Below are positions 1 through 64,000 of a DNA stretch of 64,000 nucleotides, piece after piece (positions within the stretch are counted from its first letter, which is position 1; every line of letters starts with the position of its first letter). The DNA comes from Macrolepiota albuminosa (lineage: Eukaryota; Basidiomycota; Agaricomycetes; Agaricales; Agaricaceae). Location: positions 186,001 to 250,000 of the forward strand of contig JAMWFC010000020.1 of NCBI GenBank assembly GCA_027475525.1. The letters are read 5' to 3'. The notes under the pieces were generated by a model. The model did no database searches, had not been told where the DNA came from, and saw only the letters and a program-made list of their open reading frames with translations. The translations under genes and the position numbers were made by a program.

Positions 1-1725
1 TCCGTTACGTCCAGACCTAGAAGCATCTGAAGTAACACGATCCCAACAGCATGTATATCACGCTGACGAGTATAAAGCAATGCCGACTCATTCTTCTCTT
101 CTCTCGACAGCCTGCAAACTACGTATGAAACTCTGGCCAAAGAGCGACACTGACGCAAACTTACCATCCCTCAGGAATTGGCGGCTCCTCGACAGGCGGC
201 AAATTCGTTCCAAAAGGGTTGGATCGATGCAAGTCCAATAATCTCGTTGGATATCCCACCCTCCCAAGTCTAACTTGCTTGCGAGGTGGGCGGTCGCCGG
301 AAACAAGACCGATATTTCGAGCATTGATGCCTGTAGGAGTTGAGAGCGCGGCGATAAAAACTGAGAAATATTACTGTACCTCGATGCACAAGATCCGCTG
401 CGTGAATTGCATTCAGGCCTGAGAGGATTTGTGCTAGGTATTCCTGAGATACCAGTTAAACTATCCAGAAGCCTGTGTAGTAAGAGAGAGATACACACTG
501 AGACGCGCTCCTCGCGTAGAGACGGCGTGTCTTCAAGAACATCATGTAAAGTCAACGGAGGCGCTTGTTCCGATAGTACGATAAGCTGTGAGGGTCCGCT
601 CGAGTGGGGCTGCGTGAGTTTGACGGCAAAGATGCTGGTGTGATTGGGATGACGGATAGCCGTAAGACGCTGGATCTCAGCCTCGACTTGTTTGAGCTTT
701 TTGCGGCCCTGGCTAGTGGTGTAGTATTGCGAGTAAAAGTTGACAATATAAAGCTCTAGTGGGAGTGTCGTGTTGATGTCGTCGCAGACAGGGTCAGCCA
801 TGTAGACTGTTCCGAGGGACTCTTAAAGCAAATCAGGACGAGCAGCGAGAGATGGAAGAGTAAAGGATACATGCCTTGTCGAGGATGGAACAACCTCACG
901 GTGTTGAACGTTACACCATCAACTTCTACATTGTGGGGAAACGACTCTGTCATAGTGTCTCCGGGATATGGAATCATCGTCGACTCAGAGTTTGCCCGCT
1001 TCCGGGCTTTGTATTGCAGTTCCCTCTCAGCTAGCTGGCGCAAAGCTTCTTCCTTGAACTCTTCCTCTCTCTCTAGTGCCTCGCGTGCCGCCCGTTCCGC
1101 TCTTTCCGCTTCTTGACGTTTCTTCTCCTTCATTTCGCGATAAACATCAAACAAAGAAACGATAGTCAAACTCGACTCACCCGTTCCTCCTCCTCAGCTC
1201 TTTGAGTCATTTGCACCGCCAGTGACCCAGCCACTTCGTTCTTGGGCTTAATGTTGTTCTCCATCCAGTCCTGGCATAGATTGACAATCTCGAAAACCAT
1301 TTCCATGCCTCGATTCTTTTGTGCCTCCGAAGTTATCTTGTGAGAGAGTGTCGAAACATCGACGTCTTTCAAGCCTTCGATAGGCTTCTGGATAGCAAAG
1401 ATAGGACACGCAAGTGTGGGATACGTCTTTGGTAGTCTATATAACGGTGATGAATTCTAGGCTCCCGGCTCTTTTGTAATAGATGCACGAGCTTACTTAA
1501 CGTTTAGATGGAAGTTAATCTTGTCATGAGATGGGTGTGTGACTCGTATAACAAACTCTGGCAAGCGCAAGGCCCCCTAGCAGGCGGTCAACACGAGTCA
1601 AGACACAAGAAACAAGGACCAACTTTCCAAGCCTTGGGGGGCGGCGTCTCGAAGAAATTCTCTTCATAAATTGATTTAAGCGCGGTAATCTCGAGCTCTT
1701 GACGTTCTCGAGTAGTGTTATCCAT
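1..1725 (-). CDS. GCN2: eIF2-alpha kinase GCN2, 5' part (RWD and pseudokinase domains), partial at left edge
   Basis: Gcn2 phosphorylates eIF2-alpha when uncharged tRNA accumulates; it is cytosolic and ribosome-associated. I start at the ATG at 1725 because it opens the RWD domain (ELEITALKSIYEENF), which binds Gcn1. Exons: 1725-1624, 1576-1497, 1436-1181, then several more; they join in frame to give LPKTYPTLACPIFAIQKP, the YPxxxP signature of RWD. Next comes a charged helical linker (KEKKRQEAERAERAARE), then the degenerate kinase domain found between RWD and the true kinase in Gcn2, with EYLAQILSGLNAIHAADLVH and, at the window edge, DIHAVGIVLLQMLLGLD. The true kinase, HisRS-like and C-terminal domains must lie left of the window. 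One intron (874-807) appears to be of GC-AG type. The domain order makes the assignment firm; later exon borders are approximate. Confidence 0.88.
807..874 (-). other. GC-AG intron in GCN2
   Basis: The upstream frame ends at LFHPRQ and the downstream frame starts at VYMADPVCDD. The only join I found that keeps both frames uses AAG|GCATGT as donor and GAACAG as acceptor. The GT two bases downstream puts a stop in frame. AAG before GC is the usual context of GC-AG introns. Confidence 0.6.
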
Positions 1726-2972
1726 GAAAGCCTTACTGAGGCACCGTCATACGGGTTACACAGGCTGAAATGGAAGAGTCGACGCCCGAGAATCAGTCGA
1801 GTGGCCAGGGATTAGAACAACAGAGCGGATTGAGTAGGGGAGGGCCCTTGGGACCTCAGCAGCTCAAGCCTCCATGGCGCTTCGTCGTGGAAAGTAATTA
1901 AAGTGGTTAAAGAGTGAAAGGACAGACGTTGGCCTTGGGTGACAGTCCAAAGCGGACAGGCACGCGCCGGATCTGTAGCCATTTCATATTTCACTGTCAC
2001 ATCACAGAAAACGTGGCCCGATTTGGAATCCACCCTTAATTCTGCTTCCTCAGCCCGTCAGCTTGTGGGTGCATGCATGGTCAGTCAATTCCATCATTGA
2101 CTTTGAAGGTAGTTTCTGGAAAGACTTCTATAATTCCATGCATGATAGAAAACTGATCAAGATACTTCCAAAGCTTGCTCAAACGTTCTATTCTCGCTTT
2201 CGGAGAATGCGCCATGTGCATCAGCACATTGACTCAGGGACAAGTGAAAATGAATTGACAAATCCTTCAGCTACTTTCAAGGGCAAGTGAGTGCAAAGAT
2301 GTCCGATCTGGGAGAACCTGGCCAGTGGCAATGTCGACCGTGGCTGGTGTGGTACTCCTCGACGCGTCAATGGATGAACAGGTGACAGATCGAAGCGCTA
2401 GCTAGCTGTTAAGTATAGAGACGAGAGTTCATGCATAATCAATAATCAGTCTACCCTGTGCGCAAATCCTCCACACGCAAGACACGTGTATCGTACGTAG
2501 TTTTTTGGGGTGGTCAATCGTGGAAAGAACAATCCAAGAACGACATTTCTTGACGTTGATTTATGATTCGAATTCTTTGATATAACAAAATGAAGGTCAT
2601 CCAGGCTAGTGGTAAGAGTTCGAAAAGGCGCCGCACACTTCGCAAGCGCTAAATTGATATTGGCAGCGTCTACGTCAATGGCACCCACACGCAATCACGG
2701 TATTTAATCAAGATACCAATTTATGCTGACCAAACTGTCGTTATCTGAGGAACATTGCAATTGCCAAATGGATGCTCAATTGAGATGTTGTAATTTCATC
2801 AGTGAGCACATTGTCGGCTGGGAGGTCCAATGGATATCAGAAGCTGAGTTATTAAGCGGGAAGAACTCGACGCAAAGAACAAAAATGTTAGGACTATAGA
2901 AAGTTTGCAATGGGGTCGGGACTCGGAGTCCCTTGATCGTGTGCTGATTTGATTATGATGGCTTCAAATCAC
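1726..2972. other. Intergenic, GCN2 promoter side
   Basis: This separates the GCN2 start from the tRNA gene. Short ORFs are present on both strands (75 residues or less), but none shows a recognisable domain or a supporting splice pattern. No repeat is evident. Confidence 0.4.
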
Positions 2973-3062
2973 GGCCTTATGGTCTAGTAGTATGATTCCT
3001 CGTTTGGGAGCTAATTCAGCACTATCTCGAGGAGGTCGCGAGTTCAATTCTCGCTGAGGCCC
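2973..3062 (+). tRNA. tRNA-Pro(UGG) with 18-nt intron
   Basis: The acceptor stem GGCCTTA pairs with TGAGGCC, and the discriminator is C. The D-arm holds the A box (TGGTCTAGTAGTATGA), and the T-arm GCGAG-TTCAATT-CTCGC holds the B box. The anticodon stem is CCTCG/CGAGG with a 25-nt loop, that is 7 nt plus an 18-nt intron placed one base 3' of anticodon TGG, the standard nuclear position. A Pol III terminator follows (T run at about 3067-3072). Confidence 0.93.
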
Positions 3063-3066
3063 TTCC

Positions 3067-3072
3067 TTTTTT
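3067..3072 (+). terminator. Pol III T-run terminator of tRNA-Pro
   Basis: Six consecutive T residues begin 5 bases after the discriminator base of the tRNA. Confidence 0.8.
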
Positions 3073-3693
3073 GTTCAACCATAATCCCAGGGAAAATGCA
3101 GCTTAGTACACCGTAATCACCTAAGATCCAATGCCAACGATCATAGACGAGACAGTGTATAAGGGTAAGGAGGTAACAACACCCTTCCTTGTTGAATCAT
3201 CCTGCCGTTGACATGGGTTCTGCAATGCCCATACTTCGTCGGAAGGACAAAGCTAAGTAAGGGTTCAACTTGATAGCAACGCTAGGATGGGTATACAGAT
3301 CCTCTGGACGCAGACAAAATGTCCTTTATCTCGGTCGGGCTAAACCCGAATGCAACATCAGATGTTTAGACAACGTGTGAGCTCCAAACATTATACAAGT
3401 CATATTGAGTCTATCTCATCGCGACGCCCACACAAACGAGTCGCACAGACTAAAATAACGGTCGTCCTGGTCAACAATCACCAAACCAACAATCAAAGAC
3501 GAAGGTAGAGGGCCATTAGTATACTTCCCGTTACATGAAATAGGGTGAGAGTATTGACTACAAATGGAATAAGATATGCTAGGGCTACATATTGCGATTC
3601 TGCAAAGGAAAACGTGCTTCAAAAACCAACTAACCAGGAATATACGGTAAACGTTTCAGTGAGGGAAGAAAATAAATAATAACATAAGAGTCT
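3073..3693. other. Intergenic between tRNA-Pro and P450 3' end
   Basis: No coding signal is recognised. A 68-codon minus-strand ORF (3416-3622) shows no domain and is probably chance. Confidence 0.4.
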
Positions 3694-6090
3694 TCATTCG
3701 ACCTCAGCCAAACGGCGGACAACCAACGGTAGACCCTTCGTCTCGTATGTCACAAGTCCTGTGGGAGTCACCTGAGATGTTTGCACAGACGGCGAGATAA
3801 TTTGGGAAAGGTTCCAGACAATCGTGTCGTTCGTTGAGGAAAATTCAAAGGTGGTGAGTAGTACGGATAGCAAAATTTCTGAGGGATGAGGTCAGACGAA
3901 AGTCGGTCCAGTAAGCAAAGGGTCGCTCACTCATTTCGACTTGTGCGAATTTATACCCACTACATGAAAAGTGAGTCATCGTATGGATATACAAGATGAC
4001 TGATTACTCACACGCACGACCTTCCACCACCAAGGAACGACATCCTGTCAAATGAATACGATGAGTAAAAGATGATTCGTTTGTTTCTCGTCTTCGACTC
4101 ACATTCCAGAATAGATTCCTGGCAAACGCAATCGTGAATTTGATGTGGGCGCAGCTTCTGTCAGCCATCGCTCAGGTTTCCATTCCTTCGCGTCAGCACC
4201 CCAAACAGACTCTAGACGGTTGCTACCTGCGATGCTGACGAAAATAGTGGTCCCGACTGGTACCGTTACCGTCAAAGGATGAATATCTTCATCACCTCCT
4301 GAGTACGGAATAACTCTTTCTTTCACAGCTCTAAGTAGGTGATTAAGTCTTTCGGACTCTGCCGGGAGTACAGAAGCTGAGCTTACGTGCGTCTTACGAA
4401 AGGAACGGGTGGATACCTGCAAGATATTGGTCAGCAAGAATATCCCGAACTTGTCCGGAAACATCTTGGCTTACAGTCTGAGAGTCTCTTTTATAACAGC
4501 GTCCAAGATAGGTAAAGCCATAATATCATCATAGGTTAGATGCCCAGAAAGGTCGCCTTCGGCCCGCTGTTGACGGAGCTTATCACGGACTTCGTCCCGG
4601 ACTTGTTCTTGGATATCAGGATGGATTGATAGGAGATAAAGAATCCTAGAAAGAGCAGATGATGTGGTATCCTGCGCTCCGAAGATAAGTACACTAGACA
4701 GAATGCTGTGATTAGCACACGTATTATCTGCGTCCGCAGTGAACAGTCGACTTACGTCATCTGCCCAGTTAACTCTTCCTCACTGAGCTTTTCGGCGGCA
4801 GTTGCTCGGTTATTCGAACGCACTACATGGATTTAGTTAGGGTTTCGCCGGATGAGTAGAAGAATATGACCCACATAAAACGCTAATGATATCCTTTGCA
4901 GGGGAAGACTCGAGAGACTCCGTTTCAATTTCCTGCATGACGTCCTCCCGCTTCTTTCGCAAAATCTCGAGGGCTGTTTCATGCATTACATCCGACATAC
5001 TTTTTACTTTTTGAACAGCTTTGTTGGGAATCCATTCAACCAGCCTTCTTCTGAAAGCTGGAGTGCCAATCCGCGATAAGAAAGGAGCGAATTGCCGGAC
5101 AAGAGAAAGAGAGAACACAGTCGGGCTGTTCGGAAAGATCATCAACAAGACAACAGAAGAGAGATAGACAATTGGTTCATACATAAGCTCTTTTACAGCA
5201 GCTGTGTATGGATTAATTGCAGGTGAGTCGAGTGGATCGAATGAATAGCCCAGAATGGTCTGTCCCACCGTCTCCAGAGCTACACGAGAAACCCATTCAG
5301 ACATATCCAGAACACTGTTACCGGTTTCTGCCTTGCGGCGTGTAGCTTCTCTGTCGAGAACACCGGATAGCTACCGTATAATCAGAAACTAGGAGCTACA
5401 TCACAATCAAAACCCACCTTGCGTGCAACTTCATATATTATTGGGGTCAACTGCCTAAGTTGGGTCACAGAGAAAATGGGGGTAACAATCTTCCTTTGCT
5501 TCTTGTGATGGTCCCCTGGGCAAATATTGATTATCGTCATATAAACAGTGGAAGAAACATGCGGACCGATTGTCGCCACTAACCCCGGGCCGAAAATGGC
5601 CTTGTTTGTTCTTCAAAGAAGTTGTTACTTGACTGAAGAACCATATCAACTACTTGAGTACTCACTCCACGAAAACGGCCGTCTCTTCAAATGCGTCTTG
5701 GTCTTTGATTATAATACTGTGAAGAGCCGTTGGGTCAGAAATATAAAGCTGTTCGTCCTGGAAAGTGCGTTTAAGGTCCTGTTTCATCCAAGAAGAAATT
5801 GTGACTCACCCCCAAAAATCCATGGACTTTGACCATGCCTCCACACCGCTCAACGAGCTGTTGGTGAAATGGGAGGCCTTTTGAATTGAAGAGTTGACCC
5901 AGGTTCCCTTGAGAGCACTTCAAAAGGCGCCCGAAGGGTGATAGTTACTCCTACCTTTGAACCAAGATTCTGGTATGGGCCCAGGTATGTGTTTGAAGAC
6001 CGATTTAACGAAGAACAATCTGAGTGTCCAACGTCCTATATGATAAAACATGCCTAGAGAGACGAGTGGGAGAAGCATGTAGAGCAACAT
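3694..6090 (-). CDS. Cytochrome P450 monooxygenase, ER-anchored
   Basis: Haem-thiolate monooxygenase. The ATG at 6090 begins a hydrophobic anchor (MLLYMLLPLVSLGMFY), followed by the proline hinge HIPGPIPESW. Downstream are the helix C region (GDHHKKQRKIVTPIFSV), the I-helix LIFGAQDTTSSA, ExxR as ETLRLYPPVPFVRR, the PERF-region WKPERWL, and the haem loop FLGGGRSCVGYKFAQVEM with the axial Cys. All of these are restored only by splicing roughly ten short introns. The haem loop is split by an intron after TGC GT. The stop is TGA at 3696-3694. All catalytic motifs are intact and the spliced length suits a full-length fungal P450 (about 520-540 residues). Substrate and CYP family cannot be told from sequence alone, and no biosynthetic partners lie next to it. 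Confidence 0.92.
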
Positions 6091-7167
6091 GCTTGCGTTG
6101 GAGGTTATGAATGGGTGTGAATATGATAGAAGACAGTGACAGTTGTTTGATGCATTCCCTTAGCTATATATTGGTGCTATACGTCCCACGTGAACTGCGC
6201 CACGGAGGTCAGTTATTACACCGAATGAGTCAGGATGAGGTTGGACTTGAGACCAAGTTCGAAACCCGTCGGGAATGGACCAAGGACAATCTCCTCTAGA
6301 TACGGAGGAACGAAAACGAGGACGAGTATTTGAACACAGACACTCCTGCTCCATATTGACATTGCTGAATATCTATGTGGCACAGCTTCGGCACCACAGG
6401 ACCTCGCACCGAGGATCCCGGCCGACGGCGCATGACTCATGCTAAAGCTCCATTGCCCTATGGAGGAGTACAGACGCCCATTACTTACAAGTAGATGTCG
6501 GATCTTTCCCTCTCACTGATCGCTTTTGATTCGATTTGTCAATCGGATAGAGGAAAAAGGTGTGCTCACAGACAAGTCCTTGGATTACCCCCGAGTTTCA
6601 TCTTCATGGTAGCATTCCACCGGCATCTTACTATATTACAGACGTAGAATTCAGTTGCATGCTTATCGCACGGAGTACGTCCCCGTGTTGATGAAAAGTG
6701 TCTTCGACAGTTTGTGATCAAGTAATGCATACATTTAACCCCATGGCCATCGTTCGCGAGATGGAGCTATCTGATCCAGTATCTAGCGAGCATGGGCTTG
6801 AAGTTACATTGTTTTCAAAATCTATGACACCGCCCAATCAATACTTACAGTTGGCATTGGACTCCCGGTACAACCTGATGATGGCGATGCTGTACTGCTG
6901 TCAAATTTCATGACCTGAAGAGTTTCGTTTCAAGGCACAGCTATACAGTGATTATAACAAGGTTGAGGAAGGCTCATGCATATGGCATATGCAAACGTGG
7001 CTGGACTTTAACTGACCGCAGTTCGGCATCAACATCGTGAGAATTCTTTCAGTTACAAACTTAATTTTGTCCCTGTCTCAACTGTCCCAAAATCTGGTTG
7101 GAATATCGGAAAAAGTAAATCACAGGATATACTCAGCGCACAGATCTCATAGTTGACAGTAATTCTA
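6091..7167. other. Intergenic between divergent P450 and Utp16-like gene
   Basis: This holds the 5' flanks of two divergently transcribed genes. ORFs of 60-74 codons occur on both strands, but none has a recognisable domain or a consistent exon chain. Confidence 0.35.
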
Positions 7168-8100
7168 ATGGCACCATCCCATGAAGATTCTGCCTCTAGC
7201 GGTGAAGATGACGTCCCAGAGAGCATTTCACTTACACAATCCAGACGGAACATGAAGAAAAGCGAGGCAGCGCTGCAACAGGCCCATGTCGCCGAAAAAA
7301 TGAGGAAAAAACTACGAAATAGGGAGAGAGATCGCAGGCTGAAAGAACAGGCGGAGAGCAGCAAGCGCAAACGGAAAGACATCCATAATGACGGTGATAC
7401 GAATATCGAGGCTAAAATGAAAAGAGCTAAGCAAGGGGCAGCCGAGGAGATAAATGAGAACAATGACTCAGGTGAGAACGGATCAAGCGGCGATGAGGAC
7501 GAAGAGGAGTTTCAGGGTATAGACGGCGATTCAGATGAGGACTTGGGGAAAGTGAGCCATGATATAGATCCATACTCGGAGGACGATGAAGAGACGGACT
7601 CTGGAGACCGACGAACCACAAAAACTAACCCAGACCACCTTCCGGACCATCTCTTTGCCTCTGCATTTGCCCCTACAAACAGGAAAGCGACGTCAAAGCA
7701 CAAAGTAAAGCAGGATTCTTCTGCACCCAGTAAACCCAGAAAACGCATCCGCAGCAATGCGGCACCCAAGGATATCATAGTTGGGTACGTATCTACCTAT
7801 GCTATCTGTATCTATAGATGCTGAATATATGTTATGTTGTAACCAGGTCACGTACACTCAGGAGGACGCTCTCGCTAGGTCCCGTTGTTGGCGCGTCTAC
7901 GCTACCATCAGCCAAGGTCAGAAAGTTCCTTGACCTCAGTCTGGGCCTCCACGGGAATGGTTCTAAGAAACGAGGATGGGAACGAAGACCTGGTATGTGC
8001 CCAGCCATGATATCCGGCCTGTGCTCATACTGGTATCATAGTGAACCTAGGTGTTATGAAGCGTGACGGACCTGCTGCGAGCTTTGTACGAAGTCGATAG
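7168..8100 (+). CDS. Utp16/Bud21-like U3 snoRNA-associated nucleolar protein (putative)
   Basis: Three exons, 7168-7784, 7847-7992 and 8051-8100, splice in frame to 270 residues ending in FVRSR-stop. Residues about 25-75 are a basic, Lys/Arg-rich helical stretch; about 90-150 are strongly acidic (EDEEEFQGIDGDSDEDLG); then comes PDHLFASAFAP followed by a basic region. The C-terminus has LPSAKVRKFLDLSLGL and GWERRPGVMKR. The acidic/basic make-up and the LPDHLFASAF element resemble the Utp16/Bud21 family of the small-subunit processome, which would place it in the nucleolus for pre-rRNA processing. That family call rests on general resemblance only; the gene model itself is well supported. An in-frame TTG at 7153 precedes the chosen ATG. 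Confidence 0.6.
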
Positions 8101-9911
8101 AGTAATGGATCCTCTTTTTCTAACTTTACCAATGGCGTTGAAGCTGACAACAGCCGATTTCGGTTTCCTTCCGCCGGTCAACAGACCTGAAAGATCTGTT
8201 TCAGCAGCGCTTTACGCCACCTCCAAGCACTGAATGCTCAGGGTCAGATAGGCTGGAAGCGCGTGTCACTACCGGCTTTCACCCTTGTGGCTCACTGTAG
8301 GCTATTCAATTTGACACCTTAAGCAACTAAACACACGATCAATTACCGGTCATGTCTGATTTCCGCTCCAACCGTGATAAATAAACCAACTGCTGTAATC
8401 GTGAAGCTGTCCATGGGCGTCCTGGAACAGGAGGAACCGTGATATTATCTCAGATCGCTTTGGCGTTAACTGGCGAGCCACTTAACTACCGTTATTATGA
8501 CAGCAACACGCCTTCAATTTTGACCGAACCTCATGCTCGTCCTACAAATAGTGTTTGGCATCTGTTCGTCATTCAGACAAGGACCCGTGTTATACTTCTA
8601 CTTTTGATGCCAACTGTGACTTGGTCTGTGTAGAGATTTCATTACATATGACGTGTGTGGTCTTTGTAACATAAGGAAGCGACATTTGTCAATCTGAATA
8701 TGGCAGGACACTTGTCTATCTGAACATGACATGAGGAACGAGAAGAACACGATCCTCTACGCCAAGTTCCGGCACAATCAACTCCGCCATTTCCTATTAC
8801 TAGCCGTCTCAATGTAGTGACCCCGGGGCCTCCATTAGATGTTAGCTTGTGTGGTGATCTGTTCGCTCGATGTATGGAGGCGCCAGCTCGGTACGTTGAA
8901 GTCTTCAACTGGAGGTTGTCGACGTACTTTACACCGATGTGGGGCCGGTCTGTTTTATTCCATCTAACCTGCAGAATAAACAAAGACTGATATATGATAG
9001 CTTGATCAACAGAATTTAATACGACTTCTTCCTGGCAACCGGTTAGTTGTTGTTGAGTGGCAAATATCGACGAAATGCTGGATGAACAACCTAGGACTCT
9101 TCCTCTGTTCTCGCAAAGTCCTGCGACGCCTCAATGGAGGCATAATCATTTCTAAGCGCTCGAACTTAATTCGATTTCGAACAATGAGACAGTTTCCTTG
9201 GTCATGGCTTCAGGAGAAGAGATATGTAAATTGACGATTCCACACAATCCTGAAATCAATCCCTACCTAACCGGACCTGTCAACGCGAATCAATCCTGCA
9301 CTGAATCCTAAAAGCGCTCATTAAGGAAGGAAGAGGATCTCTGGTAAAACTTGGCTTCTCTTGGGGCTCGACGACGAAACCAACAAAACAGGCTCTCGTT
9401 GTTTTTCCTATCGAATGTTATATAGTTGCTGCTTACAGTTCTCTCTAGTTGAGGATACCGGGAGGATTATTCTACACCCTAGCAAAACAATTGTAATTCT
9501 TGAACCTCTAGCTTTTGTACGAGGGCAAAGTGAAGCGACATAGATCCAAGGTTGTTGTCCCCTCGAAAAGTTGAAGAAATCTTTAATTTTCTTGAATGCA
9601 TCGTGTGGCCTACCCAGCCGCAAACGATGGACGAGATTTCCAAGCATGCTGTCCACAACACAAAGGAGACACTACATGTCGTACATAGGTACAACCATGT
9701 TTACAACGACATGCTTCATCCTATGCCAAATAGAGTGCATGGAAAACTGGGATTGCGGAAATTGTATTGCGTGACACCAAACAACTTTGATTATCACTTG
9801 ATGTCAGCACTCTAAATCGTTTTTATTCGTATGTAGTCGTCAACCTCTTGAAAACATCTCAACAAAGAACATGAGTGTTATGAGCGGAAATCTAAAGCTC
9901 AATTTTAAGCT
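8101..9911. other. Intergenic, 1.8 kb, no gene recognised
   Basis: Short ORFs (60-113 codons) occur on both strands, including 8642-8983 minus and 9552-9815 plus. None shows a domain, a signal peptide or plausible splicing. The interval lies between convergent 3' ends. A non-coding RNA cannot be excluded. Confidence 0.35.
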
Positions 9912-11440
9912 CTAGTCTTCACAGGTCTGACTCCAACCCTCAAATTCCACCCGTCCTGTCTGGATATCTAACAGCCTCTCCAATAGTGCATTGCCTATGT
10001 CACCCAGTCCAACGTTTTCAGACGGAAGGACAAGGTCTCTACCCTGATATCCAATGCGGCCAACAGGTGCTACTGCAACGGCTGTACCCACACCAAAAGC
10101 TTCCAACAAGGTACCAGCATCGGAGTACGCAGCAACTTCAGGCATCGTCAGCGTGCGTTCATGCGTGTAGAGTTTGCGTGAGGCAGGGACCCCGGGAAGC
10201 ACAATTTTATTTGCGGTATGCGCATCGAGGAGTTCGAGGCATGAACGACGAGTTATTCCTGGGAGAATTGTGCCATCCAGTGGAGGAGTAATGATGTCCA
10301 CGTCTTTTAAAGATATATGAATTTCACTGTTGCATACTATTTATATTTGGTAGACTCACCCCCGTCTTCTCTTTTGACGACGACGAAAAAGTTCATCGAC
10401 CCTGCTTCTGTGATACGCTGATCCTCGCCGAGCAACCAGAGGATCTGTTCGTAACCCTGCTCGGCCGCAAGTCGCTGGGGAAGGAAGCCTGGGGCATAAT
10501 TCAGTCCGAGTTTGTGTCCACCAGTTCCTCCTGGCCAAGAGCGAACAGTTTTGCCAACAGCGAGTAGGGAAACGCCGTTGGCCTTGCCGGTGGTCGAAAA
10601 GTAGGGGCCGGTAGGCGTCAGAATAACATAGAGTAAGGCGCTGTCGGAAGCCGCAACGCCGAGAGCTATGAGGGTTGTTTTAAGATGTAACGGAAGCAGA
10701 CATATAACAATGAGATAGAAAAGACTAACCAGGACGAGTACCAATAAAGGTTGGCCTAATGTATAAACTATGACCCGGTTTTTTGGGAATCCAACGCGCG
10801 TCAATCATAATAAGGCGTTTAATGAGAACAAGGAGAGCGTCGGGGTCGAATGGCTTTAAAAATCAGCAATTAGCATTGACGCACGTTTTTCTAATGAATG
10901 CAAATTTACTTACAGGCAGGGCAACGCGCTCTGCTGAGCGTATGAGACGCTCCATATTTTGCTTTGGGCGGAAGAGACGTGGTTCTCCATCAGGTCCCAA
11001 GTATGCCTGTACGAGTCGATGTCAGAACCATGTCATGTACCTTTAATGTGGAGCCTAACCTTCATTCCCTCGAAGACATTAGGACAGTAGTGGAAACACG
11101 AGGCAGCAGGATCCAGCGACAAAGGTCCGTAAGGTTTGATTTCCGGGGCCGACCAACCAATCACGGGGTCGTAGCTCGCGACGAGCATGTGGTCGCTCTT
11201 GACCTAGAAAGATAAAGCTATGAGCAGACGTCAGACGTCAACACAAAAAAAAACAGACCTGTCCGAAATGAACATCTTCCGGTATGTCCTTCAAGGTTGT
11301 CGCCAGGTTAATGACGAGCTTGGATGCCTGGGAAGTCATACATCCAAGTCCAATCAACTGACGCAGAAAACGTGACGTACATCAAGCAAAGAGGGCTGAG
11401 ACTTGGTTGAAGGAGCTGGAGTGGTTTTTTTAATAGCCAT
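9912..11440 (-). CDS. Branched-chain-amino-acid aminotransferase
   Basis: PLP enzyme (fold type IV) that interconverts Leu, Ile and Val with their 2-oxo acids, the last step of their synthesis and the first of their breakdown. Start is the ATG at 11440 (MAIKKTTPAPS). Spliced exons give FHYCPNVFEGMKAY, RLFRPKQNMERLIRSA, YIRPTFIGT, then GGHKLGLNYAPG with the PLP Schiff-base lysine, then GEDQRITEAGSMNFF, which is close to the family GED-x-(I/L)TE-x-G-(T/S)MN signature, and TILPGITRRSCLELL. The C-terminus EFEGWSQTCED ends at the stop at 9912. Short introns separate at least six exons. The N-terminus is short and lacks a clear mitochondrial presequence, so it may be the cytosolic type; this point is inference. 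Confidence 0.93.
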
Positions 11441-12180
11441 GATAGACTTTGTGAGGACTATATGAAACTGCCATTGTAGATCAGAGCCCGATTTATAGAG
11501 GAAAGCCTAGAGTCAGAAAATAAAAAAAAAATATTAACGATCGCTTGTATTCAATATTCAGATCTTATCTTATCTCAATATGAGTCAGTTGTAAGCAAGT
11601 ACATACAGTGGCAATCAGAATTGACTGAGTTTCATTTATTTGGGTTACCGGATCTCCTTTAAGACAAGCGGGCAGTCTACGCATCTTCTCAATTGGCAAG
11701 GTTCCACAAATGGATCCCTTCGTCATGGACAGACGTATGACCATGGAGGAATAAAGTACATCTCCTTGTTTAAATGCGATATAGGCTCGCCGCGCTACCA
11801 ACGGAAATTCTCAAAACCCTGTACTGGCGTGATCTTATGTTGTGTGTAAGTCTGCGCATTCGGATGTTTACTTTCACGCGGGAACTTCGCTCTGTTATGT
11901 ACAAATCGGAGTCCGTACGTCTAGTAGCTGTAAGAGAAGAAAGGAAAAAGTCTCCCCTCCAGATCTAGACAGATCTAGAATGAACACTACCCAGCAGATT
12001 TTTCTGATACGTGATGTGAAAAAATGATGCGTTTGCCATTTGGGCCAGAACACCGATAGCTATATGGTCGAGTTGTAGCAGTTCCCATTTTAGTATTATA
12101 TTGTCTTGAAAAATCTACTGCCAGAGGTATTGTCGAGTACTTTGAAGCGATCCTTGAACGTATATCAGAGTAGCTGTAAT
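11441..12180. other. Intergenic between BCAT promoter and kinase-like gene 3' end
   Basis: This contains the BCAT 5' flank (the A run at about 11521-11531 lies in it) and AT-rich sequence. ORFs of 61-78 codons here show no recognised domain. Confidence 0.35.
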
Positions 12181-13911
12181 TTATCTTGCAGGTACAAAAA
12201 GATACCGAAGCGAGAAAAAGTTAAGGAGTCTGCGATGTAGGAATCCTCCACCGAGGCAAAGAAACCGAGCAAAGCGGCGTACGGAACTAACAATATCAAA
12301 CACCCACGGATATAAACAGATCTCGCGAAGAAAACGAATGTGGTATGGAACAGGAGGCTCACGGTAAGCTCCCCATTTGGCGACAAAATCTGGGTGAAGA
12401 TACTTCCAGCGATCGTAGTAGTCATATGCCACATATGCCACATATTCAAGGTCCACTGGTGCTGGCGAAGATAATACGTGCTCGGGTGTCAGGGGAATGA
12501 CCTGTCCCTCAAAAAATTGCAAAGCTTCTGAAGCCTTAAACCGCTGTGCAATGTCGCGAGTCGTCATGCGGTCCAACAGGGGCGCTAACATTGGAACAGT
12601 GCACGTCATATGCTGCGAGAATAATAATGATGGAATTTGCATCAATAGCAGGAGGCCGACAGTAAACAGACTGATTCACCTGAAATTCTTGGCAAAACAT
12701 AACACCTAGCATTCCAACGTCAAAGGGGAAAGGATTGAAATCAAACTCTCCCTGTAACGTATCCCCTGGGACCTGTTCATACAGCGTGTTAAAGGAGATG
12801 TGGCTCGGAAGACGACAATCATCGAGGGACATAGAAGGCGGAAACATTGTAGAACCATCAAAGTCAAATAAAGCATAGGTCAATTTTCCTTGAGAACGTA
12901 AAGACTGGCGGCAGGAGTCTCTGGCGTCCCATTCATCAGTGTAGACATGGCTAACGAGTATATTGCCTGTCTTTATGTCCTGCGATGGCAAATTTTCAGA
13001 AAAGTCAGGCTCTTAATGTCAAAAGACGCACTCCGTGAGCGATGCGATGCTTGTGAAGGTAGGTCAATCCCTGGCGAAGGTGTTAGAGTGAATGGGACTA
13101 GGACGGAGAAACAAGGAACCTTCAAAAGACAATGTATAAAATGGAATACTTCATGTAAATAGCGACATCTGGGTAAGAGAGGGAAAACACCCCATCTAGT
13201 TCCATAGCTGTCAGTCGAGGCGAGTGTTTTTGCAGTAATTTATGCACACCTGGGCATGACAGCCAGCCAATGGCCCTCGCAAGCAAGAACGTCCAGAACA
13301 GGTATGACATTGTGAAAATCATCCACTGAACGAGGCACTCCCTGATCATGAAGGTATTTGAGAATGCGAAACTCTTCGCTTCCATCTACAACAGCTTTTA
13401 CAGCTACATGCTGTCCTTGGGTATTCTGAGCGAAAGCAATGTTACCCTGAGAGAGCCTGAGCATCTCAAAATTCTCTTTGAAAGTGCCTTACACACCATA
13501 AAACCAGTGTTACCAGAAAGGACCATCCCTTCTGAGTCACTCCCCAGTTCCTGTCCTTCATGAATTGCAAAGGGAAAGAAATGCTCGCTATGTTCCGTGT
13601 GTACTGGGTACATCCTAAGTTCATAATCTCCCTCATAAAGAAATCGGCGATACAAAGTATAGCCCTTTTCCAAGAGCCACGATCGGATACGGTTTGAGTC
13701 CCACCAGACAAACCTTCGGCGGGATAATTGGTCAAATCCGGTATCATGTGGAAACAAGGGAGTTCGCAGCACAGAATCCAAAGTGTCATCATACTCAGAA
13801 GAATCGCATAATGTAAGGGAGTTATTGTTCTGTTGTGAAGCAGATACATCTAATCGCTGTTAAGGAGTAAGCCGGATGCCTTGTGACTTGTTATAATGGC
13901 ACCTCACCATC
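12181..13911 (-). CDS. Fungal kinase-like protein with HGD/DFD variant motifs
   Basis: Spliced minus-strand exons give a protein-kinase fold: N-lobe MLRLSQGNIAFAQ...HVAVKAV with the ATP lysine, EEFRILKYLHDQGV (helix C), LTYLHKHRIAHGDIKTGN, then YALFDFDGSTMF, then a C-lobe ending LDRMTTRDIAQRFKASEAL. The catalytic loop is HGDIKxxN instead of HRDxKxxN, and the metal-binding DFG is DFD. A long tail follows, to the stop at 12181. This pattern matches the expanded kinase-like families of Agaricomycetes. The catalytic Asp, Lys and Asn are kept, so activity is possible but unproven; no substrate can be named. The N-terminus is uncertain: the only in-frame ATG I find (13911) sits directly before an intron, giving a one-codon first exon, so the true start may lie elsewhere. 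Confidence 0.62.
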
Positions 13912-14404
13912 CTTGATGCGTGAATAAAGGTAGCAGTCTCCGATGAGTGGTCAACAAGTATTAATATCACGTGTCCGAAAGGAAGCTACTTGACACATGA
14001 CCGGTCATGCATCATGCGTCAAGCAGAAAAAAAATTTGTCTGACAAACAAGGGGATAACCTTGCCTGAAATTTCAATTTGCATCGAAAAAAATAGAGAAT
14101 TACTCGTCAAGGAGAAGCGCGCTTGATGGGCCTCCAAACTGGAAGGCTTTTCTAGCAACAATCCACGGAGGCGGCGTGTGCGATGCTACCTAAATGACAT
14201 GATATAGATGCTGAGAATTGTCTTCATATGTATGTGATTCGGAATCAATTAATCAATTGGGGCAGACGTCTTTTTCCCCGAGTCAGAGGCTTGTGTTGTG
14301 TATCCCCAGCTAGTATCAGTTGTCTCTACAGCTCCTGAGAAATGTCGCAGTGTATAAGAATTTAACCCACGGTCACTACTTGTTTTTTAGCCCACTCACT
14401 TGTC
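13912..14404. other. Divergent promoter region
   Basis: This lies between the kinase-like gene (minus) and the unknown gene at 14405 (plus). It is AT-rich with no ORF of interest. A CACGTG E-box-like hexamer occurs at about 13968. Confidence 0.35.
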
Positions 14405-15126
14405 ATGAATCCATCTGCAGCTATAACTCAAGAAAGAAATGATTCAGAGATATATCACGTTCGCACTCCCTCGCTATCCATCAAATATTTGAATAACTTA
14501 ATGTATACAACGATGCGTAGAATTCTACGATCTGTAAACTCAAACAATCAGTCACCGTTAAAATCATAGATATTACTTTGCCTTCAGATCTTCATTGTCC
14601 AAACATCGACAGCAATGTTTACCACGTGCTTCCCGCCAACTCCTATGTAACTGTCTATGATGCTCAGAGACTCAGGTTCACTGTACGTTGCACTTCTTGA
14701 AGACTCCTACCATTTCCTCCCTCTACCATTTAGGGTGCGGACGACTCGGATAAACAGACTTTCGTAAACACGGGATATCTAATTGAGGGCGAAATCAAAT
14801 TGACCGTATGGAAAGATATCAAACAATCGAAGACTGCGATTATGGGAGATAAACTTCAGCACTCCAACCTCCGGCCTGTGGCACCGGCAAACTGCAAAGC
14901 GGACACTGCATTTCCAGTAGGTCTAGTGATTAATGCTTAGAGCCTTTTCTGACATCGATTATCGATTTGATCCATTTTTTAGATGGGGATAATCGTTGCT
15001 CTCAAGCAAGACACAGTTTATAGGAGGGAAACACTACGCAAAGGGGAGTTATTCATAATTAAATCAATTGCACAGACTCCAATGGTGTGTGCAAAATTGT
15101 CACAGAATTTGTTGGCTTCGGCTTGA
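14405..15126 (+). CDS. Unknown four-exon protein, 177 residues
   Basis: I do not recognise this protein. Support comes from splicing: exons 14405-14516, 14588-14682, 14734-14916 and 14983-15126 have GT...AG introns of 51-71 bp, sum to 534 nt and keep one frame from MNPSAAITQERND to LLASA-stop. The middle reads like a compact beta-rich domain (SNVYHVLPANSYVTVYDAQ, then GYLIEGEIKLTVWKDI). There is no signal peptide or membrane segment. It is transcribed away from the kinase-like gene and ends about 230 bp before the first 77-bp duplication. A truncated or lineage-specific gene is possible. Confidence 0.55.
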
Positions 15127-15587
15127 CCCTCATTTATCTTAGGGGCAGAATCATCGATTCAGAGATCCAATTGATCGGGCTTTCTATATTGTGTCACGTG
15201 TTAGCAAAGAAACCCGTGGGTTCCAAGTCAGAAACGCGTCGAATTCACTCATTACCCACAACAACTTGAGTCGTGTAGAGTAAAGCAAGGAAGTCCAAGT
15301 ATCATAAAAGTCATGAATAAACATTGTATTTCTGCTCGAAAACTGATCGATCGGAATCTTGTAAGTTTACAGGAAGGAGGCACGGGAGGAATGTGATACA
15401 CGTTTTGGGATGAGTGTCACAGTCACAATCTAATCTTGTAAGTTTACAGGAAGGAGGCACGGGAGGAATGTGATACACGTTTTGGGATGAGTGTCACAGT
15501 CACAATCTCTTTGAACATCTTATTGAAACCTCCATCTATACTATACGTATAGAGATTTCGAACTGCTTTGACTGCGTGTTTCCTTTC
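15127..15587. other. Gap before the DIRS-like element
   Basis: This holds a 77-bp tandem duplication (15355-15508) and the presumed 5' leader of the DIRS-like element. A 60-codon ORF (15087-15269) overlaps the end of the unknown gene and looks like chance. Confidence 0.4.
15355..15508. repeat. Perfect 77-bp tandem duplication #1
   Basis: Two identical 77-bp copies lie head to tail, the first beginning AATCTTGTAAGTTTAC. It lies just upstream of the DIRS-like element. Confidence 0.95.
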
Positions 15588-16748
15588 ATGGCTTCTCCTG
15601 GATCCACTGATTCGTTGCCCTCCTTGGGCGGGGGCAGTCGACCCCGTACTCGATCTCGTTTTCCTTCATCAGCCATCCTTGGCGAGGAGATATTGGATAG
15701 TCGTTCTTTAAGGCGCACTAACAAGGCGACCTCCAGTAGTACTCTGCCTTCAATAGAGGACGTTGATGAGGCTGTATCGGGAAGCGACCCAAAACGCAAT
15801 TTACCTTCTCATGCGGATGCGCATACAGCGGCACCAGCTGCAGATGCCCCCACAGGCTCGGGGCAGTCTGGGCAGGAGGATCTTACACCTGTCGCTTCTA
15901 GTGTTGTTGGTGACGTAGTTGTTCATCCAAATCTCTCTGCCCTTGCTCCTCGGCCTTCTTCGTCGGTCCCACAGACATTGCGCCCTTTATTGTCTCTTCC
16001 TCCCAGAGCAGCCCAGCAGATCCAAGCCATTCCTTTCTCTCCAGCTCGAACCATACTGAGGTCTCCTCCTTCTGTTGCCCTTCCACAGACACCTTCCTGC
16101 TCTTTTCCTCCACAAGATGTTCCCTCTATTCCCACTGTTGATTCTTGGTTACACAGTATAAATCATTTCAGCGGTATCCCTCCTATGCCAGCGGCACCAC
16201 TACCATCCACCTTTCCTTCTGGAACACATGCACCTGGGACGCATATACCTCCTTCAGGATGCGCCTCAGTCCCTATTCCTTTGGGTACATCTAATCTCGT
16301 GCCTCCTTCTTCTACATTCCCTGCTGCATCTGGGCCTCTAGTTCCGGTACCTCATTCTTCTACACTTCCTCAGGACAGTATTACGTTGTCCCAGGCTGAT
16401 CTCACGGAGCTTTTGAGAACGTTTGGTTCTCAAGTTACACAAGCTCCAGGCCCTTTTGTTACAAACGCCTCGCTTCACGGCTTTACGCCTGGTACATCCA
16501 TTAATCTTCCTGGATTGGTTGGCTTTATGCCCAGTGCACCCACAAATCCTGTGGGCTTTACGCCCAGTGCACCCACAAATCCTGTTGGCTTTACGTCCAT
16601 TGCACCTACAAATCCTGTTGGCTTTACGCCCATTGCACTCACAAACCTGGTCACCTCTTCATCCAATCCAGCTTCGAGCCAATCAGGCAGTGTTGCACCT
16701 TCATCCGATTCAGCTTTGAACCTATCAGGCAGTGTTACCCGGCCTTAA
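15588..16748 (+). CDS. Gag-like Pro/Ser-rich ORF of the DIRS-like element
   Basis: 386 residues from the ATG at 15588. The N-terminus is Ser/Arg/Gly-rich (GGGSRPRTRSRFPSS). The middle is dominated by Pro, Ser and Thr. The C-terminus has four copies of an 11-residue repeat of the form GFTPSAPTNPV encoded by a 33-bp minisatellite. No membrane segment is seen. Its position ahead of the Cys/His and RT blocks suggests a nucleocapsid role; there is no direct domain match. The frame is lost before the Cys/His block. Confidence 0.45.
   Translation: MASPGSTDSLPSLGGGSRPRTRSRFPSSAILGEEILDSRSLRRTNKATSSSTLPSIEDVDEAVSGSDPKRNLPSHADAHTAAPAADAPTGSGQSGQEDLTPVASSVVGDVVVHPNLSALAPRPSSSVPQTLRPLLSLPPRAAQQIQAIPFSPARTILRSPPSVALPQTPSCSFPPQDVPSIPTVDSWLHSINHFSGIPPMPAAPLPSTFPSGTHAPGTHIPPSGCASVPIPLGTSNLVPPSSTFPAASGPLVPVPHSSTLPQDSITLSQADLTELLRTFGSQVTQAPGPFVTNASLHGFTPGTSINLPGLVGFMPSAPTNPVGFTPSAPTNPVGFTSIAPTNPVGFTPIALTNLVTSSSNPASSQSGSVAPSSDSALNLSGSVTRP
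16521..16652 (+). repeat. 33-bp minisatellite, four units
   Basis: Four near-identical 33-bp units begin with GGCTTTA and encode GFTPSAPTNPV-like repeats in the gag-like ORF. Differences between units are mostly C/T changes. Confidence 0.85.
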
Positions 16749-16875
16749 CACCGATTATTACTGCTGCTTCCGTCAGTTCACGCCTATTGTTGGGACTCCC
16801 CCCCCGCTCTGCTGCAGAGCTTGACCCAAACATTATGCCCATTCCCTTGCGCATACAACGAGTTTTCAATTTGGG

Positions 16876-18135
16876 ATGGCACGTTTATGTTCCTCTGGAC
16901 CTCCTCACCGCCAATCTGGAAATGCCTCTCGCTGTGGTGGACGTGGTGCCTGTCACACTCCCTTTGACAGTCACACATGCGACGGAAAGCCAATCCGATG
17001 TATGGTGTGTGGAGGGGAAGACCACCGGTTCTCAGCCTGTTCAAAACCAGGAAAAATTTTGCGCCGGGTCAACGGCCGATGGTCTGATGCCAAAGGAGTC
17101 TCATTTTGTTACGCATTCAATGGACCTCAGTCCTGTTCCAACTCAAATTGCGCCCACCGACATGCTTGTTCCCTCTGTGGAGATGGACAGCATAATGCAC
17201 AAAACTGTGCTGCTTGATCTTTTTTTCCCAATTACCACACCTCTGAATGTTTCAAACTGGGTGAAGGTACTACATGAGATCAGAGCAGCTAGTCAATTTT
17301 CACATGTTATTCACGGTTTACAGTTTGGTTTTTCACTAGGTTTGGAGACATTTATCTTAGGCAAAACATTTTCCCCTCCTAATCATTATCACTCTCCTGA
17401 GCATCATAAATTCGTTGTCGAGAAGTACAAAAAGGAATGTTCACTAGGCCATGTTTCTACAGGATACCCCCCTTCTCTTATCCATAAATTGTTTGGACAT
17501 TATCGCACAGCACCCCTTAACGTTATCGAAAGTTCTAGAGGCAAACTTCGCATCACAGTAGATCACTCTTATCCTCGAAATAACCCTTCCATTCAATCCA
17601 TCAATTCTGTCATTGATTCAAAGCGTTTCCAGTGCGAATGGGGTTCATTTTCAGCTTGTTGGCTTCTCGTGGCAGATGCCCTGCTTCATACTCAGGTGGC
17701 AGTTTTCGATGTCAAATCAGCATTTTGCATTATCTCTACACGGCCACAGGAACAATTATACACGGCACTTTCTATCGATGACAAGGTCATTTTCGATCAT
17801 GGGTGATATCCACATCATCATGCAGACTCAAGCCTGTTTTACACGTATTCCGAAGACTTGATTTGGAGTGTTGCTTCTGACTTAGGTTGGCCTTGGGCTG
17901 TGGAAAATCGATCTGGCGGTCCGCATATTTATCTCAGCGGACTACAAGAATTGTCATATTGTTCTAAGGTCTGACAATGCTGGATGCGTTGGCGCTCTTG
18001 TGGCAGGCCGGTCAAGAAATTCTGCATCTAATTTCATTTTACGCCATATTGTCTCAAACTTTCAATCTCATTCTATATGGGTAACTGTCACATGGATTGC
18101 CTCTGAACAGAATTTAGCCGACGCTCCTTCTTGAG
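16876..18135 (+). pseudogene. Cys/His block, RT and RNase H remnants
   Basis: The zinc-finger-like block ends at a stop at 17215-17217. The RT fragment then continues in another frame to 17806 (AVFDVKSAF looks like the first catalytic Asp motif of RT). About 50 bp later the RNase H part restarts, with a further frame change and stops. The YxDD-bearing palm is missing. This copy cannot be active by itself. Confidence 0.5.
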
Positions 18136-18617
18136 GAATATTTCCTTCTTGTCGTTTATTGTATCCTTTTCCCCCTGCTATTCCTGCATACCTTTCTGGT
18201 CTTGTGTCTCGTAGTATCCCGTTTACATCGCTTCTGTAAAACTTTATATAGGGGTTTTGCTTCCGTAAAACTATACTTAGGGGATATACATAATAGTCAG
18301 CCACCCATATTGTCCTATTTATGCTAGGCCCTTGCACAAACTTTACTTCATGCAAACCCACATGAACGACTTTATGAACGATTTGGCATCTGATTTTGTT
18401 TTCAAGTTTTTGGCATAGCATACATGGTCAAATCTACACACACATGATACACTTGACACACCTTCATTTTTCAATCATATGCTTCAACCACCCTCACATC
18501 TGACGCACCCTTCGCTTCAAACACCCTCGCATCTTTTTCATCTTACACAGATCCCCACGCAAATGGTACATCCTACTTGTAGAGTGGGCAGAGTGCACGG
18601 TTTACCTGTTGGGTATA
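18136..18617. other. 3' tail of the DIRS-like element or decayed repeat
   Basis: It has no coding signal. A short internal repeat is present: GGGGTTTTGCTTCCGTAAAACT-like wording near 18252 echoes the preceding sequence at about 18230. It is CACA/TCAC-rich near 18430-18560. Confidence 0.35.
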
Positions 18618-18747
18618 TTCCGAGGTCTACTTTAGTAGACTGAGGTTTTACTACCTGCTTTGGCACGCATTTTGTCCTTGAAATTTGTGCCTCTCACGTG
18701 ATCTTGGCCATTGCTGTGTCTCTTCCTCTACCGGCTATGTCCTCAAT

Positions 18748-18901
18748 ATTTGCTCCCTTTTGGCTATCTTTACCGGCTATTACTACCGGCTATTACTACC
18801 ATGTCCTCGATATTTGCTCCCTTTATTTGCTCCCTTTTGGCTATCTTTACCGGCTATTACTACCGGCTATTACTACCATGTCCTCGATATTTGCTCCCTT
18901 T
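18748..18901. repeat. Perfect 77-bp tandem duplication #2
   Basis: The unit begins ATTTGCTCCCTTTTGG. It lies inside the dispersed repeat copy A, whose partner at 42 kb lacks it at this place. Confidence 0.85.
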
Positions 18902-19149
18902 CAGTTATCTTTACCAGCTATTACCACCATGTCCTCAAAATTTGCTCTCTTTTGGCTATCTTTACTGGCTATTATGTTGCTCCTCTTTTCTGCTATCTCT
19001 GCTGAGTAATTAATCAAATTTTTTATATGAAAGAATTATACTTTTATTTTCTATATATCTATATTTTAAGTTTTTTTTTTTTCTGTATTGAGTGCATTAT
19101 TGTTTTTTTTTTTACCAAGTTGAGAGATTCTGTTTTTTTTTTCATATAT

Positions 19150-19262
19150 ATATGTATGTTTTTTGAATAATTGTGTATGTTTTTTGAATAAGTGTGTATG
19201 TTTTTTGAATAAGTGTATATGTTTTTTTTTGAATAAGTGTATATGTTTTTTTTTTGAATATG
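19150..19262. repeat. T-rich minisatellite
   Basis: Five units of about 21-25 bp of the form TATGTTTTTTGAATAAGTG, with T-run length differences between units. Confidence 0.8.
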
Positions 19263-19559
19263 TAATTTGTTTCATGTTGTTAAATGCCTTGTTTATTATT
19301 GTAATTTATTACATCTAGTACCTAGAAAGAGGAGCATACATGAAAATTGTACAATTATGTGAATTTTTTTTTTTTGCTCTAGCAGTCATTATTCTGTTCT
19401 CTTCATTTATTTTCATCTTTGAAAATTAGAGCACATTGTCTTTGGTATTCATAGAACTTTTTGAATTATTTTTTCTATAAGCTTGTATAGATCCAGTTTT
19501 CCTATCCCAAGAAGTCATTCGAGGCAGAACGCAATGCATTCAATCATTGTGTGGTGATC

Positions 19560-21060
19560 CCTCCTAAATATCTGAGTGCCATACTGATCTTAAACGATGA
19601 AGGAACCCTAAGCCAGATCTGCCGCACCCCCTGAGACAAGTACTTCACCGACCACGACCCCCCAACCCCTCTGACGGAACCGACCAGGACCCCGCCTTCT
19701 CCTTGTCCCCCGACAAAAAACTCCTCCTCCGGGACGGCCGCATCTACGTCCTGGATCATGCCTGACTCCGCTACGACGTCCTCCGTCAACACCACGACCA
19801 CAAGCTCTGGAGACACCCTGGAATACGTAAGACTCTCCAGCTTATCTCCCGGACTTACTTCTGGCCAGGGTTGAAGAAGGATGTGGCCTGCTACATTTGA
19901 TCGTGCGAACCCTGCCTCCGGGCCAAGGTCCCCCAACACCGACCATACGGACTCCTGAAACCCCTGCCGGTCGGACGACGCCCTTGGTCCTCCATATCCA
20001 TGGACCACATCGTCAAACTCCCGGAATCTGAAGGGTTCAATGCCATTCTCGTCGTTGTATGTAGACTAACCAAACAGGGTATCTTCCTACCCTGCCACAC
20101 CACGGACACCGCCCCGGACTTTGCCCGGCTGTTCCTCAAGCACGTCTTTGCCAAACACAGGCTCCCAGACGACATCGTCTCCGACCGTGGCCCACTCTTC
20201 GTGTCCAAGTTCTGGACTTCCCTGTGTAAGGCCCTTGAAGTAAAGACTAACCTCTCTACTGCCTACCACCCCGAAGCCAACGGTCAGACCAAAAGGGTCA
20301 ATCAGTCTCTCGAGCAGTACCTCAGGCTGTACGTCAACTACTTGCAGGACAACTGGCACGCCGAGCTCCCCCTGGCTGAGTCCACGTACAACAATACGCC
20401 GCACTCTACCACCGGGGTATTGCCCTTCTTCGCCAACAAAGGGTACCACCCACGACTGACCCTCTCGCTCCAGGACATTCCGTCGCACGCCGCCCACGAG
20501 GTCACCTGGGATCTTCAGTCCCTTCATGAGTTCCTCCAGGAGGAAATCGACACCGCAAACCAGGCCTATGCAAAACACACTGACCGGAAACGGGAAGACA
20601 CCCCCAACTGGACCCCCGGACAAAGGTATGGTTAGATCGACGCCACCTCCGCACTTGCCGGCCCTCCCCAAAACTTGATCACAAGCGACTCGGCCCATTT
20701 AAAATTCTGAAGGTCTCATCCCACACCTACAAGATCGAGCTCTCTCCAGAACTTAAAGGTCTGCATCCGGTATTCCACATCCGCCTCCTGGAACGACACC
20801 CCCCGGATCCCTTCCCCGAATGACGGCCCGAACCCCCTCCCCCAGTCGAGGTCGAGAACGAGTACCACTACGAGGTTGAAGACATCCTCAACTCCCGAAA
20901 CATTCGTGGATGACTCCACTTCCTGATACGATGGAAGGGATACGGTTCGGAAGACAACACCTGGGAACTGTGCTGAAACCTCGAAGGCACCCTCGACCAA
21001 CTCCGAGACTTCCAGCAACGGCACCCAGGAAACGACCCTCCCGGGTGCAGGACTCACAGA
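19560..21060 (+). pseudogene. Chromovirus integrase with C-terminal chromodomain (inactivated)
   Basis: In order: HHCC zinc-binding region (HHDHKLWRHPG ... SCEPCLRAK), integrase core with SMDHIVKLP (first Asp), SDRGPLFVSKFW (second Asp) and a stretch where the catalytic Glu of QTE is read as Lys (NGQTKRVNQSL), then a GPY/F-like region (RLGPFKILKV) and a chromodomain (EVEDILNSRNIRG ... WKGYGSEDNTWE). At least five in-frame TGA codons sit where CGA (Arg) is expected, and a 1-nt frameshift lies near 20628. Such integrases insert new copies into heterochromatin through the chromodomain. This copy is dead. Confidence 0.85.
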
Positions 21061-21343
21061 TGGCAGTAGTGGGCAGAACCCCCGCCTCTGGGCTTAGTAG
21101 GGATTCAACTCCCCTGTATATTTTCTGCCCTCTTTAGATCTTACTCCCTTTTAGTACCCCTTCTCTCACAGCAGCGACCTGGAGTCGGGGCAAGCCCTCT
21201 TTTCAACTTTCCCACCACATTACAATTCCTTTTTTACTTACACTGGCAGTTCAAATATATATATTTTACTATAAGTACAGTATTTTACAGTAACAGGCCG
21301 GAACAAGAATCCACAGACAAACAAAAACAAGAAAAGAAGAAAA

Positions 21344-22707
21344 CTACCGGCCCTCGCTCCCTCCCTCCCCAGGCCAGCCTCGAAACCCCTCCCCCATTCC
21401 CTCCGGACCGTGCTCCTGCAATACCTCTACCAACTGCTCCCAGAATGGGAGAGACTCACCCTCATCCAGGACTTTTTCGAACCAGGAGCCAGGGGCAGGC
21501 ACGTTCCTCCGCCGGTGTGCTGACACCACCCGCCCCAGCAAGTCGAGGCCCCGCTCCACCCCAGGGGTCGTCACCTCAGGGCGCTGCCTCTCCTGCAGCG
21601 CCGTGAGTGCCGTGGCCACCCCGTCTAAGAGCAAGCAGTGCTCTTGGGCCCAGCCTGGAAATGTCAATGAGAGACCAAGTCCGAGGAGAAAGAGACTCAC
21701 TTAACGAGGCCATGCGGGCCACCACTACGTCCCAGTGCAGAGCCTCCACCAACCCCTGACTCCCTGCCCAAGCCTCGCCTTCAGGGCCTCTAGCTCAGCT
21801 CCCAGGCGACCCTGGCCTCCTCCAGGCCCCGGATCATCTCCTCCCGACCCTCCTCCAGACCCCTCCCGGCCGCCGCCTCCTCCCTCATCCCCTCCTCGTG
21901 ACCCCCCTGCTCCTGCCTGGCCCGCTCCTGCAAAACCTCGACGTCATGAGCTAGGAGTCCCCTGGACAAGGAGGAGAACTCCGTGGGAGATAGGCGCAGG
22001 AGGAAGACCAGGGATGGGGTCCCCAGGGGCAGGCGCGCCCTCTTGGAGGGGCCCGAGGAGGGACTAGGCGATGCCCGCCTCTTCCCTTTGTCCCACGACC
22101 CTCGTGATTGCCGGTCCCAGCCCAGGTCACCCGACGGGTAATCAGGACCATGGGCCAGCCCCGGCCCCCCACCCGGACAACCTCTCGGCCCCCCGACCCC
22201 CCACTGGGCACCTCCTCCACCCCCTCCCGCTCCTCGACTCCCATCCTCTGAGTAACCCCCCCCAGCAGCCACCCCTGCTCCCTGGAGACACAACGCGCCC
22301 TCCACAGCGCTGACACGGAGCACTGCTCATGGTTGAGACAGCAGGCCTCGCAGACGGACGTATCCCAGCAGGACGAGGGGCCTGGAACCTCAAATAAGCA
22401 AGGGACCACGCATTGGGCACAGTGCAAGCACTGCACCAAAGTCAGCAAGGAAGACCAGAGGTAGGAGCCCACTCACCGGTCCGTTGCTCACGCATCAGGC
22501 GTGGGCAGGTAGACTCTGGAGCCTCTCTAGGGCCTCCCCGAACAACTCCTGCATCACGGCTGCCCACACAACACGTTGATCTTCCGGGACCTCTGAAACG
22601 GTCCCTACCGCCATCCTGGAGCGACGGAAATGGGGGGCAGGCAGTCTAGGGCAGGGAGGGGGGTGCGGACAGGGAGGGCGGACAGTTATCCGCGCAAAGG
22701 TGGGCAT
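21344..22707 (-). CDS. Antisense Cys-rich, coiled-coil ORF chain inside the chromovirus (unknown)
   Basis: I do not recognise a family. On the minus strand, between the chromodomain and the 3' LTR, long overlapping ORFs chain together. An N-terminal part (22707-22495) has DQRVVWAAVMQELFGEALERL. A Cys cluster at about 22440-22290 has the spacing C-x2-C-x2-C-x3-C-x9-C-x5-C-x2-C-x6-C (LHCAQCVVPCLFE ... CEACCLNHEQC). A basic nuclear-signal-like patch (KRRASPSPSSGPSKRAR) is followed by a Glu/Arg-rich coiled coil (EVLQERARQEQGGHEEG). A C-terminal block lies at 21700-21344 (WFEKVLDEGESLPFWEQLVEVL). Splicing is needed to join them; donor and acceptor sites exist but a stop remains near 22495. High GC favours chance ORFs, so this is tentative. 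Confidence 0.35.
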
Positions 22708-24249
22708 GGTGATAGGCTTCTACTCGGACTGAGCGCATCAAGGGACATTATAGGCTGACCAACACTTGACACACTAGAGACTCTAGCGACCAGCCTTGGG
22801 TACAGAGCAGCCCTAGCACGGGCGCTCTATGGCAAGACTTATCCATTCATCTCAATCACCAGTATCAGCCCCTCAGCGCACTCCACTCAGTTACTTTGAA
22901 GACCAAGAAGGCCCAGAACTCATAGCGCTAGCACAACGGCGGGAGGTGACTCTGACCAAACCCCGATCAGTACTGAAAGGAGTTAGCAACTGGCGCTGTC
23001 AATCACCGAGGCACCTCAATCAGAAGTCTAAAGGAATCAATGACGACGAGACAGGATACACGCAGACCCGACATTTAAATCTATCAAAAGATGGTACAAT
23101 GTTTAGCGCCGGAATTAGCGCTCATAGACAGGATACACGCAGACCCGACATTTAAATCTATCAAAAGATGGTACAATGTTTAGCGCCGGAATTAGCGCTC
23201 ATGGCATCTGTCGAGGATTCCCCGACCATACCCCGGGATGGCATGGCCAATTAACTTACATCAAAAAGTGAGCAAACTCGTACCACTTCTAGGTATTTTT
23301 AGAGTCGCCGTTGGTCGCCATCACCCATGTGCTGCAGGTCGCCGTTGACAGGTGGCTATTAGCTACAGTCACGAAGAGAGGCGCTAATTGGTAGTGCCGT
23401 CAATGGACTTATTTTGGAAATACCATAGCGCATAGTATAAAAACTAGCTACTTGCCATGTATATAACAACGAATCGTAACCTCTTGAGCACCCAGTTACA
23501 CTTAGCGTTCAAATCGCGCTAGCATTGCCTAACTTAGTCAACAAGTTTGGCGCTAGCTTTGTCTATCTCGTCTTCGTCGTTTACGGTGCCACCTACGGGC
23601 ACGCTACGCTGTGCTATTCGTCTTGTTCTCTATAACTTCTCCTAAACTACGACACTTACCACTTATTAGGTAGCACCTGAGGCGCTATCATCTAGCGCAT
23701 CGCCCTATCACCTCTGCTCGAGCACACCGGGACCCTGTCGGGACTCCTCATAAACCTGTATGCCAGGCGCTGGAGACGGTGTTGTACTGCGTATACGTCT
23801 AGCGCACCCAACCACAGTTGGCGTCATCAACGGGACGACTTGAACGGGACTCCAGGGGGACGCTGGGGCCCGCATCAGGAACAGGCTTCGGGAGCCAGCT
23901 GGGACCTGCCTCCAGAGGAGTAATATTGTGTTGTTCTGAAAAAAGAAGGTCAGTAACGACAAGCGAGCGGCACAGGAAGCGCTCATGTTGTCGCACAAGC
24001 GCCGCCATGCGCTCCTGGTCCAGACGGGCTCAGTACCACATATCCCGGGCTTCCCAGGCCATGAGAGGTGCGACCTTGTTAGTTTGCGGGGGCGTCGGGG
24101 AATGCGTTGGCGTACACGACATGGTTGAGTTTGATGGTAAAATTTTTTTTGATATGTGGCAGGTCAGGTGCTGGATCCCACAATTGGACCCCGGTCCAGA
24201 CCACTGGCCACGCGTGCCTCAGAGGGTCTCAGCGCTGAGGGGGGGGTGA
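22708..24249 (+). other. Non-coding 3' region of the truncated chromovirus
   Basis: No supported coding sequence between the antisense ORF chain and the LTR. It contains a 77-bp duplication, many GCGCTA/TAGCGC words (a repeated AGCGC-type motif) and ends in a polypurine tract at 24237-24249. Confidence 0.45.
23049..23202. repeat. Perfect 77-bp tandem duplication #3
   Basis: Unit begins AGACAGGATACACGCAG; it lies in the 3' region of the truncated chromovirus. Confidence 0.95.
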
Positions 24250-25079
24250 TGTCATGACCCCTCCCCTCCAGATCTACCCTGGGACACCCCCGGAACACCA
24301 TCCGGGACCCTCCCTCCGACCCCACAGGACACGCCCCGCCATCACAAATACCGACACTGCCATCACACGCATCAAGGACCGCCATCAACCATCATCAGCC
24401 CCGATCAATGATCGGATCACGCGACTTGTTCCGGCCATCGCGCATCACGCATCATGGCTCCATTCGTGCCAATTGATCGCGCGCCCCACACGCGCGATCC
24501 CGGTATGCAGCCCCTGCCGCTACTCAATAACCCCCAGAACCCATCCCAGACATCCCGGAACCCCGAGACCCGGCCCCGTAGTACTTATAGCATAGTTCCC
24601 TGTTGTATTCGGGAGTCTTGATATTACATACACTGTTACATTGCTTTACTTGGATTGTTGTGTGCCCTCTGCTTGACTGGTACGCACTGACTGGCACGCT
24701 TTTGACTGGCATGCTTGAATACTCGCGTGCTCTAAGATTGGTATGCACTTCGCGACTTTAATTTGCTAACTTGGTCTTGTCTTAGAACCTCCGGTTCACG
24801 ACTCGACCCCCACCCGAACTCCCCAGCTACTTACCACCCAAAACCCCCAGACCAAATCCCCTTCCCCGGGATTCCCCTGTCCACGTCTTGAACCCCGGAG
24901 TCCTAGCCCCGGAGTTCCAGACATCCGAGTATCCGTAGGTCAAGTCCGCATTGTAAGGGCGATCGCTTTCCCGGAAGGCCCCCGACTCAGCGGAACCTGA
25001 CAGGAGTATCCGTAGGTCAAGTCCGCATTGTAAGGGCGATCGCTTTCCCGGAAGGCCCCCGACTCAGCGGAACCTGACA
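24250..25079 (+). repeat. 3' LTR of the truncated chromovirus
   Basis: It begins TGTCATGACCCCTCCC just after a polypurine tract and ends CGGAACCTGACA, so TG...CA. It is about 753 bp once the internal 77-bp duplication is removed. It matches the solo LTR at 27029-27736 on the opposite strand. Confidence 0.85.
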
Positions 25080-25080
25080 G
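24927..25080. repeat. Perfect 77-bp tandem duplication #4, ending at the LTR border
   Basis: Unit begins GAGTATCCGTAGGTC. Each copy ends within one base of the LTR terminus, so the duplicated unit is the last 76 bases of the LTR plus one flanking G. Confidence 0.95.
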
Positions 25081-25690
25081 GGTGGCATACCTCCCAAAAG
25101 AGTTTTTGTGGCTTGAAAGGGGCGTTGGCATTAGCAGCCATCAGCTGGCATCCATCAGAGTTTATCGGCAGCTGTTGTGACCCGCTGGCATCTGTTGGCA
25201 TCTGTTGGCATCTGTTGTGCATTTGTCGGCATCTGCTGGATATCCGCTGGTATCCGTTGGCATACACAGGAATTTGTTGGCAACCCCCAGCATCGTCTGG
25301 CATCATCTGGCATCAGGGCAGGAGAGAAGGAAACGGGGTGCGTGGGTGTCCACCGCATGGGATGGTGTCTCAGAGAGCGTGGGGGGTGGCGGAAGAGGGA
25401 TGGGGGTGGGGAGAAAGAGGGGGAAGGGGGAAGGAGAGGAGCATGGGTGTCTGCTGGTACGCCAGCAGACGTAGCAGATGTCGGACGTCAGGTCAGGGGG
25501 GAGGAGGGAAGCAGGGTGCATGTGGTGGATGGGGGTGGCATGTGAGGTAGTGTGGGGAGTGGAGAGGATGGCACTGGGGAGAAAGAGGGGAAAGGGCAGA
25601 AGAGGGTGCGTGAGTGTCCGCTGTCCGCTGGCATGCCAGTGGACGGTAGCGGACGGTAGCTAACGTCAGCATGTGAGCCAGCTGATGTCA
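25081..25690. other. G-rich, TGGCATC-repeat region
   Basis: Plus-strand G-rich sequence with short degenerate repeats (TGGCATCTGT, TCGGCATCTGC) and long overlapping ORFs in all frames caused by composition. No coding sequence is supported. It is probably remains of another element. Confidence 0.45.
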
Positions 25691-25700
25691 GCGGTGCAAC

Positions 25701-25780
25701 TAGTCCCAGTGGTTCAGTGGAATATTTGTTTATTGATATTCAATATTGTGTACAGTGGTGGGTTCTACTCCCTCTACTCC
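25701..25780 (+). repeat. tRNA-like SINE copy 1
   Basis: A-box-like AGTGGTTCAGTGG, an AT-rich middle with TTGATATTCAATATTGTG, then a B-box-like GGGTTCTACTCC. Confidence 0.55.
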
Positions 25781-26022
25781 ACCTTAATGGGGTCTAATGG
25801 TGACAATGGAATATTGAGAGGCGGGTTGGACTCCTGCTAGTGACAAATATTTTAATAGGGCCTGTAAGCCCTAATAAAATATCCGTTCATCACTTGCTAG
25901 CATCATCAAGTTGATTCGTTAAAAACACTAGAAATTACTGAAGTGGGTATGGGTTGGACGAAGTTGTGCATAGTCACAAGATCTGGAATAATCACATGCG
26001 CAAAGACAACCAACCCATGCCA

Positions 26023-26176
26023 CTGCAGAAATCTCTGGAGTTTTAAACGGATCACATTAATGATGCTAGCAGACATCAGCGGCCTGCTGCTCTAATATGC
26101 TGCAGAAATCTCTGGAGTTTTAAACGGATCACATTAATGATGCTAGCAGACATCAGCGGCCTGCTGCTCTAATATG
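26023..26176. repeat. Perfect 77-bp tandem duplication #5
   Basis: Unit begins CTGCAGAAATCTCTGGAG; it lies at the edge of SINE copy 2. Confidence 0.95.
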
Positions 26177-26251
26177 CACTAGCAGGAGTCAAACCCACCT
26201 CTTGTGCACAATATGAAATATCAATTTATCAATATTCCATTGTACCACAGG
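26175..26251 (-). repeat. tRNA-like SINE copy 2 (inverted)
   Basis: Read on the minus strand: CTGTGGTACAATGGAATA (A-box-like), TTGATATTTCATATTGTGC, then GGTTTGACTCC (B-box-like) and CTAGTGCA. Confidence 0.6.
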
Positions 26252-26348
26252 CGCTTACTTAGAAGTCAGGACAGTGTTCACGCTAGCAGACGTCAGTGGC
26301 CTGCTGCTATTATATAATGTGCACTAGCAGGAGTCAAACCTGCCTGTC

Positions 26349-26425
26349 AGTGGCCTGTGGTAGTTGATCTGACCCACTCGATTTTCAGTATTGTGCAGAG
26401 TGGCAGGTTTGACTCCCCTAGTCCA
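26349..26425 (+). repeat. tRNA-like SINE copy 3
   Basis: CCTGTGGTAGTTGAT start, CAGTATTGTGCAGAG middle, GGTTTGACTCCCCTAG B-box end; diverged from copies 1, 2 and 4. Confidence 0.5.
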
Positions 26426-26522
26426 GACTTCCCTAGTCCACCATAATGACGTATAATGTTGTCTTTTTATACTGCTGCATTTTTGCACTAGATGTAAACT
26501 GTACTGATTTTTGGTAAGGATC

Positions 26523-26597
26523 TGTGGTCAAATGGAATATTGATACATTGATATTTCATATTGTGCACAAGAGCCAGATTCGAATCCCACTAGTACA
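26523..26597 (+). repeat. tRNA-like SINE copy 4
   Basis: TGTGGTCAAATGGAATATTG (A-box-like), TTGATATTTCATATTGTGC, then GATTCGAATCCC, a canonical B box. It shares the AT-rich core with copy 2. Confidence 0.62.
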
Positions 26598-27028
26598 CAT
26601 CATTAGACATGACATAACTTTGTTTTACTAATTGTTATTTATGTCTGTATTCTTTCTACTGCCCAATTCAAGAGTTCGAGTCCCCCTTGTGTAATCATTG
26701 AAGAGTGTGTTGTTTTTTGCGTTTATAAGAGTGGCATAACGGAACAAAACAATGGGATGGTTAATCTTAGTGGACCTGAGTCCTGTCCAAACTAATTGAA
26801 ATGTCTGTAGTAAAGTGCTGTAGCCTAGTACACAATACTAGAGTGATATTTATGTATAATCCACAGAATGTCCTGTGGTCTAGCAGAATATTGTCAGTTT
26901 ATGTTCCTTTTAGTGCACAACTGGAGGTAATGGATCAAACAGATTTATAATGGATTCATCAGCAGCACAACGGGACGGTTAATCTTGACAAAAAATAACC
27001 AACAGAAAAGCCAAGAATTATAGTAACT
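26598..27028. other. AT-rich repeat-derived sequence
   Basis: It has a further partial SINE-like start (TGTGGTCTAGCAGAATATTG, about 26872) and a B-box-like GAGTTCGAGTCCC near 26672. It ends in the target-site sequence of the solo LTR. No coding signal. Confidence 0.4.
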
Positions 27029-27736
27029 GTCAGGTTCCGCTGAGTCGGGGGCTTTCCGGGAAAGCGATCGCCCTTACAATGCGGACTTGACCCACGGATA
27101 CTCGGGTGTCACGTGGACAGGGGGAATCCCGGGAGAGGGGACTTAGTCCGGGGGTTTTGGGTGATAGGTAACTGGGGAGTTTGGGTGGGGGTCGAGTCGC
27201 GAACCGGAGGTTCTAAGACGAGACCGAGTTAGTAAGTTAAAGTCGCGAAGTGCGTACCAGTCTTAGAGCACACGAGTATTCAAGCGTGCCAGTCAAAGCG
27301 TGCCAGTCAATGCGTACCAGTCAAGTAGAGGGCACGCAACAATCCAAGTAATGCAATGTAATATCAAGACTAGCGAATACAACAGGGAACTATGCTATAA
27401 GTACTACGGGACCGGGTCTCGGGGTTCCGGGATGTCTGGGATGGGTTCCGGGGGTCATTGAGTAGCGGCAGGGGCTGCATACCGGGATCGCGCGTGTGGG
27501 GCGCGCGATCAATTGGCGCGGATGGAGCCGTGATGCGTGATGCGCGATGGCCGGGAACGAGTCGCTTGATCCGATCGTTGATCGGGGCTGGTGGCGGCTG
27601 ATGGCAGTCCTTGATGCGCGTGATGGCGGTGTCGGCGGTCGTGATGGCAGGGCGTGTCCTGTGGGGTTGGAGGGAGGGTCCCGGAGGGTGTTCTGGGGAT
27701 GTCCCGGGGTGGGCCCGGAGGGGAGGGGTCGTGACA
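27029..27736 (-). repeat. Solo LTR of the truncated-chromovirus family, with 5-bp TSD
   Basis: On the plus strand it reads TGTCAGGTTCCGC ... GGTCGTGACA, the reverse complement of the LTR at 24250-25079. The 5-bp direct repeat GTAAC flanks it (27024-27028 and 27737-27741). There is no internal region, so it arose by LTR-LTR recombination after insertion. Confidence 0.9.
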
Positions 27737-27781
27737 GTAACTAAGGATAAAAGCCAAGAATTATAGTAACTAAGGATTAAA

Positions 27782-28647
27782 TTACTTGTCTGATGTGTAT
27801 TCCTCCTCTTTATTAGATTCATGTAATGCATCTGAATAGAACAAATCCTCATCAAGCAGGTAGTCTGCTGTCAAAAATGCAAAGTCGTCTGGTGTATATG
27901 GCCCCTGAGGTCTGGGAAGTGTAATGTCTTCATAGTTCGCTATCAGGCCTGACAATGAAGATGGTGAGGGTGACTCTGACATATCAACAGACACATCATC
28001 AGTACGACCAGCTTGATTGAAAGGGCCAATGGGCCTACATCGACCATGTTTTGCTTTAGCGCAAAATTCTTGTTCTGTTGAAATAAATTAACTATGATTA
28101 CCAGTGCCAAATTATACTCACATTGTTGATACAATTCGTTAATTCTTCTCTGATCCTCACGTCGAGTCATACGTGACTCATATTCCTCCCACTCCCGGAC
28201 ATTGTTACCAGTAGGTAGGGTTGGAGAAGGAGATTGTTGGAAGGGGGAAGACAGGATTTGAAGAGCTGTTACATCAAAAAGCGGTGAAAGATTTTCTTTG
28301 TCATTGGCTGCCATGCCTCCATCCGTCTCTTCTGCCGTCACAAGAAATAGCGGCGGAAGGTTTTCTTTGTCCTTGGTTGCCATACGTCCGCCACTCTGGA
28401 CTTCTGTTTGTCCGCCGTCACCGGCTGCCATGGTCTCCATTGCTGTTAGTCCTTCTGCTCCTTCACCAACAATAAATAGAGGTGGCAAAGAATCGTCGTC
28501 CATTTCCTCTTCTGCAGGAATGAACAAAGGGGGCAAATCATTGTCTTCAGTCTCCTCTTCTGCAGGAATGAACAAAGGAGGCAAAGAATCCTCTTCCATC
28601 TCCTCTTCCGCAGGAATGAACAAAGATGGCAAAGATTTGTCTTCCAT
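27782..28647 (-). CDS. Two-exon acidic protein with LPPLF repeats (unknown)
   Basis: I do not recognise this gene. From the ATG at 28647 exon 1 carries six spaced copies of an L(P/S)PLF motif, the first four in units like DSLPPLFIPAEEE about 18 residues apart, then an Arg/Glu-rich stretch (WEEYESRMTRREDQRRINE). A short intron near 28122-28080 joins in frame to QEFCAKAKHGRCRPIGPF and an acidic C-terminus (YTPDDFAFLTADYLLDEDL) ending at 27782. There is no signal peptide or membrane segment. The start codon lies 2 bp from a solo-LTR-like sequence, so the LTR occupies the whole 5' flank and may supply the promoter, or the gene may be element cargo. Confidence 0.5.
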
Positions 28648-28649
28648 CT

Positions 28650-28887
28650 TGTAGCGTAGTCCGCTATGTGGCGTTGGCCACATAGCTTTACTTACTGTAG
28701 TAGATATTATATTATAATTATTATAATATAATATTAATATATTAATTACTTTACTATATATATACTTACATGTGCTGCTTATTAAGCAGCTTACTTTTTG
28801 TTTATACTACATAGTCAATAGACCAGACTAGTCTGATTCTGTGCAGTGTGAACACTAAGCTCACAATTCCTGTAACTTTGTTATACA
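28650..28887 (+). repeat. Diverged solo LTR related to the 11.5-kb chromovirus
   Basis: It begins TGTAGCGTAGTCCGCTATG and ends TTATACA. It shares the hairpin CTATGTGG...CCACATAG, the AT-rich core and GACCAGACTAGTCTG with the 236-bp LTRs, in the opposite orientation. No clear target-site duplication. It interrupts the C-terminal part of the amine oxidase. Confidence 0.75.
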
Positions 28888-29696
28888 CCATGACTGTTGC
28901 AAATATAATTCCACATCCAAGTAAGAAGCCCTCCATATCAAGGCTTTGCCACACAGGGTATTGTCCACGTGTGAGGTCTGCATAAAGGGCAAACTGCATA
29001 TTGTCACAGAATAAGTTTCAGCTAGAGAGGCTAGGATCAGGTTCCAACCTTGGTGTTAAACCAGAACTTCTGCAGGAACTGGAGAAATATCTTTGTGTAT
29101 GTTTCCATTGTCATACTTGCCAAAGCTTCTCTCTTGTAATCTAGATAATTACTTAGATCAGTTCTCACCATAGCTAGCGTGCATAAAATTACCAGGAAAA
29201 TCAGGTTCGAACTTGACATCACCCATTTTAAGCACACCAAGGCTGAAGGTACAGATGGCATACTCTGCAGAGATCAAGGTCCCATCGTCAAAGACAGCCT
29301 TGATGCCCAAGGCCAACCACTCAATGGACTTGATGAGGGTATTCAAACAAAGTTGACCTTGTTCAAGGAAAGAATTTGCTTCCTGCTAAATAATTGTCTT
29401 ATAACCACGTTGATTAATACTTAATAACTTGTCTTTGGAGAATCCACCTGCAGCTGGTTCAAAAGTCGCATTGTAGTTCTGATGTGAGAATATGTAAGCT
29501 CATCCTAAGTTCGCTATTTGCATTGTTTGCAACTCACTCGTGCAGTAGTGATCCCAGAAGACTGAAGTAGAGTCTGAGCATACTCCCAATCAAACTACAA
29601 CCCAGTCAATCAGACGAAAATCAATAGTGTTGTTGTAAAATGCTCTTACATTAAAATATTCAGTGGCTCTTTCATGAGCATCATGAGGTATCGTTC
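28888..29696 (-). pseudogene. FAD amine oxidase, C-terminal part (split gene)
   Basis: Minus-strand exons read as a polyamine-oxidase-type flavoprotein: HDAHERATEYFNFDWEYAQT, then an interdomain segment (IKAVFDDGTLISAEYAICTF, SLGVLK), then MTMETYTKIFLQF and GQYPVWQSLDMEGFL. It breaks off at GCGIIFATVM where the solo LTR begins; the FAD-binding C-terminal end of the family is not found beyond it. It joins logically to the N-terminal part at 41194-41836, from which the 11.5-kb element separates it. Confidence 0.8.
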
Positions 29697-29932
29697 TGTA
29701 ACGAAGTTATGAGGGTTAGAGAGCTTAGTGTGCACACACGACACTGAATCAGACCAGACCGGTCTATTGGCAATGTAGTATATACAAAAATAAGCTGCTT
29801 TGTAAGCAGCTGGTAAACTAATTTATATAGTAATGTAAATTAATATTATATTATAATAAATATAATATAATAGTATCTACTGTAAGGTAAGTAAAGCTAT
29901 GTGGCCAACGCCACATAGCGGACTACGCTACA
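29697..29932 (-). repeat. 3' LTR of the 11.5-kb chromovirus
   Basis: 236 bp. In element sense it starts TGTAGCGTAGTCCGC and ends CTTCGTTACA. Contains hairpins CTATGTGG/CCACATAG and GCTGCTTAC...GCAGC. Confidence 0.93.
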
Positions 29933-29977
29933 CACCCCCCAATCAGACCGAGCTACGGTCTTGAGATAATACCACGG

Positions 29978-32900
29978 TCATGCCGTCGGTAAGTCAGGGA
30001 CAGGGGCAATGGAAGAGTCCTCAGGCTCCCAGAATAGATCGGCAGTCGCATCGTCCATGTCGTAGTCGAGGAGTTCATCCTCGGGTGCGGGCGCATAGGA
30101 AGTACCCGAAGGCCCTGCTACTGGCAGGGAATCGTCATAGTCCCGGAGGGGGGACAGTGTGAGATTGGGGTCGATGAAGTACCCGAAGGCCCTGCTACTG
30201 GCAGGGAATCGTCATAGTCCCGGAGGGGGGACAGTGTGAGATTGGGGTCGATGGTTGACCCCGGGACAGGTGGTTGGGGATCAGGCAGATCCCCAGTGTC
30301 GGACGGGTACTGGCGCGTCCAGATTTCACGGGCATGAATGTCTTGTCCGATGGAGAGGTACATCCCCTTGGCAAGCGCGTCATCATATGCATGACAACTG
30401 TCCTGCTGCTGGAGCATCAGGCGTTGGCGATCGCCAATGGTGGCCTTGCGCCACCCATCCCACTGAGGGATGGACTGGGGTGTACCGTAGTGGTCGAGGC
30501 GTTGTAGCCTCTCGTCGTCGATAGCAGCCGCCTCGTTGTAGAGCCGGCTGTCGCTGAAGAATAGATGGGCCAAGTAGGTGACCCCATAAGTGTACGCGTG
30601 GTCAGCCCAGCTGACCGGAATTTGATTGTGAAGAAGGACGCGTAACGCGTCCGAAGTGGTGAATACGGAAGCTGACGCTTCTGGGATGTCCACAGCCCGA
30701 ACCTCGAAGGTAGGGTCGTCGGCGTGGAGAGGCTCAAAGGCTTGCCCCGTGGCCGCCTCGTACTCAGCCACGGCCTCTTTGTAGAGGCCTGGCCTGGCGA
30801 AGACGTAGGCCAGGTACTTGTGTACCGTGGCCTTGGAGGGGCGGCTGGCGCTGAGGGCGCGTACAAGCGCAAACCCAAAGAGGCTGCGCCAATGAATGCG
30901 CATGGCTCGGTCCATGGCCAGACCGGTCCACACGTTGGACGTCCCAGGGCGTCCATAGAGGAGGGCGTATGAGCCCAGGTAGTCCAAAGCAAATGGTTGC
31001 TTTGGATCAGGGGGGGTAAGGCCGACGAAGGCAATTTTCCCTCCTTCTTTGCGGCGATAGAGCCGCAATGGCACAATCATTCGCGGGACATTCTCCCGCT
31101 CCTCTGGACTCGCGAAGGGTACCGCGATAGTCCTATACTCGACCTCGTCGAGTAAATGAGACATAGCTCTGTCTCGGGCCATAGGGTGGCAGTTGAGCGC
31201 CACCCGCTTGAATTCGTTGAGCAAGAGGTAGCCCAACTGACGCTGACAAAGCAGCGTAAACTGGTTGTTAACCAGTGCGTGAAGTCTGCAGACTTCTCGA
31301 GGACTGCGGGGAAACCCGCGAGGTGCAACTTGGTACACCTTACTGTTGTGGGGCGTCGCGGCGGCGTTGCCCTGTTTATCGTCCTCGAAGGACCTGGCTG
31401 TGCGGGCTTCTTGCCCGACGAAGATGGTATTGGTCATTGGCGACCAATAGAATTGGGGAGCCAACCCCACGCCAAAGAATGAGTTCTGGCGCTCAATAGT
31501 GTGATCACGGTAGATCACCACACCGAGCGCATCAGGGATGCGCCCGGTTTCGTCCTCAAGGAGGGCGGCCCCTCGTTTGGCGCTGTTCTGCGCCTGACGC
31601 TCCATCTTGGCTTGTCAATTGCTGTTGCGCCGTTCGCGCGCCATATGCTGTGCCGCCGTCTCGTGCGGCACTGGGGATTCCATACGAGCCTCTTCAGGCT
31701 CCTCATACCAATCGTCGTCGGAGGGAGGGGAAGGCAGCCTCTCCGGCTCCGACTTCTCAGATCGTGGGTCCATTGCCCACACACACCGCGGGAGTTGGGC
31801 TGGCAGGCCCTCTACCAGTATAGCGGGTAAAAAGAGGATGTTAGCCCCTGGGGCCCCTTTCGGGGCATCCTCGGGGAAGTGCACGTTGACGTAGGCACGC
31901 CCTTCCGGTTGCGGATGTTAGCCCCTGGGGCCCCTTTCGGGGCATCCTCGGGGAAGTGCACGTTGACGTAGGCACGCCCTTCCGGTTGCTTACTCCGACG
32001 ATCCTTTTGGGGTTGTGAGGCCTTGGCCTCAGTGGGGCGTGTGCTCACGCCCCTGGAACTCTGCTCCCCAGAGTACGTGGTGGATACCACGGATACTGGT
32101 CACGAAGACGTGACCTCAGACGCGCCGCTGGCAAGGCGCTGGATAAGCCGGGGGGCGGCTGGAGCAGGAACATCTTCATAGGGGAGGATGTCCCGTCCTA
32201 AACCGGCCTCCCAGCTGGGGGCAGCAACGCTTGACTTAATCGAGTAGGAGGGCGCGTCCTCCACTCCTTGCCAACGCGCTCTTTTGCTGGAGTCAGTGTC
32301 CCGACTCGGGGGTGTAGTCTGCCGCTTACGAGCAGCCGAAAGGGCAAGGAGATCAGTTTTGCGCTGAGCGTGCATATGATCCATGTCGTCCATCATCCAG
32401 CAGATGAGGACGACTGCCTCCGCATCGCGGAGGAATGATGACTCTGCAGGTACATCGTACCCATTATCTCCCAGATGTTGGAGAAGGGTAGCCAGGACTA
32501 AGTCCTGGCTGTGAGTGGGCTCGACAGCCCGTGCTTTTCCTTTGTCACGTCGAGGACACGACTCTTCTTCTGAGCTGGGCTCGGATTGGTGCGGCATTTC
32601 CAGCTGCTGTAGCAAGGAGAGCTTGGCCAAGCTCTCCGTCGGCGCATCAGCCGATGAACTGATGCTCCGTTCTGTATTGAGAGTTTCTGTACTCTCACTG
32701 GCCGCGGTGGCCTGCACGAGGGATGCTTTGCGTCCCTCTAGATTGTCAATTGGTGCTGTGGTCGACAGGGAAATTGACTGGCCTCCCTTGGCTTGCGACT
32801 CATGCGAGTCGCTGTACTGGGGCATTGCGCCCCAAGCCCCCATCCAAGCCGGGGGGTACGGCATCATTACGGGCACACCACCCATCCCAGGGTAGTGCGC

Positions 32901-33355
32901 CGGGGCGGTAAACTGGGGAAAAGAATGTGTCCCCAGTTGCCCTGTTGCCGGTACAGGGGCAAGCTGCCTCCATGCCGACGCTGCTTGGGGGCTGACTAGC
33001 CCCCCATAGGCCTGTTGCTGGAATTGGCCCTCGGTGTGATGTGGCGCATAAGCGCCCGGTGCTGGTTGTTGGGGCTGATAGCCGCCCACAGGTGCGTTCT
33101 GGGGCATGAAGTTGCCCTGCATGGTTTGAAGTGGCGGATAGCCACTGATCACCGGCTGCTGCGGCAGGTAGCCCACCGCTGGTGGTTGCTGCTGCTGTGG
33201 GAAGCCCACAGCTGGTTGCGATTGTCTCCACTGGGGCGCATTTTGGGTCAGCGGGGGAGCCATCTGCCCCCCCCTTCAGCCGACGGTAAGACCGACGGCG
33301 TACTCTCAAACTGCTGCTGCTGCTGGTCACTCAAGTCCACGGGCATGCTGTCCAT
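29978..33355 (-). CDS. Third ORF of the 11.5-kb chromovirus, env position (unknown function)
   Basis: Reading on from the ATG at 33355, the frame is interrupted by one indel in a G run near 33275, by two TGA codons where CGA is expected (about 32100 and 31615), and by two 77-bp duplications. Without these it would be one protein of about 1,040-1,080 residues. The N-terminus is Gln/Pro/Gly/Tyr-rich (QPQQPAPGAYAPHH). The middle is charged and Ser-rich. The C-terminal ~500 residues (from MERQAQNSAKRGAALLEDE) look globular, with VGLAPQFYWSPMTNTIFVGQ and ALLYGRPGTSNVWTGLAMD, ending in an acidic tail (DDATADLFWEPEDSS). I see no signal peptide or membrane segment, so it is not an obvious envelope protein. 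No family recognised. Confidence 0.7.
30099..30252. repeat. Perfect 77-bp tandem duplication #6
   Basis: Unit begins GAAGTACCCGAAGGCC. It cuts the C-terminus of the third ORF; with one copy removed the frame runs on to the TGA at 29980-29978. Confidence 0.95.
31836..31989. repeat. Perfect 77-bp tandem duplication #7
   Basis: Unit begins GGATGTTAGCCCCTGG; it is inside the third ORF and shifts its frame. Confidence 0.95.
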
Positions 33356-35064
33356 GGTTGGGGGAAAAAAGCGAAAAAGAAATTTTGCCTTTTAAGACGT
33401 GTTTCAGCCACAGCTGCTGACCAACTCAGCCAAGCCACGATTGGCACTGCCGATCAATTAAGCGCCGGCACGCTTACTTAATTGATGTGGGTGCTTAACG
33501 CCCTTCAACTCCAAATAACGGTCAAGTGCCGCTAACTTGGAGCAATGGGAGTGTGGCTCCCATGTTGTGTCCCCCAGGGACCATCGTACTTCAAACTCGA
33601 GCGTGTTACGCTCAGTCCACCGGTGCCCAATTATGCACTCGACGAACCATTTGTCATCGTCTCGAGCCCCAAAATCATAGGGGCCCGGGGTTGCCCTGTT
33701 AGGGAACAGCGCATCGTCAGACGCGCTGTACGGTCGCAACAGCGACACATGAAACTTAGGAACGATGCGTCGTTCCTGTAATGCCAAAGGCAACTCCAGC
33801 ACGTAGTTGGAGGTACTTGGCTCTGCGTCTAGGACGCGGTATGGGCCTACCCATTTCGGGCAGAGTTTACTTGCCCGTCTCTTTGGGAGCCTCAGATTAC
33901 GCGTTGATAGGTATACCAACGCTCCTACAGCTATTGGCGGGTCTGCTCGCCTACAGTGATTGGCGTTTTTCGCCTGGAAGACTCGCGCCTCTATGATGGC
34001 ATCATGCGCCGCCGCAATGTTCTCCAGGGCCTGCCTGGCGAACTCGACAGCTCCGCGGTGAGCCACTGTGTCAGCACAAACTTTGTGCAGCATGGAGGGC
34101 AAGTACCCTCTGTTGAGTTCAAAGGGCGCATACCCTGTGGTATCCGAGATACTCGCGTTAATCGTGAACTCAGTGAGTGGACACCAGTCCACCCAGTCCC
34201 GTTGGTCCGGGCGAACAACTGCCCTCAAAATCTGACCTATACTGCGGTTAGCCCGCTCTGTCTGCCCATCCGTCTGAGGATGGAAGGACGTCGACATGAG
34301 GAGTCGCGCTCCTAGCAGTTTGTGGAGTTCTCTCCACCATTGAGACGTGAACTTTGAGTCACGATCGCTCACAATGGTGCTAGGCAGCCCATGCAGCCTA
34401 ACGATCTCCCTCAGGTAGATCCACGACAGCTCCTTAGCCGTCAGCGTAGTTCACACCGGTATGAGGTGCACCATGCTCGTCATGCGGCATATGACTACCC
34501 AGAGGTAATCGAACCCTCTGGACTCGGGAAAGGGACCTACGAAGTCCATTCCGATTGAGTCCCAGGGTTTCACCGGCATGGGTAGCTGGTGTAGCTTCCT
34601 GGGAGGGGATCCAGGGGGCAACTTTGCCCTCTGACACGCTGCACATGACGCGCAAAACTTAGTCACTTCTTGGGCCATACGTGGCCACCAGTACCATCTC
34701 CGGATGTAGCCCAACGTCTGGGCGGCACCAAAGTGCCCCACCAGGGCATGGGCCTGGTCCAAGACCCGCGTAACAATGGTACGTGTACGGGGGAGGCATA
34801 CCACTGCCACCCCTTGACGGTTCTCCGTCGTGATGAGTCCACCAGGCTCATGCCTGAACCGAGGATGGTTGTCAGGATTGGCGATTATCTCGGCGAAGAG
34901 AGAATCATCGCCATAATCCTGCACCACCTCCTGCCAGAAGTCGTCATTGCCCAGGCTAGGAGGCTGGGATGAAGGCAATTCGCCTTCGAGCATCTCCGCA
35001 AGCGTAACGGGTACATTGTGGCGCTCGTGCTCCCTAGTGGACGCTGGGTCCACGGCTTCATGCT

Positions 35065-35218
35065 CCTTGAGCAACTGGGCGGCTACATCCCGCTCTTCAC
35101 GCTGCTCTCTGAGGCGAGTGCTTCGCCTCCGTTCATCATCACCTTGAGCAACTGGGCGGCTACATCCCGCTCTTCACGCTGCTCTCTGAGGCGAGTGCTT
35201 CGCCTCCGTTCATCATCA
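35065..35218. repeat. Perfect 77-bp tandem duplication #8
   Basis: Unit begins CCTTGAGCAACTGGGCGG; it lies between RNase H and the HHCC domain of pol and breaks the frame. Confidence 0.95.
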
Positions 35219-35518
35219 CGCATAGCACATACTTCCAGGACATGCTCCCTGAGCTCCTGGTATCGGTGGAGAGGTAAATCCTCTCCATCAGGGTCTATGC
35301 GGCAGTCTGCCTGCACATACTCATGAGGCTCGTGAGCCTCCCCGACTACATCACTCTCAAAGTAGCGTGACAAGCAGTCTGCCACTTTGTTGAGTTCACC
35401 TTTAACATAGGTGATGTTGAACTGGTATCTCGACATGTAGTCTATCCACCATCGCTGACGCGGCGACAAGTTCACCTGAGTTTTAAAGAACTCAAGGGCT
35501 TTGTGGTCCGTTATGATG

Positions 35519-35672
35519 TGGATGGGGTATCCCATCAGCTTATCCTCCCACTTGAGGAGGGCCTCGAGTATGGCAAGAGTTTCCAGCTCATGCACTGGAT
35601 GGGGTATCCCATCAGCTTATCCTCCCACTTGAGGAGGGCCTCGAGTATGGCAAGAGTTTCCAGCTCATGCAC
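35519..35672. repeat. Perfect 77-bp tandem duplication #9
   Basis: Unit begins TGGATGGGGTATCCCATC; it repeats codons of HELETLAILEALL in RNase H and breaks the frame. Confidence 0.95.
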
Positions 35673-38600
35673 CGCATAGTTTTGCTGGGCCGTCGTGAAC
35701 TTCTTTGACATGAACCCTGCTGGGCGGCACGTCTGCCAGCTGCTTCCCTGGCCGTACATGGCTCCGACGCCTGTCTTGGACGCGTCGCAAATGAGCCATA
35801 TTGGCTCGTCCCGTCTAGGGTCGATTGGTCGAATCACCGGAGTCTTCATACAGATCCGTTTGACCATCTCGAAGCACCGCTGGTGCAACGGCCTCCAATT
35901 GAATGGTGATCCGTTCTGCGTCATGGCCATAAGTGGCCCAGTATAGGCTGTGACATTGGGCAAGAAGCTCGATATGTAGTTGACAAGGCCAACGAATCGT
36001 TGGATGTCATTGTAGTTTTGGGGCGTGCGCCACTCCCGAATACGATCGAGCTTGTCCTGATCAGGGTGGATACCCCGCTCATCTATGACATGCCCTAGGC
36101 AGTCTATACTCTGAGCGTAGAGCTCACATTTTTTCCACTTCAAGTACAACTTGTACTTGCGCAGTCGTTCGAATACGACTCTGAGGTGCTGCTCATGCTC
36201 CTCCATGGTATCCGAGTAGATGAATATGTCATCTAAGTAGACGTGCATGAAACGTCCTATTACGTCTCGGAAGATAGAGGTCATTAGCCTCTGGAAAGTT
36301 GCTGGAGCATTGCAGTCTCCAATCTGCATTATATTGCTCGTGAATGTACCCATGATCGACGCAAATACGGTCTTGGGTATGTCCTCGGTGCGAATATGCA
36401 CCTGCTCGTAAGCGTCAGTAAGGTCAATCTTTGAGCGATACTTTGCCCGAGCCACGTCTTCCTGGATCACCTCTTGATCTGGTAAAGGAGTTACATCCTT
36501 TATGGTATTGTCATTGCGCTGACACGCATCAAGAGCTGTTCGAAGGGTTCCATCCTTCTTTGGGATGCACAATAACGGTGCAGCTTGAGCGGTGGTGCAT
36601 GGGGACCACCATTGAGCATTCAAATAGCAATTAGTCTTATCGCGTAGTTGCTCCTGGAGGGCGTGCGGACAGCGCGGCAAGTGGTACTTATACTGCTTGT
36701 TCTCGTCTATGAGATTAATCTCATGGTTCACCTCCTGCCATGGCGGGAGCTCCTCCTTGGTCCCATTGACCATGTCGGCAAATTCTTCTTGCCATTGCTG
36801 ATGCAACCGAGGAATATCTTCTTCACAAAGGCTTGTCGCCTTCTGTTTCCCCTTCATGCGTACTGGGGGAAGTACTTCCACCGTCTCTGAGGGTGGCCGA
36901 GGCGGCGGTGCATACTGCTTGCGCATTGCGAGCACCCGATTGACACTGTCATCAGGTATATGTAGTCTCAGCGGGGCACCCGCTGCCGCTGCCTTATAAG
37001 CCACGAGGCTTCTTCCTTCACATACAAGCGAGTACGCTACGGATACCTCGTCCAGGGCTGGCTGGCGATACGCTGGTTTGACAGTCATCTGTCTCTGGTG
37101 CGCATTTCGCGCACATGTGGCTGCCACCAGCTCGTTCCACTCTTGCGGCATTCGGGGGTCATATGCCCAGTCATACTCCGGTAGGGGGGCTGGTCGCTCC
37201 CATAGGGACCGAGTGTCCCCCTCTTCTGAAGCTTCCGCCTCTCGGATACTGTCTTCCAATTCTTCCAACTTGAATTGTGAGGACGTAGGTGGACATACAT
37301 CCACTGAGTCCTCCCGTCGTCTCACCTTTCGATGGTGTTTGTCTGGAGGCCTTGCGCCTCGAATCTCAGGAGCGATTATTCGCTCGTTGCTCCTCTTGGA
37401 GGCTTGATACTCCTCCTTGCTCATCATTACCACGTTGTGGTCTGCACTCAGTCCAGGCATAGCCTGCACTTCCTCCTCCACATCCTCCACGGCCGGCACT
37501 CTGCGCCGGCCAAGTCATGGAGAGTCCTTGCATTTCTCCGTAGTGCGATGATGTCGCAGACGATTATCAGTGTCGTCTGCTGTAGCTCGTTTGGCTGGGA
37601 TCACTTTCCCATTCACTAGTACCTGACATTGGTCAAAGTCTAGTATGACTTTGTTACGCCGCATGAATGGCGTTCCCAGTATCATATTGTAGCGATCGAA
37701 GTTCGCTACATCCATGTATTCCCGGCTACATGAGCCCGGCATTTGGACATTCACATTTGTCCCATACTGCACCATGGCTCGGCTCCCTACGGTGCCCAGC
37801 TGTAACGCCAATGGCGTATCCAACTCCTGCACGGATATTCCGTACACATGGGCGAACTGGGGCGTTATGCCCGATGTGGTACTCCCAGAGTCCCATAGGG
37901 TCCATGCCTTGTGGCCGTCTACGTCCACATACAAGACCAGGCACTCCTTGTCTGCTTGTTTCAATGTAGGGCGCTGCAAAGTGCCCTCTGCACGACGAAG
38001 GGTCACCTTCTTCATCCGAACTACGTTATTCCGTTTGGGATCATTTGTGGACGGCCAATCCGTCATCGCCGCTAGGCATTCAGAGTCGCTGTCGCAACTG
38101 TAATACTCATTGTCGTAGACGTCGTCATATACGTCGACTGTGACGTACTCCTCCCCCTCCACGACCACACTCTCAGGCTCGGCGCCCGATGCCTCCTCTG
38201 GGGGCTCCTGGTCGTTTGTGGGGTGCTCTGCCTCAGAATCGGCAGATACGTCTCCATCACTCCCACTCGCGGCTGCAGTATGTGCAGCTCGAAGGTGGGC
38301 ACGAGGTGTATACCCCTTCCTCGGGGGTCCTGGCTTCGCAGGGCAGTTGGTAGCGTAGTGGCCTGGTTGGCCACACGCGAAGCAAGTCCCCGACTGCCCC
38401 GGTGGGTTGGCCGGCTTGAAGTCTGGCCTTGGTTTAGGACGTTCGCCGTCTGGCACCCGCTCTGGGCATGGGCGGCTCCGCCCTTGGTTCGCAGCAGGGG
38501 TTCTGCGTACAACAAACCATGTGTTGCGGTCACGGTCCAAATCGGTCTTTTTGGCCAGGAAGGTCCCCACATGCTGACCCTGTGAGGGTGTCCCACCAGG

Positions 38601-40957
38601 CGGTAGTCGCCTGGGTCCCCCTTTGTGCCCACTCCGATGTTCGTAGTGGTTAGCAGTCTTCAGAGACTGCTCATACTGGATGGCATATGCCACAAATTCT
38701 TCCACATTGTTGACTTCTGGGGACAATCCGTCCTCACGTATCAAATAGCGGCGCATATCCGCTGGAATGCCATCCAAGAACGTTTCGAGCATTGTATACC
38801 CGTCCGGGTATACTGCCATGTTCTGGGCATGGTTATTAAGGGTATCATAGAACCCTTGTACTCCCAACTTCTCGGTGTACTTGGCGGACTGGAAGTCCTG
38901 CCTTGCATCCTGGAGCGTTGAGGGGTGTACGAATCGATCGTACAGTCCTGTAAGGACTCCTTTAAACGTCCAGTCATATTGGACACGGTTGACGTGCAGT
39001 ACTGCCCGTCGAAACCAACCCATGGCCTCTCCGGCCAAGAACTCAGGCAGAACGAAGATTCGTTCTCGTTCCATACGGTCACCTCCGTATAAGCACATGG
39101 CAAGATGGGTGCATACATCCATCGCCCAATCTTCCAGGTCGCTAAACTTGGACGCGCCTGTATAGGCGCGAATGTGCCTACTGTCTGCTTTACGCAGCTT
39201 CACTCTGTCTGGTAACCGTAAGGTTACGCCCAGGGCATCATCGACTACTCGATGCAGGCGATCGTGCATGGCTTCACGATGCATTTGAATGGCTTCCCGC
39301 TGACCCGGGGATCTAGTCGCCAAATCAGCGGCATGGGGAAGTGACTTCCCCCGTCCACCTTGCGGAGGACGTCCCGAGCCTCCTCGACTGTGGGCATAAT
39401 TGCCCTCGTCTCGAGGAATTGACCTAGGGCCGTCATCCCGGCCGTTACCAGGGACATCACGTCTCGTGGCGCCATCTCGATCGAGGAAGTCTCCTCGATC
39501 ATGATCGTTGCGCTGCCCTGGACCTGGAGAAGCTTGATTCTCCTGACCCTGCATGACAAATTGACGACGCATCTCATCAATGGGCTTAGTGCCCTCGAAT
39601 ACGATGCCCTGATTGTCGATAAGGGACTGTCCCTTAGTCCTGAGGTTGCCATTGTGCATACGTTGATACGCGACTCTGTCGCTCAACGTTTTGGCCATGG
39701 GCACGCGCGGCATCACAGATGCCTCGCTTTCCACTTTGAGCACAGTGCTATCGTGCCCATCTGGACCTGACATATCTGTCCTACGGTCATGGTTACGCAT
39801 GTGCGGGGGCTCCTCACGCCACCCTTGTCCTGCTGGAGTATAAAAAGTACTCACCGGTCTTACTTCAGGCACTTCTTGCGCCCGTGCTAGTGCCTCCACT
39901 AGCTCGATTCTGACGTCTTGATTGCGTCGTGCCAAGCATTTCTCGGACGTGTGGCTCCAGGGGGTCGAAACCCCCGATTGCCATGTGGCCTTACGCTGCA
40001 CATACATTTGCAGCTCCATAGTGAGCACTCTCACCATCAAATCAGTATATTTCGTACTGAATACATTGGGCACTTCGTGCCCTTGTCACCTAAGTGCTAC
40101 TATATGGGCTGACGCGTAGTGCTCGAGTCGCGCTTGGGTGGTGTATTTCATCACCTCTGGGTGCAAGTCCCAGAACACCCGCAAGCGCACGGTGTACGCG
40201 GTTTTCAGCCGCTGTTCCTCTGCTCCGACGTCGTCGTCACTTGACGACTCCATCACCTCCTCTGGAAGCTCTACAACCTCCGGAGCTTCCTCCACTGCTG
40301 GTGTGCGCGGAAATCGATCTTCCGCACGGTATACTTCAGGCCTTGCAGCCTCCTCCAGTACCTCTTCTAAGCGGGCTTCCGCTACTTTAGAAGGCATTGG
40401 ACCCACTGTGGACCGCCTGGTCCCACTGCTCCGGTTCACAGGGAGGGTTCTCCCAGTCCGTACTGACGACTCAGCGTCTCCTGGGGCGCCATAGGCGCCG
40501 GTTAACTGTCGGCCGTCCTGCGGGGGTCCTTTGGAAGCCAATCGGCTAGACCGTCGCGGTCCTCCTGGCAACTGCGTAACTGGGGGCGTTAATCCCCTGG
40601 GCATCTTGTCTTGGAGGCGTTGCGGACCGTCCTGCTGTGAGCTTTCAGCTCTCTGGGCCTCGCTCTCATTCCTGGCCAGGTCGGTACTCTGACCTCGGTC
40701 TCGAGCCTTGGGTCTTACCTGACCCGCATTGGACGCTGACGTGTCCTGGGTGTCTGCTGGGTCTCCCCGTAGGTCGTGGGCATTTCGCCCGCCGTCAGTG
40801 GGCGCTGCAGGTATGGGATTACTCATCGATCCCCTGTTTGAAATTTGCACGGTGTGGCTGTGCAAGAAGCTCGAGAAGCTGATAGAGTTCTGTCAACGAA
40901 CTCAACGACTGACGTCGGATGCTAGGCAATAGATCCTAGCTGGCGGATTCAAAAAAA

Positions 40958-41193
40958 TGTAACGAAGTTACGAGGGTTAGAGAGCTTAGTGTGCACACAC
41001 AACACTGAATCAGACCAGACCGGTCTATTGGCAATGTAGTATACACAAAAATAAGCTGCTTTGTAAGCAGCTGGTAAACTAATTTATATAGTAATGTAAA
41101 TTAATATTATATTATAATAAATATAATATAATAGTATCTACTATAAAGTAAGTAAAGCTATGTGGCCAACGCCACATAGCAGACTACGCTACA
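40958..41193 (-). repeat. 5' LTR of the 11.5-kb chromovirus
   Basis: 236 bp, TG...CA. About six transitions separate it from the 3' LTR. It is followed in element sense by TTTTTTTGAATCCGCC; no standard TGG-starting primer-binding site is seen. Confidence 0.93.
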
Positions 41194-41836
41194 TGCTCCA
41201 ATGAAGTTGTATGTGCCTCTGCCTATGAGATCTACTGCGTTCTTGGCTAAGCACTGACCTAAAGAGCAAATAGTAAGCGTGAAAGCATGAAAATTACGAA
41301 AACAAGTTAAAGAACAATGCACCACTATAATTGACAAATTGATCAAAATTATTGGCAGCTGTATTGAATACATCCACAAAATCCACTTGGCCTGTCTCAT
41401 TAAATGTCGCTACAGTCAAGGAAATTAGCTCAAGATACATCCAGAAAAAACGAGACATACTTAGATTATCGAAGATATGATTGATCTGGGTATTGAGTCC
41501 ATATTTCTTTGCCAAAGCGCAGATAGGATTGATTGGTCCATTTCCTGTCTGCATCCCATGTATCCAATTGGCCCCAAGCTCAACGACATAGTCACCAAAA
41601 GTTGTGCTCTGCATACAGCCACCGAGCTTGTCCCAGGCTTCTACCAGGACAAAATCATCGATCCCCTGAGCATGGGGTGTGTGCGCAGCGATGACTTCTG
41701 CCATTCCACCTCCTAGGACTAGGACTTTTGTTGTTGAGTTGGCCTGCTGGCGAGGTGGAATGACAGAACTATATATGACACTAGTTGAAAGAAGGCAGAG
41801 AATGAGATGTTTGAGATGGAGACTTGGACGCATCAT
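41194..41836 (-). pseudogene. FAD amine oxidase, N-terminal part (split gene)
   Basis: From the ATG at 41836 a signal peptide (MMRPSLHLKHLILCLL, then STSVIYSS) leads to the dinucleotide-binding fold KVLVLGGGMAEVIAA, where Glu replaces the third Gly expected in GxGxxG, then FVLVEAWDKLGG and YVVELGANWIHGMQTGNGP, typical of polyamine oxidase-like enzymes. Small introns follow. The last readable exon (NAVDLIGRGTYNFIGA) stops at the 5' LTR. Several substitutions at conserved Gly and Arg sites (for example the GG-R of LGGRMQ is GG-C) suggest the gene had decayed. A secreted oxidase of amines is the inferred ancestral role. Confidence 0.82.
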
Positions 41837-41880
41837 GTCTGCTGTTTGCGACTTGGTTATTACTACCACAGCCTAAACTT

Positions 41881-42067
41881 TGCATTGCAGATATTTATCC
41901 CTTTTTTGTGGTTTAAAATTAACTGAGAGCTCTGTGTCCTACTAAAAGCGAATAGATAAGGAGTGTGAACACAGGCATCGCACAAGTTGAGTATGACTAT
42001 GTCTTCTGGAGAAAATCTTCTCTTGTCAACTTAGATCTTCACCCTTGAAAAAATGAATGAAGTCATG
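41881..42067. other. 5' flank of the split amine oxidase
   Basis: AT-rich, no ORF; it ends where dispersed repeat copy B begins. Confidence 0.3.
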
Positions 42068-42221
42068 TTCCGAGGTCTACTTTAGTAGACTGAGGTTTTA
42101 CTACCTGCTTTGGCGCGCATTTTGTCCTCGAAATTTGTGCCCCTTTCCGAGGTCTACTTTAGTAGACTGAGGTTTTACTACCTGCTTTGGCGCGCATTTT
42201 GTCCTCGAAATTTGTGCCCCT
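42068..42221. repeat. Perfect 77-bp tandem duplication #10, at a repeat border
   Basis: The duplicated 77 bp are exactly the first 77 bp of the dispersed repeat. Confidence 0.95.
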
Positions 42222-42955
42222 CATGTGATCTCGGCAATTGCCGTATCTCTTCCTCTACTGGCTATATCCTCAATATTTGCTTCCTTTTGGCTATTTTTAC
42301 TGGCTATTACTACCAGCTATTACTATTATGTCTTCGATATTTGCTTCTTTTTGGCTATTTTTACCAGCTATTTCTACTGGCTATTACTATCATGTCCTCG
42401 ATATTTGCTTCCTTTCGGCTATCTTTACTGGCTATTTCTACTGGCTATTACTATCATGTCCTCAATATTTGCTCCCTTTCGGCTATCTTTACTGGCCATT
42501 ATATTGCTCCTCTTTTCTGCTATCTCTGCTAAGTAATTAATCAATTTTTTTATGTTAAAGGATTATACTTTTATTTTCTATATATCTATATTTTAAGTTG
42601 TTTTTTCTTTTACCAAGTTAAGAGATTCTGTTTGTTTTATATATATATATATTTATGTTTTTTGAATAAGTGTGTATGTTTTTTTTAAATAAGTGTATAT
42701 TTTTTTTTGAATATGTAATTTGTTTCATATTGTTAAATGCCTTGTTTATTATTGTAATTTATTACATCTAGTACCTAGAAAGAGGAGCATGCATGAAAAT
42801 TGTACAATTATGTGAAATTTTTTTTTTGCTCTAGCAGTCATTATTTTCTCTTCATTTATTTTTATCTTTGAAAATTAGAGCACATTGTCTTTGGTATTTA
42901 TAGAACTTTTTGAATTTTTTTTTCTATAAGCTTATATAGATTCAGTTTTCTGTTT
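42068..42955 (+). repeat. Dispersed AT-rich repeat, copy B
   Basis: Second copy of the repeat at 18618-19500, about 85-90 percent similar by eye, with the same start (TTCCGAGGTCTACTTTAG), motif ladder and T-rich units. It carries a 77-bp duplication at its very start. Confidence 0.7.
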
Positions 42956-42974
42956 AATAGAATATGCTTATATA

Positions 42975-43087
42975 AGCTGATACTCCATCAATAGTTTATG
43001 TCAGCTGATGCTCCAGCAATAGTTTATGTAAGCTGTTGCTCTAGCAGTAGTTTATATAAGCTATTGCTTATGTAATAATTTATTGTT
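42975..43087. repeat. 28-bp minisatellite, four units
   Basis: Units start AGCTGATACTCC, AGCTGATGCTCC, AGCTGTTGCTCT and AGCTATTGCTTA at exact 28-bp spacing. Confidence 0.8.
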
Positions 43088-43607
43088 TGATAATCTGTTC
43101 TAAAATTGCATTTTGACATATTGATTGAGTTTATAAATTTGCTTTCTTTTAGCATTTTATACCTAGTTGTCAATCTGCTATGATGCTAAGTGTCATTGAA
43201 TATGAGTTTATAAATTTGCTTTCTTTTAGCATTTTATACCTAGTTGTCAATCTGCTATGATGCTAAGTGTCATTGAATAAAAATTATATATGAGAGTTTT
43301 CAATCTATAACTCCTTTTATTTATGCATATTTAAAGAGTCAACTGTTAATTTTAGTCTCTTATCTACATTAACTGATACACTTAATATATTGAAATAAAT
43401 AATTAGAGAGCTATTAGAAACTGAGAAACTTTAATTAATCATCTTGGATATAAATTATATCTTGTGCTTATATAGCACTAAAAAATATCTACAAGAAGCA
43501 GATTCATTTCTCATTTTTAGCATAGTTTGTTGTAGTACTCAAACTATTTCTGTTTACAAGCTATAAATATGAAGCCACAATTGCAGAGAGATACATCTGT
43601 TTCTGTA
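43088..43607. other. AT-rich non-coding stretch
   Basis: It contains a 77-bp duplication (43126-43279). No ORF or recognisable element. Confidence 0.4.
43126..43279. repeat. Perfect 77-bp tandem duplication #11
   Basis: Unit begins TGAGTTTATAAATTTGC. Confidence 0.95.
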
Positions 43608-43836
43608 TACAGTGGCTTAAAAAACTGTCCCAATGTTTTATACTTTTTGAAAGATGATATTGGCATGAAGGATGAGAAGTACCTAAAATCCTAATTAAAT
43701 CATGTAAAATACTATGGCATCGTAGCTACAAAATGAATCTAGGTTTATGTAATTGAGATCAAAAGTAATAGAGCAATAGCTATTTTAAAATATTCATTCA
43801 TTGAGACAGTTTTTTGAGCATCTCTAATTTTAGTAT

Positions 43837-44911
43837 CTAGTACTTTGTATGTCCTCCATTTGCCTTGATAACTGCTTGAATCCTTCTAAGCATGCTTTTT
43901 ATTAGTCTTTGGCATACCTCTGGTGGTATTTCATCCCACTTATTTGCAACCCTCTTCTATAATTCATGCATATTATTTAAGTTGCTCCTTGAGGTACTCC
44001 TAGAGATGTTCAAGGGTTGAGATCAGGGGATTGGGCTGGCCACCAAAGGACATCAAAGTTGTTGTCCTCAAACCACTTGTCAGCCCTCTTGGAGTTGTGT
44101 TTGGAGTCATTGTTCTGTTGAAAGTAGCGGGCACCCTTCTCCATCTCCAACTTCTTAAAGCTCTCTTTTGCTCTATTATCTAAAATTTCACAGTACTGCT
44201 CTGCATTTATGATCTCCACCACTTCCACAAGCTTTTCTACCCCATTTCAACCCATACAGCCCCATACCATGAGATTATTCCCTCCTCTATGCTTCACAGT
44301 AGATGTAGTTGTTTGGTCTGAAATGCCTTCTCCTCATAGCTTCCACACATACTACTTTTCATCTGATCCAATCCTGTTAATCTTTGTCTCATCTGTTCAC
44401 AACACCATTTTCCAGTCCTCTATAGTCCAGTTCTGATGCTCCTGAGCCCATTTAAGCCATAGTTATTGATGTCTAGCTTTGAGCATAGGAACTTCTCTCT
44501 TGGTAGCAGACCAATACTCCTCCTTCTTCAACACATCCCAGACAGTCTGAGAAGAGACAAGGTTAGAAATGATGTTGTTGATAAAATTGGTGGCCTGGAC
44601 AGCTGTATCAAGTCTCCCAGTTGAGATTTGTTGAACAATAGCCTGTTTATGTTGTTGATAAAATTGGTGGCCTGGACAGCTGTATCAAGTCTCCCAGTTG
44701 AGATTTGTTGAACAATAGCCTGTTTATCACATGGAGGAAGCTTAGCAGGATGGCCTCCAGGATGATTTTCCTTGTCCATCTCCAACTCTCTACTAATCCT
44801 CCCAATATTAGACTTCTCTAGACCAGTTTGAGCCCCAATCTGATGCAGAGAATACCCTTGAGCAAGAAGAGAAGCAACAGTAGAGTGTTGTGCAGGAGGA
44901 ATAAGTTTCAT
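43837..44911 (-). pseudogene. Tc1-type transposase (inactivated)
   Basis: It starts MKLIPPAQHSTVASLLAQGY with helix-turn-helix motifs (SLHQIGAQTGLEKSNIGRI), then catalytic parts VLWTDETKINRIGSD (first Asp), QQNNDSKHNSKRA (second Asp) and WWPAQSPDLNPLN (third acidic residue), ending GGHTKY-stop. Several in-frame stops and a 77-bp duplication near ATNFINN interrupt it. The family inserts by cut-and-paste at TA. This copy cannot make a full enzyme. Confidence 0.88.
44572..44725. repeat. Perfect 77-bp tandem duplication #12
   Basis: Unit begins ATGTTGTTGATAAAATTGG; it lies in the transposase pseudogene. Confidence 0.95.
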
Positions 44912-45324
44912 GATGGTGGTTGAAGGTCAAGATGTGGTTCAACCAGCTTGAACCACTCTCAAATATATCTAAACATGGTCACATGACTCTGTCTGTATTG
45001 CCACATGCAACTTACTTGTTTCTGACTAAAACAAGAATAAACCTGAAAAATTAGAGATGCTTAAAAAACTGTCTCAATGAGTGAATATTTTAAAATGGCT
45101 ATTGCTCCATCAGTTTTAATTTTAATTACATAGGCATAGGTTTATTTTGTAGCTACAATGCCATATTATCTTACATGAGTGAATCAGGATTTTAGGTACT
45201 TCTCATCCTTCATGTCAATGTCATCTTTTAAAAAGTATAAAACCTTAGGACAGTTTTTTGAGCCACTGTAGTATGGGACAACTGTTTCATGGGAACAATA
45301 GATTAGTCACTAAACAGGTGGCCT

Positions 45325-45400
45325 AACAGTTATCTGGTCTGTATTATTGAGTACATGCTCCTGCTCTGGAGGTTGTGGGTTCAATTCCTGCACATGCATG
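45325..45400 (+). repeat. tRNA-like SINE fragment
   Basis: A-box-like GGCCTAACAGTTATCTGG and B box GGTTCAATTCC at tRNA-like spacing, but no pairing acceptor stem. It differs from the 25.7-26.6 kb family. Confidence 0.5.
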
Positions 45401-47435
45401 AGTACTGTAAAGCCCTGTGAATACAGTGTCATATGTCATACAAGAGTCTGGCCTTTATAAAGTCAGTTTGATGAGAAGATATCTCTGCTCTTGGAGGGCA
45501 TATTTGGCAGTATAATCATGTGATTGGGAGTCTTGCCTTAGTAAAGTTAGTTTGCAGGGGAAATATCTCTACTCCTTATCATGGTTCTGAATAGAATTAG
45601 GATCTATCCTCAAATGCAGCAATGCACTGAGAAGATAGAAACAATAAGCAGAGAAATTGTCCTGATCATAAGCCAACCATTAGGATGGGCTATCTCTCCT
45701 CTGATTGGCTAGTCAGTGGCATTAGTCTTTGGTAGTAGGAAGGCAGAGCCAAATTGCAAAATAAAGCCTGTTTAAACAACTCCAACTCTGACAATGTGAC
45801 CAGAAGCAAGTTGGTAGGCTGAAAGACAAGGTGTAGAGTGGGAACACATGGGAATCCATACTTAGGCATCAGCAAACCATATGCCCTGTAACTAGAAGCT
45901 GAATGGCCAGTTTAGTCCCTGGCTTAGTAGGTGGATGGTATCAAACCCAGGCAGTCCCTGGCCTCTAAATCAAGAGTACTAAATCCTACACCAGTTTGCA
46001 TGATTCTAATAAAAACAAAGTAAGGTTTGTCAAGCAATAAATCAAACTTCTTTTGTAATTTAAACAGGGTCACATGATATCTATTTTCAGAACTTGCTTT
46101 GTGTAAAATTTTCATTTGTTTCTTTAATCCTTTATCCACCATGTCTAATGCTGAACTCTACCAATGGGTTGTTGACACAGATGTTTGAGTATTATACCTT
46201 GCTCACAGGAGAGACCTTGGTAAACTCAAAAGACAGCTGAAGAACTTGGTAAAATGCAAGCACTTCTTTCTAATATACATGCACTAACAGTTGTCCTGTA
46301 GACTGACATGTGGCTGATGATCAGCCAAATAAAAGATGTTAAGAAACTCTTCCTTGATGCCAGGAGAAGTTTCATCAACAAAGTCATTCCACTACTCCAG
46401 AGCAAGCTTTCTGACAAGGATATGACTAGGCAGTTGAAGAACAGTGCAAATAAATGGGCCCAGAAAAGTGGAAGAGGGGGAGAACAAAGTAAGGGCAAAG
46501 AACAACCTGATTTGTTGACTGGCATGAAAAGAGCAGATAGATCATAGGCCAGCAGCAGGAGATTTATCTGGTCTGTCACCAATGTAGTATTTGAGGGCAA
46601 ATATTACTTGTAGTCTTAAAAAGTTGCCTCTAATCCTCAGAAGTCATATTGATGTCAATATCTTCTATGCCTACAAAGACAATAATGAAAATTAAAGGCT
46701 TTGAAGTTAAGTCTCTATGTTTTATTTGTCTACTTATTAATACATATCATGCTATCCAATTCTTAGATTTATGTTGATAAACACTAATATATATGATCAA
46801 CTTCCTCAATCATTGGAAAACCCCTCTCTTCAAACTGTTGAGAGACATTCTACTAGGCCACTGTTGGAATATCTCCCAACACAAACTCACTCAAAAGCTC
46901 AACTCATTTAAATTTGAGCTCAAGTTTCATATAAATAGTAGCTAAAATTTCTCTTTCTGCTTCAGTAATTGTGCTATTGATCTCTTTTTGACTATTCAAT
47001 TTTATAAACAGTCATTGACAAAACTCTACTGTAGACCTTGGTATTGCCATGCACTGCAACGGCCCATCCCTATTGATGACTGTTATTTACATGAGTCCTA
47101 AAGTAAGAATCCTTTTCGGAGGCCTCTTGACCACATAGTTAGCGAGTCCTCCATGTGGTCAGACCCTTACCTTGAGATTCCAAGCCGTCTTCGACACGGT
47201 CCATGTTTGGCAGAGGCTGGGTCGCATATAGTAGGTGAAGGCTCTCTCCGTTTCTCTTCTACCTGTCATGGCACAGGTCCCATGCCTACTGATTGAAAGG
47301 GTCTCAGAAATACCGCTTGTAGACGGATTTTTCAAGCAGATGCCAGCTCAGTCGTAAACGACAAATCGGGTGACTGTCTATCGTTGACCCCTCACCTTGG
47401 GTCAGTTGACGTGTATGACGAGTATCGCGCATGAT
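45401..47435. other. Repeat-derived region, no gene supported
   Basis: AT-rich with short ORFs: 46308-46547 plus is Lys/Arg-rich (NKVIPLLQSKLSDKDMTRQL), and 45924-46142 minus is Lys-rich. These resemble decayed element remains but match no family I know. From about 47040 base composition shifts to that of the right gene-rich arm. Confidence 0.4.
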
Positions 47436-47439
47436 ATTT

Positions 47440-48146
47440 CTAGCGGCAGCGGAATTGATGGATACTGACCTTATCTAACATATCCTCATCGAGTTTTTTA
47501 GATGGATTAATCAGGGTGTGATAGTAGACTGGGGCCTGTGACAACACAAATACCTTTTTCCACGGCGCGTCTTCGGAAAGAGTATCATGCGCGACCGAGG
47601 TGTGCGGAGATCGTGCGCCACCCCATAGGCCAGAAAGGTCGAGGGCCGGTTGTGGTGCCAAGTGGAAAGAGTAGATGCGAAGGGGATCAGATCCGGCATT
47701 GCGCAGTCGTAGAAACTGTGCCTGTCAGTACACTAAGAATCTGACTGGTTTTCAATGCATTTGGGTTCTTCGTTAGATGCAGCCATCCGAGGCCTAACTT
47801 TGAAACAACCTTGTCTTTCTGGCTCCATACAACAGTATTCAAAATCTCTACTCGGCGAGGAAGGTTTTGGTCAATGTTAATGACGTAAGAGAGCGGCCAA
47901 GCGCTCGCGAGTCTGAGGAGCATGGGGCGCACGAGATGGGTATGAGAGCTTACGCCAAAGCATGTCCGCGCCTCGTGACATTGAGTGTTTTGAGCGTGCT
48001 TTTGATTCGTGCCAGTTTTGAGAGGTTTGCGGATTGAGCCCGCTCAAGGCCCACTGGGATCGATTGGTAGGACTAGCTGGACAATTTGCAGGTCCATATG
48101 CAGTGAGGTCGGAAGCTGTCCTTTGTTGTGTGGGGTTAGTTATCAT
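47440..48146 (-). CDS. Unknown multi-exon protein, possibly truncated
   Basis: I do not recognise a family. Start ATG 48146 (MITNPTQQRTASDLTAYG). Exons join in frame by small introns to give ARSKHSMSRGADML, then LASAWPLSYVINIDQNLPRR, VEILNTVVWSQKDKVVSKLG, LHLTKNPNALKT, then FLRLRNAGSDPLRIYSFHL and a last part with DAPWKKVFVLSQAP and YYHTLINPSKKLDEDMLDK. The sequence reads as folded protein. The end is unclear: either a stop at 47440 or an intron after DMLDK with further exons lost in the repeat region to the left. No signal peptide. Confidence 0.42.
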
Positions 48147-48149
48147 TGG

Positions 48150-49122
48150 GAGGGATCTGTTTGTATATGTCTTAAATATACATCGACGCAGTAAGTAGAC
48201 TCATCGGTCAGAAACCATAGCAGACAATTTGAATCTGGCTAAGGTATGCGCCTATTATGGACTGTTGCGGGGCGTCCGAGATCTAGCCGCTACCAATACA
48301 AATCACGATACACACGTGACCACACTGGCTACAAGTAGTCATTCCCCTTAGAATGCATTCCTTACTTTGATCCATCTCGTTCTTAGGTACGTACATTGCT
48401 ACCCCGCTCTGTAGTACAAATATGCGAAATACATTATCGTTCTTGCGGTTCTTGTATTGGCGCCTTGCGAAGCACTGACAAGCCAACACTATATTCCGAG
48501 ATCTAGAATCGATCGAGGTTGTATGGAATTGAAGGAATTTTTTTTTGCTCAAAAATATTAGCCTTGTAACCTACCAGTTTTCAATTATCTGACTTACCGT
48601 GCCTCAGGTGCTATTGTGCGTCTGCAGTGTTCTTCTTCCATCCATTCCCGTCACACTTTGTCTTTGTAGGTTTCTTCTCCCTTTATATAATTTATGTGTT
48701 TGCAAAATTTGCTCCCAAATCTGTCCCCATCCTTTTGCCTTTGTCTTTGCAAGGCAAGTTTTTCTGTCTTTCTTTCAACTCGCCTTCTATTAATTGTGTT
48801 GTACTCCCTTCTTCTTGTTTTGGTGAAATTACTGGCCTGGCACATTAGAATGAAGTATACATGTCAATTAAACATATTTTTGTGCACCAAATTCTCGTTC
48901 CGTTTCCATTGCACTGTCGTCTCTTCTTCTACACTTCTCTTTTCCAGAATAAGCCGGGTCGGAACATCACTACTAGCACATAAAAATGGCAGAACTTCAT
49001 TAAGTGGACTTGGTTCAAGTTATTCTGCGTTTACTGTGCTGATATTTCACAAGGATTATAGGAACACCTTCTCATGCAAGTATTTACACTATTCCCCATG
49101 CAAATCACAGTTGATGGTCCCG
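48150..49122. other. Intergenic between unknown gene and amylase 3' end
   Basis: It contains several short ORFs, the longest 147 codons (48694-49137 plus) in T/C-rich sequence. None has a recognised domain or splice support; the latter overlaps the amylase 3' end in antisense. Confidence 0.4.
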
Positions 49123-53437
<4,315 letters not shown>

Positions 53438-54121
53438 ATGTCGGATCCGTCGCACGTCGTCTCTGTTCTTCTCAGGGAAGGTGTTATTCCAGATGTAGTG
53501 CCTGATTTCCAACCTACGGTCTTCTTTACACTCGTCTGGCCTGACGGCAAGGAAGCAACCTTGGGCAACTTCTTAACGCGCACGGACACGCTCGAGGAGC
53601 CTCAAATTCATCTTTCTTCCAGATTGTCGGATGAAGCCTCTACAATCTCATACACGCTAGTGATGACCGATCCTGATGCGCCTTCAAGAGCGGACCCAAA
53701 GTATAGGCAATTTCGTCATTGGGTGGTTCGTAGAACCCATCATGCATCTAGTTTGAGAGCTTGAACGATGGTGCAGATCACTGGCTTGAGGATACCACCT
53801 CTTGCGGAATCTTCGTCGTTCTTGCAGACACAGCCCTCAACTACACCATACCGTCCTCCCGGACCTCCACCTGGGAGTAAAGTCCATCGATACAGTCAGT
53901 ACTTGGTCTGATGAATGTTTATCATTCTGGAAACTCACCAGTTACTTCTAGCCTTCCTACTTTTCGAAGAACCCGAGTCTGGGGTTTCCATCCCGCCAGG
54001 AGCTCCCGAGTATGGAGCAGCGCTCGAAGAAAGACGTAGTTGGAACGCTGTGGAGTTTGGAAACAAGTATGGGTTGAAGTTGGTGGGCGCGAACTTGGTC
54101 TTGATGCAGGCAGCAGAGTAA
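53438..54121 (+). CDS. Phosphatidylethanolamine-binding protein (PEBP/Tfs1-like)
   Basis: Three exons: 53438 to about 53730, 53783 to about 53907, and about 53952-54121. Motifs in order: [37 protein letters not shown], the anion-site loop [31 protein letters not shown], then [20 protein letters not shown] and [18 protein letters not shown], stop at 54121. DPDAPSR and GPPPGS-HRY are the PEBP ligand-pocket signatures. Yeast Tfs1 of this family inhibits carboxypeptidase Y and Ras-GAP; whether this one does is unknown. The third-exon acceptor is TTCTAG; using an earlier CAG would break the frame. It is cytosolic, with no signal peptide. Confidence 0.88.
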
Positions 54122-54536
54122 GCAGGATTAAACAAATAAACGTACAACGCGATGGTCTCTTTATTCGAAACTATAAGTACGAATATCAGATGTACATCTT
54201 TATGGATTTGAGCACATAACATGTAGCAAAAAGATTTATGCACAATGCTTGACCAATAGGGTGGTGTCAAGAGAATATAGCACAAATGATAACAAGGAAA
54301 ATGGTCATGCATCAAAAAAATGGTCAGTAATAGGGCGTCATGTTTTGTAAAGCATTACGTAGCAAGATCATGAAGAAGCGTAGAGATGAAGTGGGGGGGG
54401 CGTGAAATGTATGAACTATAAAAACAGCAAAAGAGAAAAAACTAGTGTATAGCTTGCGATGATCATGACATTAGAGATGATATACCTGCAAGGCAGGGCA
54501 AAGAGGGAAAGCAACGATTGCGAGACTCAAACACGG
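54122..54536. other. Intergenic between convergent PEBP and large gene
   Basis: Convergent 3' flanks, AT-rich, with a G run at about 54392. It shares the phrase ACAACGCGATGGTCTC with about 53108 (another trace of the local duplication). Confidence 0.4.
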
Positions 54537-57500
54537 ATCGGCCGTGCCGTGGACACAGGTTTCAAGCGACCACGAGGACGAGGACGGTTGATTCTCAGAG
54601 AATCGCCGGAACTAGATGACCAGTCAATCATAGATCATCCATACCCCGTAAAACTGCACGTACGCTGTAAGAGTCCCTTGACCAACATTCTCTTTGAAAT
54701 CAATGGATGCATTTTCTTTCAAATCAGTGGATTTCTTGGTATTGCCGTTATTTCGTTTCGTTGACCCAAGAGCATTTCGCCGTTGAGCAGAACCAGCACG
54801 AGCTCGAACATGAGTAAGCGGCCCAATAACATTCTCTTGCTTGGGTCCAGCATCTTTCATCACAGGGACAGGCAACATTGACTTGAATCCATGCAAAGGC
54901 GCGCTGGATGCAATGTTGGTATTGATCGGTTTTTGCTGCAGGACAAGAGGCGGCGAGGGGTTCTTCGCGGGGTGAACATTCTCTGCCGGGGATGGAAGAA
55001 TGGCCTTGCTCACGCGGGTTTGCGGATACGGCGATGGGCGAGAGGATGTTCGGGGCCGAGCTCTTCGAGGCCGAAGCTCGGAAGGCAGAGGACCGTAATT
55101 CTTGACCGAGTGTTCAAGGAGCGCTTGCATACCTGCTGGGTGTCTAGGAGGTTCAAATGCTATACATACAAAGGGAGCAATAAGTACAGCTCAGCGAAAA
55201 CCGGTTCCAAGTCAACTTACACTGAACGGCAAAGATGGACGATGGAGTATCGCGCCAAATACGCTTGCTTTCAACCACGGTCGTGTGTGCTTCGTCCCTG
55301 AGAGCATAATACTTCCTGAGCGTCAATGTTCCACTTTCGTTGTTCAAAATATGACGACCAAGGCGGACTGTATCACTCTCGGACTCTAGCGGTCGGCAGA
55401 TGGTAGGGGTGTCCATCATGGAAGGCAGGTAGGTCTTGTGAGACGATGGTGAATTCATCTTCTCTTCCTCGATTGTTTCGTAAACTGATGAACGGGAGGC
55501 CTGAGTACGGCGACGGTGACCATGGCCGCGAGCACGAGCACGGACTTGATGCCTGGCCAACGTCGGCAAGGGATGCGTGGCATCAGCAAGGGCAACGTTG
55601 ATATCGTTCCAGTCAATGCTAGATTGTGAACCCTCGTCCATGGACGAAGAACCATCGCATGAAGAGAGCGGCGGCGTGTCTCCGCCAGAGCTGGAGGTAC
55701 ATGTGCTAGATCTCGAGCGGCTTGCTGGTCTAGGACGGCTGAACAAGGGGACATTTGGCACTGAAATCCAACATTTAAGAAATCCACAAACTAACTACAT
55801 ACGAAAGCGCGACTCACATGAACTTTGTACATCTTCTCCTTCCCCAACAAGAACAGTTTCACCCACACTCTGTTGCTCACGCAACGCGTGTTTGGGCTTG
55901 ATCAAGGAGGGCGAAGAAGTCGACGCGACGGATAGTTTTTCTACAATCCTCGCCCTCTTCGGGGACTCGCGGGACTCGCTGGCGAGGGGCCGGATCTTCA
56001 CCAAAGGCGACGGAATGGACGATTTCTCCACAATCCTTGCCTTGTTAGGAGAGTCGGGGAACTCCTTGGACACGTCCGATTCTTGACTTTGAATCTCCGA
56101 GTGTTTTCTCTTGATTCTCGGGCATGGTGACGCGTCAATGGACCTACGACGGACATGGCCTCCTCCGAGCATCTACGAGGGGAATAAATTTCAGAAAGTC
56201 AAGACGAGTACGAAAAACTTACACTGATCATAGTATCATCTTCTCTCACAGGCGGGTTTCCAGGATTCAAGCTAATGACAGAAAGAGGCCGATACCTAGG
56301 CACCTCGAGCTGCGCACCATTCGCAGCCTGCGAGTCGTCGTCATCGCATCCAAACACTGAGTCCAAACACTTTCTCTCAAACAGCGAGTCGTCCGCCAAC
56401 TGGGGCTCATGATCAATAATCGAGTCAAACTCAAACGAGGACCTATTAGCCGCAAGGTTCTCGGTCGCGTCGTCGGGCGTGGGACAAGCCGAGATCGCAC
56501 CAAGGGACACACAATGGTCGTCCACACCACCACCACTATCGAGCACCGCATCAAACATCTTGTCGCCGATACCCGGACGACCAAGCCTCATCGCCGAAAA
56601 ATCGCTATTCACCGAATCAATCGAGGACTCCTGACGACGATGCCTCGCCCAAACCGCCCGCCCGCCGCTCGCTCCATGCGTGACGTACGACAAAGCGACA
56701 GACTGTGCGCTCGACGCCGAGTCGCTGCGCCGATGATGGGACCCAAAGCCGCGATTGAACAAGCTCACAGGAGGAGGCGGCGCGAGCGACATGCCAGACT
56801 CGCGACGGCTCTGTCGACGGCTCACCGATGTCCTGAAATAGAAACTCGAAGCGTCGCTCGCGACGCGCTTGCGCGGCTGGCGATGGATAAACGAGAACGT
56901 ATCATCGACCGTCATCGACATCGAGATCGACAAGTCCTCCGACGAGGGGCTTTCCCTGAGACTGGGCAGCCCATAATCAAAGGGATCCGCCAGGCCATAA
57001 TCGTGTGCGTTGCCGTAGGACGACACGGATGCGATACTGAGCATCGAGTCCCGCTGGCGGGAGTTGCCAACGCGTCGAAAAGCCGGGGGGTAAAACGACT
57101 GGTCGCCGCTAAACTCGAACCCGCGGCGCACCTCATCAAACGACTCGAATCCCGCAAAGCTATTCCCCGACGAATGGCGCGAATGACGATACTGGCTCTG
57201 CGCGTATGCCCATGCGCGCCGCGGGACGCTCGAATCCGAGTTGACACGCAGTCGGGCGGCACTGGGGGCCTTGCCGAAAACCGACTTGAGCACCGAGTCG
57301 TCCTCGAGCATCAGCGAACTTGAGTTGGACAACGACCGGACATGATGAGGCGGGGGGATTATATCAGCCAGAGTCTTTGGCGGCGACGGCGACGGCAGCG
57401 CAGGTACTGGGGGAACGCCGTCCTTCGGGAGACCACCAAACTTGAACGCCTTGTTCAGCTGCCCATCCGAGGGTCGCGGGCGAAAACAAGGCTTCGGCGA

Positions 57501-60500
57501 CACATCAGCGTCGGACATGACAACGTCATCCTCATCCTTAACGCGCGAGAAACTAAAACCCGCGTCCAACTCACCACCCTGTTCACTTTGTCCGATGTGT
57601 ACCAAATGCGGCGGGAGCTTCGGCACAGGCGGCACCTCTGCCGCAAACGCATACCTCAAATCAACCTTTGCCGGCGTCCTAAACGCATTCTCCAACTGCT
57701 CAACAAACGACTGCCGATCCGACGCGCCAGACTCATTCAGCTTCCTAATCTCCGCCGTGAAATCAAACGACTTCTTGGTGCTATCGATATCGAGATCCTC
57801 ATCGGACGACATGGCATCCGCGTCCCGCGTGAACACACACCTATTCTCCTCGTCAAAAAACTCAGTGCGGAAAGTCGGAATGTCCAAAGCGGGCAAAGGC
57901 AGTACACGTCCAGAAGAATCCACCATCTCATCATCCACATCCCCCTCCTCCCTACCCAACTGAACATCCTCTCCACCAAACCCACTCATCCCCAATATCC
58001 TTCTCCTCTGAGCACGATCACCCTCTTCGTCCACCTCCATGGGCATCCCCGCAGACGCCAGAACCGGAGTCGGAGCGGGGGAAGGGGAAGGAGAAGGAGA
58101 ACGTGCAGGAGACGGCGCGCGTCGGAACACCGGACTCCTCATGGGCGTCGGCCAACCCCCAGACCCAAAACTCGCCTCCGCGTCTCCACTCGACACCTCG
58201 GACACGGCCTTTGACCCCCTGCGAGACGACGACGAGCGCGACCCAAACGTCCTCAACGAAGGCGCACGCACACCTCGGACACGGCCTTTGACCCCCTGCG
58301 AGACGACGACGAGCGCGACCCAAACGTCCTCAACGAAGGCGCACGCACGGCTTCACCTCTCCCGCCGCCGCCGCAGTCGCAGTCGCAGTCACACCCGCAG
58401 CGGCGGCTTCGAACTGCGCTCTGAGCAACGCGATTGCGCCTCTTGATTTGGCTGGCCTCAGAGGCATGAACACAGGCTCCGGCTCCGGCTCTGGCCCAGG
58501 CGTCGTCATCGTCGTCGCGGTAGTCGTCGCGGTAGTCGCCACCGAGCGCCCCAACCGACACGTACGCTGCACAGGCGTCTTCTCCCCACTTGCCTCCCCG
58601 CCCTCATCTCCATCTTCATCCTCATCCTTATCCTCGTCAACAGGAGAAACACCATCTTTCGAAAACAACATCGGCCAAGGGGCGATTCTCCGTCCTATAG
58701 GCTGTACCTGTACCCCCTCCACCAAAGTCGTTTTCCCCTTGTCCTTCCCCTTGTCCTTGTCCTTCTCTTGGCCCATCACGCTCGCACTCGTACTCGCGCC
58801 CGTGATCGCAGCGACCGCATGACCAGGACCAGGACCGGCAGCGGCACCGCCACGCAGCGTGTTCCGCCGGCTCTGCGCATAAGGCCTCAACGAGCCTACA
58901 GACGGCACATCATGCGTGCTCCCGGATCTAGACCTCCCCTTCGTCATCATACTGGCCTCCACGTTAATACTGGCCTCCACGTTAGCGTTTGTGTTAGCGT
59001 TAGCGTTCGTGTTCGTGTTAGCGTCAGCATGCGTGGTCGCACTACCGCCCTCGTCAGTCCCAACTTCCACCCCCACCTCCGCCTTGGTCTTGGTCTTGGT
59101 CTTGGTCTTGCCATCATCCTTGATTTCGTCCTCACACCTCCTCCGCTGACTTCCAACACCAACACCAACAAACGGCGCCAAAACCGGCCTCAACGGCGTC
59201 ACAGTCACATCGGGCGTCGCAGGCGTCGCTTCCAGATCTAAATGATTAATAAGCTGCGCCAGGTCGTCCGTCGCCGCGTCCAGGATAGACAACACCCCTG
59301 TCACAATCACGAATCACGAATCCAAATCAGCGTCTTGCCCTCAAAGAAAAAGTAAAAGAAAAATGGAAGGGAAAAGGGAAAGGGCAAGGAAAGGAAAGAA
59401 AAAGAGACTAACCATCTGCACCCTCATACAACGCCCTAGGCCTACTCCTTCCATCCAACTGCTCAGAATGCCAACGATGCCTAGCCCGTCTCAACGGCGT
59501 CTGAATCTCCTTCTCTCCATCTCCATCTCCCTCTCCCTCTCCTTCTGCCTCTCCTTCGCCATCCACCTGCGTCTGCGTGTGCACCTCCAAACCCTCAAAC
59601 ACCTCCGAAACAAGCACCCTCCTCCCCTTCTTCCTCTTCCTTGTCCCCTCTCCCTCTCCCTCTCCCTCCCTCTCTTTCTCTTTCTCGCGCTCCTTCTCCC
59701 TCTCTTTCTCGCGCTCGCGCTCCTCACGCTCCCTCCTCCTCGCCACACGCCCACTCTCCAAACACCCCTCGTCCCAACGCACACTACACCCACTCCCGCT
59801 GGACAACCTGCTTCCCCTCCCGCTCGACACCTCCGACACGACCGATTCAGGCCGCAGACTCTCCGTCACCGTTCCCGTGCCTGTTCCAGCACCCAAGCCA
59901 GAGCCCGAGCACGAGCCAGAGCCAGAGCACGACCCCGAGCCAAAGCCAGAGCACGACCCCGAGCCAAAGCCAGAGCCCGCAGAGTCACGGCATATAACCA
60001 ATATCGGCTGTCCATCTACATAAACCAAACCCAGAATCAATCAGAACCTCGTGTTCCCCTCCAACGTACATAATATAATCATACTCACCAGACGACTTCA
60101 CACCCGCACTCGCACTCACAGCCGGACTCGTTATACCCTCGCGCACAGACGCGTTGGTCTTACTCTTACTCATCCCCATGCCCATCCCCATGCCCATGCT
60201 CAAGCCGATAGTAGAGGGCAGGCCTAGTCCCAGGCCTAGTATACTCCGTTTCTTGCTCCCGAGGCTTTTCTCTTTCTCTTTCTCTTTCTCTTTGTCTTTC
60301 TCCCTCTCGGGCGTCGCAGACCCAACTTCGAAACTACTCGTCGACCCTCGGGCACGGACGCGGCGCAGCGTCGGCGTAGGAGTCTCGTCGTCGCAGACCC
60401 AACTTCGAAACTACTCGTCGACCCTCGGGCACGGACGCGGCGCAGCGTCGGCGTAGGAGTCTCGTCGTTCGTCTCGGCTTTCTTCTTCTTCTTCTTCTTC

Positions 60501-61600
60501 GTCTTCGGTTTCGTATTCGTGGCCTTGTGCGTGTCCTCTTTTTCCTTTTCCTTTTCCTTTTTGGATTTTCTCAGCTTCCTCCCTTCTCCCTCTCCCCCTC
60601 CCCCTCCCTCTGTCTCTGCGTATAACTCTCCGTCAAGCGTCGGACCACCCCCGCCCTCGCCTTTCTTTTTCTTCTTCTTCTTCTTCGTCGTCTTATCTTC
60701 TTCTTTGAGACTAGCCCTCTCTATAAGCTGCCCATTCTCATCGACCCCGGCCCCACCTCCACCGCGGTCGCCGCCGCCGCCACCGCGTAACTGCGCCCAG
60801 CTCCCGATGCGGGCCAACGACCGCATCGAGCGTATCGCGCGGAGCGCGATTGAGCCTTGGTTGTGGTGCTGGTTGTGATTTTGAGTTTGGGTCTGGGTCT
60901 GGGTGTGGCTTTGGGTGTGGGTTTGGGTGTGGTTCGGTTTGGGTGTGGGCGTGGCGTCTGGCCCTGAGAAGAGCCCGACGAGGGTGCGAGAGCGTCCGCG
61001 GGTGCGTGTTTGGGATTTCGTCGTGGTCGTGGGGGCGCCTTGGGATTGGGATTCCTGTGGCGCAGGCGCAGGCGCGGTACTCGAAAACAGGAAGTTGGCA
61101 CCGAGGGAGTTGAATCGGGTGCGCAGAGTCTCGGGCTGTTGTTGAACGGTTTTGAACGGTTCGGGTGCTTACCCAACCTCGTTAGCTTCAAAATCGAAAA
61201 TCACGGAGGATTGCAACGCACTCATTGACCTTTGTCGTGCCGCACGCTTTTCTTTAGAATCAGCACGGCCACGCGTGATGCTCCACCACTTGGAGTCGTC
61301 CTTTGGCTCGTTGTCCTTGTCCTTGTCTGCGTCCTTGTCTGCGTCCCACTGGACAGCATCAAGCGGGGCCCTCCTCCTTTTCCTAACGACCACGACCTCG
61401 GCGATATCCTCGTCGTCAATACGCTTCGGGTCGACATAGACGTCGATGGGTGGCACCGACACGGGTACGGTGGCGAGCTTGAGACGAGACTTTTTGGGGA
61501 CGAGACGCCTGCGGGCCGGGGAGACGGGGGGCGCGAGTGTGCTCGGGCCGGATGCAGACGGAGTGGCAGAGACGAGGCGGATGGTTGGCGGCTGCTCCAT
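54537..61600 (-). CDS. Very large low-complexity Ser/charged-rich protein (unknown), about 2,000 residues
   Basis: I do not recognise this protein. Exons chain from MEQPPTIRLVSATPSASGP (ATG 61600) to SLRINRPRPRGRLKP ... RPIRV-stop (54537). Distinct islands: KRRRAPLDAVQWDAD; ETLRTRFNSLGANF; RGRSRTLVGLFSG; SIALRAIRSMRSLARIGSWA; YVDGQPILVICRD; VLSILDAATDDLAQLINHLD; GEVKP-GSKAVSEVSSGD; FGSGGWPTPMRSPVFRR; LDIPTFRTEFFDEENR. Between them are Lys, Glu/Arg (EREKEREKEREKEKE), Gly/Ser and Thr/Asn runs. No membrane or catalytic motif. The mix of Ser-rich phospho-site-like stretches suggests a regulatory or scaffold protein; that is inference. Two 77-bp duplications (58193, 60312) break it; with one copy removed the neighbouring exons join in frame. 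The start is shared with CHK1 through a 151-bp divergent promoter. Confidence 0.6.
58193..58346. repeat. Perfect 77-bp tandem duplication #13
   Basis: Unit begins ACACCTCGGACACGG. In the large gene the 77 bp include a likely ~57-nt intron (GTGCGT...CGCAG on the minus strand), so the intron would be present twice. Confidence 0.95.
60312..60465. repeat. Perfect 77-bp tandem duplication #14
   Basis: Unit begins CGTCGCAGACCCAAC. Removing one copy joins STSSFEVGSATPEREKDKE in frame with the downstream GMGMGMSKSKTNAS exon part. Confidence 0.95.
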
Positions 61601-61751
61601 TGTGGCGCGCCTCTGTCCCTCGAGGGAGGAACCCACACAAAAGATCAAGTTCAACCATAGATCACGCGACTCGAGTATCCATAGATGTACCACGTGACCG
61701 CGAGTAAAAAAAGCGTGAATGAAGTGCACGTGCTCAGCCACGCCTACGCCC
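61601..61751. promoter_or_regulatory. Divergent promoter of CHK1 and the large gene
   Basis: Only 151 bp separate the two start codons. It contains CACGTGACCGCG and a second CACGTG (GTGCACGTGCTC), E-box-type palindromes 40 bp apart. No TATA box is seen. Confidence 0.55.
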
Positions 61752-64000
61752 ATGAGCACAAAGTATCCGCAAGTCGTCGGTGCGTCTGGTTCGCGCGTGT
61801 CCCCGTGCGCTGTGTGACTGTTTAACAGGCTACACGCTGGTGCAGCAGATCGGCGGTGGCGGGTTCTCCACGTACGTCCCATTCCCATTCCCATTCCCAC
61901 GGTCTCATCCGCGTCTCATGCGCGCCCGCAGCGTCTTCCGCGCCGTCAACGTCGACACCCACCGCGTCGCCGCGTGCAAGCTGACGACCGTCACCGACCC
62001 CGCCGCGCGCAAAGCCGCCGAGAAAGAAATGCGCATCCACGCCGTCCTCAAACACCCCCGTGTCCTCGAGTTCCTCAACGCCGTCGTCGTCGAGCCCAAA
62101 CACGCCCATCTATACGTCCCCGGCATATACATGCTCATCGAACTCGCAGCCGGCGGCGACCTCTTTGATAAAATCGGTTCGTCCTCGCGTTGGCGTTCGC
62201 GCCCGCACGTGTAATCTCTTTCTCTCTCTCTCTGCAGTCCCAGACGAGGGCATCCAAGACGACGTCGCCCATCTGTACTTTACCCAGCTCCTCTCTGGCA
62301 TGGTGCGTCCTATCCTGCTCTGCCTCTCCCTCTGCCGCCTGGGATCTAACCGAATCCAGGACTACATCCACACACAAGGCGTGTGCCACCGCGACCTCAA
62401 GCCCGAGAACCTCCTCCTCGACGCAGCAGGCGCCCTCAAAATCTCCGACTTTGGTCTCTCCGCCGTATACAAGCTCAAAGAATCAGGCCGCACGCGTCTC
62501 CTCACCGAACGCTGCGGCAGCCTGCCCTACGTCGCTCCAGAGGTATGTATACTACCCCCCGTCTTCACGCTTCCTAATACGCTCACGCGCCACAGCTCAA
62601 CTCGGACGAACCGTACAACGCCGAGCCGATCGACGTATGGGGCATCGGCGTCATCTTGTACGCCATGCTCGCAGGCAGTACGTCTTCCCCTCTCTCCCCA
62701 ACCCAACCCAACCCAACCCGACCCGATCCAGACACGCCCTGGGACGAACCAACGACGCACAGCCCCGAATACGCACGATACATCTCCGGCGCAATATTCG
62801 ACGACGCCCCATGGTCCACCTTTTCCGCCGAAGCACTATGTACGTCCCCCGTCCTTCGTCCCAAACACACACTAACACACCATCACCAACACCACCACCA
62901 ACAGCCCTCATCTGCGGTCTTCTGACGATCGACCCGCGCGACAGACTCACACTCGCAGACGCGTTCCAGCACCCCTGGTGTATCCGGTACGCCCCCCCTA
63001 TCCTCTCCTTTCCTCGCGCTAACACCACACGCGCACCGCACCGAACAGACCAAGCCAACTCGCGAACCAAGCGCCGTCTGTACTCGCCGAGCAACTCACC
63101 GCGCCCCTCCGCGCAAACGGCGACATGGCCCTCGCCGCGCCGAACCTCGGGCACGTCTCGTCTCGTCCCTGTCTTCGTCCCAGACTAACTAACCTCTCTC
63201 CAGGCCCACCGCATCTACACCCGACGAGTCCCCCTCCCAACTCTCAAGTTCCCAATTCACACAGTCCCTCATGCTCTTCGTACGTCCCCCTCTTTCCTCT
63301 CCTCTTGCCTTTTCATCCTTTTTACTTTTATGTTACCTCCCTCGGCGTATCGTATCGTATCGCAGTCCCAAACACAAGCTGGAACGAGGTACACACCGCA
63401 CCTGACGCGGTTCTACGCGTCGCTCGCGCCGTTCGCGTTCGTGCCGCGTGTGTGTGAGGCGTTGGATGCGCTTGGTGTTAGGTGGAAGAGGAAGATCGTA
63501 CCGGGTGTTGATGTGGAGGCTTGTACGGATACTAACACCGACGCGGACGCGGACATCGATGCAAACACGGGCATCGACATCGACATCGACATCGACGCAA
63601 ACACCGACGCATACACCGACGCATACACCGACACCAACATGAGCACGAGCACGCACGGACACGAAAACGCGCCGCAGCGGGTCCGCATCGGAGGCTACGA
63701 CGCGCGTAAAGTCGCATTTAAAGGATGGGTCACGGACACGAAAACGCGCCGCAGCGGGTCCGCATCGGAGGCTACGACGCGCGTAAAGTCGCATTTAAAG
63801 GATGGGTCGATATCGAGCCGTTCGCGTACCGCGGTCATGAGGGTTGTTTTGTCGTTTTGAGTCGTGATGTCGTGCGTCGTTCTTCTCTCTTTTTCTTCTC
63901 TCTCTTTTTTTGGGGGGTTTCCTTGTTTTTTATTATTATTATTATTATTATTTTTTTTTTGGGGGGGGGGGGTTTCTGGTTTTTTTTTTTTTTGGTTTCA
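61752..64000 (+). CDS. CHK1: Checkpoint kinase CHK1, partial at right edge
   Basis: Ser/Thr kinase of the DNA-damage and replication checkpoint, acting in the nucleus on Cdc25-type targets. Exon 1 61752-61779 (MSTKYPQVV), then [15 protein letters not shown] (P-loop), [17 protein letters not shown] (ATP Lys), [89 protein letters not shown]. The [10 protein letters not shown] activation segment is typical of Chk1. The regulatory tail follows with an SQ/TQ-like [19 protein letters not shown] and the conserved [10 protein letters not shown] region, which is readable only after removing one copy of the 77-bp duplication at 63654. After FVVLSRDV a GTGCGT donor leads into low-complexity T/G sequence; the last exon must lie beyond the window. 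An Asp/Thr repeat (about 63520-63650) inserts into the tail. At least eight short introns. Confidence 0.92.
63526..63650 (+). repeat. Asp/Thr-coding short repeats in the CHK1 tail
   Basis: GACATCGACATCGAC and GCATACACCGAC units encode IDIDIDID and [10 protein letters not shown]. Confidence 0.8.
63654..63807. repeat. Perfect 77-bp tandem duplication #15
   Basis: Unit begins CACGGACACGAAAACG; it lies in the conserved C-terminal part of CHK1 and shifts its frame. Confidence 0.95.
63885..64000. repeat. Low-complexity T/G/ATT sequence at the window end
   Basis: TCTC runs, (ATT)n, T runs and a 13-G run with no coding potential, lying in a presumed CHK1 intron. Homopolymers of this kind often mark contig ends. 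Confidence 0.7.

What the first reader, a model, noticed from the sequence alone, without database searches (positions are those of the whole stretch)
15355..63807. Fifteen perfect tandem duplications, all with a 77-bp unit: signature of uncollapsed k=77 assembly overlaps
I measured 15 head-to-tail exact duplications (starts 15355, 18748, 23049, 24927, 26023, 30099, 31836, 35065, 35519, 42068, 43126, 44572, 58193, 60312, 63654). Every one has period 77 and total length 154, though the sequences are unrelated (LTR, pol, Tc1, SINE edge, host exons). No biological process gives one fixed unit length regardless of sequence. In a de Bruijn graph, neighbouring edges overlap by k bases, and 77 is a common largest k in short-read assemblers. 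Joining edges without trimming the overlap would give exactly this. None were seen in the first 15 kb or between 44.8 and 58 kb.
Basis: partly seen in the sequence, partly recalled or inferred. Interest (0 to 1): 0.93.

Follow-up and report, generated by a model that had tools for sequence, protein, structure and literature searches.

The report
False 77-base duplications from assembly overlap
The fifteen perfect 77-base repeats are almost certainly not biology but the overlap between neighbouring assembly pieces written out twice, an error seen across this fungal genome assembly that breaks genes on paper.

Summary
All 15 perfect duplications are there, each with period exactly 77. (1) In 19 stretches of 10 kb taken by place from the same 100-Mb assembly, 31 of 32 exact tandem duplications (periods 30-599) have period 77. 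(2) Repeat length beyond 77 fits chance flank matches: 43/24/10/1 observed, 42.7/22.2/8.7/3.0 expected. (3) Six of 15 sites have a counterpart on homologous contig C11; all six look single there, and C11 has its own 77-bp duplication where the window is single. (4) In 5 of 8 independent tests the unit ends at the base where another copy diverges, as a branching de Bruijn node should (0.34 expected, P 4e-6). (5) The one N gap held (100 N) has the same 76 bases on both sides; that 76-mer is doubled at spacing 77 on another contig. A host gene and a gypsy-type pol lose their frame at these joins. The window is fungal. Estimate: 7,000-27,000 joins genome-wide. SPAdes at K=77 is plausible but unproven.

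The parts
15355..15508 (.). exact 77-bp tandem duplication (run 77)
   Evidence: unit once in L002 (contig C11), which differs at the base just left of the unit; window-to-L002 alignment breaks at 15431/15432 with a 77-base overlap on L002
18747..18901 (.). exact 77-bp tandem duplication (run 78), in an LTR-like direct repeat 18618-19501 / 42145-42950
23049..23202 (.). exact 77-bp tandem duplication (run 77) in a dispersed repeat
   Evidence: 26 of 40 scored genome places carry the unit once, by my reading of the table
24927..25081 (.). exact 77-bp tandem duplication (run 78) in a dispersed repeat
26023..26177 (.). exact 77-bp tandem duplication (run 78)
30099..30253 (.). exact 77-bp tandem duplication (run 78); the 498-codon ORF 30118-31614 (-) ends inside it
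31836..31989 (.). exact 77-bp tandem duplication (run 77)
35065..35219 (.). exact 77-bp tandem duplication (run 78) in a Ty3/gypsy-type pol; ORFs 35083-35616 and 34451-35173 (-) meet inside it
   Evidence: 21 of 40 scored genome places (the window among the 40) carry this unit and the 35519 unit once each, by my reading of the table
35519..35672 (.). exact 77-bp tandem duplication (run 77) inside the RNase H domain of the pol; ORFs 35535-37514 and 35083-35616 (-) meet inside it
   Evidence: PF17917 split as profile 3-74 and 48-105
42068..42221 (.). exact 77-bp tandem duplication (run 77)
   Evidence: related single copy at 18618 (74/77)
43126..43279 (.). exact 77-bp tandem duplication (run 77)
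   Evidence: unit once in L002 (C11)
   Evidence: on C11 two hits overlap by 79 bases, so once (table only)
58193..58348 (.). exact 77-bp tandem duplication (run 79) in a host gene; ORFs of 327 and 717 codons (-) meet at it, the first ending inside it
   Evidence: unit once in L035 (C11), where the frame is open through the site; contiguous relative P0003
60312..60468 (.). exact 77-bp tandem duplication (run 80)
   Evidence: once on C11 (overlap of 80; sequence of L048)
63654..63808 (.). exact 77-bp tandem duplication (run 78)
   Evidence: the C11 match is 76 bases shorter over the site (table only)
59210..59286 (.). 77 bases single here but exactly duplicated on homologous contig C11 (L035:458): the reciprocal case

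Best explanation
Each duplication is a join between two pieces of a short-read de Bruijn graph that share a 77-base node. The pieces were laid end to end without trimming the shared node, so the 77 bases appear twice. Pieces end where the graph forks, that is where nuclear haplotypes or repeat copies differ, which would explain why many of the 15 lie in dispersed repeats. Of the joins seen, one carries 100 N between the two copies and the rest have no gap. Shown: the fixed period, single-copy counterparts, coincidence of unit ends with branch points in 5 of 8 tests, and the N gap. Inferred: the program (SPAdes at K=77 fits, because its graph segments overlap by K; recalled) and the later step, probably scaffolding or path joining with long reads, that failed to trim.
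For: Period spike: 31 of 32 exact duplications in 19 stretches taken by place; 78 of 78 at periods 40-159 in the 329 kb held. Run lengths fit 77 plus chance. The C11 counterpart looks single at 6 of 6 window sites that have one (two of the six from tables only), and C11 has a duplication of its own where the window is single. Branch test: 5 of 8 independent cases diverge at the base directly next to the unit; 0.34 expected, P 4.4e-6. A 100-N gap is flanked by the same 76 bases; that 76-mer is doubled at spacing 77 on C90 and single at four other places. A host gene and a pol change frame at duplications.
Against: 3 of 8 branch tests fail: the other copy diverges 1, 2-4 or 6 bases away, not 0. 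The overlap across the N gap is 76, not 77. Six further period-77 duplications carry one internal mismatch, which needs a later edit such as polishing. Several diverged repeat copies have duplications at the same or nearly the same offset; I put this down to score-ranked sampling plus shared variable sites, without a full census. No reads were examined.
Confidence: 0.92

Rival explanations
1. The doubling arose in another computing step with a 77-base parameter, for example a gap filler or a hybrid read-correction step that re-inserts a 77-mer anchor, rather than in joining graph pieces.
For: The fixed period alone does not name the step. Six near-copies with one mismatch show some editing after the join. 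The overlap across the one N gap is 76.
Against: A gap flanked by the overlap and unit ends at forks are what unmerged graph pieces give directly.
Confidence: 0.07
2. A biological process (repair synthesis, transposition) makes tandem duplications of a fixed 77 bases.
For: The duplications are exact and many lie in repeats; some repeat copies share the offset.
Against: One fixed length in unrelated sequences, no microhomology beyond chance, single units on the homologous contig (and others), and nearly the same unit on both sides of a run of N.
Confidence: 0.005
3. Ordinary tandem repeats or old inherited duplications of repeat families.
For: Other tandem arrays do exist in the window (for example periods 13-64).
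Against: Apart from very short units those arrays are imperfect and of many periods, while the 77s are exact; only 1 of 32 exact duplications in the sample taken by place has another period.
Confidence: 0.002

Closest known systems
False homotype duplications at contig boundaries (Rhie et al. 2021, PMC8081667; passages seen)
   Same: An overlap at a branching point of the assembly graph is kept in both neighbours, so scaffolding yields tandem duplicates.
   Different: There the length is often about one corrected read, the assemblers are overlap-layout-consensus, and a gap lies between the copies. Here the length is fixed at 77 and all but one of the joins seen have no gap.
Contig-end overlaps of SPAdes graphs, removed by Unicycler (PMC5481147; passages seen)
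   Same: Neighbouring graph segments repeat sequence at their ends, which Unicycler removes so that each leads directly into the next.
   Different: Here it was left in. That the overlap equals K in SPAdes is recalled, not read.
False segmental or gene duplications from mis-assembly (Kelley and Salzberg 2010, PMC2864568: listing and two passages; PMC9516828: passages; pig and chicken false tandem duplicates in PMC4662242: passages)
   Same: Duplications created by the assembler that mimic biology.
   Different: Those are haplotypes placed twice or long duplicated regions; here the copies are exact and of fixed size.

Membership tests
Untrimmed k=77 de Bruijn overlap | Fixed period equal to k across unrelated sequences, assembly-wide | tested here: met
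   31 of 32 exact duplications in 19 by-place stretches from 15 contigs; 78 of 78 at periods 40-159 in the 329 kb held. A sample, not the whole assembly.
Untrimmed k=77 de Bruijn overlap | Copies exact, with no extra homology at the edges | tested here: met
   run excess 43/24/10/1 against 42.7/22.2/8.7/3.0 expected; 6 further near-copies carry one mismatch
Untrimmed k=77 de Bruijn overlap | Unit is a branching node: another copy of the 77-mer differs at the adjacent base | tested here: met
   5 of 8 independent cases, 0.34 expected; 3 of 8 miss by 1 to 6 bases; 4 pairings whose other copy is itself duplicated were set aside
Untrimmed k=77 de Bruijn overlap | Homologous sequence carries the unit once | tested here: met
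   6 of 6 window sites with a C11 counterpart (44572 and 63654 from tables only); 9 of 15 sites have no C11 counterpart in L002
Untrimmed k=77 de Bruijn overlap | Reads hold a single copy | not testable with these tools
   no reads held
False homotype duplication at contig boundary | Gap of N between the copies | tested here: inconclusive
   one N run in 49 sequences held, and it is flanked by a 76-base overlap; the period-77 joins themselves have no N
SPAdes K=77 as the source | Assembly record names the program and K | not testable with these tools
Biological tandem duplication | Spread of lengths and microhomology at junctions | tested here: not met
   that biological ones show both is recalled

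The most novel reading that the evidence does not exclude
A cellular process in this fungus writes tandem duplications of exactly 77 bases at sites where the two nuclear haplotypes or repeat copies begin to differ, for example a fixed-length strand-invasion and resynthesis tract.
Probability: 0.004. Interest if true: 0.95.

Novelty: not a real feature. Interest (0 to 1): 0.2.

Why it matters
Extrapolating from 190 kb taken by place, the assembly carries roughly 16,000 such joins (bootstrap 95% 7,400-26,900), about 1.3 Mb of false sequence. Since 77 leaves remainder 2 on division by 3, each one inside a coding exon shifts the frame; the window shows this in a host gene and in a pol gene. Gene counts, pseudogene calls, transposon decay and tandem-duplication statistics taken from this assembly would be affected. 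A scan for exact duplications of a single period is a cheap check for any assembly.

Tried and rejected
Rejected: biological fixed-length duplication, inherited repeat structure and chance (see rivals). Diverged repeat copies with the duplication at the same or nearly the same offset (L029 against L028; L044, L045 and L046 against L043) looked at first like inheritance. But the genome search scores only 40 of 218 to 2,030 candidates and cut loci from the best of those, which favours copies duplicated near the same place; other copies have it at other offsets (L040, L041, L042 against L037), and 21 of 40 and 26 of 40 scored places are single by my reading of the tables.

The Laccaria hybrid-assembly paper (PMC10995626; abstract, impact statement and assembly section seen) showed no link to this genome in the parts seen. 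A search for small-subunit rRNA did not complete. Eight paper searches for such artefacts (two of them listed nothing) showed no paper that, from its listing, describes this exact fixed-k form; this covers one open-licence library, and of the papers listed I opened only four (passages of PMC4662242, PMC8081667, PMC9516828 and PMC2864568) besides PMC10995626.

Six of 31 ORFs of 200 codons or more have an end inside a duplication, against 2.2 by random placement (P 0.034): weak support, not relied on. An earlier count said 36 of 37 for the by-place stretches; the right count is 31 of 32.
Full report
OBSERVATION. A scan of periods 1-399 finds 15 exact head-to-tail duplications with period 77 in the window, at the coordinates given (one start shifts by a base because the run is 78), and no other exact duplication with a unit over 24 bases. 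Tandem Repeats Finder agrees. The window is G000:C29:186001-250000, in an assembly of 100,137,612 bases and 129 contigs.

WHERE IT LIES. The window is fungal. A host protein read from 56202-58142 (-) has 220 relatives; of the 120 listed, four name an organism (Rickenella mellea, Mycena galopus, Hygrophoropsis aurantiaca, Infundibulicybe gibba), all agaricomycetes (recalled). A Ty3/gypsy-type element with protease, zinc knuckle, reverse transcriptase, RNase H and integrase zinc-binding domains lies at 34.4-40.1 kb (the element type is my reading of those domains). Part of the window is homologous to contig C11 in reverse orientation (hits between C11:412 and 500 kb). I infer the second nuclear haplotype of a dikaryon. 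The two differ much in length: between the units at 15355 and 43126 there are 27.8 kb here and 1.4 kb in L002, while between 44572 and 58193 there are 13.6 kb here and about 79 kb on C11.

SPECTRUM. I took 19 stretches of 10 kb by place, 5 on C29 and 14 on other contigs. They hold 32 exact duplications of periods 30-599: 31 of period 77 and one of period 36. Counts per stretch range from 0 to 7, with 9 of 19 at zero, so the joins are clustered. In the 329 kb held at that point, which includes loci chosen by homology, periods 40-159 give 78 exact duplications, all of period 77 (one counted twice through overlapping loci). Near-exact ones (88% or more) number 7 of period 77 and 5 of other periods. 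Extrapolation gives about 16,300 joins, bootstrap 95% 7,379-26,879.

EDGES. If the unit is exactly 77 and flanks match only by chance (0.26 per base), the excess over 77 should be 0/1/2/3 in 42.7/22.2/8.7/3.0 of 78 cases. Observed: 43/24/10/1. So there is no microhomology beyond chance; that biological tandem duplications usually show some is recalled.

UNDUPLICATED COUNTERPARTS. Six of the 15 sites have a C11 counterpart, and all six look single: 15355 and 43126 (exact unit once in L002), 44572 (two hits overlapping by 79, the run length, table only), 58193 (once in L035), 60312 (overlap of 80) and 63654 (341 bases against 417 of query, table only). The other nine sites lie between 18.7 and 42.3 kb, in the stretch that L002 lacks (15951-42261). 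For three of these nine, dispersed genome copies were counted by reading the tables: 21 of 40 scored places carry both the 35065 and the 35519 unit once, and 26 of 40 carry the 23049 unit once. Six of the nine were not counted in this way. The reverse case exists too: C11 duplicates 77 bases (L035:458) that are single in the window at 59210-59286.

BRANCH TEST. A de Bruijn edge ends at a node only if the node forks, so some other copy of the same 77-mer must differ at the very next or previous base. Among 78 duplications held, 9 pairings with an exact single-copy match elsewhere could be made, 8 of them independent (L048:2813 repeats L035:458); 4 pairings in which the other copy is itself duplicated were set aside. 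In 5 of 8 the other copy differs at the base directly adjacent. The null rate comes from all shared 77-mers of the same sequence pairs and predicts 0.34; P = 4.4e-6. Three of 8 miss, by 1, 2-4 and 6 bases. For 60312 the hit uses one of four equivalent placements, which the null allows for.

THE GAP. Only one of 49 sequences held contains N: L016 (C11), a run of exactly 100. The 76 bases before it recur exactly after it. The same 76-mer occurs 8 times in the genome: twice around that gap, twice on C90 at spacing 77 with no gap, and once each on C1, C54, C111 and C122. By inference the same graph node was joined untrimmed at two unrelated places, once with a gap. A run of 100 N is a mark of scaffolding software, not of a cell. 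Why the overlap is 76 and not 77 there is not explained; a base may have been lost at the gap.

CONSEQUENCES. The host gene at 56.2-59.3 kb appears as ORFs of 327 and 717 codons that meet at the 58193 duplication (the first ends inside it; the second, stop to stop, begins 4 bases beyond it). On C11 the frame is open for at least 910 codons through the same site, and a 997-residue relative (P0003) matches both window ORFs in order. C11 and the window also differ by a single base next to this site. The pol appears as three ORFs meeting inside the 35519 and 35065 duplications, and the RNase H domain is cut as profile positions 3-74 and 48-105, an overlap of about 77/3 residues.

POST-JOIN EDITING. 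Six period-77 duplications have one internal mismatch, five of them transitions; a seventh candidate runs to the end of its locus. Inference: polishing placed a variant on one copy.

MECHANISM AND SOURCE. Best explanation: graph pieces sharing a 77-base node were concatenated without trimming. That SPAdes creates overlaps at contig ends, and that Unicycler removes them, is stated in the Unicycler paper (PMC5481147, passages). That the SPAdes overlap equals K, and that 77 is one of its standard K values, is recalled. The kind of error is known as homotype false duplication at contig boundaries (PMC8081667, passages).

VERDICT. The interest lies in assembly quality only.

Noticed in passing
window 15951-42261 against L002 (C11): About 26 kb of transposon-rich sequence on C29 is absent from L002 of the homologous contig C11 (unit spacing 27.8 kb against 1.4 kb); a direct repeat of about 0.9 kb (18618-19501 / 42145-42950, 82% identical) brackets most of it and may be old LTRs.
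   Followed up: partly
window 44572-58193 against C11:417.7-496.7 kb: The same two sites are 13.6 kb apart here and about 79 kb apart on C11, so C11 is much longer in that interval; content not looked at.
   Followed up: no
L009:4012, L014:2453 and 2891, L018:3165 and 8280, L033:675: Period-77 duplications with a single internal mismatch, five of six transitions, as if one copy had been edited after the join.
   Followed up: partly
L016:3773-3872: A 100-N gap flanked by the same 76 bases; the same 76-mer is doubled on C90 and single on four contigs.
   Followed up: yes
window 24250-25003 / 27736-27027: Inverted repeat of about 750 bp, 86% identical.
   Followed up: no
window 29697-29932 / 40958-41193: 236-bp direct repeat, 97.5% identical and ungapped, with a diverged inverted relative at 28650-28883; possibly recent element ends.
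   Followed up: no
window 2973-3062: A tRNA gene (Rfam RF00005, 48 bits), the only RNA family found at the gathering score.
   Followed up: no
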